Positions 1-64,000 of a DNA stretch of 64,000 nucleotides are shown here, one piece after another. Within the stretch, counting starts at the first letter, position 1, and each line of letters starts with the position of its first letter. The translations under genes were made by a program, and so were the position numbers. Source of the stretch: Streptomyces griseiscabiei. GTDB lineage: Bacteria > Actinomycetota > Actinomycetes > Streptomycetales > Streptomycetaceae. The stretch is from NCBI RefSeq assembly GCF_020010925.1, contig NZ_JAGJBZ010000001.1, positions 3,451,001 through 3,515,000 on the forward strand, written 5' to 3'. The notes below the pieces were generated by a model. That model was given only the letters and a program-made list of their open reading frames with translations, was not told the DNA's origin and did not search any database.

Positions 1-340
1 CGGTTGTGAACTCCCCGTAACGGCTCGCGCGTACCACGCCACTGTAGACGTTGCCCAGAGCCAGCCTTTCAAGGGGGTGGGGTCGTGTTGGCGGGCACCT
101 CCCGGCGAGCCGGACACACTTCCGTTGAGCAGTCGGATGAGCGGCTCCGTATTCAGATGTCGAACAGCGGAACCCCCAGGTCTCAGCATGCGGAACACCG
201 GTCGGGAGGCGGACCGGACCCTGTCCCGGCAGTCTGGAATGACTCGAAAAAACGCGCGTTCCTACGGGGGTAGGCTCGACAACGGCCGGTGCCGTGAAGA
301 ACACCGGCACGAGACATGTGGAGAGGAGCCCTGACCCAGG
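1..340. other. Upstream region of the pentose phosphate operon; no gene seen
   Basis: No convincing coding frame is visible in this stretch; the short open frames lack a ribosome site and typical codon bias. It probably holds the operon promoter. A TAGGCT hexamer near 271-276 resembles a Streptomyces -10 box, but I see no -35 at the right distance. A GAGAGGAG purine run about 15 bases before the tkt GTG could serve as ribosome binding site. Confidence 0.4.
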
Positions 341-2428
341 GTGAGCACCAAGCCGACCACTACAGACCTCGCGTGGACCGAATCGGACCAGCGCGCCGTC
401 GACACCGCCCGAGTCCTGGCAGCCGACGCCGTACAGAAGGTCGGCAACGGCCATCCGGGTACGGCGATGAGCCTCGCGCCCGCCGCGTACACCCTCTTCC
501 AGAAGGTGATGCGCCACGACCCCGCCGACCCCGACTGGGTGGGCCGTGACAGGTTCGTCCTGTCCGCCGGCCACTCCTCCTTGACCCTCTACATCCAGCT
601 GTACCTGGGTGGTTTCGGCCTGGAGCTGGCGGACCTGGAGTCCTTCCGCACCTGGGGTTCGAAGACCCCGGGCCACCCCGAGTACGGGCACACCAAGGGC
701 GTCGAGACGACGACCGGGCCGCTCGGCCAGGGTGTCGCCAACGCCGTGGGCATGGCGATGGCCGCGCGCTACGAGCGCGGTCTGTTCGACCCGCAGACCG
801 CTGTCGGCGAGTCCCCGTTCGACCACCACATCTTCGTGATCGCCGGTGACGGCTGCCTCCAGGAGGGCATCTCCGCCGAGGCGTCCTCGCTCGCCGGTCA
901 CCAGAAGCTCGGCAACCTCGTGCTGCTGTGGGACGACAACCACATCTCCATCGAGGGCGACACCGAGACGGCCGTCTCCGAGGACACCGCGAAGCGGTAC
1001 GAGGCGTACGGCTGGCATGTGCAGCGGGTGGAGCCGAAGGAGAACGGCGACCTCGACCCGGCCGCGCTGTACGCGGCGATCGAGGCGGCGAAGGCGGTCA
1101 CCGACCGGCCGTCGTTCATCGCGATGCGTTCGATCATCGCCTGGCCCGCCCCGAACGCGCAGAACACCGAGGCCGCGCACGGCTCGGCGCTCGGCGCGGA
1201 CGAGGTCGCCGCCACCAAGCGCGTCCTCGGCTTCGACCCGGAGAAGGACTTCGAGGTCTCCGACGAGGTCATCGCGCACACCCGTGCCCTCGGCGAGCGC
1301 GGCCGTGAGGCCCGTGCCGTCTGGGAGAAGCAGTTCCAGGAGTGGCGCGACGGCAACGCCGAGCGGGCCGCCGAGTTCGACCGGATCAGCGCGGGCGAGC
1401 TGCCCGAGGGCTGGGAGTCGCACCTGCCGGAGTTCGAGACGGGCAAGGGTGTCGCGACGCGTGCCGCGTCCGGCAAGGTGCTCCAGGCGCTCGGCGCGGT
1501 GCTCCCCGAGCTGTGGGGCGGCTCCGCCGACCTCGCCGGTTCGAACAACACGACGATCGACAAGACGTCGTCCTTCCTCCCGGCGGACAACCCGCTGCCG
1601 GAGGCGAACCCCTACGGCCGCACGATCCACTTCGGTATCCGCGAGCACGCCATGGCCGCGGAGATGAACGGCATCGCGCTGCACGGCAACACCCGTATCT
1701 TCGGCGGCACGTTCCTCGTGTTCTCCGACTACATGCGCAACGCCGTGCGCCTGTCCGCGCTGATGCACCTGCCGGTGACATACGTGTGGACGCACGACTC
1801 CATCGGTCTCGGCGAGGACGGCCCGACGCACCAGCCGGTCGAGCACCTGGCCGCGCTGCGGGCGATCCCGGGTCTGAACGTGGTCCGCCCGGCCGACGCC
1901 AACGAGACGGCGATCGCCTGGCGCGAGATCCTCAAGCGCTACACCAAGGAGTTCGGCAAGGGCGCCCCGCACGGCCTCGCGCTGACCCGCCAGGGTGTGC
2001 CGACGTACGAGGCCAACGAGGGTGCCGCCAAGGGTGGTTACGTGCTCTTCGAGGCGTCGGGCGGTACGCCGGAGGTCGTGCTCATCGCCACCGGTTCCGA
2101 GGTGCATGTCGCCGTCGAGGCCCGGGAGCGGCTGGAGGCCGACGGGGTGCCCACCCGCGTCGTGTCCATGCCGTCCGTGGAGTGGTTCGAGGAGCAGGAC
2201 CAGGGGTACCGGGACAGCGTTCTGCCGCCGTCCGTCAAGGCGCGTGTCGCGGTCGAGGCCGGGATCGGGCTCACCTGGCACAAGTACGTCGGGGACGCCG
2301 GCCGCATCGTCTCGCTGGAGCACTTCGGCGCTTCGGCCGACGGCAAGGTCCTCTTCCGCGAGTTCGGCTTCACCGCCGAGAACGTGGCCGCGACGGCGCA
2401 GGAATCCCTGGCCGCCGCTCGGCGCTGA
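341..2428 (+). CDS. tkt: Transketolase
   Basis: Thiamine-diphosphate transketolase of the non-oxidative pentose phosphate pathway, moving two-carbon ketol units between sugar phosphates in the cytosol. The 695-residue length is normal for the family. The ThDP/Mg motif starts at GDGCLQEG near residue 169 and ends with the conserved Asp/Asn about 30 residues on (WDDN). The pyrimidine-binding half shows the GIREHAM and DSIGLGEDGPTHQP motifs typical of transketolases. The start is GTG, giving MSTKPTT; upstream in-frame residues lack similarity. It opens the operon and is followed after 41 bases by tal. No oddities seen. Confidence 0.97.
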   Translation: MSTKPTTTDLAWTESDQRAVDTARVLAADAVQKVGNGHPGTAMSLAPAAYTLFQKVMRHDPADPDWVGRDRFVLSAGHSSLTLYIQLYLGGFGLELADLESFRTWGSKTPGHPEYGHTKGVETTTGPLGQGVANAVGMAMAARYERGLFDPQTAVGESPFDHHIFVIAGDGCLQEGISAEASSLAGHQKLGNLVLLWDDNHISIEGDTETAVSEDTAKRYEAYGWHVQRVEPKENGDLDPAALYAAIEAAKAVTDRPSFIAMRSIIAWPAPNAQNTEAAHGSALGADEVAATKRVLGFDPEKDFEVSDEVIAHTRALGERGREARAVWEKQFQEWRDGNAERAAEFDRISAGELPEGWESHLPEFETGKGVATRAASGKVLQALGAVLPELWGGSADLAGSNNTTIDKTSSFLPADNPLPEANPYGRTIHFGIREHAMAAEMNGIALHGNTRIFGGTFLVFSDYMRNAVRLSALMHLPVTYVWTHDSIGLGEDGPTHQPVEHLAALRAIPGLNVVRPADANETAIAWREILKRYTKEFGKGAPHGLALTRQGVPTYEANEGAAKGGYVLFEASGGTPEVVLIATGSEVHVAVEARERLEADGVPTRVVSMPSVEWFEEQDQGYRDSVLPPSVKARVAVEAGIGLTWHKYVGDAGRIVSLEHFGASADGKVLFREFGFTAENVAATAQESLAAARR

Positions 2429-2469
2429 CGCTCACAGACGCTTACATACACACGTAGGAGATGTAATCC

Positions 2470-3588
2470 ATGACAGACGCACTCAAGCGCCTCTCCGAGG
2501 AGGGCGTCGCGATCTGGCTGGACGACCTGTCGCGCAAGCGCATCACGTCCGGCAACCTCGCCGAGCTCCTCGACCAGCAGCACGTCGTGGGCGTCACCAC
2601 CAACCCGTCGATCTTCCAGAAGGCGATCAGCAGCGGTGACGGCTACGAGCAGCAGGTCTCCGACCTCGCCGCCCGCAAGGTCACCGTCGAAGAGGCCATC
2701 CGCATGATCACGACGGCGGACGTGCGTGACGCCGCCGACATCCTGCGCCCGGTCTTCGACGCGACGGGCGGCCAGGACGGCCGGGTCTCCATCGAGGTCG
2801 ACCCGCGTCTGGCGCACAACACCAAGGCCACGGTCGCCGAGGCCAAGCAGCTGGCGTGGCTGGTGGACCGTCCGAACACCCTGATCAAGATCCCGGCGAC
2901 GCGAGCGGGCCTGCCCGCGATCACCGAGACCATCGGTCTCGGCATCAGCGTCAACGTCACGCTGATCTTCTCCCTGGAGCGCTACCGCGCGGTCATGGAC
3001 GCCTACCTGGCCGGTCTGGAGAAGGCCAAGGAGCGCGGCCTGGACCTCTCGAAGATCCACTCGGTGGCGTCCTTCTTCGTGTCCCGCGTGGACACCGAGA
3101 TCGACAAGCGCATCGACGCCCTCGGCACCGACGAGGCCAAGGCCGCCCGCGGCAAGGCCGGTGTCGCCAACGCGCGCCTCGCGTACCAGGCGTACGAGGA
3201 GGTCTTCTCCGACGGCCGCTGGGCCGCCCTGGAGAGCGCGGGCGCCAACAAGCAGCGTCCGCTGTGGGCCTCGACCGGCGTCAAGGACCCGGCGTACAAG
3301 AGCACGCTGTACGTCGACGAGCTGGTCGCGCCCAACACGGTGAACACCATGCCGGAGGCCACGCTGGAGGCCACCGCGGCGAGCGGTGAGATCCGGGGCA
3401 ACGCGATCGCGGGCACGTACGAGCAGTCGCGTGCCGAGCTGGACGCGGTGGAGAAGCTCGGCATCTCGTACGACGAGGTCGTACAGCTGCTGGAGGACGA
3501 GGGCGTCGAGAAGTTCGAGGCGTCCTGGAACGACCTGCTCAAGTCGACCGAGGCGGAGCTTCGGCGCCTCGCACCCTCGGAGGGCTGA
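2470..3588 (+). CDS. tal: Transaldolase
   Basis: Transaldolase, a Schiff-base aldolase that transfers dihydroxyacetone units between sedoheptulose-7-phosphate and glyceraldehyde-3-phosphate. The 372-residue protein is of the longer actinobacterial/cyanobacterial type. Motifs include [13 protein letters not shown] near the N-terminus and the active-site Lys in LIKIPAT (Lys140). A GGAG ribosome site lies before the ATG. It sits between tkt and zwf, with only 5 bases to the zwf start, so co-transcription is very likely. Confidence 0.97.
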
Positions 3589-3593
3589 ACACC

Positions 3594-5117
3594 TTGTCGA
3601 GCAGCAATCCGCTGCGTGACGCCGCGGACCGACGGCTCCCGCGTATCGCGGGGCCGTCGGGCCTGGTCATCTTCGGCGTCACAGGCGATTTGTCACGTAA
3701 AAAGCTGATGCCTGCCGTGTACGACCTCGCCAACCGCGGACTGCTGCCGCCGGGCTTCTCGCTCGTCGGCTTCGCACGCCGGGAGTGGGCGAACGAGGAC
3801 TTCGCGCAGGAGGTGCACGACGCGGTCAAGGAGCACGCGCGCACGCCCTTCCGCGAGGAGGTCTGGCAGCAGCTCATCCAGGGCATGCGGTTCGTCCAGG
3901 GCACCTTCGACGACGACGAGTCCTTCGAGCGGCTGCGCGACACGATCGAGGAGCTGGACAAGGCGCAGGGCACGGGCGGCAACTTCGCCTTCTATCTGTC
4001 GGTGCCGCCGTCGGCCTTCCCGGTGGTCATCCAGCAGCTGAAGAAGCACGGGCTCGCGGACCAGAGCGGTGGCTCCTGGCGGCGCGCGGTCATCGAGAAG
4101 CCGTTCGGCCACGACCTGGCGTCGGCCGAGGACCTCAACACGACCGTGGAAGAGGTCTTCGCCCCGGACCAGGTCTTCCGGATCGACCACTACCTCGGCA
4201 AGGAGACCGTCCAGAACATCCTGGCGCTCCGCTTCGCCAACACGATGTTCGAGCCGATCTGGAACCGGTCCTTCGTCGACCACGTCCAGATCACGATGGC
4301 CGAGGACATCGGCATCGGCGGCCGGGCCGGCTACTACGACGGCATCGGCGCGGCCCGTGACGTCATCCAGAACCACCTGCTCCAGCTGATGGCGCTGACG
4401 GCCATGGAGGAGCCCGCCTCCTTCGACGCGGACGCCCTCGCGGCCGAGAAGACCAAGGTGCTCGGCGCGGTGAAGCTGCCGAAGGACCTGGGCCGGGACA
4501 CCGTGTTCGCGCAGTACGCGGCCGGCTGGCAGGGCGGCGAGAAGGTCATCGGCTACCTCGAAGAGGACGGTATCGACCGCAGGTCGAAGACCGACACCTA
4601 CGCGGCGATCAAGGTCGAGGTCGACAACCGCCGCTGGGCGGGCGTCCCCTTCTATCTGCGGACGGGCAAGCGCCTGGGCCGCCGGGTCACCGAGATCGCG
4701 GTCGTCTTCCAGCGTGCCCCGCACTCCCCCTTCGACTCCACCGCCACCGAGGAACTGGGCCAGAACGCGATCGTCATCCGCGTCCAGCCGGACGAGGGTG
4801 TCACGGTCCGCTTCGGTTCGAAGGTCCCCGGCACCTCGATGGAGATCCGGGACGTGTCCATGGACTTCGCCTACGGCGAGTCCTTCACCGAGTCGTCCCC
4901 CGAGGCGTACGAACGCCTCATCCTCGACGTCCTGCTCGGCGACTCCAACCTCTTCCCGCGCACCGAGGAGGTCGAGCTGTCCTGGAAGATCCTCGACCCG
5001 ATCGAGGAGTACTGGGACAAGAGCGGCAGGCCCGCGCAGTACCAGGCGGGCACGTGGGGTCCCGTCGAGGCGGACGAGATGCTCGAACGAGACGGACGGA
5101 GCTGGCGCCGGCCATGA
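3594..5117 (+). CDS. zwf: Glucose-6-phosphate 1-dehydrogenase
   Basis: First enzyme of the oxidative pentose phosphate pathway, oxidising glucose-6-phosphate to 6-phosphogluconolactone with NADP. The 507-residue protein has the N-terminal nucleotide-binding GVTGDLSRKKL (about residue 28) and the active-site signature RIDHYLGKE (about residues 196-204). The TTG start is chosen because GGAGGG lies 9 bases upstream and the N-terminus then matches the family; this site lies inside the end of tal. Its stop overlaps the opcA ATG (ATGA), a sign of translational coupling to its effector. Confidence 0.97.
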   Translation: MSSSNPLRDAADRRLPRIAGPSGLVIFGVTGDLSRKKLMPAVYDLANRGLLPPGFSLVGFARREWANEDFAQEVHDAVKEHARTPFREEVWQQLIQGMRFVQGTFDDDESFERLRDTIEELDKAQGTGGNFAFYLSVPPSAFPVVIQQLKKHGLADQSGGSWRRAVIEKPFGHDLASAEDLNTTVEEVFAPDQVFRIDHYLGKETVQNILALRFANTMFEPIWNRSFVDHVQITMAEDIGIGGRAGYYDGIGAARDVIQNHLLQLMALTAMEEPASFDADALAAEKTKVLGAVKLPKDLGRDTVFAQYAAGWQGGEKVIGYLEEDGIDRRSKTDTYAAIKVEVDNRRWAGVPFYLRTGKRLGRRVTEIAVVFQRAPHSPFDSTATEELGQNAIVIRVQPDEGVTVRFGSKVPGTSMEIRDVSMDFAYGESFTESSPEAYERLILDVLLGDSNLFPRTEEVELSWKILDPIEEYWDKSGRPAQYQAGTWGPVEADEMLERDGRSWRRP

Positions 5118-6397
5118 AGACAGACCTCACGGACACCACGGCCAGCAAGATCAACAAGGCGCTGGTGAAGGCCCGCCGGGAGATAGGCACCCCGGCGGTC
5201 GGCATGGTGCTCACGCTGGTCATCGTCACGGACGAGGAGAACGCGTACGACGCGCTCAAGTCCGCCAACGACGCCTCCCGCGAGCACCCCTCGCGCACGA
5301 TCGTGGTCATCAAGCGGGTCTCCCGCTCCCCCCGCGACCGTACGAAGTCCCGCCTCGACGCCGAGGTACGGGTGGGCGCGGACGCGGGCACCGGTGACAC
5401 GGTCGTGCTGCGGCTGTACGGCGAGGTCGCGGACCACGCCCAGTCGGTGGTGCTGCCGCTGCTGCTCCCCGACGCGCCGGTCGTGGTGTGGTGGCCGGTG
5501 AACGCGCCGCTCGACCCGGCCCGCGACCCGCTGGGCGCGCTCGGGCAGCGCCGGGTCACCGACAGCTACGCCGCCGAGAAGCCCATCGACGAGCTGCGCA
5601 CCCGCGCCGACAACTACGAGCCCGGCGACACGGACCTGGCCTGGACCCGGATCACCCCGTGGCGTTCGATGCTGGCCGCCGCGCTCGACCAGGTCGACTG
5701 CGAGGTCATCTCCGCGGAGGTGCAGGGCGAGCAGTACAACCCGAGCGTGGAACTGCTGGCGATGTGGCTGGCGGACCGGCTCCACGTCCATGTACGGCGT
5801 GGGGTGTCGGCCGGGCCCGGCCTCAACGAGGTGCGGATGCTGACCAGCACGGGTCCCATCCGGCTGTACCGGCCCAACGGCGGCCTCGCCCTGCTCACGC
5901 TGGAGGACCAGCCGGACCGCGCGGTCGCGCTGAAGCGCCGCGAGACGTCCGAGCTGCTGGCGGAGGAGCTGCGTCGGCTCGACCCGGACGACACGTACGC
6001 CTCGGCGCTGCGGTTCGGGGTGGATCGGCTGGGCGGTTCGGCGGGGAGCGCGCTGTCGGCGGCGACTTCGGCTGCGGCCGGGGCTTCGGCGGCTTCCGGG
6101 TCCGGCTCCGTCACCGGGTCCGCTTCCGTTCCTGGCTCCGCTTCCGTTCCTGGTTCCACTTCCGGTTCCGGTTCCGTTCCTGGTTCCGGTGGCGGGCTGA
6201 GGGAGGCCGTCTCGTCGGCCGTTTCCGCGGCGCGGGCCGCTGCCGCTCCGGCCCTGCCGCCGGCCGTTCCGTCGGGCTCGACGGGGTCGGTCGGTTCCTC
6301 TGGGTCGGTCGGTTCCTCGGGACCGGCCGGTGACGACGACTCCGAGCGGCCGACTCCGGCGCAGATGCCGCCCGTGAAGAAGGCGACGGCTCCATGA
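5114..6397 (+). CDS. opcA: OpcA, glucose-6-phosphate dehydrogenase assembly/activator protein
   Basis: OpcA is the conserved partner needed for full glucose-6-phosphate dehydrogenase activity in actinobacteria and cyanobacteria. The ATG overlaps the zwf stop (ATGA), and the protein then starts MKTDLTDTTASKIN, as usual. Residues 1 to about 310 form the family domain (for example VVWWPVNAPLDPARDPLG and RITPWRSMLA). The last 110 or so residues are Ser/Gly/Ala/Pro/Val-rich low complexity with repeated GSASVPGS-like units, making the 427-residue protein longer than is usual for the family. The DNA of the tail is a CCGGTTCC/CCGTTCC-type repeat. The gene overlaps pgl by 4 bases. Confidence 0.93.
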   Translation: MKTDLTDTTASKINKALVKARREIGTPAVGMVLTLVIVTDEENAYDALKSANDASREHPSRTIVVIKRVSRSPRDRTKSRLDAEVRVGADAGTGDTVVLRLYGEVADHAQSVVLPLLLPDAPVVVWWPVNAPLDPARDPLGALGQRRVTDSYAAEKPIDELRTRADNYEPGDTDLAWTRITPWRSMLAAALDQVDCEVISAEVQGEQYNPSVELLAMWLADRLHVHVRRGVSAGPGLNEVRMLTSTGPIRLYRPNGGLALLTLEDQPDRAVALKRRETSELLAEELRRLDPDDTYASALRFGVDRLGGSAGSALSAATSAAAGASAASGSGSVTGSASVPGSASVPGSTSGSGSVPGSGGGLREAVSSAVSAARAAAAPALPPAVPSGSTGSVGSSGSVGSSGPAGDDDSERPTPAQMPPVKKATAP

Positions 6398-7176
6398 GCA
6401 CTCCGCAGCTGGTCGTGCACCGCGACAAGGAGCTGATGGCGCAGGCCGCGGCTGCCCGGCTGATCACCAAGGTGGTGGACGCGCAGGCCTCGCGCGGCTA
6501 CGCCTCGGTGGTCCTCACCGGTGGCCGCAACGGCAACGGGCTGCTCGCCGCGCTGGCGGCGGCGCCCGCCCGGGACGCCGTCGACTGGGCCCGGCTCGAC
6601 CTGTGGTGGGGTGACGAGCGGTTCCTGCCCGAGGGCGATCCGGAGCGCAATGTCACCCAGGCCCGCGAGGCGCTGCTCGACTCGGTGCCGGTGGATCCGA
6701 AGCGGGTGCACGCCATGCCGGCGTCGGACGGGCCGTGGGGTACCGATGTGGACGCGGCGGCCACGGCCTACGCGGAGGAGCTGGCGCGGGCGGCGGGGCC
6801 GGAGAACCACGGTTCGGTCCCGACGTTCGACGTGCTGATGCTGGGGGTCGGGCCGGACACCCATGTGGCGTCGCTGTTCCCCGAGTTGCCGGCCGTCCGG
6901 GAGACCGAGCGGACGGTCGTGGGGGTGCGCGGGGCGCCGAAGCCGCCGCCGACCCGCGTCACGCTGACGCTGCCGGCGATCCGTGCGGCGCGTGAGGTGT
7001 GGCTGCTGGCTGCCGGGGAGGACAAGGCGGGGGCCGCTGCCATCGCGTTGTCCGGTGCGGGTGAGATCCAGGCACCCGCGGCCGGGGCGCGTGGGCGGGC
7101 CCGTACGTTGTGGCTGCTGGACGCGGCGGCGGCCTCGCGGCTGCCGCGCTCGCTGTATCCGCCGGCTTCGCCCTGA
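6394..7176 (+). CDS. pgl: 6-phosphogluconolactonase
   Basis: DevB-type lactonase hydrolysing 6-phosphogluconolactone made by Zwf. The 260-residue length fits. Motifs seen are the N-terminal VLTGGRNG, the WWGDERFLPEGDPERNV segment and the MLGVGPDTHVASLFP motif, where Asp-Thr-His replaces the more common Asp-Gly-His. The ATG overlaps the opcA stop by four bases, so it is the last gene of the tkt-tal-zwf-opcA-pgl operon. A strong inverted repeat follows 39 bases downstream. Confidence 0.95.
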   Translation: MSTPQLVVHRDKELMAQAAAARLITKVVDAQASRGYASVVLTGGRNGNGLLAALAAAPARDAVDWARLDLWWGDERFLPEGDPERNVTQAREALLDSVPVDPKRVHAMPASDGPWGTDVDAAATAYAEELARAAGPENHGSVPTFDVLMLGVGPDTHVASLFPELPAVRETERTVVGVRGAPKPPPTRVTLTLPAIRAAREVWLLAAGEDKAGAAAIALSGAGEIQAPAAGARGRARTLWLLDAAAASRLPRSLYPPASP

Positions 7177-7215
7177 CGGGGTTGTCGGTCAGGTGCGGGT
7201 CCGGTAGGGACTTCT

Positions 7216-7277
7216 CGCGCAGTTCCCCGCGCCCCTGAAAAGCAGGGGCTGTGCCCCGTGCCGCGGGGAACTGCGCG
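7216..7277. terminator. Bidirectional terminator, common Streptomyces inverted repeat
   Basis: A perfect 16-base inverted repeat (CGCGCAGTTCCCCGCG at 7216-7231, its complement at 7262-7277) encloses a second small hairpin (CCCCTG/CAGGGG). It lies between convergent pgl and the MFS gene and most likely ends both transcripts. I recognise it as a repeat family widespread between Streptomyces genes; a half copy recurs near 23812-23845. Confidence 0.8.
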
Positions 7278-7314
7278 ACCAGCCCCCACCGGACCCGCGC
7301 TGTGAAGCCCTGCC

Positions 7315-8703
7315 TCACACCGCGAAGTCGTCCTCACGGGTCTCCGGCAGCGCCAGCAGACACACCAGGCTCACCAGACACAACCCACCCGTGTAGAACC
7401 CGAGCACCAGCGGCGACGACCACTGGCTGTGCAGCCACGTCGCGACGAGCGGGGCGAACCCGCCCCCCAAGGTGTTGGCCAGAATGAACGCCGCCGAGGC
7501 CCCGGTGTAGCGCAGTCTCGCCGGGAACAGCTCCGCCAGGAACGCGGCCACCGGCGAGAACATCAGCGCCAGCAGCATGAGCCCCACCGTGTACGCACCG
7601 GTGATGACGAACCCGTTGCCCGTGCTCAGCGACCCGTACATGGGAACGGCCCACACGACACACCCGGACGCTCCCGCCAGCATCAGCGGACGCCGCCCGA
7701 CCCGATCGGCCAGCCGCGCCACGGGCAGGGTGATCGCGATCCCGGCCGCCGCCCCGACACTCGCCGCCGTGAGCATCGTGTTCTGCGGGATGCCGAGCGA
7801 CTTCGGCCCGTAGGACAGGCTGTAGACGATCGTCAGGTAGTAGACCGCCGAGCCACCGATCGCCGCCCCGGTACCGAGCAGCAGCCGCCCGGGGTACCGC
7901 GCGAGAAGCGTTCCGAGCGGAAAGCGCGACACCGGCGACGAGGACGGGGAGACGGACGGAGAGGCGGAGGGTGCGGAGGGCGCCGGGGATGCGCCCTTGA
8001 ACAGCGGTGACTCCGACACCGTCGCCCGCACCCACAGCCCGATCACCACGAGCACCGCGCTGAGCAGGAACGGCACCCGCCAGGCCCACTCGGTGAACCC
8101 GTCGCGGCCGACGATGTGGAGCGTGGGGAGGATGACCGCGGTGGAGAGCAGGAAGCCGAGCGAGGGACCGACGTTCGGGACGGCGGCGTACAGCGCGCGG
8201 CGGCCGGGCGGGGCGTGCTCGGCGGCCAGCAGGACCGCGCCGCCCCACTCGCCGCCCATGCTGACACCCTGCAGCAGACGGAGGGTCACCAGCAGGACGG
8301 GGGCGAGGAGTCCGGCGGTCTCGTAGGTCGGGAGCAGCCCGACGCCGACCGTCGCGAGGCCCATGAGCAGCAGGGACGCGACCAGGGCGTGCCGGCGGCC
8401 CAGCCGGTCGCCGATCGTGCCGAAGAGCACGACGCCGAGGGGACGGGAGAGGAAGGCCGCGGCGAAGGTGAGGAACGCGGCGAGCGAGGAGACAGTCGCG
8501 TTGCCCGAGGGGAAGAACGCGGGTCCGAGCACGAGTGCGGAGGCCGTGCCGTAGACGGCGAAGTCGTAGTACTCGATGGTCGTGCCGACGAGGCTCGCGA
8601 CGGCGACCCTGGGCGCGCTCGGCCCGGCCGGCGACGTGGACGATAACGGGGTCGGTCCTGGGTCCACGGCCTCGGCGACGGTCGGGGAAGGGGATTCGGG
8701 CAT
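7315..8703 (-). CDS. MFS transporter, metabolite:H+ symporter (MHS/ProP-like) family
   Basis: Twelve-segment major facilitator protein of 462 residues. The MHS hallmark after helix 1, TTIEYYDFAVYGTASALVLG, is at about residues 41-60, followed by the GDRLGRR loop motif and the QGVSMGGEWGGAVLLAAEHAP signature. The cytoplasmic loop between helices 6 and 7 carries a Ser/Pro/Ala-rich low-complexity insert. MHS proteins carry organic acids, betaines or aromatic acids; the substrate cannot be read here. It diverges from the biosynthetic cluster across a 476-base regulatory gap, so it may export or import a cluster metabolite, or be unrelated. A homologue of the same family lies at 61134-62447. Confidence 0.88.
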   Translation of the reverse strand: MPESPSPTVAEAVDPGPTPLSSTSPAGPSAPRVAVASLVGTTIEYYDFAVYGTASALVLGPAFFPSGNATVSSLAAFLTFAAAFLSRPLGVVLFGTIGDRLGRRHALVASLLLMGLATVGVGLLPTYETAGLLAPVLLVTLRLLQGVSMGGEWGGAVLLAAEHAPPGRRALYAAVPNVGPSLGFLLSTAVILPTLHIVGRDGFTEWAWRVPFLLSAVLVVIGLWVRATVSESPLFKGASPAPSAPSASPSVSPSSSPVSRFPLGTLLARYPGRLLLGTGAAIGGSAVYYLTIVYSLSYGPKSLGIPQNTMLTAASVGAAAGIAITLPVARLADRVGRRPLMLAGASGCVVWAVPMYGSLSTGNGFVITGAYTVGLMLLALMFSPVAAFLAELFPARLRYTGASAAFILANTLGGGFAPLVATWLHSQWSSPLVLGFYTGGLCLVSLVCLLALPETREDDFAV

Positions 8704-8859
8704 GAGGGGGGCTCACTTCCGGTACGCCCGGCCACGAATGGTCCGGGCCCAGATGGGGGACGGCCACGCATGAAACACGAACCGGAGTGCGGCTGTCACC
8801 CTAGGCCGGGAAATTCGACTCCCACAAGGAAGCCTCGGAAAAAGACCGCCGGAAAACGT

Positions 8860-8877
8860 CGTCGAATTTTTTCGACG
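8860..8877. promoter_or_regulatory. Perfect 7-base inverted repeat in the divergent intergenic region
   Basis: CGTCGAA, four T, then TTCGACG forms an 18-base perfect inverted repeat. It lies between the divergent MFS gene and the aldolase gene in an AT-richer stretch. It could be an operator or a small hairpin in the MFS leader. No regulator is identified. Confidence 0.4.
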
Positions 8878-8920
8878 GAAGAGCGGGCGCCGATTACACG
8901 CGACAGCGACATTTAAAGCA

Positions 8921-8950
8921 TGTGATCCCAGGTGATCCCATGTGATCCCG
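8921..8950 (+). repeat. Three tandem 10-base repeats (TGTGATCCCA type)
   Basis: TGTGATCCCA, GGTGATCCCA and TGTGATCCCG follow each other without gaps, so GTGATCCC recurs exactly once per helical turn. They lie in the control region between the divergent transporter and aldolase genes, about 70 bases upstream of the candidate cluster promoter. Direct repeats on one DNA face suggest a cooperatively binding regulator. Confidence 0.55.
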
Positions 8951-9020
8951 CTATGCGTGCGGACAGGTCGGTCGAATATGCACGAACACCACTCACAGCC
9001 ACAGTCAACCCAGGGAATCC

Positions 9021-9063
9021 TGTCAAGTCACTGTCAATATTCATGTGGAACGCCGCATAAAAA
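9021..9063 (+). promoter_or_regulatory. Candidate cluster promoter with SARP-like direct repeats
   Basis: TGTCAAG (9021-9027) and TGTCAAT (9032-9038) are direct heptamers with an 11-base period, the spacing used by SARP-type activators. They overlap a possible -35 (CTGTCA). An AT-rich CATAAAAA at 9056-9063 could be the -10. This would give a leader of roughly 110 bases to the aldolase start. The assignment rests on spacing alone. Confidence 0.35.
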
Positions 9064-9179
9064 TTTGCCGCCAGTCACGCCTTGCCAACTCACGATCACG
9101 CACGGAATGCTGACGTCCGGGCCGAACTTGAAAGTTCTACGACCATCGTTTTTCGGACATGGAGCGGAAGGCTTTTCCC

Positions 9180-10034
9180 ATGCTGAAAACTGGCAAGCCA
9201 TTACGTTGGAGAAGACTTTCTCCGGCCGGCGACGACCGGCATTTGCTCATACCGCTCGACCACAGCGTTTCGGACGGTCCGGTCGCCCCTCCGGGCCAGT
9301 GGGACGACTTGTTGAGAGAACTGGTGGCCGGCGGCGCCGACGGAATCATCGTCCACAAAGGGCGCGCCCGCACCCTCGCCCCGGACATCCTCGGGAACTG
9401 CGCGCTGGTGGTGCACCTGAGCGCCAGCACGGCCTGTTCCGCCGATGTCGACGCCAAGGTACTGGTCGGTGATGTCGAGGAGGCGGTGGCACTCGGCGCG
9501 GACGCGGTCAGCGTCCATGTGAACATCGGCTCGGACACCGAGGGGCGGCAGCTCGCCGACCTGGGCGCGGTGGCCCGCTCCTGTGACACCTGGGGCATGC
9601 CGCTGATCGCGATGGTCTATCCGCGCGGCCCCCGCATCGACAACCCGCACGACCCCGCCCTGCTGGCGCACATCGTGAACGTCGCCGCCGATCTGGGCGC
9701 CGACATGGTGAAGACGACCGTGGCCCTGCCGCTCGACCGGATGGCCGAGGTGGTGGCCCACAGCCCCATCCCCGTCCTCGCGGCCGGCGGGCCCCCGGAC
9801 GGCTCCGACCTGATCGAGTACGGCACCGCGGTGATGGCCGCCGGCTGCCGGGGGCTCGCCGTCGGCCGCCGGGTCTTCTCCTCGCCCTCCCCCGCCGCCC
9901 TGGTGTCCCGGCTCGCCGCGGTGGTGCACGGGCACGGCGACGGCGGCCACACCAATGACATGGGCATGACTGAAGAGTCGGCCCTCCTCCCTTCCCACCC
10001 CCATTACTCGACGATCGTGGCAGGTGTCGCATGA
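9180..10034 (+). CDS. GriI-like class I aldolase (3,4-AHBA pathway, DhnA family)
   Basis: Class I aldolase of the DhnA/2-amino-3,7-dideoxy-hept-6-ulosonate synthase family. GriI, the characterised relative, condenses aspartate-4-semialdehyde with dihydroxyacetone phosphate in 3-amino-4-hydroxybenzoate (3,4-AHBA) synthesis. Seen here are LIPLDHSVSDGP (Asp27), MVYPRG (Tyr147) and the Schiff-base Lys178 in GADMVKT, so the catalytic set appears intact in 284 residues. I chose the ATG with GGAAGG 8 bases upstream over an in-frame ATG 21 bases earlier. Codon 8 is a TTA (9201-9203), the rare bldA-read codon. The stop overlaps the next start. Pairing with a 3-dehydroquinate synthase II homologue argues for 3,4-AHBA. 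Confidence 0.85.
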   Translation: MLKTGKPLRWRRLSPAGDDRHLLIPLDHSVSDGPVAPPGQWDDLLRELVAGGADGIIVHKGRARTLAPDILGNCALVVHLSASTACSADVDAKVLVGDVEEAVALGADAVSVHVNIGSDTEGRQLADLGAVARSCDTWGMPLIAMVYPRGPRIDNPHDPALLAHIVNVAADLGADMVKTTVALPLDRMAEVVAHSPIPVLAAGGPPDGSDLIEYGTAVMAAGCRGLAVGRRVFSSPSPAALVSRLAAVVHGHGDGGHTNDMGMTEESALLPSHPHYSTIVAGVA

Positions 10035-11242
10035 GATTCGCGTGGATCGACCTCCGTGAAGTCCCCCGTCCGCAGCTCCAGGCGGTGGTGGACGCGGCCG
10101 TCCACGCCCGGATGGCCGGGGTGGTCTCCGCCGACGCCGAACTGCTGGCGACGCTGCCGCCGACGGTGACCCGGGTGCTGGCCGGCGGAGCCCCGGCCGA
10201 CGCTCCCCCGAAGAAGTCCGCCGAGAAGGCCGACAAGGGTGACAAGGAGGCCAGAGCCGCCGACGCCAAGCCCGAGGGCAGGACCCCGGCCGGCACCGGA
10301 TTCGACCTCCTGCTGCGCAGGTTCACCACCCAGGACGAGCTGGACGCCCTCGCCGCCGCGAACCGGGTCACCACCGGCGCACCCGCGCCCCGTACACCCG
10401 TCGCCGGCTTCGTCGACGTACGGGACGACCGCACCCTCCAGCTGTCCTGCGTGGGCGCGATGGCGCTGCCGTACACGGTGATCCACTTCGCCGATCCGAC
10501 GAAGATCCCGCTGGAGATCGTGCTCGCGGCGGCCGAGTCGGCGGAGGGGAAGCTGGTGACGGTGGTCGGGGACCTGGAGGAGGCGGCCATCGTCTTCGAC
10601 GTCCTCGAACGCGGTTCGGACGGCATCCTGTTCACGCCCCGGAGCGCGGACGACGTGTTCGCGCTGGCCCGGCTGCTGGAGGCGACCACCCCGCAGCTGG
10701 AGCTGTCCACGCTGACCGTGGAGAGCATCCGGCACGTCGGGCTCGGCGACCGGGTCTGCGTGGACACCTGTTCGCACTTCGAGGAGGACGAGGGCATCCT
10801 CGTCGGCTCGTACTCCTCCGGTTTCGTGCTCTGCTGCAGCGAGACGCACCCGCTGCCGTACATGCCGACCCGGCCGTTCCGGGTCAACGCCGGTGCCCTG
10901 CACTCGTACACGCTGGGCCCCGACAACCGCACCAACTACCTCAGCGAGGTCGGCTCCGGCAGTGCCCTGCTGGCGGTCGGCGCGGACGGCCGTACCCGGC
11001 GGGTGGTGGTCGGGCGGGCCAAGCTGGAGTCCCGGCCGCTGCTGGAGATCCGCACCCACGCGGAGGACGGGCGGCTGGTCAGCCTGACCGTGCAGGACGA
11101 CTGGCATGTGCGCGTCCTCGGACCGGGCGGGAAGGTCCTCAACGTCACCGAGCTGCGGACCGGGGACGAGCTGCTCGGCTATCTGGCGCAGGACAAGCGC
11201 CATGTGGGCCTGCCCATCGGCGAGTTCTGCAAGGAGGTCTGA
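10031..11242 (+). CDS. GriH-like 3-dehydroquinate synthase II homologue
   Basis: Member of the archaeal-type 3-dehydroquinate synthase II family. Alongside a GriI-type aldolase the known role is GriH: conversion of the seven-carbon amino-keto phosphate to 3,4-AHBA. The N-terminus MRFAWIDLREVPR and the C-terminal SYSSGFVLCCSETHPLPYMPTRPFRVNAG region are family hallmarks (404-codon reading frame, 403 residues). Residues about 58-90 form a Lys/Ala/Asp/Pro-rich charged linker that looks like an insertion. The ATG overlaps the aldolase stop and the next gene begins 6 bases after this one. A primary shikimate role is less likely, because Streptomyces use AroB and only the later enzyme AroQ is found elsewhere in the window. 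Confidence 0.85.
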   Translation: MRFAWIDLREVPRPQLQAVVDAAVHARMAGVVSADAELLATLPPTVTRVLAGGAPADAPPKKSAEKADKGDKEARAADAKPEGRTPAGTGFDLLLRRFTTQDELDALAAANRVTTGAPAPRTPVAGFVDVRDDRTLQLSCVGAMALPYTVIHFADPTKIPLEIVLAAAESAEGKLVTVVGDLEEAAIVFDVLERGSDGILFTPRSADDVFALARLLEATTPQLELSTLTVESIRHVGLGDRVCVDTCSHFEEDEGILVGSYSSGFVLCCSETHPLPYMPTRPFRVNAGALHSYTLGPDNRTNYLSEVGSGSALLAVGADGRTRRVVVGRAKLESRPLLEIRTHAEDGRLVSLTVQDDWHVRVLGPGGKVLNVTELRTGDELLGYLAQDKRHVGLPIGEFCKEV

Positions 11243-11248
11243 GACCTC

Positions 11249-12661
11249 ATGGGCGCACTCGTGGCGGCCGCGGCGGGCGAGGACGGGATGCGCGCCCTGG
11301 TCCAGCGGCTGTTCGACGCACGGGACGACGGCCTGCCGTATCTGACGCATCGGCAGGAGACCGTCACCCGCGGGGAGTTACGGGAGCGGGTGGCGAAGCA
11401 GGCCGCCGTGTTCGCCGGGTACGCCATCGGGCCCGGCAGCACGGTCGGGCTCCAGACGCCGCCCAGTTTCACCCAGGTCGAGGTGCTGCTCGCGCTGTGG
11501 CGGCTGGGCGCGCAGGTGATGCTGTTCGACTTCCGGCTGAAGCCCGCCGAGGTGGACACGCTCTGCGCCGGCTGCCGGCCGCAGTTCATGGTCCGGGCCG
11601 GGTCCAACGTCCGGGCGGCGTTCGGTTTCCGGCCCGAGTACGAGGTCGCCACCGAGTGCCGCAGGGCCGGGCGGCCGGCCGCCGGCGGGCATCGGCTGGT
11701 CCAGTTCAGCTCGGGGTCCACCGGGCGGCCGAAGGTGATCGGCAGGACCCCGGAGTCGATCGCCGCCGAGGTCGAGTCGTTCGCGGCCGTGCCCGGGATG
11801 CCCGCCGAGGGCGACCGGCTGCTGCTGCTCAGCTCCACCGCGCACAGCTTCGGGCTGCTCGGCGGCCTGCTGCACGCGCTGGCCGCCGGGGTGTCCGTCG
11901 TCTTCGCGCCCCGCGTTTCCGCCCGCGACATCCTGCGGACCTCCGTCGACCACCGGATCACGCATCTGTTCGGGGTGCCGATGCACTTCGAGCTGCTCGG
12001 CGCCGCCCTCGACCCGCCCGGGCTGCCCGAGCTGCGGACCGCCGTGTCCGGCGGCGAGCTGATGCCGCCCGAGGTCGCCGCGCGGTTCGCCGAGCGGTAC
12101 GGCGTGCCGGTCGGCGAGGCCTACGGCACCACCGAGACCGGCATCGTCGCCATCGACGCCGGCGGCACGCTCCGGCCCTCGGTCGGGCGGCCCGCGCCGG
12201 GGGTGCTGGTCCGGGAGCACAAGGGCGAACTGGACGTCGCGCTCGCCGAGTCGCCGTATCTCTTCGACTCCGGCGGCACCCAGTACGAGGACGGCTGGCT
12301 GCGTACCCGCGACCGGGCCGTGATCGGCGCGGACGGCGCGGTCACCGTGGGCGGCCGTGCCGACTCCCTCGTCGTCATCGGCGGCCTCAAGGTCGACCTC
12401 ACCGAGGTCGAGCGGGTCCTGCGCGCGCACCCGGCCGTCGAACAGGCGGTCCTGGTCCACGAGGACGTCACCGAGGCCTACGTGGCGGTCGCCGCCGGGG
12501 CCGCGAGCCCGTCGCCGGAGGAGCTGCTGCGCTGGTGCCGGGAGCGGCTGGCCGACTACAAGCTGCCGCGCGTGATCCGGCTGCTGGAGGCCCTGCCCCG
12601 CACGTCCAACGGAAAGCTGGTCCGCCAGGCGGCGACGCTGCGCGAACGCTGCGCCGGGTGA
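11249..12661 (+). CDS. Aryl/acyl-AMP ligase, probable 3,4-AHBA-activating enzyme
   Basis: ANL-superfamily adenylating enzyme of 470 residues. The phosphate loop is FSSGSTGRPKV (about residue 152), the A5 region is EAYGTTETG, the A7/A8 region includes RDRAVIG and GGLKVDLTEVE, and the last motif ends with the catalytic Lys in TSNGKLV. It most likely activates the aromatic acid made by the two upstream enzymes and loads it on one of the two carrier proteins that follow. Leu44 is encoded by TTA (11378-11380), suggesting bldA dependence. It is 6 bases downstream of the GriH homologue. Substrate choice is inferred from context. Confidence 0.78.
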   Translation: MGALVAAAAGEDGMRALVQRLFDARDDGLPYLTHRQETVTRGELRERVAKQAAVFAGYAIGPGSTVGLQTPPSFTQVEVLLALWRLGAQVMLFDFRLKPAEVDTLCAGCRPQFMVRAGSNVRAAFGFRPEYEVATECRRAGRPAAGGHRLVQFSSGSTGRPKVIGRTPESIAAEVESFAAVPGMPAEGDRLLLLSSTAHSFGLLGGLLHALAAGVSVVFAPRVSARDILRTSVDHRITHLFGVPMHFELLGAALDPPGLPELRTAVSGGELMPPEVAARFAERYGVPVGEAYGTTETGIVAIDAGGTLRPSVGRPAPGVLVREHKGELDVALAESPYLFDSGGTQYEDGWLRTRDRAVIGADGAVTVGGRADSLVVIGGLKVDLTEVERVLRAHPAVEQAVLVHEDVTEAYVAVAAGAASPSPEELLRWCRERLADYKLPRVIRLLEALPRTSNGKLVRQAATLRERCAG

Positions 12662-12735
12662 GCGCCCGCGCGGTTCCGACGCGTCCCCGGAGGGACGCGG
12701 ACATTCGCACCGGAATCTTCACTGGAGTCTGAATC

Positions 12736-13011
12736 ATGAGCACGTCACTGCTGGAAGACGAGATCCGTGAGTTCGTCCTGACCACGGTCATCGACGAGAT
12801 GAACATCCTGCTGAGCCGCGACGGCATCACGGACGGGAGTCCGGTGACCGTCGGCGGGCTGGAGCTGGACTCGCTGAGCCTGATCGAGCTGACGCTGCGG
12901 CTGGAGTCGCGGTTCGGCGTGGAGATCCCGGACACCGACATCGAGCCGCTGGCCTCGCTGACCCTCGGCGGGCTCGTCGCCGAGGTCGTCGGGCGCGGGG
13001 CGAAGGCATGA
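12736..13011 (+). CDS. Acyl carrier protein (first of two)
   Basis: A 91-residue acidic carrier protein with the phosphopantetheine site Ser46 in ELDSLSLIEL. Helix II and III sequence (RLESRFGVEIPDTDIEP) is typical of stand-alone type II carriers. It follows the ligase after 74 bases and overlaps the second carrier by four bases. It probably carries the aryl starter or the growing chain. A clear start ATG is preceded by the purine-rich CTGGAGTC. Confidence 0.85.
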   Translation: MSTSLLEDEIREFVLTTVIDEMNILLSRDGITDGSPVTVGGLELDSLSLIELTLRLESRFGVEIPDTDIEPLASLTLGGLVAEVVGRGAKA

Positions 13012-13301
13012 GCGCGGAGACCTCCGCTCCGGCCGTCATCACGACCGATCTCGTCCGGGAGCTGCTGGCCGACCGCAAGATCTTCCCCGGTGTGCCGGAC
13101 GACCTCGCCGAGGACGCCGAGCTGGTACTGGACTCCCTGGGGCTGGTGTGGCTGCTGCATGTGGTGGAGGAGCGCTACGGGCTGGTGGTGGAGCCCGGCG
13201 ACGAGGACATCGCGGGCCTGACCTCGCTGCGGCGGCTGACCGCGTTCCTGGGCGCGGCCGGGACGGACGCGGTGGACGGGGGTGACCGGGGTGACCGGTG
13301 A
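13008..13301 (+). CDS. Acyl carrier protein (second of two)
   Basis: A 97-residue carrier protein with the site Ser43 in LVLDSLGLVWLL; the Trp-Leu-Leu after the site differs from the first carrier, so the two probably have different partners. It overlaps the first carrier at its start and the ketosynthase by 20 bases at its end. The C-terminal 12 or so residues are Gly/Asp-rich. One of the pair may carry the aryl starter and the other the malonyl unit; which does what cannot be told from sequence. Confidence 0.8.
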   Translation: MSAETSAPAVITTDLVRELLADRKIFPGVPDDLAEDAELVLDSLGLVWLLHVVEERYGLVVEPGDEDIAGLTSLRRLTAFLGAAGTDAVDGGDRGDR

Positions 13302-14505
13302 GGTGACGGTGACCGGGTTCGGGGTCCGCACCGCCTTCGGCACGGGCGCGGACGCCCTGCGGCGCGGGGTGTTCGCGGGCGTCCCCTCCTTCGCCCCCAC
13401 CACCCGCTTCGACACCGGCCCGTACCGCACCCCGATGGCGGGCGCGGCCCCCGACGGCCCGGACGCGGTCGCGCACTGGGCCCTGCGCCCCGCCCTCGCG
13501 CGCTGCGGCGCGGAGGCCCTCGACATGGCGGGCCTGCCCCGGGGCGCCGAGGCGGCGGTCCTGCTGGGCATCGCGGGCGACTGCACGAGCATCACGCGGT
13601 ACTGGCGGGAGGCGGCGGAGACGGGGACGGCGGCGGGGAGCCACGAGGACGGCGGCACCGCCCCGGGCGAAGACGCGCCCCGGCTCGCCGACGCCGTCCC
13701 CGCGTATCTCGCCGAGGCGCTCGCCGGGAGCCTCGGGCTGACCGGGCCCCGGCTCACGTTCACCAACGCCTGTGTGGCGTCCGCCGCCGCGATCATCCAC
13801 GCCTGCCGGCTGATCTCGTCCGGACGGATCGACGTGGCGGTGTGTGCCGGCGGCTATCTCGTGGAGGAGGAGACGTTCGGGAAGTTCGACTCGGGGCGGG
13901 CGCTGTCGCGGGACGGCACGGTGCGGCCGTTCAGCGCCGACCGCACCGGGCTGCTGCTCGGTGACGGGGTCGCGGCGGTCGTGCTGGAGTCCGCCGAGCA
14001 CGCGCGCCGGCGCGGGGCCCGGCCGCTGGCGGGCGTGACCGGCTGGGGCGCGGCGACGGACGCCCACCACATCGCCCAGCCCCACCCGGAGGGCGTCGGC
14101 CTGGCCCGCGCGGCCCGGCAGGCGCTCCGGCTGGCCGGGGACCCGGACGGCGCGGACCTCGGCTATGTCAACGCCCACGGGACCGGCACCAAGTACAACG
14201 ACGGCGCCGAGACCCGGGGCCTGCGCGCGGCGCTCGCCGGGCGGGCGGAGTCGGTGCCGGTCAGCTCCACCAAGAGCACCACCGGCCATCTCCTGGAGGC
14301 GGCCGGTGTCGTGGAGTTCGTGATCACCGTGCTGGCCCTGATGGACGGCGTACTGCCGCCGACCGCCAACTTCACCCGGGCCGACCCGGAGTGCGATCTC
14401 GACTACGTGCCGAACCGGGCCCGGCAGGCCGACCTCCGCCGGGCCCTCACCATCAACGCCGCCTTCGGCGGTGCCAACACCGCACTCGTCCTGGAGCGGC
14501 CGTGA
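13282..14505 (+). CDS. Beta-ketoacyl synthase (KS-alpha type)
   Basis: Condensing enzyme of the FabF/type II polyketide class, 407 residues. The thiolase fold catalytic set is complete: Cys164 in FTNACVAS, His299 in NAHGTGT, Lys331 in STKSTTGH and His336. It would extend the carrier-bound aryl unit with malonyl-ACP. The GTG at 13282 is used; a second GTG nine bases downstream is equally possible. Residues about 110-132 are a Gly/Glu-rich loop. Its stop overlaps the start of a second, degenerate ketosynthase-like protein, as in KS/chain-length-factor pairs. Confidence 0.88.
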   Translation: MTGVTGEVTVTGFGVRTAFGTGADALRRGVFAGVPSFAPTTRFDTGPYRTPMAGAAPDGPDAVAHWALRPALARCGAEALDMAGLPRGAEAAVLLGIAGDCTSITRYWREAAETGTAAGSHEDGGTAPGEDAPRLADAVPAYLAEALAGSLGLTGPRLTFTNACVASAAAIIHACRLISSGRIDVAVCAGGYLVEEETFGKFDSGRALSRDGTVRPFSADRTGLLLGDGVAAVVLESAEHARRRGARPLAGVTGWGAATDAHHIAQPHPEGVGLARAARQALRLAGDPDGADLGYVNAHGTGTKYNDGAETRGLRAALAGRAESVPVSSTKSTTGHLLEAAGVVEFVITVLALMDGVLPPTANFTRADPECDLDYVPNRARQADLRRALTINAAFGGANTALVLERP

Positions 14506-15473
14506 CGACGACGAACGAAGGAGGCGGAACGGCCGCCGCCGTGAGCGGGCCGGCCGAGAAGGCACCCCTCCGCGCGCCCCTCGGCGTCCTCACCACCGCC
14601 ACCGCCACCCACGGCACCGGGCGGGACGGCGACATCCCGCTGCCGCGGCTGCCCGGGTTCGTGGAGTCGGCGTTCAGTCCCCTGGTGTACGAGGTGGCCG
14701 CGCGGTGTCTGACCGAGCGGCCCGATGGGGGCACCTCCCGCTCGAGCGAAGCCGAGAGTGGGGGAGGGGACCGGACGGCCGTCGCGCTGGCGAGTCTGAC
14801 GGGCGACACCACCACGGCCGATCTGGCGAGCCGCCGGGTGGTGGCGGGCCGGGTCCACAACCCGCTGCTGTTCATGCAGGCCACCGCCAACTCCGTGCTG
14901 GGGCACATCAGCCGGGAGTTCGGGATCACCGGTCAGATGTTCAGCCTTTCCACCCTGGACGACCCGGTGACCGAACTCCTGGCCATGGCCGGCCTCCTCC
15001 TGGAGGACCCGGAGCTGGACCAGGTCCTGGTGCTGGGCGTGGAACTGGGCGGCGGCGAGCGTGTGGCCGCCGTGCACCGGGAACTGGCCGCCGCGCGGCG
15101 GGACCCCGCCCCCGTACGCCCGGCCCCGGACCTCCCCGAGTCCGCCGCCCTCCCCGGGTCCGCCGCACTGGCGGCGGCCGTGCTGCTCGGCCGGCCGGGC
15201 CCCGGCGTACCCGTGACGATCGGCTCGACGGAGACGTACGACGGCGGCCGACCCGCGGCCTGCCCGCGCCCCGGCAGCGTCCAGGGCCTGTTCGACCTGG
15301 CCGCCGCCCATCGGCGGCTGCTGCGGGACGGCGGCACCCATGTCCTGGTCACCGACCCCCGGGCGCCCGCGTTCCGCCTCGACGCCGGGCGGCGCCCGGA
15401 CGGACCCGAGGGGAACGGGCCCGCGGAAGACGAGCCCCAAGGAAGCGAGACGGAGACCCATGCTCATCAGTAG
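14502..15473 (+). CDS. Degenerate ketosynthase-like protein (possible chain length factor)
   Basis: A 323-residue thiolase-fold-like protein coupled to the upstream ketosynthase by a GTGA overlap. The segment ANSVLGHISREFGITG followed by FSLSTLDDPVTELL fits the nucleophile-elbow region, but no Cys is present there, and the HGTGT and STKSTTGH-type motifs are absent. It is shorter than standard chain length factors (about 400). By position it is the partner of the active ketosynthase; catalytic activity of its own is unlikely. Residues 75-90 are encoded by a Streptomyces dispersed repeat inserted in frame. It overlaps the next gene by 14 bases. It may instead be a divergent KS fold of other role. 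Confidence 0.6.
   Translation: MTTTNEGGGTAAAVSGPAEKAPLRAPLGVLTTATATHGTGRDGDIPLPRLPGFVESAFSPLVYEVAARCLTERPDGGTSRSSEAESGGGDRTAVALASLTGDTTTADLASRRVVAGRVHNPLLFMQATANSVLGHISREFGITGQMFSLSTLDDPVTELLAMAGLLLEDPELDQVLVLGVELGGGERVAAVHRELAAARRDPAPVRPAPDLPESAALPGSAALAAAVLLGRPGPGVPVTIGSTETYDGGRPAACPRPGSVQGLFDLAAAHRRLLRDGGTHVLVTDPRAPAFRLDAGRRPDGPEGNGPAEDEPQGSETETHAHQ
14724..14766 (+). repeat. Dispersed Streptomyces palindromic repeat inside a coding sequence
   Basis: The segment GATGGGGGCACCTCCCGC through AGAGTGGGGGAG is a foldback element (CCTCCC pairs with GGGAGG across a 20-odd base loop) that I recognise as a repeat normally found between Streptomyces genes. Here it begins on a codon boundary and adds DGGTSRSSEAESGGGD to the degenerate ketosynthase-like protein. 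Confidence 0.7.
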
Positions 15474-17136
15474 GCAGGAGCGGGCGCGGATCTGCTCCGA
15501 CACCGAACTCGGCGCCGGCAACGTCCTGCACCGGCTGCGCGCGTACGAACGTCCGCTCGACGAAACGGTGCTGCGGACCGACGGCACCTGGCGCGCGCCG
15601 GACGGCAGCCGTCCCGAGGTACTGACACTCGGGCAGCTGTGCGAGATCGTCGAGACGTACGCGGGCTGGTACGCGGCCCACGGAGTGCGCCCCCGCGACC
15701 CGGTGGCCATCCACTCCTTCTCGGCCGCCGAGTTCGCGGTGAACTTCCTGGCGCTGACCTCGCTCGGCGCGATCCCGTCGTTCGTCAACGGCCATCTGTC
15801 CCCGGAGATCGCCCGGGAGTACGTGCGCCGCCAGGGCGCGGTGGGCGCGTTCACCGACGAGGCGCACCGCGAGGTGCTGGCGGGCGACGAGCTGGACCTC
15901 GGCTTCCGTACGACCGCCGACGCGATCCGTCCGGAGCACCGCGCCTCGCTCCCCGCGTCGTACCCGTACCGGCACGACCCGACCGACCCGGTGCTGATCT
16001 CCCACTCCTCCGGTACGACCGGTCTGCCCAAGGGGGTGCCGCACACCCACCGGACGCTGATGTACGCCCAGGTGCACCGGCTTCGGTTCTCCACCGGGGC
16101 CGACATGGAGCGCACGCTGGTGGGGCTGCCGGGCGCGCACAACGCGATGGTGGCGACGCTGCTGTACTGCCTGCTGCTGCGCACGGACATCATGCTGCTC
16201 TCCGGCCGGCGCGGCACGGACGTGCTGGACGCGATCGAGGAGTTCCGGCCGACGACCGTACTGGCGTTCGCCGGGACCTTCGGCGAGATGGCCGCGGCGG
16301 ATCTGACGGCACGGGATCTCTCCAGCGTGCAGGTGTGGTTCAACACCGGGGACGCGGCGCACGAGGCGCACATCCGGGCGCTCGTGGAGCACGGGAGCCG
16401 GATCGAGATCCGCCGGGATCTGAGCCGGGTCCGCGTCGAGGGCTCGGTCTTCGTGGACGGGCTGGGCTCCTCGGAGGCGGGCTACTCGGTCTTCCACAAC
16501 CGGCACACCAAGGACACCTCGGCCTACTCCCGCCGGGTCGGCAGACCGATCAGCTTCGCCGAGGCCGCGGTGCTGGCCGAGGACGGCACCCCGCTGCCGC
16601 CCGGGCGGATCGGCCGGCTGGGCCTCAAGTCGCCCACGCTCACGCCCGGTTACTGGAACGACTCGCTCACCTGGAACCGGATGCGGCTCGGCGGCTACTG
16701 GCTCACCGGCGACCTCGCCCACCAGGACGAGGAGGGCAACTTCTACCACCTGGACCGGGTCCCGGACGCCGTCCGCACCCGCGCGGGGATCGTCTTCAGC
16801 ACCCGCACCGAGGAACTCCTGCTGGCCGCGCTGCCGGACCTCGCCGACTGCACGGTGGTCGGGGTCGCCCCCGACGGCGTCCGCGCGGACTGGGACGGCG
16901 ACGGCGAGGCGGAGGCGTACGCGCTGCTCCAGCCGGTCGAGGAGGACGACGGCACCGGAGACACCGGCGACGACGTGTGGACCGCCCGCGTCAACTCCGT
17001 GCTGACGGAGGCCGGTTTCCCGCCCGTGTCCCGGGCCCTGCGGATGAAGCCCGACGACGTGGCCAAGGGGGCCACCGGCAAGGTTCTCAAACGAGTGATG
17101 CGCGACCGGTTCGCCGCCAAGGAGCGACAGGGATGA
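15460..17136 (+). CDS. Second adenylate-forming enzyme, candidate CreM/CmaA6-type diazotase
   Basis: ANL-superfamily protein of 558 residues with phosphate loop SHSSGTTGLPKG (about residues 185-196), a GLGSSEAG A5-like motif, the WLTGDLA motif and a C-terminal Lys in GATGKVLKR. A ligase for the aryl acid is already encoded upstream, and the cluster carries the nitrous-acid genes. In cremeomycin and ava/cma-type pathways an enzyme of this superfamily uses ATP and nitrite to diazotise an aryl amine; that is the preferred but unproven role here. Alternatives are acyl-CoA or acyl-ACP ligase. The ATG lies inside the end of the preceding gene (14-base overlap); its stop overlaps the next start. Confidence 0.65.
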   Translation: MLISRQERARICSDTELGAGNVLHRLRAYERPLDETVLRTDGTWRAPDGSRPEVLTLGQLCEIVETYAGWYAAHGVRPRDPVAIHSFSAAEFAVNFLALTSLGAIPSFVNGHLSPEIAREYVRRQGAVGAFTDEAHREVLAGDELDLGFRTTADAIRPEHRASLPASYPYRHDPTDPVLISHSSGTTGLPKGVPHTHRTLMYAQVHRLRFSTGADMERTLVGLPGAHNAMVATLLYCLLLRTDIMLLSGRRGTDVLDAIEEFRPTTVLAFAGTFGEMAAADLTARDLSSVQVWFNTGDAAHEAHIRALVEHGSRIEIRRDLSRVRVEGSVFVDGLGSSEAGYSVFHNRHTKDTSAYSRRVGRPISFAEAAVLAEDGTPLPPGRIGRLGLKSPTLTPGYWNDSLTWNRMRLGGYWLTGDLAHQDEEGNFYHLDRVPDAVRTRAGIVFSTRTEELLLAALPDLADCTVVGVAPDGVRADWDGDGEAEAYALLQPVEEDDGTGDTGDDVWTARVNSVLTEAGFPPVSRALRMKPDDVAKGATGKVLKRVMRDRFAAKERQG

Positions 17137-17681
17137 CCACGAGCACCGACGGCGTCAACCACCGCGCCCGCGCGAGTGAGGCGTACCGGCTGTGGTGGCA
17201 GCACGATGCCAACTGGTACCAGGGCGTCGCCGCCCGGTTCGGGCAGGAGGCCGCGAACGAGATCAACGCGGAGGCGATGGGGAAGGTCGCCCGGCACGTC
17301 GGGCAGCGCGTCGCCCGGCTGTACGGGCCGCTCCCGGAGACCGGCGATCTCCGCAAGGACCTGGAGGAGCTGCGCCGCCGCTACGACGACTGCGGCGACC
17401 GGATGTTCCCGCCGGAGCTGCGCAACGCCTCCACCGAGGTCGAGGACGACGACGCGATCGTGCTGACGCTGAAACGGAACTTCGCGATCACCATGGTCCG
17501 GATGGCCGGTTCGCTGGAGGGCTACCGCTGCCCGTGCACCGCCGTCCACGCCGGCTGGTCGGAGGGTCTCGGGGTGACCCTCACGGAGAACCGCGCCGAG
17601 AGCTGTCTGCGGGACGGCGACCCGGCGTGCCGCCTGGTCATGCGGGTCGACCGGCCCACCGCCGACGGTTCGGAGGGCTGA
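17133..17681 (+). CDS. Unknown 182-residue protein of the cluster
   Basis: I do not recognise this family firmly. The protein is soluble, begins MTTSTDGVNHRARAS, has an amphipathic N-terminal half (YRLWWQHDANWYQGVA, GQEAANEINAEA) and a C-terminal half with four Cys: two in YRCPCTAVHAGW, one in AESCL and one in DPACRLVMRV. The layout loosely recalls the L-2-amino-thiazoline-4-carboxylate hydrolase-like family, but that is weak. The ATG overlaps the upstream adenylating enzyme and the next gene starts 3 bases on, so it belongs to the operon. It is a candidate for the missing dehydration, release or diazo-handling step, without direct support. Confidence 0.75.
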   Translation: MTTSTDGVNHRARASEAYRLWWQHDANWYQGVAARFGQEAANEINAEAMGKVARHVGQRVARLYGPLPETGDLRKDLEELRRRYDDCGDRMFPPELRNASTEVEDDDAIVLTLKRNFAITMVRMAGSLEGYRCPCTAVHAGWSEGLGVTLTENRAESCLRDGDPACRLVMRVDRPTADGSEG

Positions 17682-17684
17682 GGC

Positions 17685-18605
17685 GTGCGGGTACTCGTCG
17701 CCGGGGCCACCGGAGTGGTCGGACATCCGCTGGTGGGCGCGCTGCGGGCGCGGGGCCACCGGGTGAGCGTGCTGGTACGGCCGGGCTCGCGGGCCCGCGC
17801 CCCCGAGGCGGACGAGGTGGTGGTCGCCGACGCCCTCGACCGTGACGCCGTGTCGGCGGCGGTGTCGGCCGCCCGGCCCGAGGTGGTCGTCCACCAGATG
17901 TCGGCGCTGCGACTGCTGCGGGACGACCCGCCGGCGGCCTTCGCCCTCACCACCCGGCTGCGCACCGAGGGCACCGCCCATCTGGTCGAGGCGGCACGAG
18001 CGGCCGGCGCACGCCGGCTGGTCGCCCAGTCCATCGCCTTCGCCGCGGCCCCGGCCGGGGAACCGGTCCTCGACGAGGACGCGCCCCTGTACACGGACGC
18101 CCCCGACCCCGGCTGGGCCTCGACCGTACGGGCCGTCGCCGAGCTGGAGCGGCAGGTCACCGGGAGCGGCCTGGAGGGCGTGGTGCTGCGCTACGGCACG
18201 CTCTACGGCCCCCGCACCGCGTACGCCCGGACCGGCGCCACCGCGCAGGCCGTGCTCGCCGGACGGCTGCCGCTGCCCGGCGGCGGGGCCGGGATCATGT
18301 CGTTCCTGCACATCGAGGACGCCGTGGGGGCGGCGGTGGCGGGCGTCGAGTCCGAGACCGCCGGGGTGTTCCACGCGACGGACGACGATCCGGCCCCGGC
18401 CGCGCAGTGGCTGCCGCACCTCGCCCGGACGCTCGCCGCGCCCTCCCCGCGCACGGTCCCCGCGGCCCTCGCGCCCCGTCTCCTCGGCTGGTTCATGGCC
18501 CACCAGCTCACCTCCGCGCACGGCGCCGCCAACCACCGGGCCCGCACGGCACTCGGCTGGAAGCCGGCCAGACCGAGCTGGCGCGACGGACTGGGCCAGG
18601 AATGA
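17685..18605 (+). CDS. Extended SDR / NAD-dependent epimerase-like protein lacking the YxxxK motif
   Basis: Rossmann-fold protein of 306 residues starting with the nucleotide motif VLVAGATGVVGHPL and containing LRYGTLYGPR, typical of extended short-chain dehydrogenases. At the expected catalytic position the sequence reads GWASTVRAVAELE, so the Tyr and Lys of YxxxK appear to be replaced by Ala and Arg. It starts with GTG and overlaps the flavoprotein gene by four bases. In a diazotisation-type pathway a NAD(P)H-dependent enzyme is needed to replace the diazo group by hydride; this protein is a candidate. A reductase on the polyketide chain is an alternative. Confidence 0.7.
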   Translation: MRVLVAGATGVVGHPLVGALRARGHRVSVLVRPGSRARAPEADEVVVADALDRDAVSAAVSAARPEVVVHQMSALRLLRDDPPAAFALTTRLRTEGTAHLVEAARAAGARRLVAQSIAFAAAPAGEPVLDEDAPLYTDAPDPGWASTVRAVAELERQVTGSGLEGVVLRYGTLYGPRTAYARTGATAQAVLAGRLPLPGGGAGIMSFLHIEDAVGAAVAGVESETAGVFHATDDDPAPAAQWLPHLARTLAAPSPRTVPAALAPRLLGWFMAHQLTSAHGAANHRARTALGWKPARPSWRDGLGQE

Positions 18606-20587
18606 CCGACGCCGACGACACCTCCGGGCCCGGGAGCACGACTCCGCCCGCCGGCGCCCTCACCGTCTGTGTGGTCGGTGCCGGTCCCCGGGGGCTCTCC
18701 GTGCTGGAGCGGATCAGTGCCAACGCCGGGGGGACCGTGCGGCCCGTCGAGGTGCACCTCGTGGACCCGTACCCGCCGGGCGCGGGCGCGGTCTGGCGGA
18801 CGGACCAGCCGGGCGAACTGCTGATGAACACGGTCGCCTCCCAGGTGACCCTGTTCACCGACGCGAGCGTGGACTGCGCGGGGCCGACGGTGCCGGGCCC
18901 CAGCCTGTACGAGTGGGCGTGCGCGGTCCGTGACGGAGCCTTCGACCAGGACCTCCCGCCCCGGACCCTGGACGAGGCGCGACGGCTCGGCCCCGACACC
19001 TATCCGACCCGCGCGTTCCACGGCCACTACCTGGAGTGGGTCTTCCGCCACCTGTTACGTACGGCCCCCGCCCATGTCACCGTCCACACGCACCCGACCA
19101 CCGCGGTCGCCCTCGGCGAGGAGACTCCGGACGGACCGCAGACGGTGACCCTGGCGGACGGCGAACGGCTGACCGGCGTGGACGTCGTGGTGCTGGCCCT
19201 CGGCCACGGCACCCTGACCCCGTCGCCGGAGGAACGCGCGCTGCGCTCCTTCGCCGACCGCCACGGCCTCACCTATGTGGCCCCCGCCAACCCGGCCGAC
19301 ACCGACCTGAGCGGCATCACCCCGGGCACCCCGGTCGCCCTGCGCGGCCTGGGCCTGAACTTCTTCGACTGCGTGGCCCTGCTCACCGAGGGCCGCGGCG
19401 GCACGTTCAAGGAGGGCCAGTCCGGTCTCGTCTATCTGCCGAGCGGCAACGAGCCCGTCCTGTACGCCGGTTCGCGGCGCGGCGTCCCGTACCACGCCCG
19501 GGGCGAGAACGAGAAGGGCGCCCTCGGCCGCCACGAGCCGCGCTTCCTCACCCCGGACGTCATCGCGGAGCTGCGGCGCCGGGTGGCCGACGGGCACCCC
19601 CTCGGGTTCCGCGACGCCCTGTGGCCCCTCGTCGACCGCGAGGTACGGACCGTCCACCACGAGGCCTGGATCCGAGCCGCCCGAGGACCGGAGGCGGCCG
19701 GGGAGTTCGTACGGTCGTGTCTCGCGGCCCCGGTGGACGAGGACGCGGAGGCGGCCCTGCTCGACCGGCACGGTGTCCCGGCGGACGAGCGATGGAACTG
19801 GGCGTGGATCGAACGCCCCTACGGCGAGCGGGTGTTCACCGGCCGTGCCGACTTCCGCCACTGGCTGCTGGACCATCTGCGCCGGGATGTCGCCGAGGCC
19901 CGCCTCGGCAATGTGAACGGCCCGCTGAAGGCCGCGCTGGACGCCCTGCGGGACCTCCGCAACGAGATCCGGCTCGTCGTCGACCACGGCGGGGTCTCCG
20001 GCGACTCGTACCGCGCCGAACTCGACGACTGGTACACCCCGTTGAACGCCTTCACCTCGATCGGCCCGCCCGCCTTCCGGATCGAGCAGCTGATCGCTCT
20101 GATCGAGGCGGACGTCCTGCATGTGCTGGGCCCGGGGATGCGGGTCCGCGCCTGGGCGCGGGGCGGTTCGGGCGGCTTTCTCGTGGATGCCGAACCGGTG
20201 GGCGAACCCCCGGTCCGGGTCGACGCTCTGATCGAGGCGCGGCTGCCCGCCGTCGCCCTGCGGCGCAGCGCCGACCCCCTGCTGCGGTCGCTGTTCCGGT
20301 CCGGCGCGTGCGCGCCGTACCGGCTCGGCGGCGACACGGGGTACGAGCCCGGCGGGCTGGCGGTGACCGGCGGCCCGCCCCGGCTGGTGGACGCCACGGG
20401 CCGGCCGCATCCGCGCCGGTACGCCTTCGGGGTGCCGGTGGAGGGGGTGCGCTGGGTGACGGCGGTCGGCATCAGGCCCGGCGTGGGCTCGGTGACGCTG
20501 GAGGACTCGGACGCGATCGCACGGGCGGCGCTGGGGCTCGCCCCGGTACCGGGCCGGACGGCAGACGGAGGGAGTGACGGAACGTGA
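18602..20587 (+). CDS. CreE-like flavoprotein monooxygenase (aspartate to nitrosuccinate)
   Basis: A 661-residue FAD/NAD(P)-binding protein with N-terminal dinucleotide motif VVGAGPRGLS (about residues 22-31). The stretches LLMNTVASQVTLFTDAS and GPSLYEWA resemble, from memory, the CreE/FzmM group that oxidises the amino group of L-aspartate to nitrosuccinate. The next gene is a fumarase/aspartase-superfamily lyase, the usual CreD partner, which strengthens the call. Codon 152 is TTA (19055-19057). The ATG overlaps the SDR stop and its own stop overlaps the lyase GTG. Another amine oxygenase role cannot be excluded. Confidence 0.68.
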   Translation: MTDADDTSGPGSTTPPAGALTVCVVGAGPRGLSVLERISANAGGTVRPVEVHLVDPYPPGAGAVWRTDQPGELLMNTVASQVTLFTDASVDCAGPTVPGPSLYEWACAVRDGAFDQDLPPRTLDEARRLGPDTYPTRAFHGHYLEWVFRHLLRTAPAHVTVHTHPTTAVALGEETPDGPQTVTLADGERLTGVDVVVLALGHGTLTPSPEERALRSFADRHGLTYVAPANPADTDLSGITPGTPVALRGLGLNFFDCVALLTEGRGGTFKEGQSGLVYLPSGNEPVLYAGSRRGVPYHARGENEKGALGRHEPRFLTPDVIAELRRRVADGHPLGFRDALWPLVDREVRTVHHEAWIRAARGPEAAGEFVRSCLAAPVDEDAEAALLDRHGVPADERWNWAWIERPYGERVFTGRADFRHWLLDHLRRDVAEARLGNVNGPLKAALDALRDLRNEIRLVVDHGGVSGDSYRAELDDWYTPLNAFTSIGPPAFRIEQLIALIEADVLHVLGPGMRVRAWARGGSGGFLVDAEPVGEPPVRVDALIEARLPAVALRRSADPLLRSLFRSGACAPYRLGGDTGYEPGGLAVTGGPPRLVDATGRPHPRRYAFGVPVEGVRWVTAVGIRPGVGSVTLEDSDAIARAALGLAPVPGRTADGGSDGT

Positions 20588-22035
20588 ACGCGATGTCCGT
20601 GGGCACCGACGCGGGCCTGCTCGCCCCCACCTGGGCCGGTACGCCCGTCGCGGCGGAGGTGACCGACGAGGCGTGGCTGCAGGCCATGCTGGACGCCGAG
20701 GTGGCGCTGGCCCGGGCCCAGCACGCGGTCGGCCTGGCACCGGCCGCCGCCGTGGAGACGATCGCCTCGGCGGCCCGGGTGGAACGGCTCGACCTGCCCG
20801 CCCTGGCCCGCGCCGCCCGGGCCGCCGCCAATCCGGTGGTCGCGCTGGTGACCGCCTTCACCGAGGTCGTCGCGGCGGAGGATCCGGCCGCCGCGGAGTA
20901 TGTGCACCGGGGGTCCACGAGTCAGGACATCCTGGACTCGGCGGCGATGCTGATCGGCCGCCGGGTCCTCGGTCTGATCGAGGGGGACCTGTCACGGGTC
21001 GCCGCGGCCTTCGCCGCCCTGGCCGGCACCCATCGGCACACCGTCCTCGCCGGACGCACCCTGGCCCAGCACGCCGTGCCGACGACCTTCGGGCTGAAGG
21101 CGGCGGGCTGGCTGGAGCTGGCCGTCGACGCGACGGTGCGGGTACGGGCGGTGGCGTCCGGGCTTCCGGCGCAACTGGGCGGAGCGGGCGGGACGTTGGC
21201 CGCGTACCGGGAGTACGCGGTGGTGGATCGTGCGGGCCGCCCGGAGGCGGACGTCCACGGGGAGGGCGGTCTGGAACTCCTCGGCCCCTTCTCCGCCGCC
21301 CTCGGTCTCGCCGAGCCCACCCTCCCCTGGCACACCGTCCGTACACCCGTCGCCGAACTCGGGGCCGTGCTCCAGCTCGTCACCGGGGCGCTCGGGAAGT
21401 TCGCGCTGGATGTGGGGACGCTGTCCCGTACCGAGATCGGTGAGCTGTCCGAGCCGGCGGGGGCCGGGCGCGGTGCCTCCTCGGCCATGCCGCAGAAGGT
21501 GAACCCCGCGCTGGCCACGCTGATCGTGTCGGCCGCCCGGCAGGTCCCCGCGCACGCACTGGTCCTCGCGCAGTGTCTGCTCGCCGAGGACGAACGGCCC
21601 GCCGGGGCGTGGCACGCCGAGTGGCAGCCGCTGCGGGAGGCGTTGCGGCTGGCGGGCGGGGCCGCGCACACCGCCGTCGAGCTGGCGGAGGGCCTGGTCG
21701 TCCATCCGGGGCGTATGCGGGCCAATCTCGATCTGACCGGGGGTGCCATCGTCGCCGAACGGCTGGCCGTGGTCCTGGCCCCGGTGCTCGGCAAGGCCCG
21801 CGCGAAGAAGGTGCTGACCGCGGCGTCGGCCGCGGCGTCCGGCACCGGCCGGCCCCTGCGCGAGGTGCTGCTCGCCGACCCCGAGCTGTCCGCCCGGTTC
21901 ACCTCCGACCGGCTGGCGGAACTGCTCGACCCGGTCCGCTACACGGGCGCGGCCGACGCCCTGATCGACCGCGCCCTGCACCGGTACGCGGACGTGCGCG
22001 ACCACCACGAGACGACCGGCGGAGGAACCCTGTGA
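20584..22035 (+). CDS. CreD-like nitrosuccinate lyase (fumarase/aspartase superfamily)
   Basis: Lyase of 483 residues resembling adenylosuccinate lyase and 3-carboxymuconate cycloisomerase. The superfamily signature SSAMPQKVNP is present at about residues 300-309 together with the substrate-loop HRGSTSQDILDS. Beside a CreE-like oxygenase, the expected reaction is elimination of nitrous acid from nitrosuccinate, leaving fumarate. It starts at a GTG overlapping the flavoprotein stop; an ATG four codons on is an alternative. A catabolic cycloisomerase is possible by sequence alone but there are no protocatechuate-pathway genes nearby. Confidence 0.7.
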   Translation: MNAMSVGTDAGLLAPTWAGTPVAAEVTDEAWLQAMLDAEVALARAQHAVGLAPAAAVETIASAARVERLDLPALARAARAAANPVVALVTAFTEVVAAEDPAAAEYVHRGSTSQDILDSAAMLIGRRVLGLIEGDLSRVAAAFAALAGTHRHTVLAGRTLAQHAVPTTFGLKAAGWLELAVDATVRVRAVASGLPAQLGGAGGTLAAYREYAVVDRAGRPEADVHGEGGLELLGPFSAALGLAEPTLPWHTVRTPVAELGAVLQLVTGALGKFALDVGTLSRTEIGELSEPAGAGRGASSAMPQKVNPALATLIVSAARQVPAHALVLAQCLLAEDERPAGAWHAEWQPLREALRLAGGAAHTAVELAEGLVVHPGRMRANLDLTGGAIVAERLAVVLAPVLGKARAKKVLTAASAAASGTGRPLREVLLADPELSARFTSDRLAELLDPVRYTGAADALIDRALHRYADVRDHHETTGGGTL

Positions 22036-23597
22036 GCACCGTGAGCCGGACGACCGGGACCCCGGAGGTCGCTCCACCCACCCGCTCCTGGCCGGTCCTG
22101 CTGATCGTGGTCTGCGCGCAGATGCTGATCTGGCTGGACACCTCGATCCTCAATGTCGCCGTCACCACCCTCGCCGACCCGGTGGACGGCCTCGGCGCGA
22201 CCCCCGGCGAACTGGAGTGGGTGGCGAGCGCCTACACCCTGGTCGTCGCCTGCACCCTCTTCGCGGGCGGCGCGCTCGCCGACCGGTTCGGCCCCCGGAA
22301 GACCCTGCTCGCCGGGCTCGCGCTGATCGGCGTGGCCTCCGGCGCGGGCGCCTTCGTGGACAGCCCGGCCTGGCTGATCGTGGCGCGGGCCTTCATGGGC
22401 GCGGGCAGCGGCCTGCTGATGCCGGCGACGCTGACGGTGATCGTGCAGAGCACCCCGGAGGAGAAACGCACCCGGGCGATCGCCGTCTGGAGCTCGTCGA
22501 GCGGTCTCGGCGTGGCCGTCGGCCCCGTCGCGGGCGGCGCGCTGCTCAGCCACTTCTGGTGGGGTTCGGTGTTCCTCGTCAACGTGCCCATCGTCGCCCT
22601 GTGTCTGCTGGCGGTCCTGGTGGTCGTGCCCGACCTGGGCGGTTCCCACCGCCGGGTGCTCGACCTGCCGGGCCTCGCCCTGTCGGTGATCGGCCTGGGC
22701 GGCGTGGTCTACGGCATCATCGAACTCGGCGGCGGCAGCGCCTGGTACGGCCCGCGTGTGCTCCTGCCCCTGGTCCTGGGCTGTGTCGTCCTGGCGGTCT
22801 TCGTCGCCGGTCAGCGCCGGTCGGCGACGCCCAGCCTGGATCTGCGGCTCTTCCGGCAGCCCGGTTTCACGGCGGGCAGCGTGGTCCTGCTGATCGCCTT
22901 CATGGCGCTGGCCGGTCACCTGTTCTACGCGGCCTTCTATCTCCAGGGTCCTCGCGGTCTCTCTCCCGCCGATGCCGGCACCGTGATGATCGCCGCCGCC
23001 GTCGGCATCGTCCTGGGCAGCCAGGCCTCCCCGGCGCTGAGCCGTCGGCTGTCGGCCCGCTGGACGGTCGCGTCCGGCGTCCTTGCCACCGCCGTCACCT
23101 ACGTCGCCTACGCCTGGCTCGACGGGCACACCCCGCTGTGGATCGTGGCCGTACTGCTGTGGGTCCAGGGCTTCGGCATGGGCCTGGTCGGCACCCCGGT
23201 CACCGCCGTGATGATGCGCGGGGTGCCGCCGCAGCTCGCGGGCGCCGGGTCGGCCGTCAACAGTGTCACCCGGCAGGTCGGCGGCACCCTCGGCGTGGCG
23301 ATGGCCGGCTCGGTCCTCTCCGCCGTCTACCGGGACCGGATGGCCGACGCCGAACTCCCCTCCCCCGCCCAGGGGTTGTCCCCGGCCGCCGAGGAGGAGG
23401 CCCGTACCTCCGCCGAGGCCGCCCGTTCCCTGGCCGACTCCCTGAACCTGCCCGAACTGACGACCGCGGCCGACCACGCCTTCCTCGACGCCATGCACAC
23501 CGCCACACTCTCCGTCGCCGCCCTCGCCCTCATCGGCTCCGCCGTGGCCCTCCTGGGCCTGCGCACCCGTACCGCGTCCGAACACGGAAGCCCCTGA
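22032..23597 (+). CDS. MFS exporter, DHA2 (EmrB/QacA) family
   Basis: Drug:H+ antiporter-2 type permease of 521 residues, about 14 membrane segments. Motif A is GALADRFGPRKTLL and motif C-like sequence GLGVAVGPVAGG follows helix 5. The GTG start overlaps the lyase stop. Such proteins commonly export the product of the cluster in which they lie; here it is the last gene of the continuous overlapping operon that begins at the aldolase, so product export and self-protection is the likely job. A helical C-terminal insert (about residues 436-477, Ala/Glu-rich) precedes the last helix. Confidence 0.85.
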   Translation: MSTVSRTTGTPEVAPPTRSWPVLLIVVCAQMLIWLDTSILNVAVTTLADPVDGLGATPGELEWVASAYTLVVACTLFAGGALADRFGPRKTLLAGLALIGVASGAGAFVDSPAWLIVARAFMGAGSGLLMPATLTVIVQSTPEEKRTRAIAVWSSSSGLGVAVGPVAGGALLSHFWWGSVFLVNVPIVALCLLAVLVVVPDLGGSHRRVLDLPGLALSVIGLGGVVYGIIELGGGSAWYGPRVLLPLVLGCVVLAVFVAGQRRSATPSLDLRLFRQPGFTAGSVVLLIAFMALAGHLFYAAFYLQGPRGLSPADAGTVMIAAAVGIVLGSQASPALSRRLSARWTVASGVLATAVTYVAYAWLDGHTPLWIVAVLLWVQGFGMGLVGTPVTAVMMRGVPPQLAGAGSAVNSVTRQVGGTLGVAMAGSVLSAVYRDRMADAELPSPAQGLSPAAEEEARTSAEAARSLADSLNLPELTTAADHAFLDAMHTATLSVAALALIGSAVALLGLRTRTASEHGSP

Positions 23598-23609
23598 CAA
23601 CAGGAATCA

Positions 23610-23850
23610 GGACCTGGGCCTTTCAGGGGCACGGGACCTGGCCCTTTGAGGGACGCACTCCCGGGTCCTTCGGGCCGACAGGACCCGGCCTTTCGGAGGC
23701 GCAGTCCCCGGTCCTTCAGGCCGACAGGACCCGGCCTTTCGGAGGCGCGGGGCCTGGCCTGTCAGGCCCGCAGAACCTGGCCTGTCAGGCCCGCAGGGCC
23801 TGATCTTTCAGGGGCGCGGGGAACTGCGCGAGAAGCCCCACCGGGCCGCA
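23610..23850. repeat. Degenerate tandem array with a roughly 23-base period
   Basis: About nine imperfect units fill the gap between the exporter and fabG-like genes. Two adjacent copies of TGGCCTGTCAGGCCCGCAG (23-base period, around 23755-23800) and two near-identical 46-base copies containing CCGACAGGACCCGGCC (around 23664-23755) are the clearest. The array ends in TTTCAGGGGCGCGGGGAACT, half of the Streptomyces inverted repeat also present at 7216-7277, from which the units may derive. No coding signal is seen. The stretch 23598-23899 holds nothing else. Confidence 0.65.
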
Positions 23851-23899
23851 CCCGACAACGCACCTCACTCCCCTCCCCCCACGCCCATAGAGAGATCCC

Positions 23900-24616
23900 A
23901 TGACACGACCCACCCCCCGCTCGGTCCTGATCACCGGCGGCAACAGAGGCCTAGGACTCGCCATGGCCCACCATTTCGCCGCCGCCGGAGACAGAGTCAC
24001 CGTCACCTACCGCGGCACCGAACCCCCCACCACCGACCGCTTCCTCGCCGTACGGTGCGACGTGACCGACACCGACCAGGTCGACCAGGCCTTCAAGGAG
24101 GCCGAGACGGCCCACGGCCCGGTCACCGTCCTGGTCGCCAACGCGGGCGCCACACAGGACCGGCTGCTGGTGCGGATGACGGAGGAGGACTTCGCCTCGA
24201 TCGTCGACACCAACCTCACCGGCGCCTTCCGGGTGGCCCGGCGCGCGGTGCGGGGCATGCTCCGCACGGGCCACGGCCGTATCGTCCTGGTCTCCTCCAC
24301 GGCCGCCCTGCGCGGCGCCCCCGGCCAGACCAACTACGCGGCGGCCAAGGCCGGCCTCATCGGCTTCGCCCGCGCCCTCACCCAGGAACTCGGCCCCCGC
24401 GACATCACCTGCAACGTCGTCGCCCCCGGCCTCACCGAGACCGACATGAGCCGCGCCCTCACCCCGGAACAGCGCCGTGATCTGCTGCGCACCACCCCCG
24501 CCGGGCGCACGGGCACCCCCGAGGAGGTCGCCGACGCGGTGGCCTTCCTGGCCGGCGCCGGTTATGTGCGCGGCGCCGTGATCCCGGTCGACGGGGGCGC
24601 CGGGCTGGGCCACTGA
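23900..24616 (+). CDS. FabG-type 3-oxoacyl-ACP reductase
   Basis: Classical short-chain dehydrogenase, 238 residues, with cofactor motif GGNRGLGLAM (residues about 13-22), VANAG, active-site Ser in LVSSTAAL and the intact YAAAK catalytic pair, ending in VDGGAGLGH. This fits NADPH reduction of a carrier-bound beta-keto group, the step expected after the ketosynthase. It is separated from the exporter by a repeat array, so it may have its own promoter, but an inverted repeat before the pgi gene marks it as the last gene of the accessory block. It could also serve fatty acid synthesis. Confidence 0.85.
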   Translation: MTRPTPRSVLITGGNRGLGLAMAHHFAAAGDRVTVTYRGTEPPTTDRFLAVRCDVTDTDQVDQAFKEAETAHGPVTVLVANAGATQDRLLVRMTEEDFASIVDTNLTGAFRVARRAVRGMLRTGHGRIVLVSSTAALRGAPGQTNYAAAKAGLIGFARALTQELGPRDITCNVVAPGLTETDMSRALTPEQRRDLLRTTPAGRTGTPEEVADAVAFLAGAGYVRGAVIPVDGGAGLGH

Positions 24617-24654
24617 GCCCGCACGAGGCCCGGGCCCGCCGGACCGCCCGGACC

Positions 24655-24695
24655 GGTGGGGAAGTGGACGTCGCGCGGCCGCCCGCTTCCCCACC
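24655..24695. terminator. Bidirectional terminator between fabG-like gene and pgi
   Basis: GGTGGGGAAG (24655-24664) pairs perfectly with CTTCCCCACC (24686-24695) across a 21-base GC-rich loop, in the gap between two convergent genes. No T run follows, as is common in Streptomyces. Confidence 0.65.
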
Positions 24696-24720
24696 CCTGC
24701 TCGCTCCCCCCTCGCGACCG

Positions 24721-26373
24721 CTACCGCCCGCGCAGCGTCCGGTACTTGGCGACCAGTGCCCTCGTGGACGCGTCGAGGCCCGCCACCTCGGCTCCCTCGG
24801 TCAGCGCGGGCTCGACACGCTTGGCGAGGACCTTGCCCAGTTCGACGCCCCACTGGTCGAAGGAGTCGATGTTCCAGACGGCGCCCTGGACGAACACCTT
24901 GTGCTCGTACAGCGCGATCAGCTGGCCGAGGACCGAGGGGGTCAGCTCCTTCGCCAGGATCGTGGTCGTCGGGTGGTTCCCCTGGAACGTCTTGTGCGGC
25001 ACCAGCTCCTCCGCGACGCCCTCGGCCCGTACCTCGTCGGGCGTCTTGCCGAAGGCCAGCGCCTGGGTCTGGGCGAAGAAGTTGGCCATCAGCAGGTCGT
25101 GCTGGGCCTTCAGCGTGTCGCTCAGCTCGGCGACCGGCTCGGCGAAGCCGATGAAGTCCGCCGGGATCAGCTTGGTGCCCTGGTGGATCAACTGGTAGTA
25201 CGCGTGCTGGCCGTTCGTCCCCGGCGTGCCCCACACCACCGGCCCGGTCTGCCACTCCACCGGCACCCCGTCCCGGCCCACGTACTTGCCGTTGGACTCC
25301 ATGTCCAACTGCTGCAGGTAGGCCGTGAACTTGGACAGGTAGTGGCTGTACGGCAGCACCGCGTGGGACTGCGCGTCGTGGAAGTTGCCGTACCAGATGC
25401 CCAACAGGCCGAGTAGCAGCGGCACGTTGGACTCGGCGGGCGCGGTGCGGAAGTGCTCGTCGACCAGGTGGAACCCGTCGAGCATCTCCCGGAAGCGGTC
25501 CGGCCCGATCGCGATCATCAGGGACAGACCGATCGCCGAGTCGTAGGAGTACCGTCCGCCGACCCAGTCCCAGAACTCGAACATGTTGGCCGTGTCGATG
25601 CCGAAGTCCGACACCTTCTGGGCGTTCGTCGACAGCGCCACGAAGTGCTTGGCGACGGCCTCGGGGCCGGCCTTCAGTTCGGTGAGCAGCCAGTCGCGCG
25701 CGGAGGTCGCGTTGGTGATCGTCTCGATCGTGGTGAACGTCTTGGAGGCGATGATGAAGAGCGTCTCCGCCGCGTCCAGGTCACGGACCGCCTCGTGCAG
25801 GTCGGCCCCGTCCACGTTGGACACGAAACGGACCGTCAGATCGCGGTCGGTGAAGGAGCGCAGTACCTCGTAGGCCATCGCCGGGCCCAGGTCGGAGCCA
25901 CCGATACCGATGTTGACGACGTTCTTGATGCGGCGGCCGGTGTGCCCGGTCCACTCTCCGGAGCGGATGCGCTCGGCGAAGGCGGCCATCTTGTCGAGGA
26001 CGGCGTGCACCGCCGGCACCACGTTCTCGCCGTCGACCTCGATCACCGCGCCGCGCGGGGCGCGCAGCGCGGTGTGCAGGACGGCGCGGTCCTCGGTGGT
26101 GTTGATCTTCTCACCGCGGAACATGGCGTCCCGCAGCCCGAACACGTCGGTGGCGGCGGCCAGCTCGCGCAGCAGCCGCAGCGTCTCGTCGGTGACCAGA
26201 TGCTTGGAGTAGTCGACGTGCAGATCGCCGACCTCCAGTGTGTAGCCGGCGCCGCGCTCCGGGTCGGCCGCGAACAGCTCGCGCAGCTGTACCTCGCCCT
26301 GCTCCTCCCGGTGCTCGGCCAGCGCGGTCCACTCGGGCGTCTGGTTGAGCCGGGTACGGCTTTCTGCGTTCAT
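24721..26373 (-). CDS. pgi: Glucose-6-phosphate isomerase
   Basis: Interconverts glucose-6-phosphate and fructose-6-phosphate, linking the pentose phosphate genes to glycolysis. The 550-residue protein has the sugar-phosphate motifs [11 protein letters not shown] and [12 protein letters not shown], the catalytic Glu region [15 protein letters not shown] and the His-containing [15 protein letters not shown]. The ATG gives [11 protein letters not shown], the usual N-terminus. It is transcribed alone, facing the accessory block. Confidence 0.97.
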
Positions 26374-26446
26374 CTCGGACTTCAGCCTTCTTTCCTACCT
26401 GGTCCTGCGTGCGTACCTTGCCCCGCTGCCGTTCCAACCTAATTGA

Positions 26447-27709
26447 TCACGACGGAACACGAGCTGTCGTCCCCTGGTCGTCCGGCTCAACAACACATAC
26501 GTCCGATGTGAGCCCGGGTATCAGCGCGGCGACGGACAGGACGAAGAAGGCGGCGGCGAGCAGTGCGGGTGTGTTCAGTCCCCAGGTCGTGGCGGCGGCC
26601 CCGCCGAGCAGCGCGCCCAGCGGCGCCCCGGCCACCCCGAGGGTCCGGAAGGCGGCGGAGACCCTGCCGAGCAGGTCGGCGGGGGTGCGCTGCTGCATCA
26701 GGGTCGTGGTGTTGACGTTCCACACCATGCCCATGGCCCCGAACACGGCGAGGCTCACCATGAGGACCGCCAGACTGCGGACCGAGCCCATCGCGACCAG
26801 CGCCCCGGTCTGCACCCCGCCCGCCAGCAGCACGGCCCGCACCCGCCCGACGCGGGCCACCAGCCGTCCGTTCGCCGCTCCCCCGGCGAGGCCGCCCACC
26901 GTGTAGGCGATCGTCGCCGCCGCGAATCCGGCGCTGCCCGCGTCCAGCCAGTCGGTGACCAGCAGCACCAGGGTGGCGATGAGGGCGCCCATGCCGATGT
27001 TGCAGAGCGTGGTGGCGGCGCACAGTCCGCGCAGGGCTCTGTCCCGCCACAGGGTCCGCAGTCCGGCGGCGATCTCGGTGCGCAGTGCGCCGCTTTCTGG
27101 CCGTGGCGCCCCCTCGGGCGGGGCGGTGCGCAGTGAGGCGACGAGGGCTGCGGCGACCAGGTAGGTCAGTGCGTCGGCGGCGAAGGGGACGGCCGCTCCG
27201 GCGGCCAGCAGCAACGGCACGAGCGGCGCGGCCACCAGCCCGCCCGCGATCCGTTGCCCGGTCATCAGCCGGGTGTTGGCGCTGCCGAGTGCCTCCCGGC
27301 CCACCACCGCCGGCAGCAGCGCCGTGGCCGCGTTGTCGAACAGGGTCTGGAGGGTGGTGAGGGCGAAGGCCAGGGCGATCAGCAGGGCGATCGAGGCCCG
27401 GTCGAGGCTCACGGCCACCGCGAAGCCCGCCACCAGGCCGCCCCGTACCACGTCCACGATCCACATGGCCCGCCGTCGGTCCACCCGGTCGGCGACGGCC
27501 CCGCCGAGCAGTCCGAACACGAGCCAGGGCAGATAGCCGCAGGCCGCGACGGAGGCGACGAGCAGCGGTTCGTCGGTCAGGGTCACCGCGAGCAGGGGCA
27601 GCGCGGCCGTACGCAGCGCGTCGCCGAAACTGGAGAGCACAGCCGCGCTCCACAGCCGTAGGAAGGCGCCGCGGTACGCGGCCGTGGCCTCCTGAACCAC
27701 CCCCGTCAC
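26447..27709 (-). CDS. MFS transporter, DHA3-like
   Basis: Twelve-segment major facilitator protein of 420 residues with N-terminal RLWSAAVLSSFGDALRTAALPL and loop motif GGAVADRVDRRRAMW, the pattern of the DHA3/enterobactin-exporter type MFS group. Substrate unknown. The GTG start is at the edge of the frame. It stands between pgi and the RbpA-family gene, transcribed in the same direction as both; 73 bases separate it from pgi. It is the kind of gene that varies between strains at conserved loci. Confidence 0.8.
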   Translation of the reverse strand: MTGVVQEATAAYRGAFLRLWSAAVLSSFGDALRTAALPLLAVTLTDEPLLVASVAACGYLPWLVFGLLGGAVADRVDRRRAMWIVDVVRGGLVAGFAVAVSLDRASIALLIALAFALTTLQTLFDNAATALLPAVVGREALGSANTRLMTGQRIAGGLVAAPLVPLLLAAGAAVPFAADALTYLVAAALVASLRTAPPEGAPRPESGALRTEIAAGLRTLWRDRALRGLCAATTLCNIGMGALIATLVLLVTDWLDAGSAGFAAATIAYTVGGLAGGAANGRLVARVGRVRAVLLAGGVQTGALVAMGSVRSLAVLMVSLAVFGAMGMVWNVNTTTLMQQRTPADLLGRVSAAFRTLGVAGAPLGALLGGAAATTWGLNTPALLAAAFFVLSVAALIPGLTSDVCVVEPDDQGTTARVPS

Positions 27710-27852
27710 GTGTCCCCCTCACGCTCACGATCCGTCGACCCGTCGACACACGAGTCGATGCGCAAACCGTAGAGGGCACCACTGACAATGGGCCTGACCA
27801 GGGAGAACACGGGCAGCACGCGCCGGACGGCGAGCGAGGCGCCCAGACACCT

Positions 27853-27881
27853 CCGGCCGGGCACCCTCGGTGCCCGGCCGG
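27853..27881 (-). terminator. Terminator of the RbpA-family gene
   Basis: A perfect 13-base inverted repeat (CCGGCCGGGCACC / GGTGCCCGGCCGG) with a 3-base loop lies 9 bases beyond the stop of the RbpA-family gene. There is no T run. Confidence 0.8.
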
Positions 27882-27890
27882 TGTCGACTT

Positions 27891-28226
27891 CTAGATCTCG
27901 CCCCGGAGTTTGGCGAGCGCCTCGGCGAGGATCGCCTCACCGTCCGCGTCGCTGCGTCGCTCCCGCACATAGGCGAGGTGCGTCTTGTAGGGCTCGGTGC
28001 GGGGTGGGGCCGGGGGGTTGTCCCGGTCCTGTCCGGCCGGGAAGCCGCAACGCGGGCAGTCCCAGGTGTCGGGGACCTGTGCGTCGCTGGCGAAGCTCGG
28101 CTGGGTCTCGTGTCCGTTGGAGCACCAGAAGGAGATGCGCAGCCGGGGTGCGGACTCGCCGCGCTCGGCTTCGCCCATCGGCCCCGCCCCGACCCGGCTT
28201 CCTCGGATCGCGTTGCCACTTGCCAC
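27891..28226 (-). CDS. RbpA-family RNA polymerase-binding protein (paralogue type)
   Basis: Small zinc-ribbon protein of 111 residues related to RbpA, the actinobacterial RNA polymerase/sigma-HrdB binding protein. The zinc ribbon is seen as FWCSNGHE followed by WDCPRCGFPAG, then the PYKTHLAYVRERRSDADGE segment that corresponds to the sigma-interacting linker and helix of RbpA. It is shorter than standard RbpA (about 124) and its N-terminus MASGNAIRGSRVGAGP retains the GSRVG basic start. Streptomyces carry a second RbpA-like gene at this position between pgi and secG; I take this as that paralogue, not the main RbpA. A hairpin lies in its leader. Confidence 0.8.
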   Translation of the reverse strand: MASGNAIRGSRVGAGPMGEAERGESAPRLRISFWCSNGHETQPSFASDAQVPDTWDCPRCGFPAGQDRDNPPAPPRTEPYKTHLAYVRERRSDADGEAILAEALAKLRGEI

Positions 28227-28253
28227 GGTCGTAACTCCCTGCGTGATGGTGCG

Positions 28254-28280
28254 GCGAAGCGAGTCGGCGTTTCGCTTCGC
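28254..28280. promoter_or_regulatory. Inverted repeat in the leader of the RbpA-family gene
   Basis: GCGAAGCGA (28254-28262) and TCGCTTCGC (28272-28280) form a perfect 9-base inverted repeat with a 9-base spacer, 28-54 bases upstream of the start codon. It could be an operator or a leader hairpin affecting expression. Confidence 0.45.
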
Positions 28281-28351
28281 TGCGAGCGCCTCAGTCTACG
28301 TAAGGCCCAACGCGCGTCCAGTGATTGGAGTTACATCCCGCCCACAGACGC

Positions 28352-28400
28352 AAGCCCCATGATAGGCCGCGTTCGAAGTCGCGTACCCAGCATGGGGCTT
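28352..28400 (-). terminator. Long-loop inverted repeat downstream of secG
   Basis: AAGCCCCATG and CATGGGGCTT (10 perfect bases) enclose 29 bases, starting 56 bases past the secG stop. It probably helps end the secG transcript. The middle contains GTTCGAAGTC, which made me consider a tRNA, but no cloverleaf can be drawn. Confidence 0.45.
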
Positions 28401-28455
28401 TACGTGCGGATTGGTGCGTCCGTGACGCGTTGTCCCACCGGTGTCGGTCCGAGGG

Positions 28456-28692
28456 TCAGTTGTTGACCTTCATCAGGATGCCGAGGACGACAATGCACGC
28501 GAACCACATCAGACCGACCACCACGGTGATCCGGTCGAGGTTGCGCTCGGCGACCGAGGAGCCGCCGACGGAGGACTGCATACCACCACCGAACATGTCG
28601 GAGAGGCCGCCGCCCTTGCCCTTGTGCATCAGCACCAGCAGCATCATCAGCAGGCTGAAGACGATCAGGGCGATCGAGAACCCCATAACCAC
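28456..28692 (-). CDS. secG: Preprotein translocase subunit SecG
   Basis: Small two-helix subunit of the SecYEG protein-export channel in the cytoplasmic membrane. The 78-residue protein has helix 1 (GFSIALIVFSLLMMLLVLMH), the conserved KGKGGGLSDMFGGG loop and helix 2 (ITVVVGLMWFACIVVLGI). It lies downstream of tpiA with a strong terminator between them, an order conserved in actinobacteria. Confidence 0.95.
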   Translation of the reverse strand: MVMGFSIALIVFSLLMMLLVLMHKGKGGGLSDMFGGGMQSSVGGSSVAERNLDRITVVVGLMWFACIVVLGILMKVNN

Positions 28693-28724
28693 GGCTGGAC
28701 CAACTTCCTCGGATTCTGATGGAC

Positions 28725-28756
28725 TGCGGGGACCGGCCGCGTGGCCGGTCCCCGCA
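28725..28756 (-). terminator. Terminator after tpiA
   Basis: TGCGGGGACCGGCC and GGCCGGTCCCCGCA form a perfect 14-base stem with a 4-base loop (GCGT) 43 bases past the tpiA stop, before secG. Confidence 0.85.
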
Positions 28757-28799
28757 AGAGTACGACGTTACGCCGCTAGGGCCTACTCACCGGTGCCAC

Positions 28800-29576
28800 T
28801 CACTGATCGCGGAAGCGCACGATCTTGACGAACTCGTCGGCGTCCAGCGAGGCTCCGCCGACGAGGGCGCCGTCGATGTCGGCCTGCGCCATGATCTCGG
28901 CGACGTTGCCGGCCTTGACGGAGCCGCCGTACTGGATGCGGACCTTGTCGGCCAGTTCCTCGCCGTACAGCTCGGTGAGCTTGCCGCGGATGGCCGCGCA
29001 CACCTCCTGGGCGTCCTCGGCGCCGCAGACCTTGCCGGTGCCGATGGCCCAGACGGGCTCGTAGGCGACGACGACGGTCTCGGCGTGCTCGGCGGGGACG
29101 TCCTTGAGGCCGCCCTCGACCTGGGCGAGCGTGTGGGAGACGTGGTTGCCCGCCTCGCGGACCTCCAGCTCCTCGCCGACGCACAGGATGGGGGTGAGGC
29201 CGTGCTTGTAGGCGGCCTTGACCTTGGCGTTGACGATCTCGTCGGTCTCGTCGTGGTACTGGCGGCGCTCGGAGTGGCCGATCGCCACGAACGTGCACTT
29301 GAGCTTGGCCAGCATCGGGCCGGAGATCTCGCCGGTGTAGGCGCCCGAGTCGTGGGCCGAGAGGTCCTGGGCGCCGTACTTGATCTTGAGCTTGTCGCCG
29401 TCGACCAGGGTCTGGACCGAGCGCAGGTCGGTGAAGGGCGGCAGGACCGCGACCTCACAGGCCTCGTAGTCCTTGTCGGCGAGGGCGAAGGCGAGCTTCT
29501 GGACGTGCGCGATGGCCTCGAGGTGGTTGAGGTTCATCTTCCAGTTGCCCGCCATCAGGGGCGTACGCGTGCTCAT
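28800..29576 (-). CDS. tpiA: Triosephosphate isomerase
   Basis: Interconverts dihydroxyacetone phosphate and glyceraldehyde-3-phosphate. The 258-residue TIM barrel has the substrate motif NWKMN at residues 11-15, the catalytic His in AIGHSERR, and the catalytic Glu in [12 protein letters not shown], plus the phosphate loop IQYGGSVK. It starts 6 bases after pgk ends and is co-transcribed with it. Its substrate dihydroxyacetone phosphate is also the predicted substrate of the GriI-like aldolase in the accessory block. Confidence 0.97.
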
Positions 29577-29582
29577 TGAGGG

Positions 29583-30794
29583 TCAGTCCTCCAGTGCGGC
29601 GAGGCCGGGGAGCGTCTTGCCCTCGAGGTATTCGAGGGAGGCGCCGCCACCGGTCGAGATGTGGCCGAATGCGTTCTCGTCGAAGCCCAGGATCCGCACG
29701 GCCGCGGCGGAGTCGCCGCCGCCGACGACCGTGAAGGCCTTGGAGTCGAGGAGGGCCTGGGCGACCGCCTTGGTGCCCTCGGCGAAATCGGGGTGTTCGA
29801 AGACGCCCATGGGGCCGTTCCAGAAGACGGTGGCGGCGTCGGCGATCTTCGAGGCGTACAGCGTGGCGGACTCCGGGCCGATGTCCAGGCCCATCTGTCC
29901 GGCCGGCATGGCGTCCGCGGCGACCGCGGTGGCGCCGGCCGGAGCCTTGGTCTTCAGGTCGGGGAAGGCGGGCGCGACGACGGCGTCCACGGGCAGGACG
30001 ATCTCGACGCCGGTCCGCTCCGCGCGCTCCAGGTACTCGGTGACCGCGCCGAACTGGTCCTCCTGGAGGAGGGAGCCACCGACCTCGTACCCCTTGGCCT
30101 TGAGGAAGGTGTACGCCATGCCGCCGCCGATGAGGATGCGGTCGGCCTTGCCGAGCAGCTGGTCGATGACGGCGAGCTTGTCGGAGACCTTGGCGCCGCC
30201 GAGCGCGACCACGTAGGGGCGCTGGACGTCGTCGGTGAGCCGCTTCAGGACGCCGACCTCGGTGGCGATGAGGTGTCCGGCGTAGTGCGGCAGCCGGGCC
30301 GGGAGGTCGAGGACCGAGGCGTGCCCCCGGTGCACGGCGCCGAAGCCGTCGCCGACGTAGACGTCGGCGAGGGCGGCCAGTTGATCGGCGAAGGCGCCGC
30401 GCTCGGCGTCGTCCTTGCTGGTCTCACCGGCGTTGAAGCGCAGGTTCTCCACGACGGCGACCTGCCCGTCGGACAGGCCCGCGACCGTGGCGGTGGCGGA
30501 CTCGCCGACGGTGTCCGTCGCGAACGCCACGTCGGCGCCGAGGAGTTCACCGAGGCGCGCGGCTGCCGGGGCGAGGGAGAAGGCCGGGTCCGGGGCGCCC
30601 TTGGGGCGGCCCAGGTGGGAGGCGACGACGACGCGCGCGCCCGCCTCCGCCAGCGCCCTGACGGTGGGCAGCACGGCGCGGATGCGGCCGTCGTCGGTGA
30701 TGGTGGTGCCGTCCAGCGGCACATTGAGGTCGGCGCGGACGAAGACCCGCTTGCCGGTGACGGGCTCGGCGAGGAGTTCGTCGATCGTCTTCAT
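29583..30794 (-). CDS. pgk: Phosphoglycerate kinase
   Basis: ATP-forming glycolytic kinase acting on 1,3-bisphosphoglycerate. The 403-residue protein begins MKTIDELL, then has VFVRADLNVPL (the family signature) and, in the C-terminal domain, GPMGVFE and GGGDSAAAV for nucleotide binding. I chose the internal ATG with a GGAGG-like site (GAGCCCTCC on the plus strand) over an in-frame ATG 60 bases upstream, which adds residues not found in the family. It heads a pgk-tpiA transcript separated from gap by a strong terminator. Confidence 0.96.
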   Translation of the reverse strand: MKTIDELLAEPVTGKRVFVRADLNVPLDGTTITDDGRIRAVLPTVRALAEAGARVVVASHLGRPKGAPDPAFSLAPAAARLGELLGADVAFATDTVGESATATVAGLSDGQVAVVENLRFNAGETSKDDAERGAFADQLAALADVYVGDGFGAVHRGHASVLDLPARLPHYAGHLIATEVGVLKRLTDDVQRPYVVALGGAKVSDKLAVIDQLLGKADRILIGGGMAYTFLKAKGYEVGGSLLQEDQFGAVTEYLERAERTGVEIVLPVDAVVAPAFPDLKTKAPAGATAVAADAMPAGQMGLDIGPESATLYASKIADAATVFWNGPMGVFEHPDFAEGTKAVAQALLDSKAFTVVGGGDSAAAVRILGFDENAFGHISTGGGASLEYLEGKTLPGLAALED

Positions 30795-30857
30795 GAAGGA
30801 GGGCTCCCGAGGAGGACTTGTGGTGCTCGTGATCGTAGGAGGGCCTTTTCTCACGTG

Positions 30858-30903
30858 CGTCAGGGCCCGGGCGGCGCGTCCCTGCGCCGCCCGGGCCCTG
30901 ACG
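30858..30903 (-). terminator. Strong terminator between gap and pgk
   Basis: A perfect 20-base inverted repeat with a 6-base loop (arms 30858-30877 and 30884-30903) lies 26 bases past the gap stop. It is the strongest stem I noticed in the window and separates gap from the pgk-tpiA unit. Confidence 0.9.
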
Positions 30904-30929
30904 TCACATCAAACTGCCTGCTCTGTCGG

Positions 30930-32051
<1,122 letters not shown>

Positions 32052-32065
32052 CTATACATGCCGGT

Positions 32066-32099
32066 GCGGTCCGTACTCACCGGTAGGGGTACGGACCGC
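32066..32099. terminator. Inverted repeat between the M14 peptidase gene and gap
   Basis: GCGGTCCGTAC and GTACGGACCGC form a perfect 11-base stem with a 12-base loop. It lies 111 bases past the peptidase stop and about 125 bases upstream of gap on the same strand, so it may terminate the peptidase transcript or be a regulatory site of gap. The rest of 31941-32209 shows no gene. Confidence 0.5.
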
Positions 32100-32209
32100 C
32101 CTGGTTTTACAAGGTGATTACCTTTTGAGCGGCCCCCCGATCATCTGATTCCAGACGTCCGGAGGGCCGTTGACGAGGGCGTTCGCCACCCGTCCGGCGC
32201 AGTCGGCGC

Positions 32210-35164
32210 TCAGTTCCTCAGCGCCGCCAGTGCCTTGCCGAGCAGCGCCTTGCGGTCGGCCGCCGCGGGGACCTGCTCCAGACCGAAGCCCAGCAGCACG
32301 GTGTCCTCCGTGGTGACGGCGCCGAAGGTCTTGAACAGTTCACCCGACAGACCCCAGTCCTTCACGACGGCCGGGCTGCCGGCGGGCGGGCCGGGGGTGC
32401 TCCACGGACCGAGCGAGGTCTCGAAGCCCTCCACCGCGCCGGGCGTGCCGCCGATGACGACGGCGGCGTTGTCGGCGAGGAGACCGCGACCGCCGCTGCC
32501 GGGGTCGGTGACATAGCTCAGCGAGACCTCGACGGTCTTCCCGGCGTAGGCGGACAGGTCGAACTCGACCTGCTGCCAGCCGTCCGAGGCCCCGGTGAAG
32601 CTGTTCCAGGCCCCGCTGGTGCCACTGGGGGTGCAGCCACCGGCGCCCAGGGTCAGGTACCGCTTCAGCGCCGGGTGGCCCTGGATGAAGAACCCGGCCT
32701 CGCACTCGGTGGGCACCGTGGTGGAGGTGGCCCCGCCGAGGTCCGGCAGAGTCGTCCAGTCGTCCGCGCCCGCCGTGTGCGCCTCCAGCAGGGCGTGGTC
32801 GTAGCCCTCCTCGGTGCTCCACAGCAGCTGGGTGCGCAGGGTCGGCCGGTCCGCCGCGGTGACCGAGGTGAGGTCGATGGTGCGGGTGAGGCGGTTCCAC
32901 GCGTAGTCGGTGTGCGTGGCGGCCGCCATCGACGCGCCCTCGTACGGGCCGTACGGGTTGACGGTCCCGGGGTACTGTCCCGCGCCGGCGCTCTTGAACT
33001 GCGGGAACGTCTCCACGGGCAGCGCGTCCGAGGTGAGCCCGAAGGAACCGGCGGTGTTCAGCGGGTTCCCGGGCGCGTCGCCGAGGGTGCCCGAGAAGCC
33101 GTCGAGCTTGCCGAGGCCCGCGAAGGCGGTGGCGTTCGGCAGGGAGGTGCGGCTGTAGGCGCCCAGGTAGTACTGGCTGAAGTCGTTCGTCAGGGTGCCG
33201 TCGCCGAGGTCGACGGAGCCGCCGGCGCTCTCGCCCGCCTCGATCAGCTTGCCGCCCTCGTTGAGGTAGGCGCGCAGTTCGAGCTGGGTGGTGACGCCGG
33301 GCCGGACGGCGCCCGTGTAGTGCACGACCTGCTTGAAGTGCTCCAGTACGCCGAGCGCGTCGGGCGCGCCCTGGGTCGCGACGTCCCAGACGAGCGCCTT
33401 CTTGCCGTTGGCCTTCAGCGCGTCGACGTAGGCCTGGGTCTGGGTCGCCGTCGCGCCCTCCTCGGCGAGGACGAGCGTGTCGGCCTTGGGGCGTTCGGCG
33501 ATCGTGTACGTGAAGCGCTCGCTCTTGGTGGGCTTGCCCTTCTTCGTCTCGCCGGTGAACCAGATCTCGACCTTGTCGCCCGGCTCGCCGTCCTGCACCT
33601 TGGCGCGGTACTCGTCGAAGTACAGGTTGTCGTCACCGCCGAACGTCTCACCGCCCTTCCAGGCCTTGAGCTTCTGGTCGTAGGTACGGCCGCGGCCGTT
33701 GATCCGGTAGTTCAGCTCCTTGTCGCGCACCGACTTGCGGGCGACGACGGAGATCTCCTGGTCGGCGCCCCGCGAGTACGAGGTGGTGAACTCGGCCGGG
33801 GTGAAGTCGGGGGCGTCGACGCCGACGGAGGACTTCGGCTGGTCGGGCGTGGCCGCGGACTCGGCGAGGGAGAGCGCGAACGGGATGTTCTTCTCGAACT
33901 CCTGCTGGATCAGCTTCTCGTCGTCCGGGAACGTGAAGACCGAGGCGCAGTCCTCGGGCCGCCAGGCGTCGTTCGGGTCGATGTTCGAGGCGGTCTGGCA
34001 GGTCGACATCTCGGGGGTGTAGAACGCCGCGCCGTTGATGTTGGACGCGTGGCCGTTCGCCTCACCGTTGGTGGTGTACAGCTCCGAGGAGAGCTGGGGG
34101 CGGTAGCCGGGGATCGCGGAGTTCTCGGGGGTACCGGCGAGGGACTTGTAGAGCACGTCGTCCGGCGTCGGGCTCGCCACCTGCCAGCCGACCCCGTAGA
34201 GGAGGAGTTCGGCGGCGGAGTGGTAGTTGATGCCGTACTCGAAGCCGATGCGCTTCTCGAAGGCGTCCAGGACCTTGGTCTCGGGCTCCGAGGCGGGACC
34301 GGCGCCGCGGTAGGTCTCGCTGGTGGGGGCCGGGGACGAACCCTCGTTGTCGTAGCCCCACTTGTAGGCGAAGTTGCGGTTGAGGTCGACGCCGTCGCCG
34401 ACGGTGATGGCGCCGTCGGCGTTGACGTCCCGCAGGTTCTTGCGCCACTGCCGGTTGTCGGGGTTCTGGTGGGTGAAGTCGTAGCCGTCGGGGTTGGCGG
34501 AGAGCACGAACCACAGCTCGGTGGTGTCGACGATCTTCTTGATCCGCTTGTCCGACTTGTAGTTGTCCAGGTAGTGGTGGAGCAGCCGCCGGGTCATCTC
34601 CGGTGTGATCCACTCACGCGCGTGCTGGTTGGACATGTACAGCACGGACGGTTTGACGCCGTCCTTGGTCTTCTTCGCGTCCTTGCTCAGCTTGACCGCG
34701 AGGATGTCCTGGCCCCGCAGGGTCTTGCCGAGGGAGACCACCTTGGTCAGGGAAGGGTTCTCCTGGCCCGTGCGGAGGATCTCCTCCTTGAGGTTGCCCG
34801 CGCCGCTGTAGGGGCGGTAGACCCCGTCGCCTGCCGCGGTGACGCGCGCCTCGGCCTTGCTGGTGAGCCGGTGTTCCTTCAGTTCGACGCCCTGTTCCTC
34901 CAGGGCGTCCGCCTGCTTGTCGGTGAGGTAGACCTCGACGGAGGCCGTGCCCTTCTCCGGCGCCTGCTCGCTGAGTTCGTGGCCGTCCTGTCCGGCGGCG
35001 AGCAGCAGCGGTATCTGCTTCTTCGTCACCTCGGCACGGAAGACCTTGACTTCGTCGGTGTCGGAGCCGTCGTTCTCGGCCGCCTGGGCCAGGGGTGCGA
35101 GTCCCGCACCACCGCCCAGCAGGAGCGCGCCGGCGGCGAGGATCGATCTCGCTCTTCGTCTCAT
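32210..35164 (-). CDS. Secreted M14 zinc carboxypeptidase, multidomain
   Basis: Large secreted metallopeptidase of 984 residues. It begins with a signal peptide (MRRRARSILAAGALLLGG, cleavage near LAQAAEN) and an inhibitory-type pro-region. The M14 catalytic domain has the zinc ligands His and Glu in NQHAREWITPEM and His in INYHSAAE, the substrate Arg/Asn in DLNRNFAY and the general-base Glu in AAFYTPEMST. Residues after about 450 form a long region with IG-like and jelly-roll-like segments ending KALLGKALAALRN. I chose the ATG preceded by AAGGGGGGC. Probably releases amino acids from extracellular peptides. Confidence 0.9.
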   Translation of the reverse strand: MRRRARSILAAGALLLGGGAGLAPLAQAAENDGSDTDEVKVFRAEVTKKQIPLLLAAGQDGHELSEQAPEKGTASVEVYLTDKQADALEEQGVELKEHRLTSKAEARVTAAGDGVYRPYSGAGNLKEEILRTGQENPSLTKVVSLGKTLRGQDILAVKLSKDAKKTKDGVKPSVLYMSNQHAREWITPEMTRRLLHHYLDNYKSDKRIKKIVDTTELWFVLSANPDGYDFTHQNPDNRQWRKNLRDVNADGAITVGDGVDLNRNFAYKWGYDNEGSSPAPTSETYRGAGPASEPETKVLDAFEKRIGFEYGINYHSAAELLLYGVGWQVASPTPDDVLYKSLAGTPENSAIPGYRPQLSSELYTTNGEANGHASNINGAAFYTPEMSTCQTASNIDPNDAWRPEDCASVFTFPDDEKLIQQEFEKNIPFALSLAESAATPDQPKSSVGVDAPDFTPAEFTTSYSRGADQEISVVARKSVRDKELNYRINGRGRTYDQKLKAWKGGETFGGDDNLYFDEYRAKVQDGEPGDKVEIWFTGETKKGKPTKSERFTYTIAERPKADTLVLAEEGATATQTQAYVDALKANGKKALVWDVATQGAPDALGVLEHFKQVVHYTGAVRPGVTTQLELRAYLNEGGKLIEAGESAGGSVDLGDGTLTNDFSQYYLGAYSRTSLPNATAFAGLGKLDGFSGTLGDAPGNPLNTAGSFGLTSDALPVETFPQFKSAGAGQYPGTVNPYGPYEGASMAAATHTDYAWNRLTRTIDLTSVTAADRPTLRTQLLWSTEEGYDHALLEAHTAGADDWTTLPDLGGATSTTVPTECEAGFFIQGHPALKRYLTLGAGGCTPSGTSGAWNSFTGASDGWQQVEFDLSAYAGKTVEVSLSYVTDPGSGGRGLLADNAAVVIGGTPGAVEGFETSLGPWSTPGPPAGSPAVVKDWGLSGELFKTFGAVTTEDTVLLGFGLEQVPAAADRKALLGKALAALRN

Positions 35165-35281
35165 GAGCCCCCCTTGCAGTGGTTCGCCACAGCGACGAAC
35201 AGACGCCAGGCTCATGTCAGACATGAGCCACGTCAAGGGTGCCTCACAGGCCATACACGGAATTCACGCAGAAAGCCGAAG

Positions 35282-35320
35282 GCCGGTGCCGACAGCACCC
35301 AAATGGGCGTCGGCACCGGC
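35282..35320 (-). terminator. Terminator after whiA
   Basis: GCCGGTGCCGAC (35282-35293) pairs with GTCGGCACCGGC (35309-35320), a perfect 12-base stem with a 15-base loop, 24 bases beyond the whiA stop. Confidence 0.85.
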
Positions 35321-35344
35321 GAGTTGAGCCGTCCGGGTGGTCGG

Positions 35345-36334
35345 TCACCCCACGAGATTCTCGGCCATCTCCTCGGTGAGGCTGGACTCGGTGCCCGGGA
35401 TGCCGAGGTCGGAGGCGCGCTTGTCGGCCATGGCCAGCAGCCGCCTGATCCGGCCCGCGACGGCGTCCTTGGTGAGCGGCGGGTCGGCGAGCGCGCCCAG
35501 CTCCTCCAGGGAGGCCTGCTTGTGCTCCATGCGCAGCCGCCCGGCGGCCGCGAGGTGCTCGGGGACGTCGTCGGCGAGGATCTCCAGGGCGCGGCCCACC
35601 CGGGCGCCCGCGGCGACGGCCGCGCGGGCCGAGCGGCGCAGGTTGGCGTCGTCGAAGTTGGCGAGCCGGTTGGCCGTGGCCCGGACCTCGCGGCGCATCC
35701 GCCGCTCCTCCCAGGCGAGCACGGACTCATGGGCGCCGAGCCGGGTCAGCAGCGCGCCGATCGCGTCCCCGTCGCGGACGACGACCCGGTCCACGCCCCG
35801 GACCTCGCGGGCCTTCGCCGCGATCGACAGCCGACGGGCGGCGCCGACCAGCGCGAGCGCGGCCTCCGGACCCGGGCAGGTCACCTCCAGGGAGGACGAG
35901 CGGCCGGGTTCGGTGAGCGAGCCATGGGCGAGGAAGGCCCCGCGCCAGGCCGCCTCGGCGTCACAGGTGGCCCCCGAGACCACCTGCGGCGGCAGCCCCC
36001 GGATCGGGCGGCCCCGGCCGTCCACCAGACCGGTCTGCCGGGCCAGCTGGTCACCGCCGGCGACCACCCGGACGACGTAACGCGAACCGCGGCGCAGTCC
36101 GCCGGGCGCCATCACGATCAGTTCGGAGCTGTGGCCGAAGATCTCCAGGATGTCCCGCTTGAGTCTGCGGGCCGCCATCGCGGTGTCCAGCTCCGCCTCG
36201 ATCACGATGCGTCCGCTCACCAGGTGCAGGCCGCCCGCGAACCGCAGGATCGCCGAGACCTCCGCCTTTCTGCAGCAGGTCCGGGTGACGGGTAGCCGGG
36301 AGATCTCGTCCTTCACCGCTGCCGTCATCGCCAT
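35345..36334 (-). CDS. whiA: Sporulation regulator WhiA
   Basis: WhiA works with WhiB to trigger sporulation septation genes in Streptomyces. The 329-residue protein has the LAGLIDADG-homing-endonuclease-like N-terminal domain ([22 protein letters not shown]) and the C-terminal helix-turn-helix in [24 protein letters not shown]. The usual start [12 protein letters not shown] is used; a second ATG two codons on would give an ATGA overlap with yvcK. It is the last gene of uvrC-rapZ-yvcK-whiA, an arrangement conserved in many Gram-positive bacteria. Confidence 0.97.
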
Positions 36335-37404
36335 GGGCCGATCCTTCCATGCATCCGAAAAATACGGTCGTACGCGGCGGCCAACAGCTCCGGGTCGTGC
36401 CGCGGAGATCCATCGGTCCGGGCCACCGGCGCCAGCTCGACCGCGGCACCGAACCGTTTGGCGGCGTCGGTCAGGGAATCGCGGTCGGGCACGGCGGCCA
36501 CGTCGGCCAGCACCACGTCCAGGGCGAGTTTAGGGGCGTGTCGTGCCAAAACCTCCAAATGACGCTGCGGGGAGAAGCCATCGGTTTCTCCCGGCTGCGG
36601 GGCGAGGTTCAACGACAGCACGAGCCTGGCCTTGGTCTCGGTGAGGGCGTCCAGCAGCTCGGGCACGAGCAGATGCGGGATCACCGAGGAGAACCAGGAG
36701 CCCGGCCCGAGGACCACCCAGTCGGCGTCGAGGACCGCCGCCACGGCCTCGGGCACGGCGGGCGGGTCGTGCGGCACGACGTGCACGGACTGCACCTCGC
36801 CGGGGGTGAGCGCGACCGTCGCCTGCCCCCGTACGGTGTCCACGTCCTCCGGGCGCGCCGGGTCGTGGCCCTTGACCAGGGCCTGCAGCTCCAGCGGTAC
36901 GGCCGACATGGGCAGCACCCGGCCCTGGGCGCCGAGCAGCCTGCCGACCAGGTCGAGGGCCTGGACATGGTCCCCGAGCTGCTCCCACAGGGCGACGATC
37001 AGCAGATTGCCGACCGCGTGTTCGTGCAGGTCGCCCTGGGACTGGAAACGGTGCTGGATGACGCGGGCCCAGGTCTGGCCCCAGTCGTCGTCGCCGCAGA
37101 GCGCGGCCAGCGCCTTGCGCAGGTCGCCGGGCGGCAGCACACCCAGCTCGTCGCGGAGACGTCCGCTGGAGCCGCCGTCGTCGGCCACGGTGACGACGGC
37201 GGTGAGGTCACCGGTGATCCGGCGCAGCGCGGCGAGCGAGGCGGACAGGCCCATGCCGCCGCCGAGGGCGACGACCTTGGGCTGGGCGCCCCGGCGGCGC
37301 GGGCGGGCGCCGCGGGCCTCGACGGGCCTGCTCTCGCGGCCCTCGGGGACGACCCGGCGCAGCCGGCTCAGTCTGCTCGGCCGCGGCACGGTGGGTCCGG
37401 TCAC
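36325..37404 (-). CDS. yvcK: YvcK/CofD-like gluconeogenesis factor
   Basis: UDP-sugar-binding protein of the YvcK family, implicated in cell-wall and carbon metabolism control. The 359-residue protein has an Arg/Pro-rich N-terminal extension, then the nucleotide motif [14 protein letters not shown] (about residue 44) and [11 protein letters not shown], followed by [12 protein letters not shown]. The start is a GTG overlapping the rapZ stop. The gene overlaps whiA, so all four genes of this operon are translationally coupled. Confidence 0.93.
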
Positions 37405-38471
37405 TCGCGCCCCATGTCCCGGTGCACGACCACGGTCTCGACGCCCTGGGAGGCGAGGCGGGCGGCGAGCTTCTCGGAGGTGGCGACCGAGCGGTGCTTG
37501 CCGCCGGTGCAGCCGACCGCGATGGTCACGTACCGCTTGCCCTCACGGCGGTAACCGGCGGCGATCATCTGCAGCAGCTCGGTGTAGCGGTCGAGGAACT
37601 CCTTGGCGCCGGGCTGGTTGAAGACGTACGCGGAGACCTCCTCGTTGAGGCCGGTGAAGGGGCGCAGCTCCGGGACCCAGTGCGGGTTGGGCAGGAAGCG
37701 CATGTCCACGACCAGGTCGGCGTCGACCGGGAGGCCGTACTTGAAGCCGAAGGACATGACGGTGGCCCGCAGCTCGGGCTCCTCGTCGCCGGCGAACTGG
37801 GCGTCCATCTTGGCGCGCAGCTCGTGCACATTGAGGCTGGAGGTGTCGATGACCAGGTCGGCGTCGCCGCGCAGCTCGCGCAGCAGCTCCCGCTCGGCGG
37901 CGATGCCGTCGGTGATGCGGCCGTCGCCCTGGAGGGGGTGCGGGCGGCGGACCGACTCGAAGCGGCGCACCAGGGCGTCGTCGGAGGACTCCAGGAAGAC
38001 GATCCGCCGGGTGACGTGCTTGGTCTCCAGATCGGCGAGGGAGTCCCGCAGATTGTCGAAGAAGCGGCGGCCGCGGACGTCCACGACGACCGCGATCCGG
38101 GCCACGTTCCCCTGGGAGCGGGCGCCCAGCTCCACCATGGTGGGGATCAGGGCGGGCGGCAGGTTGTCGACGACGAACCAGCCGAGGTCCTCCAGACACT
38201 TGGCGGCCGTGGACCGTCCGGCGCCGGACATGCCGGAGATGATGACCAGCTCGGGGATGGCCGCCTCGGGGACCCCGGCTGTTTCGATGCCCGTACTCAC
38301 GTGTGCTCCGTCTTCCTGTGGCGCTGGGTGCTGCGGGGTATCGTCGCCCGCCGCGCTGTGGGCTTCCCCGCGCTCCGCTGTGTGCTCGTGGTGCTGTTCT
38401 TCAGGACGCGCCGTGCGCTCCGGGAGTTCTGCGGGCTCCGGGAGTCCTGGGCGCTCGTCGTGCTCGTTCAT
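37401..38471 (-). CDS. rapZ: RapZ-family nucleotide-binding protein
   Basis: P-loop protein of the RapZ (YvcJ) family. Walker A is GMSGAGRST, with Arg in place of the usual Lys as seen in Streptomyces homologues; VVDVRGRRF and the C-terminal [17 protein letters not shown] segment are family marks. The ATG overlapping the uvrC stop (ATGA) gives a 356-residue protein with a His/Glu-rich N-terminal extension of about 58 residues. A GTG at 38298-38300 with a good purine site could be the true start of the core domain. In E. coli RapZ controls glucosamine synthesis through a small RNA; in actinobacteria the role is unclear. Confidence 0.93.
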
Positions 38472-40567
38472 GTCTCCTGCCCTCGCCGCCGGTCCGGGGA
38501 GCCCGCGGCCACGGGCTCCCCAGAGGGGTCCGCCGTCGTACCGGGCTCCTCTTCCTCCATGATCTCTCCGGTCGCCGTGTTCACGGCGGGGGCGGCCGGA
38601 GCCGCCCGGGCGAGGGCCGCGGCGATCGTCTCGGCCGTCTTGCGGCCTATGCCGGGAACCTCGCAGATCTGGTCGATCGTCGCGGAACGCAGCTTCTTCA
38701 GCGAACCGAAGTGCTTCAGCAGGGCCTGCTTGCGAGCCTCCCCGAGGCCGGGCACGTCGTCCAAGGGGCTCGCCCGGAAGCGCTTGGCGCGTTTGGCTCG
38801 CTGGTAGGTGATGGCGAAGCGGTGGGCCTCGTCGCGGACGCGCTGGAGGAGGTAGAGGCCCTCGCTGGTGCGGGGCAGGACCACCGGGTCGTCCTCGCCC
38901 GGCACCCAGACCTCCTCCAGACGCTTGGCGAGGCCGCACACGGCGATGTCGTCGATGCCCAGCTCGTCGAGGGCCCGCCGCGCGGCGGCCACTTGCGGCT
39001 GTCCGCCGTCCACGACGACGAGCTGCGGCGGGTAGGCGAACCGCTTGGGGCGGCCGTCGTCGTCCTTGAGTCCGCCCGCCGGGCCGTCGGCCCCGTCCCC
39101 GGAATCGGCGGTGTCCTCCTCCACCCACTCGCCGGTCTTCTCCTTCTCGGCGAGGTACCGCTTGAAGCGGCGGGCGATGACCTCGTGCATGGAGCGGACG
39201 TCGTCCTGGCCCTCGCCGTGCCAGACCTGGGTGTCTCCGACACGGCCCTTGATCTGGAAGCGGCGGTACTCGCTCTTGCGGGCCAGGCCGTCCTCGAAGA
39301 CGACCATGGAGGCCACCACGTCGTCGCCCTGGAGGTGGGAGATGTCGTAGCACTCGATCCTGAGCGGGGCGCTGTCCAGGTCGAGGGCCTCCGCGATCTC
39401 CTCCAGCGCGCGGGAGCGGGTGGTGAGGTCGGAGGCGCGCTTGGTCTTGTGCAGGACGAGCGACTGCTGGGCGTTGCGCGCGACGGTCTCCATGAGCGCC
39501 TTCTTGTCGCCGCGCTGCGGGACGCGCAGGGAGACGTGGGAGCCGCGGCGCCCGGTGAGCCACTCCTGCACCGGTCCCACGGGGTCGGGCAGCGCCGGGA
39601 CGAGGACCTCCTTGGGCACGGAGTCGCCGGTCTCCTCGCCGTACAGCTGCTGGAGCGCGTGCTCCACGAGGTCACCGGTGGTGACGGCCTCGACCTTGTC
39701 GGTGACCCAGCCGCGCTGGCCGCGCACGCGTCCACCGCGGACGTGGAAGATCTGGACGGCCGCCTCCAGCTCGTCCTCGGCGAGGGCGATCAGGTCGGCG
39801 TCGGTCGCGTCGGCGAGCACGACCGCGCTCTTCTCCATGGCCTTCTTCAGGGCCTCGATGTCGTCGCGCAGCCGGGCGGCCCGCTCGTACTCCATCTCCT
39901 CGGCCGCGTCCGTCATCCGCTTCTCCAGACGGCGGATGTACGTGCCCGTGCGGCCGGCCATGAAGTCGCTGAACTCCTCGGCCAGTTCGCGGTGGTCCTC
40001 GGCGGAGATCCGCTCCACGCAGGGGGCCGAGCACTTGCCGATGTAGCCGAGCAGACAGGGGCGGCCGGTGCGGGCCGCGTTCTTGAACACCCCGGCCGAG
40101 CAGGTGCGGACGGGGAAGACGCGCAGCAGCAGGTCGACGGTGTCCCGGATCGCCCACGCGTGCCCGTACGGCCCGAAGTACCGCACGCCCTTCTTCTTGT
40201 GACCGCGCATCACCTGCACGCGGGGGTACTGCTCGTTCATCGTGACCGCGAGGTACGGGTAGCTCTTGTCGTCGCGGTACTTGACGTTGAACCGGGGGTC
40301 GAACTCCTTGATCCAGGAGTACTCCAGCTGCAGCGCCTCGACCTCCGTGGACACCACGGTCCACTCCACGGAGGCGGCCGTGGTGACCATCGTGCGGGTG
40401 CGCGGGTGGAGGCCGGTCAGGTCCTGGAAGTAGCTGGCCAGGCGCTGACGCAGGCTCTTCGCCTTCCCGACGTAGATCACCCGGCGGTGCTCGTCACGGA
40501 ACTTGTACACCCCGGGAGAGTCCGGGATCTGTCCCGGACTGGGGCGGTAGCTGGAGGGATCGGCCAT
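38468..40567 (-). CDS. uvrC: Excinuclease ABC subunit C
   Basis: UvrC makes both incisions in nucleotide excision repair. The 699-residue protein has the GIY-YIG nuclease domain at the N-terminus ([20 protein letters not shown]), a UVR helical UvrB-binding motif near residue 210, the RNase-H-like endonuclease domain ([25 protein letters not shown]) and a C-terminal double helix-hairpin-helix ([29 protein letters not shown]). The ATG giving MADPSSYRP is preferred over one three codons upstream. It heads the operon; uvrA lies at 51.8-54.8 kb. Confidence 0.97.
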
Positions 40568-40634
40568 GCTCCACACCCTACTGGCGGGGAGTGACAGCGC
40601 GGGGGGCCTGTGGACAAGGGCCGGGTCCCGGGTC

Positions 40635-41306
40635 CTAGCGGGTCTCCAGGAACGTCAGCACGGCCAGGACCCGTCGGTGGTCGTCGGGCTCCTCGGGCAG
40701 CCGCAGCTTGCCCAGAATGCTCCGCACATGCTTCTCGACGGTCCCCTCGGTCACCCACAGCCGCCGCCCGATGCCCGAATTGGACCGCCCCTCGGCCATG
40801 AGGCCGAGCACTTCCCGCTCCCGGTTGCTGAGCATCGACAGCGGATCGTCGCGTCGCTGCGCCGCGACCAGTTCCTGCACCAGCGACGGATCCACCACCG
40901 ACCCGCCGCGCCGGATGCGGTCCAGCGTCTCCAGGAACTCGTCGACCACCGTGATCCGGCTCTTGAGCAGATAGCCGATGCTCCGCCCGCCGGCCAGCAG
41001 CTCCAGCGCGTCCTCGACCTCGACGAACGCCGACAGCACGAGGATCCCGACGGACGGATACCGCTCCCGGATCGCGCTGGCGGCCTTCAGACCCTCCGTG
41101 GACTGCGTCGGCGGCATCCTGATGTCGACGATGGCGATGTCCGGAAGCCGGGTCTCCACCAGCTCCATGAGCCCGCCGGCGTCACCGGCCTGCCCCACCA
41201 CCTCGTAGCCGACGCGCTCGCACAGGCTCGCCAGACCCTCCCTCAGGAGCACGTCGTCGTCCGCGAGCACCACCCGCCCGCGCACCGGACGCTGATCGGC
41301 CTCCAT
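40635..41306 (-). CDS. LuxR/NarL-type response regulator
   Basis: A 223-residue two-component regulator. The receiver domain (about residues 12-130) has the acidic pocket LADDD and the phosphoacceptor Asp in [10 protein letters not shown]; the Lys of the pocket is in LLKSR. The C-terminal LuxR helix-turn-helix reads [15 protein letters not shown] and ends in [15 protein letters not shown]. The ATG giving [10 protein letters not shown] is chosen. The upstream sensor kinase gene ends 309 bases away on the same strand, and a near-palindromic TTACGGCTAGCCGGAA lies in that gap, so autoregulation is plausible. Confidence 0.92.
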
Positions 41307-41370
41307 GGTCTCGGTCTCCCCCTTGCCCGACCTGTCCCGTTCGTCCCAACAGCCTGCCTGAACATGGGTC

Positions 41371-41386
41371 TTACGGCTAGCCGGAA
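41371..41386. promoter_or_regulatory. TTACGGCTAGCCGGAA near-palindrome upstream of the response regulator gene
   Basis: The 10-base core CGGCTAGCCG is a perfect palindrome and the flanks TT...AA extend it. The same 16 bases recur at 47403-47418. It lies 65 bases upstream of the regulator start codon. The rest of 41307-41615 shows no gene. Confidence 0.6.
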
Positions 41387-41615
41387 GCCTAGTTGGGGGC
41401 GGGCCGTGAAGACACCTGAACGTTTGCCCGCAATGCTCGTAGAAGTGCGGCCGACGACGGCACCGCCGGCTCTGACGGGAGACGGCGAGAGGTCCGGCTG
41501 CCCGAGAGCCGGACGGCCGTCTCCGCCGTCCGATTCGACCGCCCGGAACGTGCGCCCCGTACCGAGACCCGGACTCCCCCCTTTGAACGGGTCTCACCGC
41601 GTACGCTTCGGGCGG

Positions 41616-44444
41616 TCACGCACGTGGCGGGAAGACCGCCGTCGCGACCTCCTCGGGCGGGGTCAGCGGCAGCCGCACCCGCAGGGTCGTACCGCTCCCG
41701 GGCGGGCTGGTGATCGTCAACCTGCCGCCGATCGCTTCCACCCGGTCGATGAGCCCGATGAGCCCCGATCCCCGCTCGGGTTCCGCTCCCCCGACGCCGT
41801 CGTCCCGGATGACCAGTTCCAGCGCGCCCGCGCGTTCCTCCGCCGCCACGGTCACCACGCTCGCGCGCGCGTGCTTGACGGCGTTGGTGAGGCTCTCGGA
41901 GGTGACGTAGTACGCGGCCACCTCCACCTGGTCCGGGAAGCGGGCGCCCGCGAGGTCGAGGTCGAGTTCCAGGGGGATGGCGGAGCGGCGGGCGAGGGCG
42001 CGCAGGGCGGGGCCCAGACCGCCCCGGGAGAGGACGGACGGGTGGATGCCCCGGGCCACCTGGAGCAGGTCCTGGAAGGTGTCGTCGAGGCCCTTGGCCA
42101 GCTGGTCCAGCTGCTGCGCGAGCTCCGAGGACCGGTCCTCCACCAGGGTCTCCGCCATCCGCAGCTCCAGCTGGAGGGAGACCAGGCGCTGCTGGACGCC
42201 GTCGTGCAGATCGCGTTCGATGCGCCGCCGGGAGGCGTCCCCGGCGGCGACCACGCGCGCGCGGGAGGCGGTCAGCTGGGCGCGGCTGTCGGCGTTGGCG
42301 ATGGCGGTGGCGATCAGTTCGGTGAAGTTGGCGAGCCGGGACTCGGTGCCCTCGGGCAGCGGATCGAGCAGCGAGGCCGCGACGACGACCCCCCAGAGCC
42401 GTCCGTCGACGACGATGGGAGCGCCCACGGAGGTGTCCGACCGGGTGGCGCACCGGGTGCGGGCGACCTCCTCTATGGTGCTTCTGGCCGCCTCCCGGCG
42501 GGTCGTGCGGGCGGACTCGGCGCTCGCGTCCACGCGCGCGTGCGCGATGCCGAGGACCGTGACGCTGCCGTCGGCCTCGTACCGCATGACCGCGGAGGCC
42601 GTGCCCAGCAGCGAGGCGACCTCCTCCGCCACCGTCGCGAACACGTCGGCCGGCGGCACTCCGCGGGCGACTGCGGTGGCGACGCGGCGCAGCGCGGTCT
42701 GTTCGCGCGCGGCCCGGCGGCTCTCGGTGACATCGCGGGCGGCGGCGTAGATGAGGCCCTCCTCGGGCACCGACCGGGCGCTCCACTGCAGCCAGCACTC
42801 GGTGCCGTCGGCGCGGACGTACCGGTTCTCGAACTCGGCCACCTCGGCGCCGCCCGCCAGCCGTGCCACGGCGTCGCGGGTTCTGTCCCGGTCCTCCTCG
42901 TGGACGAAGTCGAGGAGCGGCCGGGAGGTCAGGGTCTCGATCGGATAGCCCAGGGTGCGTTCGAAGGCCGGGTTGACGCGTTTGAAGAAGCCGTCGACGC
43001 CGCTGATGCAGAGCAGGTCGAGGGAGAGGTTGAAGATGCCCTCCAGTTCCTCCTCGGCCCGTCTGCGCCGGCCGTGGGCCGCGGCGAAGGACGCCATGGT
43101 GCCGTTCATGCCGCCCAGCAGCTGGGCCCAGGTGCCGGCGAAGGAGTCGACGTCGGCCCGGTGTCCGAGCCGGCCCGCGTCGATCGCCGTGTTCATCTCC
43201 CGGATCTCCCCGGCCAGCCGCTCGCTGGTCACCCGCAGCTCGCGGAAGGTGTCGGCGACACCGCCGAGTTCGTCGCGTCCCGCGTAGCGGATGTCGTAGG
43301 AGAGGTCGCCGTCCGACAGGGCGCGGGCGCCCTCGGAGACCTGTCCGAGGGGGCGGGTGATCGAGCGGCGCAGGGCCAGCGCGAGGACGGTGACGAGGGC
43401 CAGGACGCCGAGGGAGACGGCCAGTTCGGTGAAGGCCCGGGCACGGATGGCGCGCAGGTCGCGGTGGGCGATGGCGTCGAGTTCCCGGGCGGCCCGGTCC
43501 TGGATGCCCCGCAGGGTGTCGACATGGCGCTCGGAGACGGACAGCCAGTTGTCGTACGTGGGCCAGTCGGCGGGCCGGGAGTCGGGGTCGGCGAGCAGGT
43601 CGCGGGCCTTGCGGACCTCGCGCCCGGGAGCCTGGAAGAGCGCGGCGTGCAGTTCGGCGTTCAGTGCGTCGGAGGCGGTCAGCCGGAATCTTCTGAGCTG
43701 CGACTTCTCCAGTTCGGTCCAGCGGCCCGCGGTGGCGGTGGGGTGCCCCTCGCCGGATGTGTGGAAGAGGATCGCGAGTTCCGCCCGTTCGCTCTCGGTC
43801 GCGGCGACGGCCCGCAGCATCGCCATATGGGCGTCGGCGGCGCGGCCCGAGCCCCGGGTGGGGCGTCCGGATTCGAGGGCGGCGACCGTGTCGATCACCT
43901 TGTTCTGGATGACCTCGTACCGCTGGGTCACGGTCTGCGCGTCCAGCGAGCCGGTGCCCGTCTGGACCCGCAGCGCGTGCAGTTGACGGCGTACGGCGTC
44001 GAGTTCCCCGGCGACGTCGGACCCCTGCTGCCGGTCGACCGCCTCCCCGAAGGCCCGCCGCAGCGCGCGGTCGGTGGTCCGCTGGGCCTCCGCCCGGCCG
44101 CGCAGGGTGTCCGGCCGGGCGCTCAGCCGGGCCTCGACGGCGGCGATCCGCTCACGGGCGACGGCGCCGGAGACCTCGCTCGCCGAGAACGACACCTCGA
44201 TCGCGGTGTCGAAGTCGCGCAGGGTCCGCGCCTCCTGCCACTGGGTCGCGGCGGCGAACGCGGTGAAGGCCAGCAGGACGGTGACCGGCAGCAGGACGAG
44301 CAGCATCAGCTTGGGGCCGACGCGCAGCCGGGCCAGGAACGGCACGGTGCCGGCGGTCGTGCCCGCGGTCGTGGCCCGGCGGCGGAATCGCGCCGTACGG
44401 GGGCGCCGGGCGGGGGCTCGTCCTCGGGACGTCGGGCGGAGCAC
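41616..44444 (-). CDS. Sensor histidine kinase with NIT-like, HAMP, PAS and GAF modules
   Basis: Membrane sensor kinase of 942 residues. After a basic N-terminus comes a helix (LMLLVLLPVTVLLAFTAFAA, about residues 50-70), an outer region of about 275 helical residues resembling the NIT nitrate/nitrite-sensing fold, and a second helix (GVLALVTVLALALRR). Then come HAMP (ITRPLGQVSEGARAL), a PAS domain (FNLSLDLLCISGVDG, VNPAFERTLGYP), a GAF domain (VFATVAEEVASLLG), the HisKA_3 phosphoacceptor His in RRRIERDLHDGVQQ and a HATPase domain (ESLTNAVKHA, IRDDGVGG). It pairs with the LuxR-type regulator downstream. Nine bases separate it from the solute-binding lipoprotein gene upstream. Confidence 0.9.
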   Translation of the reverse strand: MLRPTSRGRAPARRPRTARFRRRATTAGTTAGTVPFLARLRVGPKLMLLVLLPVTVLLAFTAFAAATQWQEARTLRDFDTAIEVSFSASEVSGAVARERIAAVEARLSARPDTLRGRAEAQRTTDRALRRAFGEAVDRQQGSDVAGELDAVRRQLHALRVQTGTGSLDAQTVTQRYEVIQNKVIDTVAALESGRPTRGSGRAADAHMAMLRAVAATESERAELAILFHTSGEGHPTATAGRWTELEKSQLRRFRLTASDALNAELHAALFQAPGREVRKARDLLADPDSRPADWPTYDNWLSVSERHVDTLRGIQDRAARELDAIAHRDLRAIRARAFTELAVSLGVLALVTVLALALRRSITRPLGQVSEGARALSDGDLSYDIRYAGRDELGGVADTFRELRVTSERLAGEIREMNTAIDAGRLGHRADVDSFAGTWAQLLGGMNGTMASFAAAHGRRRRAEEELEGIFNLSLDLLCISGVDGFFKRVNPAFERTLGYPIETLTSRPLLDFVHEEDRDRTRDAVARLAGGAEVAEFENRYVRADGTECWLQWSARSVPEEGLIYAAARDVTESRRAAREQTALRRVATAVARGVPPADVFATVAEEVASLLGTASAVMRYEADGSVTVLGIAHARVDASAESARTTRREAARSTIEEVARTRCATRSDTSVGAPIVVDGRLWGVVVAASLLDPLPEGTESRLANFTELIATAIANADSRAQLTASRARVVAAGDASRRRIERDLHDGVQQRLVSLQLELRMAETLVEDRSSELAQQLDQLAKGLDDTFQDLLQVARGIHPSVLSRGGLGPALRALARRSAIPLELDLDLAGARFPDQVEVAAYYVTSESLTNAVKHARASVVTVAAEERAGALELVIRDDGVGGAEPERGSGLIGLIDRVEAIGGRLTITSPPGSGTTLRVRLPLTPPEEVATAVFPPRA

Positions 44445-44453
44445 GGCCGGCCC

Positions 44454-45857
44454 TCACGGTCCGGTCGGGGGGTAGTGGCCGTGGTCCGCCAGGTCCTTGT
44501 CGACCGCGCGTACCGCCTCGTCCAGGGCGGGCTTCACGGCCTCTCCCCGCATGATCTTCGCGAACGCCTCGGCGAAGGCCTCGGTGATCGCCGGGTAGGC
44601 GGGGGTCTGCGGCCGGGGGCGGGCGGTTCCGTTGCGGAGCTGGTCTATGTACAGGCGTCCGGGGCCGCCGAGGGCGAACGCGTCGGTCCGTTCGATCGCG
44701 GTGCCGGTGGCGGGTATCCCGCTGTTGACGTCGGTCATGCGCAGGATCTCGTCGGGGCGCAGCAGGAAGGCCAGGAAGCGCCATACGGCGTCGCCGTCGG
44801 CCCGGCCCGCGGGCATGCCCCACTGCCAGGAACCCATTCCGGTGGCGCTGCCCGTGCCGAAGTCGGGCAGGGGCACGACGGCCACGTCGCCGGGGTGGGC
44901 CTCCGTGTAGCGGTGGTACCACCAGTGGCCGGTCCAGGACACGGGACTACGGCCCTTCTGGAACGCCCCGGAGTCCTTGTTCGCGTCCACGTAACCCGCC
45001 TTCGCCCAGCTCTGGAGCGTCGTCAGCGCCTCGACCGACTGCGGTCCGTTGAGCACTCCGTCGGCCGTGCGATAGGTGGAGCGTTCGATCAGGTCGCCGC
45101 CCGCCGACCAGACGGCCGGCGCGAACCCGTACGTTCCCCATTCGGTGTCGGCCCACGGCAACTGGAGGTCCAGCGGCGTCTCGTAGCCCAGAGTGCGCAG
45201 TTTCTTCAGGATGCCGGTGAATTCATCGGCGGTCCAGGCGTCGCCGATGCCCCGGGGAATGCGTACGCCCGCCTTCTTCAGCACCGACGGCCGGATGTAC
45301 AGGCCGAGTCCGGAGTCGAACGTACCGAGGCCCCAGAGCCTGCCCCGGTAGGTGCCCTGTTCGAGGACGGAGGGGAGCAGGTCCTCGCGCAGGGACTCGG
45401 GGACGCAGGAGTCGATCGGCCGGAGCTCGCCGGACCAGGCGTGGCTGAACAGTTTCGGCGCGTCGAAGTCGAGCAGATCGGGAAGTTCGCCGTCGGCGGC
45501 CGCCGCGCGGACCAGGTCGTCGTACTCGCCCTCCGGGAGGCTGACGAGTCGGACGGTCACCTCGTCCTGGGAGGTGTTGAACGCCTGGACCTGGGCGCGC
45601 ACGGCCTCCGTCTCGCCGCGTGCCGCCGGCTCGTGGAACCACATGGTGATCTGGGCCGGGGCGTCGATCCGGCCGTCGCAGGTCGCGTCGGCGTCCCGCC
45701 GGGTGCGCTCCCCGTCGTCGCCGTCCGTGTCGCAGCCGGTGAGCAGCAGGGTCATGCAGAGCAGGAGCGTCGGCAGGGCACGGCGGGGTGTCCTCGAAGC
45801 GGCGGGCCGACCGGACACCCGGGACGTGCTTCGCCGGGGTCCGGCGGCGCGGGTCAC
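44454..45857 (-). CDS. Solute-binding lipoprotein, ABC sugar type (paralogue 1)
   Basis: Extracellular binding protein of 467 residues with a lipoprotein signal (LPTLLLCMTLLLTGC, lipid-modified Cys about residue 43) and a family 1 carbohydrate-binding-protein fold (ITMWFHEP, LPDLLDFDAPKLFSHAW, GHWWYHRYTEAHPGD). It is a close paralogue of the next upstream gene; both carry FDSGLGLY and the GYETPLDL segment. No permease or ATPase gene is near. Its end lies 9 bases before the sensor kinase, suggesting a sensory co-receptor role. The GTG start overlaps the stop of the paralogue. Confidence 0.88.
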   Translation of the reverse strand: MTRAAGPRRSTSRVSGRPAASRTPRRALPTLLLCMTLLLTGCDTDGDDGERTRRDADATCDGRIDAPAQITMWFHEPAARGETEAVRAQVQAFNTSQDEVTVRLVSLPEGEYDDLVRAAAADGELPDLLDFDAPKLFSHAWSGELRPIDSCVPESLREDLLPSVLEQGTYRGRLWGLGTFDSGLGLYIRPSVLKKAGVRIPRGIGDAWTADEFTGILKKLRTLGYETPLDLQLPWADTEWGTYGFAPAVWSAGGDLIERSTYRTADGVLNGPQSVEALTTLQSWAKAGYVDANKDSGAFQKGRSPVSWTGHWWYHRYTEAHPGDVAVVPLPDFGTGSATGMGSWQWGMPAGRADGDAVWRFLAFLLRPDEILRMTDVNSGIPATGTAIERTDAFALGGPGRLYIDQLRNGTARPRPQTPAYPAITEAFAEAFAKIMRGEAVKPALDEAVRAVDKDLADHGHYPPTGP

Positions 45858-47248
45858 GGTCCGCTCTTCGGGTAACCGTCGTGGGCGGCGAGATCCTGGT
45901 CGATCTCCTTCACCGCCTCGTCCAGCGTCCTGCGAACGGGCTCCCCGGAGAAGACGATGTCGGCGACCGCGTGCGAGAAGGCGACGGTGACCGCCGGATA
46001 TGCCGGGGTCTGCGGCCGGGGCCGGGCGGCTCCGCTGCGCAGCTGCTCGATGAACAACCGCTCCGCGCCGTCCTCGTCGTACAGCGGGGACAGTCTCACG
46101 GCCCCCTCCGTCGCCGGGATCGCGCCGTTGGCCTCGCTCATCCTGGCCACCTGCTCCGGCTGGAGCAGATACTCCAGGAAACGCCACACCGCGTCGCCGT
46201 CCGCGCCCCCGGAGGGGATGCCCCACTGCCAGGAGCCCATGCCGGTGACGGTGCCCGTGCCGAAGTCGGGCAGGGGGACGATCGCCACGTCACCGGGGTA
46301 CGCCTCGCTGAACTCCCCGTACTTCCAGTGCCCCATCCAGGAGATGGGTGTGCGGCCCTTCACGAAGGCGCTCTTGTCCTTCTTCGGGTCCCGGTCGACG
46401 TATCCCTCGTCCACCCAGCGCCGCATGGTGGTGAGCGCCTCCACGGACGCCGGGCTGTTGAGGTACCCGTCGGCCGTGCGGAACTCCTCGGGGTCGATGA
46501 GGTCGCCGCCCGCCGACCACACGGCCGGCGCGAAGGCGTAGGTGTTCCACTCGTCGGCGAGCTTCGAGTCGGTGAAGTTCAGGTCGAGCGGGGTCTCGTA
46601 GCCCTGCGCGCGCAGCTTGCGCAGGATCCCCGTCAGCTCGTCGGCGGTCCAGGCGTCGTCGACGCCCTTCGGGATGCGTACGCCCGCCCTCTTCAGCACC
46701 GACGGCCGGACGTACAGGCCGAGCCCCGAGTCGAACGTGCCGACGCCCCACAACCGGCCGTCGTACGTGCCCTGTTCCCGGACGGAGGGCAGCAGGTCCT
46801 CGCGGATCTTCGCGGGCACACAGGAGTCGATCGGCTTGAGCGTGCCGGACCAGGCGTAGCTGTAGAGGTTCGGGCCGTCGAAGTCGAGCAGGTCGGGCAG
46901 GTCGCCGCTGGCCGCGGCGGAGAGCACGAGTTCGGTGTACGGGCGCTGTTCGGGGAGGGTGACCAGTTCGACCCGTACCTGTTTCTGGGAGCTGTTGAAC
47001 TCCCTGACCTGGCTCTTCAACGTGGTCTGCTCACCGCTCTGGCCCGCGTGGAACCACATCGTGATGTGCGCGGTGCCGTCGATCCTGCCGTCGCAGGTCG
47101 TGTCCCCCGCCGCCTTGTCCCCCTCGTCGGTCCGGCCGTCACCGTCTCCGCCGCCGCATCCGGCCAGCAACAGCACGGCAGCCGCCACGCCCGAGAAAAG
47201 GGCGCGGCGAACTGGATGTCTTCCCAGGTCCCGGCGCTGCGTATTCAT
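45854..47248 (-). CDS. Solute-binding lipoprotein, ABC sugar type (paralogue 2)
   Basis: A 464-residue binding protein with a lipobox at LLLAGC (Cys about residue 31) after MNTQRRDLGRHPVRRALF. It has the same domain layout as its downstream neighbour, for example ITMWFHAG near the N-terminus and SWMGHWKYGEFSEAYPGD. It is the first gene of a SBP2-SBP1-sensor kinase unit, with a divergent control region holding the CGGCTAGCCG motifs. Tandem duplication is the simplest origin of the pair. Confidence 0.88.
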   Translation of the reverse strand: MNTQRRDLGRHPVRRALFSGVAAAVLLLAGCGGGDGDGRTDEGDKAAGDTTCDGRIDGTAHITMWFHAGQSGEQTTLKSQVREFNSSQKQVRVELVTLPEQRPYTELVLSAAASGDLPDLLDFDGPNLYSYAWSGTLKPIDSCVPAKIREDLLPSVREQGTYDGRLWGVGTFDSGLGLYVRPSVLKRAGVRIPKGVDDAWTADELTGILRKLRAQGYETPLDLNFTDSKLADEWNTYAFAPAVWSAGGDLIDPEEFRTADGYLNSPASVEALTTMRRWVDEGYVDRDPKKDKSAFVKGRTPISWMGHWKYGEFSEAYPGDVAIVPLPDFGTGTVTGMGSWQWGIPSGGADGDAVWRFLEYLLQPEQVARMSEANGAIPATEGAVRLSPLYDEDGAERLFIEQLRSGAARPRPQTPAYPAVTVAFSHAVADIVFSGEPVRRTLDEAVKEIDQDLAAHDGYPKSGP

Positions 47249-47368
47249 CGCACACCCCCACTCACCGGACGACTCGGCCCCCAGGGCAGCGACATGCTAC
47301 TCCTCGTGTCGTGTCCGATTCCCTCGGTGAGAGTGAACACCGTCGATCCGGCACAGGACTTCGGCACA

Positions 47369-47418
47369 TTCCGGCTGGCGGGAATCCGTATGCGGCGACA
47401 CTTTACGGCTAGCCGGAA
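47369..47418. promoter_or_regulatory. Two CGGCTAGCCG-type sites in a divergent control region
   Basis: TTACGGCTAGCCGGAA at 47403-47418 is identical to 41371-41386. A weaker copy, TTCCGGCTGGCGGGAA, is at 47369-47384, 34 bases away centre to centre. The pair lies between the divergent lipoprotein operon and the lone receiver gene, 36-85 bases upstream of the latter's start, so one regulator may control both sides. Confidence 0.6.
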
Positions 47419-47453
47419 TGTAGGCCCATCGACCACCTTGGGAGGCTGTGACC

Positions 47454-47828
47454 ATGTCCATGCGCTGTCTCATCGTCGATGACAGTGCCCGGTTCCTGGA
47501 GGCGGCCCGTACGTTGCTGGAGCGTGACGGGATCGATGTCGTCGCCGTGGCGTCCACGGGCGCCCAGGCGCTGGCACGGGCCGCGGAACTGGCCCCGGAT
47601 CTCGTTCTTCTGGACATCGACCTCGACGGCGAGAGCGGGTTGGAGCTCGCGCCGAGGCTCGCCCGCACCGCGGCGTCCGTCATCATCCTCACCTCCACGC
47701 ATCCGCTGGACGACATCCAGGAACTCGTCGCCGCCACTCCGGCCCGGGGTTTTCTGCACAAGTCGAAGCTCTCGGGGCAGGCGCTGCGGGAGCTTCTGGG
47801 GCCTGATCACGGGTGCCCGGCGTGTTGA
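47454..47828 (+). CDS. Stand-alone response regulator receiver protein
   Basis: A 124-residue single receiver domain with no output domain. It has the acidic pair LIVDDS, the phosphoacceptor Asp in LVLLDIDLDG, Thr/Ser in IILTSTHP and Lys in FLHKSKLSG. The ATG is chosen because GGAGG lies 8 bases upstream; a GTG six bases earlier is too close to that site. It diverges from the lipoprotein/sensor kinase operon, so it may act as a phosphate sink or allosteric partner in that system. Confidence 0.85.
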   Translation: MSMRCLIVDDSARFLEAARTLLERDGIDVVAVASTGAQALARAAELAPDLVLLDIDLDGESGLELAPRLARTAASVIILTSTHPLDDIQELVAATPARGFLHKSKLSGQALRELLGPDHGCPAC

Positions 47829-48066
47829 GGATCGTGCCGGTGGAGTCCGGTCATGTCCGGCCATATCACGCGGCAGGTGTTGTCGGGGCTTGGTCAACAC
47901 GCTTCAATGCGGGGGAACTCGGGGCATGGAACGCCGTCGTACGGATGTGAAGACGGACGGGCGTCCAGGGTCCGGGAGCCCCTGGCGCCCCGAGCGCACC
48001 GGGCACCCCGACAGGCCCGCGCGGTCCGGCCATCCGTCGCGTTCTCCTCTACAGAAAGGCCCCTGC

Positions 48067-49032
48067 ATGCGGCACGCCACAGAGCACGCGGACGTCGCGA
48101 CGGTCACGGACGACGCCACGGCGGAGCTGGAGTCGGTCCTGCGGGGCGGCCCCTTCCATGTCGCGCTGCGCGCCGCGATCGCCGCCCGCGGACTGCCGCT
48201 GCAGCGTGTGCAGCACCATCTGTCGCGCTACGGGGTCAAGGTCGGTGTCACCAGTCTCAGTTACTGGCAGCAGGGCGCCCGGCGTCCACAGCGTCCCGAG
48301 TCGCTGCGGGCCGTGCGGGCCCTGGAGGAGATACTCCAGCTCCCGGACGAGTCGCTGATCCGGCTGCTCGTCCGCACCGACGAGGCCCCCGGTCAGGAAC
48401 GCCCCGCCGGCCGCTCCTACCGCTCCGTCGTGGAGGCCTCCGGCGTCCTGGAACGGCTTCTGGGCGAACTGGGGGTGCCGCTGGACGGTGGTGTGCACAC
48501 CGTCGGCCACCACGAGCGGGTCCGGGTCGGCGCGCGCCGGGAGTTGCTGGGCCGGGAGTCGCAGCACATCGTGCGCGCCCACAAGGACGGTGTGGACCGC
48601 TATGTGGCCGTCCACCACGGCGACCCGGGCTGCGCGCCGGAGCGGACGGCCGTCCGTGCCCTGGAGAACTGCCGCGGCGGCCGGGTGCGCTGGGACCGGG
48701 ACACCGGGATCCTCGTCGCCGAACTCCTCTTCGACACCCGGCTGCGCAGCGGCGACACCTTCCTCTTCCGCTACGGCTTCGAGGACGGCACGGCCGGTGT
48801 CTGCACCGAGTACGTCCGCGGCTTCCGTGCCACGGGCGGCCAGTACGCCCTCCAGGTCCGCTTCGACGAACGGGCCCTGCCCGTGCGCTGCCACCGCTTC
48901 AGCCAGCACTCCGCCGCGGCCCCCCGTGACGGTCGGCAGCCCCTCCCGCTGAGCGGCCTCCACCGCTCGGTCCACCTCGTGGAACCCCGTGTCCGGACGG
49001 GAATCGTGGGCATCGGCTGGGACTGGGAGTGA
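48067..49032 (+). CDS. Hypothetical protein with an N-terminal helix-turn-helix-like region
   Basis: A 321-residue cytosolic protein. Residues about 25-100 resemble an XRE-like fold (LPLQRVQHHLSRYG, VGVTSLSYWQQGARRPQRPESLRAV); the rest is a beta-rich domain of unknown type (RGGRVRWDRDTGILVAELL, GDTFLFRYGFEDG) ending TGIVGIGWDWE. Streptomyces have many such regulator-like proteins of unknown function. The ATG is preceded by AGAAAGG. The gap 47829-48066 before it shows no other gene and probably holds its promoter. Confidence 0.7.
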   Translation: MRHATEHADVATVTDDATAELESVLRGGPFHVALRAAIAARGLPLQRVQHHLSRYGVKVGVTSLSYWQQGARRPQRPESLRAVRALEEILQLPDESLIRLLVRTDEAPGQERPAGRSYRSVVEASGVLERLLGELGVPLDGGVHTVGHHERVRVGARRELLGRESQHIVRAHKDGVDRYVAVHHGDPGCAPERTAVRALENCRGGRVRWDRDTGILVAELLFDTRLRSGDTFLFRYGFEDGTAGVCTEYVRGFRATGGQYALQVRFDERALPVRCHRFSQHSAAAPRDGRQPLPLSGLHRSVHLVEPRVRTGIVGIGWDWE

Positions 49033-49155
49033 GACCCGGAGGAGGAGAAGTACGGTCCTGAGGCGGGTGGGGCCGGCGCCAAGGTGGCCGACTGTCGCGG
49101 TCCGCACGCCTTTGCGATACTTTCCGGCCCAGAGCCCCGAGAGAGGACCCGCTTC

Positions 49156-50067
49156 GTGATCGTCGTCGCCGGTGAAGCCCTGATCGACCTGGTCCCGCAA
49201 GGCGCGGGCCCGCTCGTGGATCTGCGGCCCGCTCGTGGCGGCGGCCCCTACAACACGGCCGTGGCGCTCGGCCGTCTCGGCTCCCCCACCGCCTTCTGCT
49301 CCCGGGTGTCGTACGACGCCTACGGCGAGGCCCTGTTGGGCGGCCTGCGCGACGCGGGGGTGGACGTGGGGCCGGTGCGACGCGGCCCCGAGCCGACGAC
49401 CCTCGCCCTGGCCTCCGTCGACGAGGGCGGCTCCGCCCGGTACTCCTTCTATGTCGAGGGCAGCGCCGACCGGCTGTTCGAGACTCCCGAACGGCTCCCC
49501 GCCGGTACCCGGGCCGTCTCCTTCGGCACCTGCTCACTCGTCCTGGAGCCCGGCGCGAGCGCGTACGAGAAGCTGATGCACACCTGCGCCGCCCAGGGGG
49601 TGTTCACCGCGCTCGACCCCAACATCCGGCCGGGGCTGATCCCGGACGCGGACGCCTACCGGACCCGCTTCAAGAGCTGGCTGCCCTCGGTGTCGCTGCT
49701 CAAGCTCTCCGAGGAGGACGCGGAGTGGCTGGGCGGCACCCCGCGTCTGTGGCTGGACGCCGGCCCCTCGGCGGTCGTGATCACCCACGGCGGCGACGGC
49801 CTGACCGTCCACACCCGGGCCGGCGCGGAGTACTCCGTACCGGGCGAGAAGGTGGACGTCGTCGACACCATCGGCGCAGGGGACACCGTCAACGCGGCCC
49901 TCCTGCACGGCCTGGCGGCCCGGGACGCCCTCTCCGACCCGGCTCTCACGGCCCTGGGCGCCGACGCCTGGACCCGTCTGCTGCGCTTCGCCGCCCGCGC
50001 GGCGGCGATCACCTGCTCCCGAGCGGGTGCGGAACCGCCGTACGCGGCGGAGGTGGGCGAGGTCTAG
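49156..50067 (+). CDS. PfkB-family carbohydrate kinase
   Basis: Ribokinase-fold sugar kinase of 303 residues. The N-terminal VAGEALIDLVP, RGGGPYNTAVALGRLG (substrate lid) and the C-terminal catalytic DTIGAGDTVNAALLHGL with its base Asp are intact. Fructokinase-like is the best guess. The GTG start at VIVVAGEA is chosen over an upstream in-frame GTG that adds 24 unrelated residues. Transcribed towards the MmyB-type regulator gene. Confidence 0.88.
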   Translation: MIVVAGEALIDLVPQGAGPLVDLRPARGGGPYNTAVALGRLGSPTAFCSRVSYDAYGEALLGGLRDAGVDVGPVRRGPEPTTLALASVDEGGSARYSFYVEGSADRLFETPERLPAGTRAVSFGTCSLVLEPGASAYEKLMHTCAAQGVFTALDPNIRPGLIPDADAYRTRFKSWLPSVSLLKLSEEDAEWLGGTPRLWLDAGPSAVVITHGGDGLTVHTRAGAEYSVPGEKVDVVDTIGAGDTVNAALLHGLAARDALSDPALTALGADAWTRLLRFAARAAAITCSRAGAEPPYAAEVGEV

Positions 50068-50168
50068 GGCCCGCTGCGACGGTGACACCCGCCGCGCGAC
50101 GCCCGGCTCCCGCCCCGCGCGGGCCGTCCTCGCGCGGTTCCGGGCCGACCGTCCGCCCTCGTGCAGGG

Positions 50169-51020
50169 TCAGCCGCCGACCGCTCGCAGGGCGCCCGGTT
50201 TGCGGCCGTTGAGGTGGTCGAGGGCGGTGGCCGTGGCCTCGTCGGCCGGGAGGTGGACCATGAGGCGCTGCCCGTCGTCCGGCAGGGCGAGCGTCTCGTA
50301 CGACAGCCGCAGCCGTCCCGCCTCCGGGTGCTCGACGAGATCGGTGCCGTTGCGCAGCGGCATGGCCGGTACGCCCTTGAGCCGCAGCGTGAACCGGGCT
50401 CCCGCGGTCACCGTCAACTCGTCGGCCAGGGCGGCGACATGGGGGTCGTGCAGCGGGGCCTCGTGGCGCAGGTGGGCGACCTGCTCGTCTGCGAGCCTTT
50501 CCCAGCCCGGGTACACCGTGCGGGCCCGCTCGTCGGTGAACAGGTACCGCAGGACGTTGGGCGGGGTGCCGTCGAGCAGTCCGAGGGGGCGGGCGTACCG
50601 CTCGTAGCCGGTGGTGTGGGCCACGATGTCGCCGAGCCAGTTGAGCAGCACGGCCGGGCTGGGCTCCAGCCGGTCCAGGAGGGCCCGCACGGTGGGCCGT
50701 ACGGTGCGGGCCGGCGGGACGGGCGCCGAGCAGAGCAGGCCGTCGCCGCTCTCCTTGGAGAGTCGGCGCAGCAGGACGCGGTCGGGTACGCGCAGGCGCA
50801 GTGCGTCCGCGAGGGCGCCGAGCACCTGGGACGAGGGATTGCGGTCGCGGCCCTGTTCCAGCCGGGTGAGGTACTCGACGCTGATCCCGGCGAGGGTGGC
50901 CAGTTCGGCGCGGCGCAGGCCGGGTGCGCGGCGGCGGGGGCCGGTGGGCAGCCCCACGTCGGCCGGGGTGATGGCTTCGCGGCGGCTGCGCAGGAAGGCG
51001 GCCAACTCGTTGTCGCTCAC
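50169..51020 (-). CDS. XRE/MmyB-family transcriptional regulator
   Basis: A 283-residue regulator with the N-terminal RSRREAITPADVGLP and RRAPGLRREELA-like start (RAPGLRRAELATLAGIS), HTH VEYLTRLEQGRDRNPS, and the MmyB ligand-binding domain (LLNWLGDIVAHT, YLFTDERARTVYPGWERLA). MmyB-like proteins often bind fatty-acid-like ligands and control a neighbouring gene. Here it diverges from a YceI-family gene across 100 bases, so it may control it. Confidence 0.9.
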   Translation of the reverse strand: MSDNELAAFLRSRREAITPADVGLPTGPRRRAPGLRRAELATLAGISVEYLTRLEQGRDRNPSSQVLGALADALRLRVPDRVLLRRLSKESGDGLLCSAPVPPARTVRPTVRALLDRLEPSPAVLLNWLGDIVAHTTGYERYARPLGLLDGTPPNVLRYLFTDERARTVYPGWERLADEQVAHLRHEAPLHDPHVAALADELTVTAGARFTLRLKGVPAMPLRNGTDLVEHPEAGRLRLSYETLALPDDGQRLMVHLPADEATATALDHLNGRKPGALRAVGG

Positions 51021-51080
51021 CCGTCGAACGTACAGGGTGCGGTGCCGCCGAGGGTGGCCCTCGTGCTACTACTCTCGGCC

Positions 51081-51108
51081 CGGCCTCCCTCCGGGGCGCG
51101 GGAGGCCG
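51081..51108. promoter_or_regulatory. Inverted repeat just upstream of the YceI gene
   Basis: CGGCCTCCC and GGGAGGCCG form a perfect 9-base inverted repeat with a 10-base spacer, ending 12 bases before the YceI start and covering part of its purine-rich ribosome site. It could be an operator for the divergent MmyB-type regulator or a hairpin that hides the ribosome site. Confidence 0.45.
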
Positions 51109-51120
51109 GAGGGTGGGGGC

Positions 51121-51693
51121 ATGACTGAGGACGACGCGCGGCACACGCCGACCACCACCCTTCTTCCCCTGTCCCCCGGCGACTGGGAACTCGACCCGCT
51201 GCACTCGGCCGTCAACTTCACGATCCGGCACCTCGGGATCGCCAAGGTACGGGGCCGGTTCGAGCGGTTCACGGCCGAACTGCACACCGGCGGGACGGTC
51301 GACGACGTGCGGGTGGGCGCGGAGATCGCCCTCGCCTCCCTCGACACCGGGAACCCCGACCGTGACGCGCACACACGCTCGGCGGATCTGCTCGACGTCG
51401 AGAAGCGTCCGACGATGATTTTCCGCTCGACGCGGGTGCGCGGGGCGGGTGAGGAGTGGTCACTGGAAGGGGACTTGACCATAGGGGACGTGACCCGCCC
51501 GGTGACTCTCGCCGTGGAGTTCGGCGGGATCGTGGACTCCCCGGGGGACGGTCGCAGGCATGCCGGTTTCGAGGCGACGGGGGAGATCCGGCGCAGCGAC
51601 TACGGCCTGGACTTCGGAGCCGGTCTTCTCGGTGATGTTGTCAAGGTGCAACTGGACATGCAGTTCGTCGAACCCGGTAGCCAGGAGGGTTGA
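51121..51693 (+). CDS. YceI-family protein
   Basis: A 190-residue lipocalin-like YceI protein; such proteins bind isoprenoid or amphipathic lipids. It shows WELDPLHSAVNFTIRHLG, RGRFERFTAEL and RRSDYGLDFGAGLLGDVV. No signal peptide, so it is cytosolic as in many actinobacterial members. Its ATG is 13 bases after an inverted repeat. A rho-independent-type terminator follows the gene. Confidence 0.92.
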   Translation: MTEDDARHTPTTTLLPLSPGDWELDPLHSAVNFTIRHLGIAKVRGRFERFTAELHTGGTVDDVRVGAEIALASLDTGNPDRDAHTRSADLLDVEKRPTMIFRSTRVRGAGEEWSLEGDLTIGDVTRPVTLAVEFGGIVDSPGDGRRHAGFEATGEIRRSDYGLDFGAGLLGDVVKVQLDMQFVEPGSQEG

Positions 51694-51730
51694 TCACTGC
51701 AGGGCCAGGGCGGCTGACGGATGAACGAAC

Positions 51731-51769
51731 GGTGGCCCGCGGGGAGTTCCCGCAGGCCACCGCTTTTTT
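51731..51769 (+). terminator. Intrinsic terminator after the YceI gene
   Basis: GGTGGCCCGCGGG pairs with CCCGCAGGCCACC (one mismatch) over a 5-base loop, followed by six T. This is a classical intrinsic terminator on the plus strand, and is unusual here for its T run. It lies between convergent YceI and uvrA genes. Confidence 0.9.
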
Positions 51770-51803
51770 CTGGATGTGTCAGGATCTGCCCGCTCGGGGC
51801 GTC

Positions 51804-54836
<3,033 letters not shown>

Positions 54837-55024
54837 GCCGGTCCGCACCTTTCTTGAGTGAAGTGACAGGGGCCGGAGCCCCCGTCTTCCACAGACTAGG
54901 GGGAGCCACTGACAGCGCCGGTCCTGTTTCCCCGTTCCACAACAATCCCGGGCCTTCCAGCATGCCCGACGCCACGACCGACCATATAGCACGTGCATTC
55001 GATTTACGGCGATGGTCGGCCACC

Positions 55025-55053
55025 TTCACCCGAAGGTGTGGCGGGGCTAGGGT
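55025..55053 (+). promoter_or_regulatory. Promoter for a probable leaderless transcript
   Basis: A -35-like TTCACC (55025-55030), a 17-base spacer and a -10-like TAGGGT (55048-55053) would start transcription at about the ATG of the next gene, giving a leaderless message. A 7-base inverted repeat (CACCTTC/GAAGGTG, 55021-55038) overlaps the -35 and could be an operator. The rest of 54837-55060, between divergent uvrA and this gene, shows no other gene; I see no clear SOS box for uvrA. Confidence 0.45.
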
Positions 55054-55060
55054 CGGCGGC

Positions 55061-55789
55061 ATGATGGATCACGCGCGTGACCTGGCATCTGTGTGCGAAG
55101 CGACGGACCGGCTACTCACCGCAGCCGCCGCACTGGACAACGCCGGTGTGACCGAGCCGTCACGGCTGCCCGGCTGGACCCGCGGTCATGTCCTCGCCCA
55201 CCTCGCCCGCAACGCGGACGCCCTCGTGAACGTTTTCGCAGGCCGCCCCATGTACGCCTCCGCCGAGGCCCGGGACTCCGACATCGAGCGGGACGCGCCG
55301 CGCCCCCTGAAGACCCAGCTCGCCGACGTGCGCGACAGCGCGCACCGCTTCCAGGACGCGGCCTCGCTCTCCCAGGACTGGTCCCGGACGGTGGAGCTGC
55401 GCAACGGGGTCCTCGACACCGCCGCCTGGCTGCCCTTCCGGCGGTGGATCGAGGTGGAGCTGCATCACGTCGATCTGGGGATCGGGTACGAGCTGGAGGA
55501 TCTGCCGGAGGAGTTCACCCAGCGCGAGATCAACTTCCTCGCCCACCGGTTCTCCAAGCACCCCGACGTCCCCGCTCTGACGATCGAGCAGGACGACGGG
55601 CGTCTGCTCCCCACCGGCGCCGTCGAGGGCGTCACGGCCGAACAGCTCGACAGCGGCTACCGGCCGCCGCTGCCCGGCCTCACGGTCAGCGGCCGTCAGG
55701 CCGACCTCCTCGGCTGGCTCGCCGGCCGTCGCGACGGCTCCGCGCTGCACGTGGAAGGAGGGGCCCTCCCCTCGCTGCCCCCGCTATAG
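55061..55789 (+). CDS. Mycothiol-dependent maleylpyruvate isomerase family protein
   Basis: A 242-residue DinB-fold protein of the mycothiol-dependent maleylpyruvate isomerase group. It shows LPGWTRGHVLAHLARNADAL and EVELHHVDLGIGYELEDLP, the metal-binding His regions. True maleylpyruvate isomerases act in gentisate breakdown, but many paralogues exist with unknown mycothiol-linked roles. Of two adjacent ATG codons the first is used. The next gene begins 9 bases downstream. Confidence 0.88.
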   Translation: MMDHARDLASVCEATDRLLTAAAALDNAGVTEPSRLPGWTRGHVLAHLARNADALVNVFAGRPMYASAEARDSDIERDAPRPLKTQLADVRDSAHRFQDAASLSQDWSRTVELRNGVLDTAAWLPFRRWIEVELHHVDLGIGYELEDLPEEFTQREINFLAHRFSKHPDVPALTIEQDDGRLLPTGAVEGVTAEQLDSGYRPPLPGLTVSGRQADLLGWLAGRRDGSALHVEGGALPSLPPL

Positions 55790-55798
55790 GCTGCCCCC
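55787..55798 (+). promoter_or_regulatory. TAGGCT -10-like box immediately before the MBL-fold gene
   Basis: TAGGCT at 55787-55792 overlaps the stop of the upstream gene and lies six bases before an ATG that has no ribosome binding site. This fits a leaderless internal promoter. No good -35 is visible. Confidence 0.3.
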
Positions 55799-56455
55799 AT
55801 GACGTACAGCGGAGCGGTGAAGGTCGGCGGTCCTGCGGATGTGCACGAGCTGCGGGACCTGATGATCTCCAAGGTCGCGGTGGGCCCGATGGACAACAAC
55901 GCGTATCTGCTGCGCTGCCGGGCCACCGACGAGCAACTGCTGATCGACGCCGCGAACGACGCCGGCACACTGCTCACGCTGATCGGTGACGACGGGATCG
56001 CGTCCGTCGTCACCACACATCAGCACGGCGACCACTGGCAGGCGCTCACCGAGGTCGTGGCGGCCACCGGCGCCCGTACGTACGCGGGCCGGGACGACGC
56101 CGAGGGCATCCCCGTGGCGACCGACGTCCCCGTGGGCGACGGGGACACGATCCGGGTGGGGCGCGTGGAGCTGACCGCGCGCCACCTGGTGGGCCACACA
56201 CCGGGTTCGATCGCCCTGGTCTACGACGACCCGCACGGACATCCGCATGTGTTCACCGGGGACTGCCTCTTCCCTGGCGGGGTGGGCAACACCCGCAAGG
56301 ACCCCGAGGCGTTCGCGAGTCTGATCCACGACGTGGAGACGAAGATCTTCGACGCCCTGCCCGACGAGACCTGGGTCTACCCGGGCCACGGCAACGACAC
56401 CACGCTCGGCGCGGAGCGCCCGCACCTGCCGGAGTGGCGCGCACGGGGCTGGTGA
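55799..56455 (+). CDS. Metallo-beta-lactamase fold hydrolase (glyoxalase II-like)
   Basis: A 218-residue MBL-fold enzyme with the metal motif THQHGDHW (HxHxDH), downstream ligands His in HLVGHTPGS and Asp in TGDCLFPGG, and a C-terminal His in YPGHGNDT. This matches hydroxyacylglutathione hydrolase-like proteins; in actinobacteria the thiol would be mycothiol. The position after a mycothiol-type isomerase family gene supports a shared thiol-linked role, by inference. Likely transcribed both with the upstream gene and from its own weak promoter. Confidence 0.88.
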   Translation: MTYSGAVKVGGPADVHELRDLMISKVAVGPMDNNAYLLRCRATDEQLLIDAANDAGTLLTLIGDDGIASVVTTHQHGDHWQALTEVVAATGARTYAGRDDAEGIPVATDVPVGDGDTIRVGRVELTARHLVGHTPGSIALVYDDPHGHPHVFTGDCLFPGGVGNTRKDPEAFASLIHDVETKIFDALPDETWVYPGHGNDTTLGAERPHLPEWRARGW

Positions 56456-56793
56456 ACTCCCCCGTGCCGTACGGCAGTTGGTGAGACACCCGACTGGGGG
56501 CGCGAACGCTCCCTCACGCGCCCCGTGTGAATCGAACGCACGCGCCGGTGTCTCGCGCGCGCTCCCCGCGCACGCCGTGGCGTAGTCCACTGGAAGCAGG
56601 TCCGCACGGGATGACGGCTCCCGCGCGGATGGGCCGCCGGCCTGTCAATCCCCGCCCTCGGCCGGCGGCCCCGCCCAAGCCTTCCCAGGCCTCGGTCACG
56701 CGCGTTCACAGGACCGCAACACGTGTTCCCAGAATGCGGACAATCACCCATGTGACCTCGACAAACAAGACGTCGCGCTGTCAATCTCACGCC
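56456..56793. promoter_or_regulatory. 338-base gap before the amino-acid ABC transporter; holds a palindrome
   Basis: No convincing gene is seen. AACACGTGTT at 56718-56727 is a perfect 10-base palindrome about 65 bases upstream of the lipoprotein start and may be an operator. The open frame that continues through this stretch has no family-like residues. Confidence 0.4.
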
Positions 56794-57693
56794 ATGCGTC
56801 CTGTCCTGCGAGTCCCGCGCTCCCCGCGCCGTGCCGCCTCCGCCGCCATAGCCGCCCTGCTCGCCGCCGCCGCGGTGGGCTGCGCCCCTCAGCCGGAGGA
56901 GGACGCCTCCGGCTCGGCCTCCGCCTCGGCGTCCGGAGCGTCCTGCGCCAAGGGCGAGTTGGGGACGAAGACCTCCGGCAAGCTGACGATCGCCACCGAC
57001 CAGCCCGCCTACGAGCCCTGGTTCAAGGACGACGACCCGAAGAACGGCGAGGGCTTCGAGTCGGCCGTCGCGTACGCCGTGGCGAAGCGGCTCGGCTACG
57101 ACAAGGGGGACGTCGTCTGGCAGAGCGTGCCCTTCAACAAGGCGTTCGCGCCCGGGGCGAAGACCTTCGACTTCGACGTCAACCAGGTGTCGATCAGCGA
57201 CGAGCGCAAGAAGGCCGTGGACTTCTCCTCGGGCTACTACGACGTGCGCCAGGCCGTCGTCGCGCTGAAGGACTCCCCGGCCGCGAAGGCCACGAGCGTC
57301 GCCGATCTGAAGAAGCTGCATCTGGGCGCCCAGGTCGGCACCACCAGCCTGGACTACATCGACGACGTGGTGAAGCCGAGCCAGGACGCCGCCGCGTACG
57401 CGAAGAACGACCAGGCCAAGTCCGCGCTGAAGAACGGCCAGATCGACGCGATCGTGGTCGACCTGCCGACCGCGTTCTACATCACGGGGGCCGAGGTGAC
57501 GGACGCGAAGATCGTCGGCCAGTTCGAGAACCAGGGCGGCACACCCGAGCAGTTCGGGCTCGTCCTCGACAAGGGCAGCGCCCTCACGTCCTGTGTGACG
57601 AGCGCCGTGGACGCCCTGCGCGAGGACGGCACCCTGGCGAGGATCGAGCAGGAGTGGCTCTCCGACGCCGTCGACGCGCCGGTGCTCAAGTGA
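56794..57693 (+). CDS. Polar amino-acid ABC transporter, substrate-binding lipoprotein
   Basis: Family 3 extracellular binding protein, 299 residues, for glutamate/glutamine-like or other polar amino acids. The signal reads SPRRAASAAIAALLAAAAVGC with lipid-modified Cys at about residue 30, followed by a Ser/Ala linker. The domain has LTIATDQPAYEPWF, FDFDVNQVSISDERKKAVDFS and GTTSLDYIDD. The ATG directly before the basic n-region is chosen; no strong ribosome site is visible. A GTGA overlap couples it to the permease. Confidence 0.9.
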   Translation: MRPVLRVPRSPRRAASAAIAALLAAAAVGCAPQPEEDASGSASASASGASCAKGELGTKTSGKLTIATDQPAYEPWFKDDDPKNGEGFESAVAYAVAKRLGYDKGDVVWQSVPFNKAFAPGAKTFDFDVNQVSISDERKKAVDFSSGYYDVRQAVVALKDSPAAKATSVADLKKLHLGAQVGTTSLDYIDDVVKPSQDAAAYAKNDQAKSALKNGQIDAIVVDLPTAFYITGAEVTDAKIVGQFENQGGTPEQFGLVLDKGSALTSCVTSAVDALREDGTLARIEQEWLSDAVDAPVLK

Positions 57694-58607
57694 CGGTCGT
57701 GAAGGACGAGCCCGGCCGGGAGGACGCGGACGGCGACGGCGCCCCACCCGCCGGGGACGACGACTACGTCCCCTCGCGACGACGGCTCGACCGGGAGCGC
57801 TACAAGCGCGACCGGGCCCGTCGCGCCACCGCCGTCGCCGCCCTGTCGACCCTGGTCACGGCCGTCGTCCTCTATCTGGTCGTCGTCAACGCGCCCGGCT
57901 GGCCGCGCACCAGGGAGACGTTCTTCAGCGCGGAGTACGCGCGCGAGGCGCTCCCCAAGGTCCTCGAAGGACTGTGGCTCAACGTACGGCTGCTGCTGGT
58001 CTGCGGTGTCGCCGTGCTCGCCCTCGGCATGCTCATCGCGATCGCGCGCACCCTGCGCGGCCCGGTGTTCTTCCCGCTGCGGGCACTGGCCGCCGCGTAC
58101 ACCGACTTCTTCCGGGGGCTGCCGCTGATCATCAATCTGATGATCGTGGTGCTGGGGGTCCCCGCGCTCCGGCTCCAGGGCGTGACCGTCGACCCGGTAC
58201 TGCTCGGCGGCACCGCGCTGACCCTCACCTACTCGGCGTACGTCGCCGAGGTGTTCCGGGCCGGCATCGAGTCCGTGCACCCCTCGCAGCGCGCGGCGGC
58301 CCGCTCGCTGGGCCTCACCAACCGGCAGGCGCTGCGGCACGTCGTGCTCCCCCAGGCGGTACGCCGTCAGGTGCCGCCGCTCCTCAACGACCTGGTGTCG
58401 CTGCAGAAGGACACCGGTCTGGTCTCGATCGGCGGTGCGATCGACGCCGTACGCGCCGCCGACATCATCGTGGGCCGCAGCCTCAACTACACGCCGTACA
58501 TCGTCGCGGGACTGGTCTTCGTCGCCCTGACCATCCCGATGACCCGCTTCACCGACTGGATCACGGCCCGGATGGACCGGCAGCGGGCGCAGGGAGGGAC
58601 GACATGA
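57690..58607 (+). CDS. Polar amino-acid ABC transporter, permease
   Basis: Inner-membrane permease of the HisM/GlnP type, 305 residues with a charged cytosolic N-terminus (about 50 residues, Asp/Arg-rich) and about five helices. The EAA loop that touches the ATPase is seen in FRAGIESVHPSQRAAARSLGL, with HVVLPQAVRR next to it. GTG start overlaps the binding-protein stop. A single permease gene suggests a homodimer. Confidence 0.92.
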   Translation: MTVVKDEPGREDADGDGAPPAGDDDYVPSRRRLDRERYKRDRARRATAVAALSTLVTAVVLYLVVVNAPGWPRTRETFFSAEYAREALPKVLEGLWLNVRLLLVCGVAVLALGMLIAIARTLRGPVFFPLRALAAAYTDFFRGLPLIINLMIVVLGVPALRLQGVTVDPVLLGGTALTLTYSAYVAEVFRAGIESVHPSQRAAARSLGLTNRQALRHVVLPQAVRRQVPPLLNDLVSLQKDTGLVSIGGAIDAVRAADIIVGRSLNYTPYIVAGLVFVALTIPMTRFTDWITARMDRQRAQGGTT

Positions 58608-59395
58608 GCGACACCCGGGAGAGCGCGGGGCCGGTGGACGCCGCGGAGGACGCCCCCGTGCTGCGGATGGAGTCCGTCCGCAAGACCTTCGGCGGCTCGG
58701 TCGTGCTGCGGGACGTCGATCTGGAGGTGGCCCCGCACACCGTGACCGCGCTGATCGGCGCCTCCGGGTCCGGCAAGTCGACGCTGCTGCGCTGCGCCAA
58801 TCTGCTGGAGGACATCGACGACGGGGCGATCTGGCTGGACGGCGAGGAGATCACCGATCCCCGTGCGGACCAGGACGCGGTACGGCGCCGGATCGGCGTG
58901 GTCTTCCAGTCGTACAACCTGTTCCCGCACATGACGGTGCTGGACAACATCACCCTGGCGCCGCGCCGGGTGCACGGCGTCCCCCGCGCGGAGGCCGAGG
59001 GACGGGCCCGTGAACTCCTGGAGCGGCTCGGGCTGGGCGGGAAGGCCGGCGCCTACCCCGACCGGCTCAGCGGCGGCCAGCAGCAGCGTGTGGCGATCGT
59101 GCGCGCCCTGGCCGTACGCCCCCGGCTGCTGCTCCTCGACGAGATCACCGCGGCCCTCGATCCGGAGCTGGTCGGCGAGGTCCTGAACGTCGTCCGCGAT
59201 CTGAAGGCCGACGGCATGACGATGGTGCTGGCCACCCACGAGATGGGCTTCGCCCGTGACGTCGCCGACCAGGTGTGTTTCCTGGACGGGGGCGTGGTGC
59301 TGGAACGCGGTACGGCGGAGCAGTTGTTCGGCGACCCGCGGCAGGAACGCACCCGGCGGTTCCTGCGACGGATCGTGGAGGCGGGCCGCCTGTAA
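58604..59395 (+). CDS. Polar amino-acid ABC transporter, ATPase
   Basis: ATPase of 263 residues for the same transporter. Walker A is [13 protein letters not shown], the Q-loop is VFQSYNLFPHM, the signature LSGGQQQRVAIVRAL and Walker B LLLLDEITAALDPE, where the Asp-Glu pair is followed by Ile instead of the commoner Pro/Val. The ATG overlaps the permease stop. It is the last gene of the operon and meets aroQ tail to tail 25 bases on. Confidence 0.94.
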   Translation: MSDTRESAGPVDAAEDAPVLRMESVRKTFGGSVVLRDVDLEVAPHTVTALIGASGSGKSTLLRCANLLEDIDDGAIWLDGEEITDPRADQDAVRRRIGVVFQSYNLFPHMTVLDNITLAPRRVHGVPRAEAEGRARELLERLGLGGKAGAYPDRLSGGQQQRVAIVRALAVRPRLLLLDEITAALDPELVGEVLNVVRDLKADGMTMVLATHEMGFARDVADQVCFLDGGVVLERGTAEQLFGDPRQERTRRFLRRIVEAGRL

Positions 59396-59420
59396 GGGGC
59401 GTGCTCCTGGAGGCCGGGGC

Positions 59421-59894
59421 TTACGCCTCGGCCTTCCCCGCCCCCGCCAGCGCGGCCACCCGCTCCACGCCGAACACATAGCCCTGCACCCCGCACCCGG
59501 CGACGACCCCGTCGGCGCGCAGCGAGACGTACGAGTGGTGCCGGAACGTCTCCCGCTTGTGGATGTTGGAGATGTGCACCTCCAGCACCGGCAGCCCGTC
59601 GCAGGTGTTGAGGGCGTCGAGGATCGCCACGGAGGTGTGCGAGTAGGCGCCGGGGTTGATGACGATGCCGCTGTGGTTCAGCCGTGCCTCGTGGATCCAG
59701 TCGACCAGTTCGCCCTCGTGGTTGGACTGCCGGAAGTCCACCGTGCCCCCGTGCGCGGCCGCCGCCTTCGCGCACATCGCCTCGACGTCGGCGAGCGTGT
59801 CGGAACCGTAGATCTCGGGCTGCCGCTGCCCCAGGAGGTTCAGGTTGGGGCCGTTGAGAATCATGATCGGGGCTTGGGCCAGGCTGCGGGGCAC
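59421..59894 (-). CDS. aroQ: Type II 3-dehydroquinate dehydratase
   Basis: Shikimate-pathway enzyme turning 3-dehydroquinate into 3-dehydroshikimate. The 157-residue protein has [18 protein letters not shown] with the active-site Arg and Tyr, [13 protein letters not shown] with the second conserved Tyr and the His region [17 protein letters not shown]. The ATG used adds nine residues before IMILNGPN, normal for Streptomyces. No other shikimate gene is near. Confidence 0.95.
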
Positions 59895-59995
59895 GGTTCC
59901 TCCGGTCCGTTCGGGGTGGGCGGTCCGTGGGGACCACCGCTCGACCCCGGTTTATCACGGTGAAACCGCCGGGCAGGAGGCCGTACCCTCCCCGC

Positions 59996-61042
59996 ATGAC
60001 CTCGCCCTCGTACCCTCCCAAGCCCTCCCCCGGCGACCGCGTGGCCGTCGTCTCGCCCGGCGCAGGTCTGCCCGAGCTGTTCCCCCGCCCGTTCGAACTG
60101 GGCCTGGAGCGGCTGCGCGAGGAGTACGGCCTCGTACCGGTCGAGTATCCGACGACGCGGAAGATGGGCACGACGGCATGGGAGAGGGCCGACGACCTGC
60201 ACGCGGCCTTCGCAGACCCGGACATCAAGGCGGTGTTCACCTCGATCGGCGGCGACGACCAGATCACCGTCCTGCCGTATCTGGACCGGGAGTTGCTGCG
60301 GGCCCACCCCAAGCCGTTCTTCGGCATGAGCGACAACACCAACCTGCTGGCGTACCTGTACAGCACCGGGATCGTCGGCTATCACGGCGGGACCGTGATG
60401 ACCTCGCTGGGCAGATCCGTCGCCATGGACCCGCTGACCGCCGACTCCCTGCGCGCCGCCCTGTTCACCTCGGGGCCGTACGAACTGCGGCCCGCCGAAC
60501 GCTTCAACGACGTCAACCGCGACTGGGCCGACCCGGCGACCTTCGACGCGGAGCCGGAGACCGTCCCCGGCGCCGGATGGACCTGGGTGAACGCCGACCG
60601 CGTGGTGGAGGGCCGGAGTTGGGGCGGGTGCCTGGAGATCCTCGGCTGGCTGCTGATGGCCGACCGCGAGGTGCCGCGCGACCCTTCCGTGTTCGACGGC
60701 GGTGTGCTCTTCCTGGAGACCTCGGAGGAACTGCCGAGCGGCGAGGAGGTCTTCCGCACCCTGCGCAACATGGGCGAGCGCGGTCTGCTCCGGCGCTTCT
60801 CCGCGCTTCTGATGGGGCGCCCCAAGGCCTGGTCCTTCGAGCAGCCCAACACCCCGGAGGAAGCGGCCCGTTACACGGCCGGACAGCGGGAGGCCGTCCT
60901 GCGCGCGATGCGGACGTACGCCCCCGACACCACGATCGTCTTCGACGTGGACCTTGGGCACACCGATCCCCAGCTCGTCATCCCCTACGGGGGCGCGATC
61001 CGGGTGGACGGGCCCGCCCGGCGCATCTCGGTGACCTACTGA
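59996..61042 (+). CDS. S66-family peptidase (LD-carboxypeptidase / MccF-like)
   Basis: A 348-residue serine peptidase of family S66, whose members cut LD-peptide bonds in murein peptides or microcin C-like nucleotide peptides. The nucleophile Ser is in FFGMSDNTNLL, the Glu of the triad in SWGGCLEILGWL and the His in DLGHTDPQLVIPYGG. The family start is VAVVSPGAG. The ATG giving MTSPSYPPKPS is preferred. It diverges from aroQ. Confidence 0.9.
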   Translation: MTSPSYPPKPSPGDRVAVVSPGAGLPELFPRPFELGLERLREEYGLVPVEYPTTRKMGTTAWERADDLHAAFADPDIKAVFTSIGGDDQITVLPYLDRELLRAHPKPFFGMSDNTNLLAYLYSTGIVGYHGGTVMTSLGRSVAMDPLTADSLRAALFTSGPYELRPAERFNDVNRDWADPATFDAEPETVPGAGWTWVNADRVVEGRSWGGCLEILGWLLMADREVPRDPSVFDGGVLFLETSEELPSGEEVFRTLRNMGERGLLRRFSALLMGRPKAWSFEQPNTPEEAARYTAGQREAVLRAMRTYAPDTTIVFDVDLGHTDPQLVIPYGGAIRVDGPARRISVTY

Positions 61043-61133
61043 GGCCTGTTGACGCCTCCCGGAACACTCTGGCCTCGGACGAGCCCCCGCACGCCCCCCG
61101 TAACCGCCCGTCACCGTGGGTAGTTGACGCGGC

Positions 61134-62447
61134 ATGCAACCTGCACGCACCGTGAAACCGCCCTCCATGCTGCGCCTCGCGTCCGCCTCGCTCGCCGGGA
61201 CGGCCATCGAGTTCTACGACTTCTTCGTCTACGGGACGGCGGCGGCCCTCGTCCTGGGGCCGCTGTTCTTCCCGACGTTCTCGCCGCTGGCCGGAACCCT
61301 CGCGGCCTTCGCGACCTTCGGGGTCGGCTTCGTGGCGCGACCGCTCGGTTCGGTGCTGTTCGGGCACATCGGGGACCGGCACGGGCGGCGGCCGGTGCTC
61401 GTCGCCTCGCTGCTGCTGACCGGCGGCGCGACCGTCGCCGTCGGCTGCGTCCCCACGTTCGACTCGATCGGTGTGGCCGCCCCCTTCCTCCTTCTCGTCC
61501 TGCGCTTCCTGCAGGGGCTCGGGCTGGGCGGGGAGTGGGGCGGCGCGGTGCTGCTGACGGCGGAGCACGCGCCGGCCGATCGGCGCGGACTGTGGTCGAG
61601 CTTCCCCCAGGTCGGGCCGGCGGTGGGGTTCCTGCTGGCCAACGGGGTGATGCTGGCGCTGTCGGCGAGCCTGACGGAGGCGCAGTTCGCCGCCTGGGGG
61701 TGGCGGGTGCCGTTCTGGGCGGCGGGCGTCCTGGCCGTCGCGGGGCTGTGGCTGCGCTCGTCGCTCACCGAGAGCCCGCAGTTCCTGCGGATCGACGAGC
61801 CCGCGCGCGTGCCGCTCGCCGAGGTGGCGCGCGACCACTGGCGGCTCGTCCTGCTGACGGCCGGCGCGCTCGCGATCGGGTACGCGGTGTTCTACGCGGT
61901 GACGACCTGGTCCCTCGCGTACGGCACCGAGCGGCTCGGCGTCAGCCGCACCGTCATGCTGACCTGCATCATGGGCGCCGTGGTGGTGAAGGGCGCCCTG
62001 ACACCGGTGGCCGCGGTGCTCGGCGACCGGTACGGGCGGCGCCCGCTGTGCCTGATCGGCTGCACCGTCACCGTGCTGTGGATGTTTCCGATGGTCGCGC
62101 TGCTGGCGACCGGTGAACCCCTGCTGATCTTCTTCGGTTTCCTGGTGGCGATGCTGGCGTTCGTCACGATGTTCGCCGTCATCGCCGCGTACCTGCCGGA
62201 GCTGTACGAACCCCGGGTGCGCTGCACGGGCGCCGCGGTCGGCTACAACCTCGGCGGGGTGCTCGGCGGGGCGCTGACCCCGATCGTGGCCACCGCCGTG
62301 GCCCAGGGCGGTCGGGTGCCCTGGGGTGTCGGCGCGTATCTCACCGGGATCGCCCTGCTGAGTCTGGGCTGCTTCGCCCTGCTGCCGGAGACCCGCCCGG
62401 TCCCTCTCGCGACGACGGCGGCGGAGGCGGAGGCCGCCGCGGGGTGA
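61134..62447 (+). CDS. MFS transporter, MHS (metabolite:H+ symporter) family
   Basis: Twelve-segment MFS protein of 437 residues with the MHS signature TAIEFYDFFVYGTAAALVLG, the loop motif GDRHGRRPVL and GLGLGGEWGGAVLLTAEHAP. It is a clear homologue of the transporter at 7315-8703, but lacks the Ser/Pro-rich loop insert of that protein. Substrate unknown; organic acid or osmolyte uptake is typical. It meets the antiporter gene tail to tail. Confidence 0.9.
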   Translation: MQPARTVKPPSMLRLASASLAGTAIEFYDFFVYGTAAALVLGPLFFPTFSPLAGTLAAFATFGVGFVARPLGSVLFGHIGDRHGRRPVLVASLLLTGGATVAVGCVPTFDSIGVAAPFLLLVLRFLQGLGLGGEWGGAVLLTAEHAPADRRGLWSSFPQVGPAVGFLLANGVMLALSASLTEAQFAAWGWRVPFWAAGVLAVAGLWLRSSLTESPQFLRIDEPARVPLAEVARDHWRLVLLTAGALAIGYAVFYAVTTWSLAYGTERLGVSRTVMLTCIMGAVVVKGALTPVAAVLGDRYGRRPLCLIGCTVTVLWMFPMVALLATGEPLLIFFGFLVAMLAFVTMFAVIAAYLPELYEPRVRCTGAAVGYNLGGVLGGALTPIVATAVAQGGRVPWGVGAYLTGIALLSLGCFALLPETRPVPLATTAAEAEAAAG

Positions 62448-62490
62448 GCGCCGGTCTCCCGTGCCCACGACCCGCGCGACGGCGACCGTG

Positions 62491-63591
62491 CTACGGATTC
62501 ACCGCCAGCTCCAGATACGCCGCGAACAGCACCAGATGGACCCCGCCCTGCAGAGGCGTCGCGCGTCCCGGGACCACGGTCAGCGAGGCCACCACGACGG
62601 TCAGGGCCAGCAGCACCATATGGGTGGCGCCGAGGCCGAGGACGAGCGGTCCGGAGAGCCAGACGGAGGCCAGGGCGACGGCCGGGATGGTCAGACCGAT
62701 GCTGGCCATGGCGGAGCCGAGGGCCAGGTTGAGGCTGGTCTGGACCCGGTCGCGGCGGGCCGCGCGCAGGGCGGCGATGGTCTCGGGCAGCAGGACGAGC
62801 AGGGCGATGACCACACCGACGACGGCGTGCGGCAGTCCGGCCGCGTCGACGCCGGACTCGATGGTGGGTGAGACGCCCTTGGCGAGGCCGACGACACCGA
62901 CGAGCGCCAGGCCGAGCAGTCCGAGGCTGATCCGGGCCGTACGGGCCGACGGGGCCTCCGCGTGGTCGTCCTCGGCGATCACCTCGCCCAGTCGGGTGAT
63001 CGGCAGGAAGTAGTCCCGGTGGCGCACGGTCTGGGTCGCCACGAACAGGCCGTACAGGGCCAGTGAGGACAGTGCCGCGAAGGTGAGCTGGGCCGTGGAG
63101 AACTCGGGGCCCGGCTTGCTGGTGGTGAAGGTGGGGAGCACCAGGCTGAGCGTGGCCAGTGTCGCGACCGTGGCGAGGGCGGCGCCGGTGCCTTCGGGGT
63201 TGAACACCGCGAGTCCGTGGCGCAGCGAGGCGACGAGCAGACAGATGCCGACGATGCCGTTACAGGTGATCATCACGGCGGCGAAGACGGTGTCACGGGC
63301 GAGGGTGGCGCTCTTGTCACCGCCGTCGAGCATCAGGGTGACGATCAGCGCGACCTCGATGATCGTGACGGCGACGGCGAGGACGAGGGAGCCGAACGGC
63401 TCGCCGACACGGTGGGCGACGACCTCGGCGTGGTGGACGGCGGCGAGTACGGCTCCCGCGAGCACCAGCGTCACCAGGGCGACGCCCGCGGGGGGCAGAT
63501 CACGTCCCCAGGTGAGAGCGAGCAGGACGACCGCGGCCACCGGGACGGCATCAGTCCATCGCGTCGTGAGCGACCGGAGCCGAGCGAGCAT
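62491..63591 (-). CDS. ChaA-like calcium/cation:proton antiporter
   Basis: Membrane antiporter of 366 residues with about 11 helices, resembling ChaA of the CaCA superfamily. The two alpha repeats are seen at SLVLAVAVTIIEVALIVTLM (repeat 1, acidic Glu in helix) and LPHAVVGVVIALLVLLPET (repeat 2). It exchanges Ca2+, Na+ or K+ for protons across the cytoplasmic membrane in known members. A hairpin upstream separates it from the TerC gene. Confidence 0.85.
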   Translation of the reverse strand: MLARLRSLTTRWTDAVPVAAVVLLALTWGRDLPPAGVALVTLVLAGAVLAAVHHAEVVAHRVGEPFGSLVLAVAVTIIEVALIVTLMLDGGDKSATLARDTVFAAVMITCNGIVGICLLVASLRHGLAVFNPEGTGAALATVATLATLSLVLPTFTTSKPGPEFSTAQLTFAALSSLALYGLFVATQTVRHRDYFLPITRLGEVIAEDDHAEAPSARTARISLGLLGLALVGVVGLAKGVSPTIESGVDAAGLPHAVVGVVIALLVLLPETIAALRAARRDRVQTSLNLALGSAMASIGLTIPAVALASVWLSGPLVLGLGATHMVLLALTVVVASLTVVPGRATPLQGGVHLVLFAAYLELAVNP

Positions 63592-63615
63592 GCGGTGATC
63601 CTTTCAGACGTGAAA

Positions 63616-63669
63616 GGGCCCCGCACTCCGGTGGACGCCGTGGATCTGCGTCTCCGTGGTGCGGGGCCC
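63616..63669 (-). terminator. Terminator after the TerC-family gene
   Basis: GGGCCCCGCAC (63616-63626) pairs with GTGCGGGGCCC (63659-63669) over a 32-base partly paired loop, between the TerC stop and the antiporter start. Confidence 0.7.
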
Positions 63670-63701
63670 CATCCGTGATTGTCGTGCGGTGTCGGCCCTC
63701 G

Positions 63702-64000
63702 TCAGGCCTCGACGCTGTCCTTCTCCGCGCCGTCGGCCTTCTGCTGCTCGGCCTCGGCCCGCGCCTGCTTCCTGGTGGCGAGCAGGCTGGTGATCGTGGT
63801 GATGACCAGGACCGCGCAGATCACTCCGAGGGACACCGGGATGGAGATCTCGGGAACGTGTACCCCGGACTCGTGCAATGCGTGCAGCACGAGCTTCACT
63901 CCGATGAAGCCGAGGATGACCGACAGGCCGTAGGACAGGTGGACCAGCTTCTTCAGCAGACCGCCGATGAGGAAGTACAGCTGTCGCAGACCCATCAGCG
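63702..64000 (-). CDS. TerC-family membrane protein, C-terminal fragment (window edge)
   Basis: Only the last 99 or so residues are inside the window; the gene continues beyond base 64000. The visible part has GLRQLYFLIGGLLKKLVHLS, then helix YGLSVILGFIGVKLVLHAL and helix ISIPVSLGVICAVLVITTI, ending in a Glu/Ala/Lys-rich tail. This matches the C-terminus of TerC/Alx membrane proteins linked to metal (Mn2+) or tellurite handling. Confidence 0.85.
   Translation of the reverse strand, partial: LMGLRQLYFLIGGLLKKLVHLSYGLSVILGFIGVKLVLHALHESGVHVPEISIPVSLGVICAVLVITTITSLLATRKQARAEAEQQKADGAEKDSVEA

Follow-up and report, generated by a model that had tools for sequence, protein, structure and literature searches.

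What does the gene cluster lying between pgl and pgi in Streptomyces griseiscabiei produce, and which of its genes determine the product? The window (the whole 64,000-nucleotide stretch of DNA that was analysed) contains, at positions 9159–24616, what is very probably a complete ava-type cluster for the production of avenalumic acid. The genes follow the order I, H, A1, A2, A3, A4, A5, A6, B, A7, E, D, MFS exporter, and A8, and their set matches the ava list in Table 1 of PMC10777205. Family membership and gene order are established by the matches listed below, and we infer each catalytic step in the window strain by analogy. The ava pathway has already been published, with 134 clusters of this kind counted in PMC10777205, and the window copy is an ordinary further example with a few informative details. 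It adds a full-length representative with a defined chromosomal site.

Features of the ava-type cluster and the divergent upstream transporter gene in the window
Feature	Positions	Strand	Evidence
avaI/GriI-like aldolase for 3,4-AHBA	9159..10034	+	PF01791 (DeoC/LacD aldolase); PRK07226 310.7 bits, cut-off 241
avaH/GriH-like 3,4-AHBA synthase, DHQS II family	10031..11242	+	PF01959 345 bits; PRK02290.1-3 586.6 bits, cut-off 375
avaA1-like acyl-ACP ligase	11249..12661	+	PF00501 and PF13193 (AMP-binding, C-terminal domain); position, synteny
avaA2-like acyl carrier protein, malonyl carrier by analogy	12736..13011	+	PF00550; DSL motif
avaA3-like carrier protein, starter carrier by analogy	13008..13301	+	PF00550 sub-threshold, 14.8 bits; DSL at 42, WLLH at 48
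avaA4-like ketosynthase	13282..14505	+	PF00109/PF02801; active-site motifs present
avaA5-like chain length factor, short, without active-site Cys	14502..15473	+	PF00109 sub-threshold, 17.7 bits; low-confidence AF2 model; 44/44 loci
avaA6-like ATP-dependent diazotase	15460..17136	+	NF058622 (3-aminoavenalumate diazotase) 1031.9 bits, cut-off 975; PDB 8ztz 819.9 bits
avaB-like protein, predicted Bet3/V4R fold	17133..17681	+	position; alignment; structure model and fold search
avaA7-like NAD(P)H denitrifying (diazo to H) reductase	17685..18605	+	NF058621 510.7 bits, cut-off 400
avaE/CreE-like aspartate N-monooxygenase	18602..20587	+	PF13454, FAD/NAD(P)-binding; PDB 8cp2 619.9 bits across residues 20-647
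avaD/CreD-like nitrosuccinate lyase	20584..22035	+	NF052556 651.3 bits, cut-off 650; CreD 5xny 503 bits
MFS exporter	22032..23597	+	PF07690 188.6 bits; open frame
avaA8-like FabG ketoreductase	23900..24616	+	PF13561/PF00106
MFS transporter, metabolite/H+ symporter type, divergent, upstream of I; candidate avaF or avaC	7315..8703	-	PF00083/PF07690

The sequence-only reading had named an overlapping GriI- and GriH-like pair, an aryl-AMP ligase, two carrier proteins, a second adenylating enzyme, an SDR protein, a CreE-like flavoprotein overlapping a CreD-like lyase, an exporter, and a FabG. All of these genes were recovered by Pfam, NCBIfam, and PDB matches and by their reading frames. The inventory overlooked avaB. 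Its proposal of an ava/cma-like pathway, in which an aminated aryl polyketide is assembled first and diazotised or deaminated afterwards, is supported by gene content, gene order, curated family models, and the description in PMC10777205. The further suggestion of a possibly uncharacterised member, defined by this exact combination of genes, is weakened, because the set is that of ava and is common to many relatives.

Nine of the twelve junctions from I to the exporter overlap by their coordinates, and the frame check showed every gene to be a full-length open frame. The start of I may be at 9159 or alternatively at 9180, and the reading frame of the exporter was set by its MFS match. The third-codon-position G+C is 0.87–0.96 in I, H, A1–A4, A6, A7, E, D, and A8, 0.95 in B, and 0.86 in A5, the last value being taken from a longer frame. 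A scan with A6 identified 44 related loci, which all contain A6 because it was the query. Losses of E/D, the exporter, A8, or A7 occur among these relatives, as could be expected if the cluster were decaying or a chance assembly of unrelated genes. Nevertheless, no inactivating changes were seen in the reading frames of the window cluster, and its gene order recurs among the relatives, which refutes chance assembly and leaves this explanation with a negligible probability.

Based on the characterised Ava and Cma enzymes, a route to the product can be proposed. I and H would form 3-amino-4-hydroxybenzoate, which A1 would load onto the carrier A3. The ketosynthase pair A4/A5, the malonyl carrier A2, the ketoreductase A8, B, and a borrowed dehydratase would then carry out two rounds of extension and reduction, yielding 3-aminoavenalumate. 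E would convert aspartate to nitrosuccinate, from which D would release nitrous acid. With ATP and nitrite, A6 would convert the aryl amine to a diazo group, whose N2 A7 would exchange for a hydride from NADPH to give avenalumic acid, and an MFS protein would export it. Pathways of this kind arrive at a plant-like phenolic acid through an amino-aromatic chain, which loses its amino group by means of self-made nitrous acid. The removal of an aryl amine by diazotisation is an odd and recently found route to a simple phenolic acid (PMC10777205).

A6 and A7 exceed the curated equivalog cut-offs for the two pathway-defining steps; the third cluster protein to exceed an NCBIfam equivalog cut-off is D. 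Among 295 genomes sampled from the genus, 17, with that of the window among them, encode an A6 above the equivalog cut-off, and 40 of the 41 related loci that extend past A7 have it at full length. A different product is very unlikely, whether it has another chain length or keeps a diazo, hydrazine, or hydroxyl group in the manner of spinamycin and similar pathways. Two papers lend it some plausibility, as PMC10777205 describes a third clade of chain length factors, the products of which are not known, and PMC11705231 reports that spinamycin employs a related diazotase. However, A7 is intact and above its equivalog cut-off, and therefore the diazo group should be removed. Furthermore, no family outside the ava set was found among the genes listed for the pgl–pgi interval.

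Avenalumic acid, formed by two extensions, has to be distinguished from p-coumaric acid, formed by a single malonyl extension. The ava cluster of Streptomyces sp. RI-77, which produces avenalumic acid, shares with the window I, H, A1–A6, B, A7, E, D, A8, and two MFS transporters; RI-77 is a different strain, and its cluster was likened by gene content to the window copy located between pgl and pgi. The cma cluster of Kutzneria albida, which produces p-coumaric acid, contains I, H, A1–A6, B, A7, E, and D in the same order as the window. However, it also carries the FMN oxidoreductase CmaG and the LysR-type CmaR, and A8 and AvaC are missing from it. A8 is present in the window, where a Pfam comparison of the genes listed at 7315–24616, between pgl and pgi, gave no match to a CmaG-like FMN oxidoreductase or a CmaR-like LysR regulator. 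The presence of A8 together with the lack of CmaG- and CmaR-like genes in the block favours avenalumic over p-coumaric acid as the likely product. Of the 39 rows scored by hand, 34 count as having A8, including one locus (L019) with a partial match. Unlike the window, a cma-like relative (L043) shows no match to A8, and its D is followed by an FMN reductase.

A cma-like cluster producing p-coumaric acid is nonetheless a minor possibility, given that the two types have enzymes in common and that A5 varies strongly among relatives, the window protein being 50% identical to that of L043. The models NF058622 and NF058621 also accept the proteins of L043 above their cut-offs, and therefore cannot tell a C5 chain from a C3 chain. 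The predicted chain length rests on the accessory genes.

The polyketide synthase of the preferred avenalumic acid pathway resembles the highly reducing type II synthases of aryl polyenes and ishigamide in its combination of ketosynthase and chain length factor. It differs from them in its starter, which by analogy would be 3,4-AHBA, and the genes of the window cluster gave no match to a dedicated dehydratase or thioesterase family. The earlier description of an intact ketosynthase with a degenerate partner was borne out for A4, which carries the motifs ACVASA, HGTGT, and GHLL, but not for A5, which is a short, conserved chain length factor. The low-confidence AF2 model of A5 (pLDDT 67) matched best the ApeC chain length factor (6qsp_B), with that of ishigamide fourth. 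A3 and A5 both score below Pfam cut-offs and were assigned by motif, fold, and position. The W-x2-H motif of A3 resembles a residue pair that PMC10777205 links to recognition by the ligase.

The 182-residue product of the conserved gene between A6 and A7, labelled avaB by its position, has homologues in the relatives and is the only cluster protein without an assigned role. Its fold is predicted to be of the Bet3/V4R/phenol-sensor type. The Pfam scores of AvaB are below the cut-offs (PF14196, 15.2 bits against 28.1; PF19620, 18.6 bits against 27), no match to the V4R model was listed at E<=10, and a sequence search for relatives of known structure gave chance-level matches or none, so that the fold prediction alone was informative. 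In the alignment, C133, C135, C158, and C166 are present in 72 of 72 rows and E152 in 65 of 72. Compared by spacing alone, these residues resemble the zinc site of DmpR, which consists of three cysteines and one glutamate (Cys151/Glu172/Cys177/Cys185). H139 and W142 are invariant, and W21, W22, H24, and W28 nearly so, but, judged by spacing, AvaB lacks a counterpart ahead of the first cysteine to the His/Trp dyad that anchors the phenol hydroxyl in DmpR. Unlike the phenol-sensor domains of DmpR, MopR, and PoxR and the TRAPP protein Bet3, AvaB has no Pfam V4R match and is a free-standing protein inside a polyketide synthase operon. We tentatively speculate that AvaB may be a pocket protein of the Bet3/V4R type, stabilised by zinc, in which the 3-amino-4-hydroxyphenyl acyl chain is held; it would act as a carrier–synthase chaperone or serve as the release (thioesterase) factor that is otherwise missing. 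If so, a ligand-sensor fold would have been recruited to a polyketide synthase; the predicted fold offers a concrete, testable lead to the role of avaB.

The nitrite module of E and D belongs by sequence to the ANS pathway known from CreE and CreD of cremeomycin, in which the diazo group is retained, whereas in the window, by analogy, nitrite would serve deamination. None of the NCBIfam models matched E, and D clears its cut-off by only 1.3 bits. The code of the structure matched by E, 8cp2, appears in PMC10404684, which concerns L-aspartate N-hydroxylase. The presence of E/D requires at least 13 state changes on the tree of relatives, no fewer than with shuffled labels, and is the most changeable of the three gene sets scored (exporter 9, A8 4), a pattern relevant to the question of whether nitrite is often supplied from another source. 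Both genes are missing from 16 loci, and deletion scars accompany the loss. Ten of the corresponding genomes were tested: two encode a nitrosuccinate lyase above the cut-off elsewhere, and the best matches in the remaining eight reach 528–583 bits. The window genome has a second lyase match of 555 bits, in a neighbourhood that, from N-termini alone, we take to resemble pca catabolism.

A second CreE-like gene, matching E at 56–58% and the copy in L053 at 68–88%, is found in the window genome and in many relatives; by our reading of the matches, 16 of 41 members of the genus have it. Judged by the N-termini of its neighbours, it presumably lies between PhoD-like and DoxX-like genes in L047 and L053, and adjoins a DoxX-like gene in L054; no D was seen next to it in these three loci. 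The lone paralogue was considered as the nitrite source in strains lacking E/D and rejected, because its presence (at about 68% or more) is not associated with E/D loss: among the ava genomes, 12 of the 14 without E/D and 10 of the 12 with E/D intact carry it, four of the E/D-less cases being two pieces or a partial match.

The divergent MFS gene upstream of I has a match in 31 of the 44 related loci. A 34-nucleotide inverted repeat surrounds the block (7207–7240 and 23806–23839). It does not mark a cluster-specific end, because a 21-mer within it has 372 exact copies in the genome, and as the window also contains no tRNA, an origin from a mobile element or att site was rejected. Scans for promoters and terminators gave results at chance level, and Rfam found nothing. 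The cluster lies between the pentose phosphate genes pgl and pgi, which adjoin in seven of the eight cluster-free relatives that could be measured.

Gene order, derived from third-position G+C and family models, bears out the biosynthetic gene cluster reported by the sequence-only reading. Nine of the twelve junctions between the 3,4-AHBA gene I and the exporter gene overlap according to their coordinates, so this stretch is probably transcribed as one operon. The window is high-GC DNA, its genome comprises 10.6 Mb in eight contigs, and the closest named relatives, judged by comparison of the diazotase A6 (93% to Streptomyces sp. MNU76), are Streptomyces.

Genes of the cluster and its surroundings (I and H, 3,4-AHBA genes; A1, ligase; A2 and A3, carrier proteins; A4, ketosynthase; A5, chain length factor; A6, diazotase; B, AvaB; A7, denitrifying reductase; E, CreE-like monooxygenase; D, CreD-like nitrosuccinate lyase; A8, FabG)
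Genes	Position	Strand	Basis
tkt, tal, zwf, opcA, pgl	341-7176		third-position G+C, family models
divergent MFS gene	7315-8703	minus	third-position G+C, family models
I, H, A1, A2, A3, A4, A5, A6, B, A7, E, D, MFS exporter, A8	9159-24616	plus	third-position G+C, family models
pgi	24721-26373	minus	third-position G+C, family models

The NCBIfam equivalogs for 3-aminoavenalumate diazotase and 3-diazoavenalumate denitrifying reductase are matched by A6 (1031.9 bits, cut-off 975) and A7 (510.7 bits, cut-off 400). Together with a gene set equal to the ava (avenalumic acid) set in Table 1 of PMC10777205, these scores support the proposed ava/cma-like pathway. D reaches 651.3 on the NCBIfam nitrosuccinate lyase model (cut-off 650) and 503 bits to CreD 5xny, as expected of the CreD-like lyase that had been claimed. 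The CreE-like flavoprotein was likewise recognized correctly: although no NCBIfam model matches it at E<=0.001, E scores 619.9 bits to PDB 8cp2, a code named in PMC10404684, on L-aspartate N-hydroxylase. A4 retains the ketosynthase motifs. In A3, W-x2-H closely follows the DSL motif; a similar W/H pair is tied to ligase recognition in PMC10777205.

The ketosynthase partner A5 had been considered degenerate. It has only two cysteines, neither within the ketosynthase active-site motif as judged by eye. We nevertheless judge that A5 is not a broken gene, because it has a match in 44/44 relatives and a length of 238-325 residues in 43 of them, according to our own extension of the matches. A5 of locus L005 contains an internal stop. 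The predicted structure of A5, a low-confidence model, is most similar to the aryl polyene chain length factor ApeC, with that of ishigamide fourth.

Production of p-coumaric acid by the cma cluster of Kutzneria albida is demonstrated in PMC10777205, which cites the ava product from earlier work. According to that paper, CmaG and CmaR of cma replace A8 and AvaC of ava, whereas the window has A8. From this gene and the lack of a CmaG or CmaR match among the window genes tested, we assign the cluster to the ava type. The Ava models of A6 and A7 cannot decide chain length, since both proteins of the cma-like Allokutzneria locus L043 also exceed the cut-offs. L043 has an FMN reductase after D, and neither B nor A8 was found there by tblastn. 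The system itself is already known, and its listing in PMC10777205 weakens the suggestion that the gene set may define an uncharacterised member; the additions made here are modest and concern chromosomal location, module loss and AvaB.

Scanning GTDB genomes for A6 with six exact 8-residue patterns, which reaches close relatives only, identified 44 loci: 41 in Streptomyces and one each in a Streptomycetaceae MAG, Actinoplanes and Allokutzneria. Among 295 genomes sampled evenly from the window's genus, 17, the window's own included, encode an over-cut-off A6. The order of the genes present is conserved across the 44 loci, except in L044, where the cluster is broken up, and in L040 (Actinoplanes), where the exporter match lies upstream on the opposite strand. 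The ava-like cluster of L040 lacks E/D and A8 matches, and after it come genes for an AMP-binding ligase and an NmrA-like SDR (13113-15508); the product of this cluster is possibly tailored differently.

The block is flanked by both pgl and pgi in the window and nine of the 44 loci, and by pgi alone in two more, L008 and L035. Thirty pgi loci were taken from the window genome and relatives. In the eight relatives with pgl inside the fetched flank, none of which has an over-cut-off A6, the gap between the pgl and pgi matches is 73-199 bp in seven and 970 bp in one. On the tree of H, A1 and A6, rows sharing this site fall into a single group of 12 including the window (support 96/94) and L002, unscored for site; L035 shares the site but stands apart, with two changes in total. 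Although the tree cannot separate gain from loss, the small pgl-pgi distances in genomes lacking the cluster are most simply explained by one insertion of the cluster between these convergent core genes in this lineage. A second zwf is present elsewhere in the genome. Any bearing of NADPH supply from the adjacent pentose phosphate genes on the cluster is speculative.

E/D were scored in 42 rows (44 loci and the window, minus L044, L002 and L021): both are present in 23, neither in 16, and three have an incomplete pair, with 36% of E in L009, 23% of E plus 16% of D in L013, and D alone in L036. Absence of E/D from half of the clusters is already known, as 72 of the 134 related clusters counted in PMC10777205 lack them. 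The tree requires at least 13 changes of state, or 12 without L040 and L043. Shuffled labels give a mean of 14.2, and 99 of 300 shuffles are as low as observed; therefore, E/D state tracks the tree no better than chance. E/D are not the sole part gained or lost, since the exporter (nine changes in 38 rows) and A8 (four in 39), both hand-coded, also change state. The gap after A7 in L008, L010 and L028 still resembles, by eye, the N-terminus of E. Such scars make repeated loss of E/D the most straightforward interpretation, although some gains or exchanges may also have occurred and draft assemblies may hide copies. Neither the repeated-loss count nor the scars were found in the sections of PMC10777205 consulted. 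Distances of E correlate with those of A6 (Mantel r 0.54 over 22 rows, against at most 0.30 in 1000 permutations), and those of D more weakly (r 0.27, no permutation).

Of the 41 loci that extend past A7, 40 carry it at full length. In L039 (Streptomyces scabiei 87.22; 12250-12465), 11% of A7 is matched and A6, E and D remain. A7 appears to have been reduced to remnants by internal deletion, so the diazo group might be kept in the end product if no other reductase takes over. Only a fragment is left of the exporter that follows D in L003 and L011 (32% and 25% of the length matched). A second CreE-like gene, common in the genus and 57% identical to E, occurs at G000:C1:4012151-4014022 (L047) and in L053 and L054; no D was seen beside it in these three loci.

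A dispersed intergenic element occupies window positions 7177-7314 and 23806-23839. The former stretch, between convergent genes, is predicted to fold into a 138-nt hairpin (-97.4 kcal/mol, z -9.35). Rfam has no match anywhere in the window, and no 17-base stretch of the element's 21-mer GGGGCGCGGGGAACTGCGCGA was found in the published papers searched. The genome contains 372 exact copies of this 21-mer (control, 0), and many of the first 100 listed form inverted pairs approximately 50-100 bp apart.
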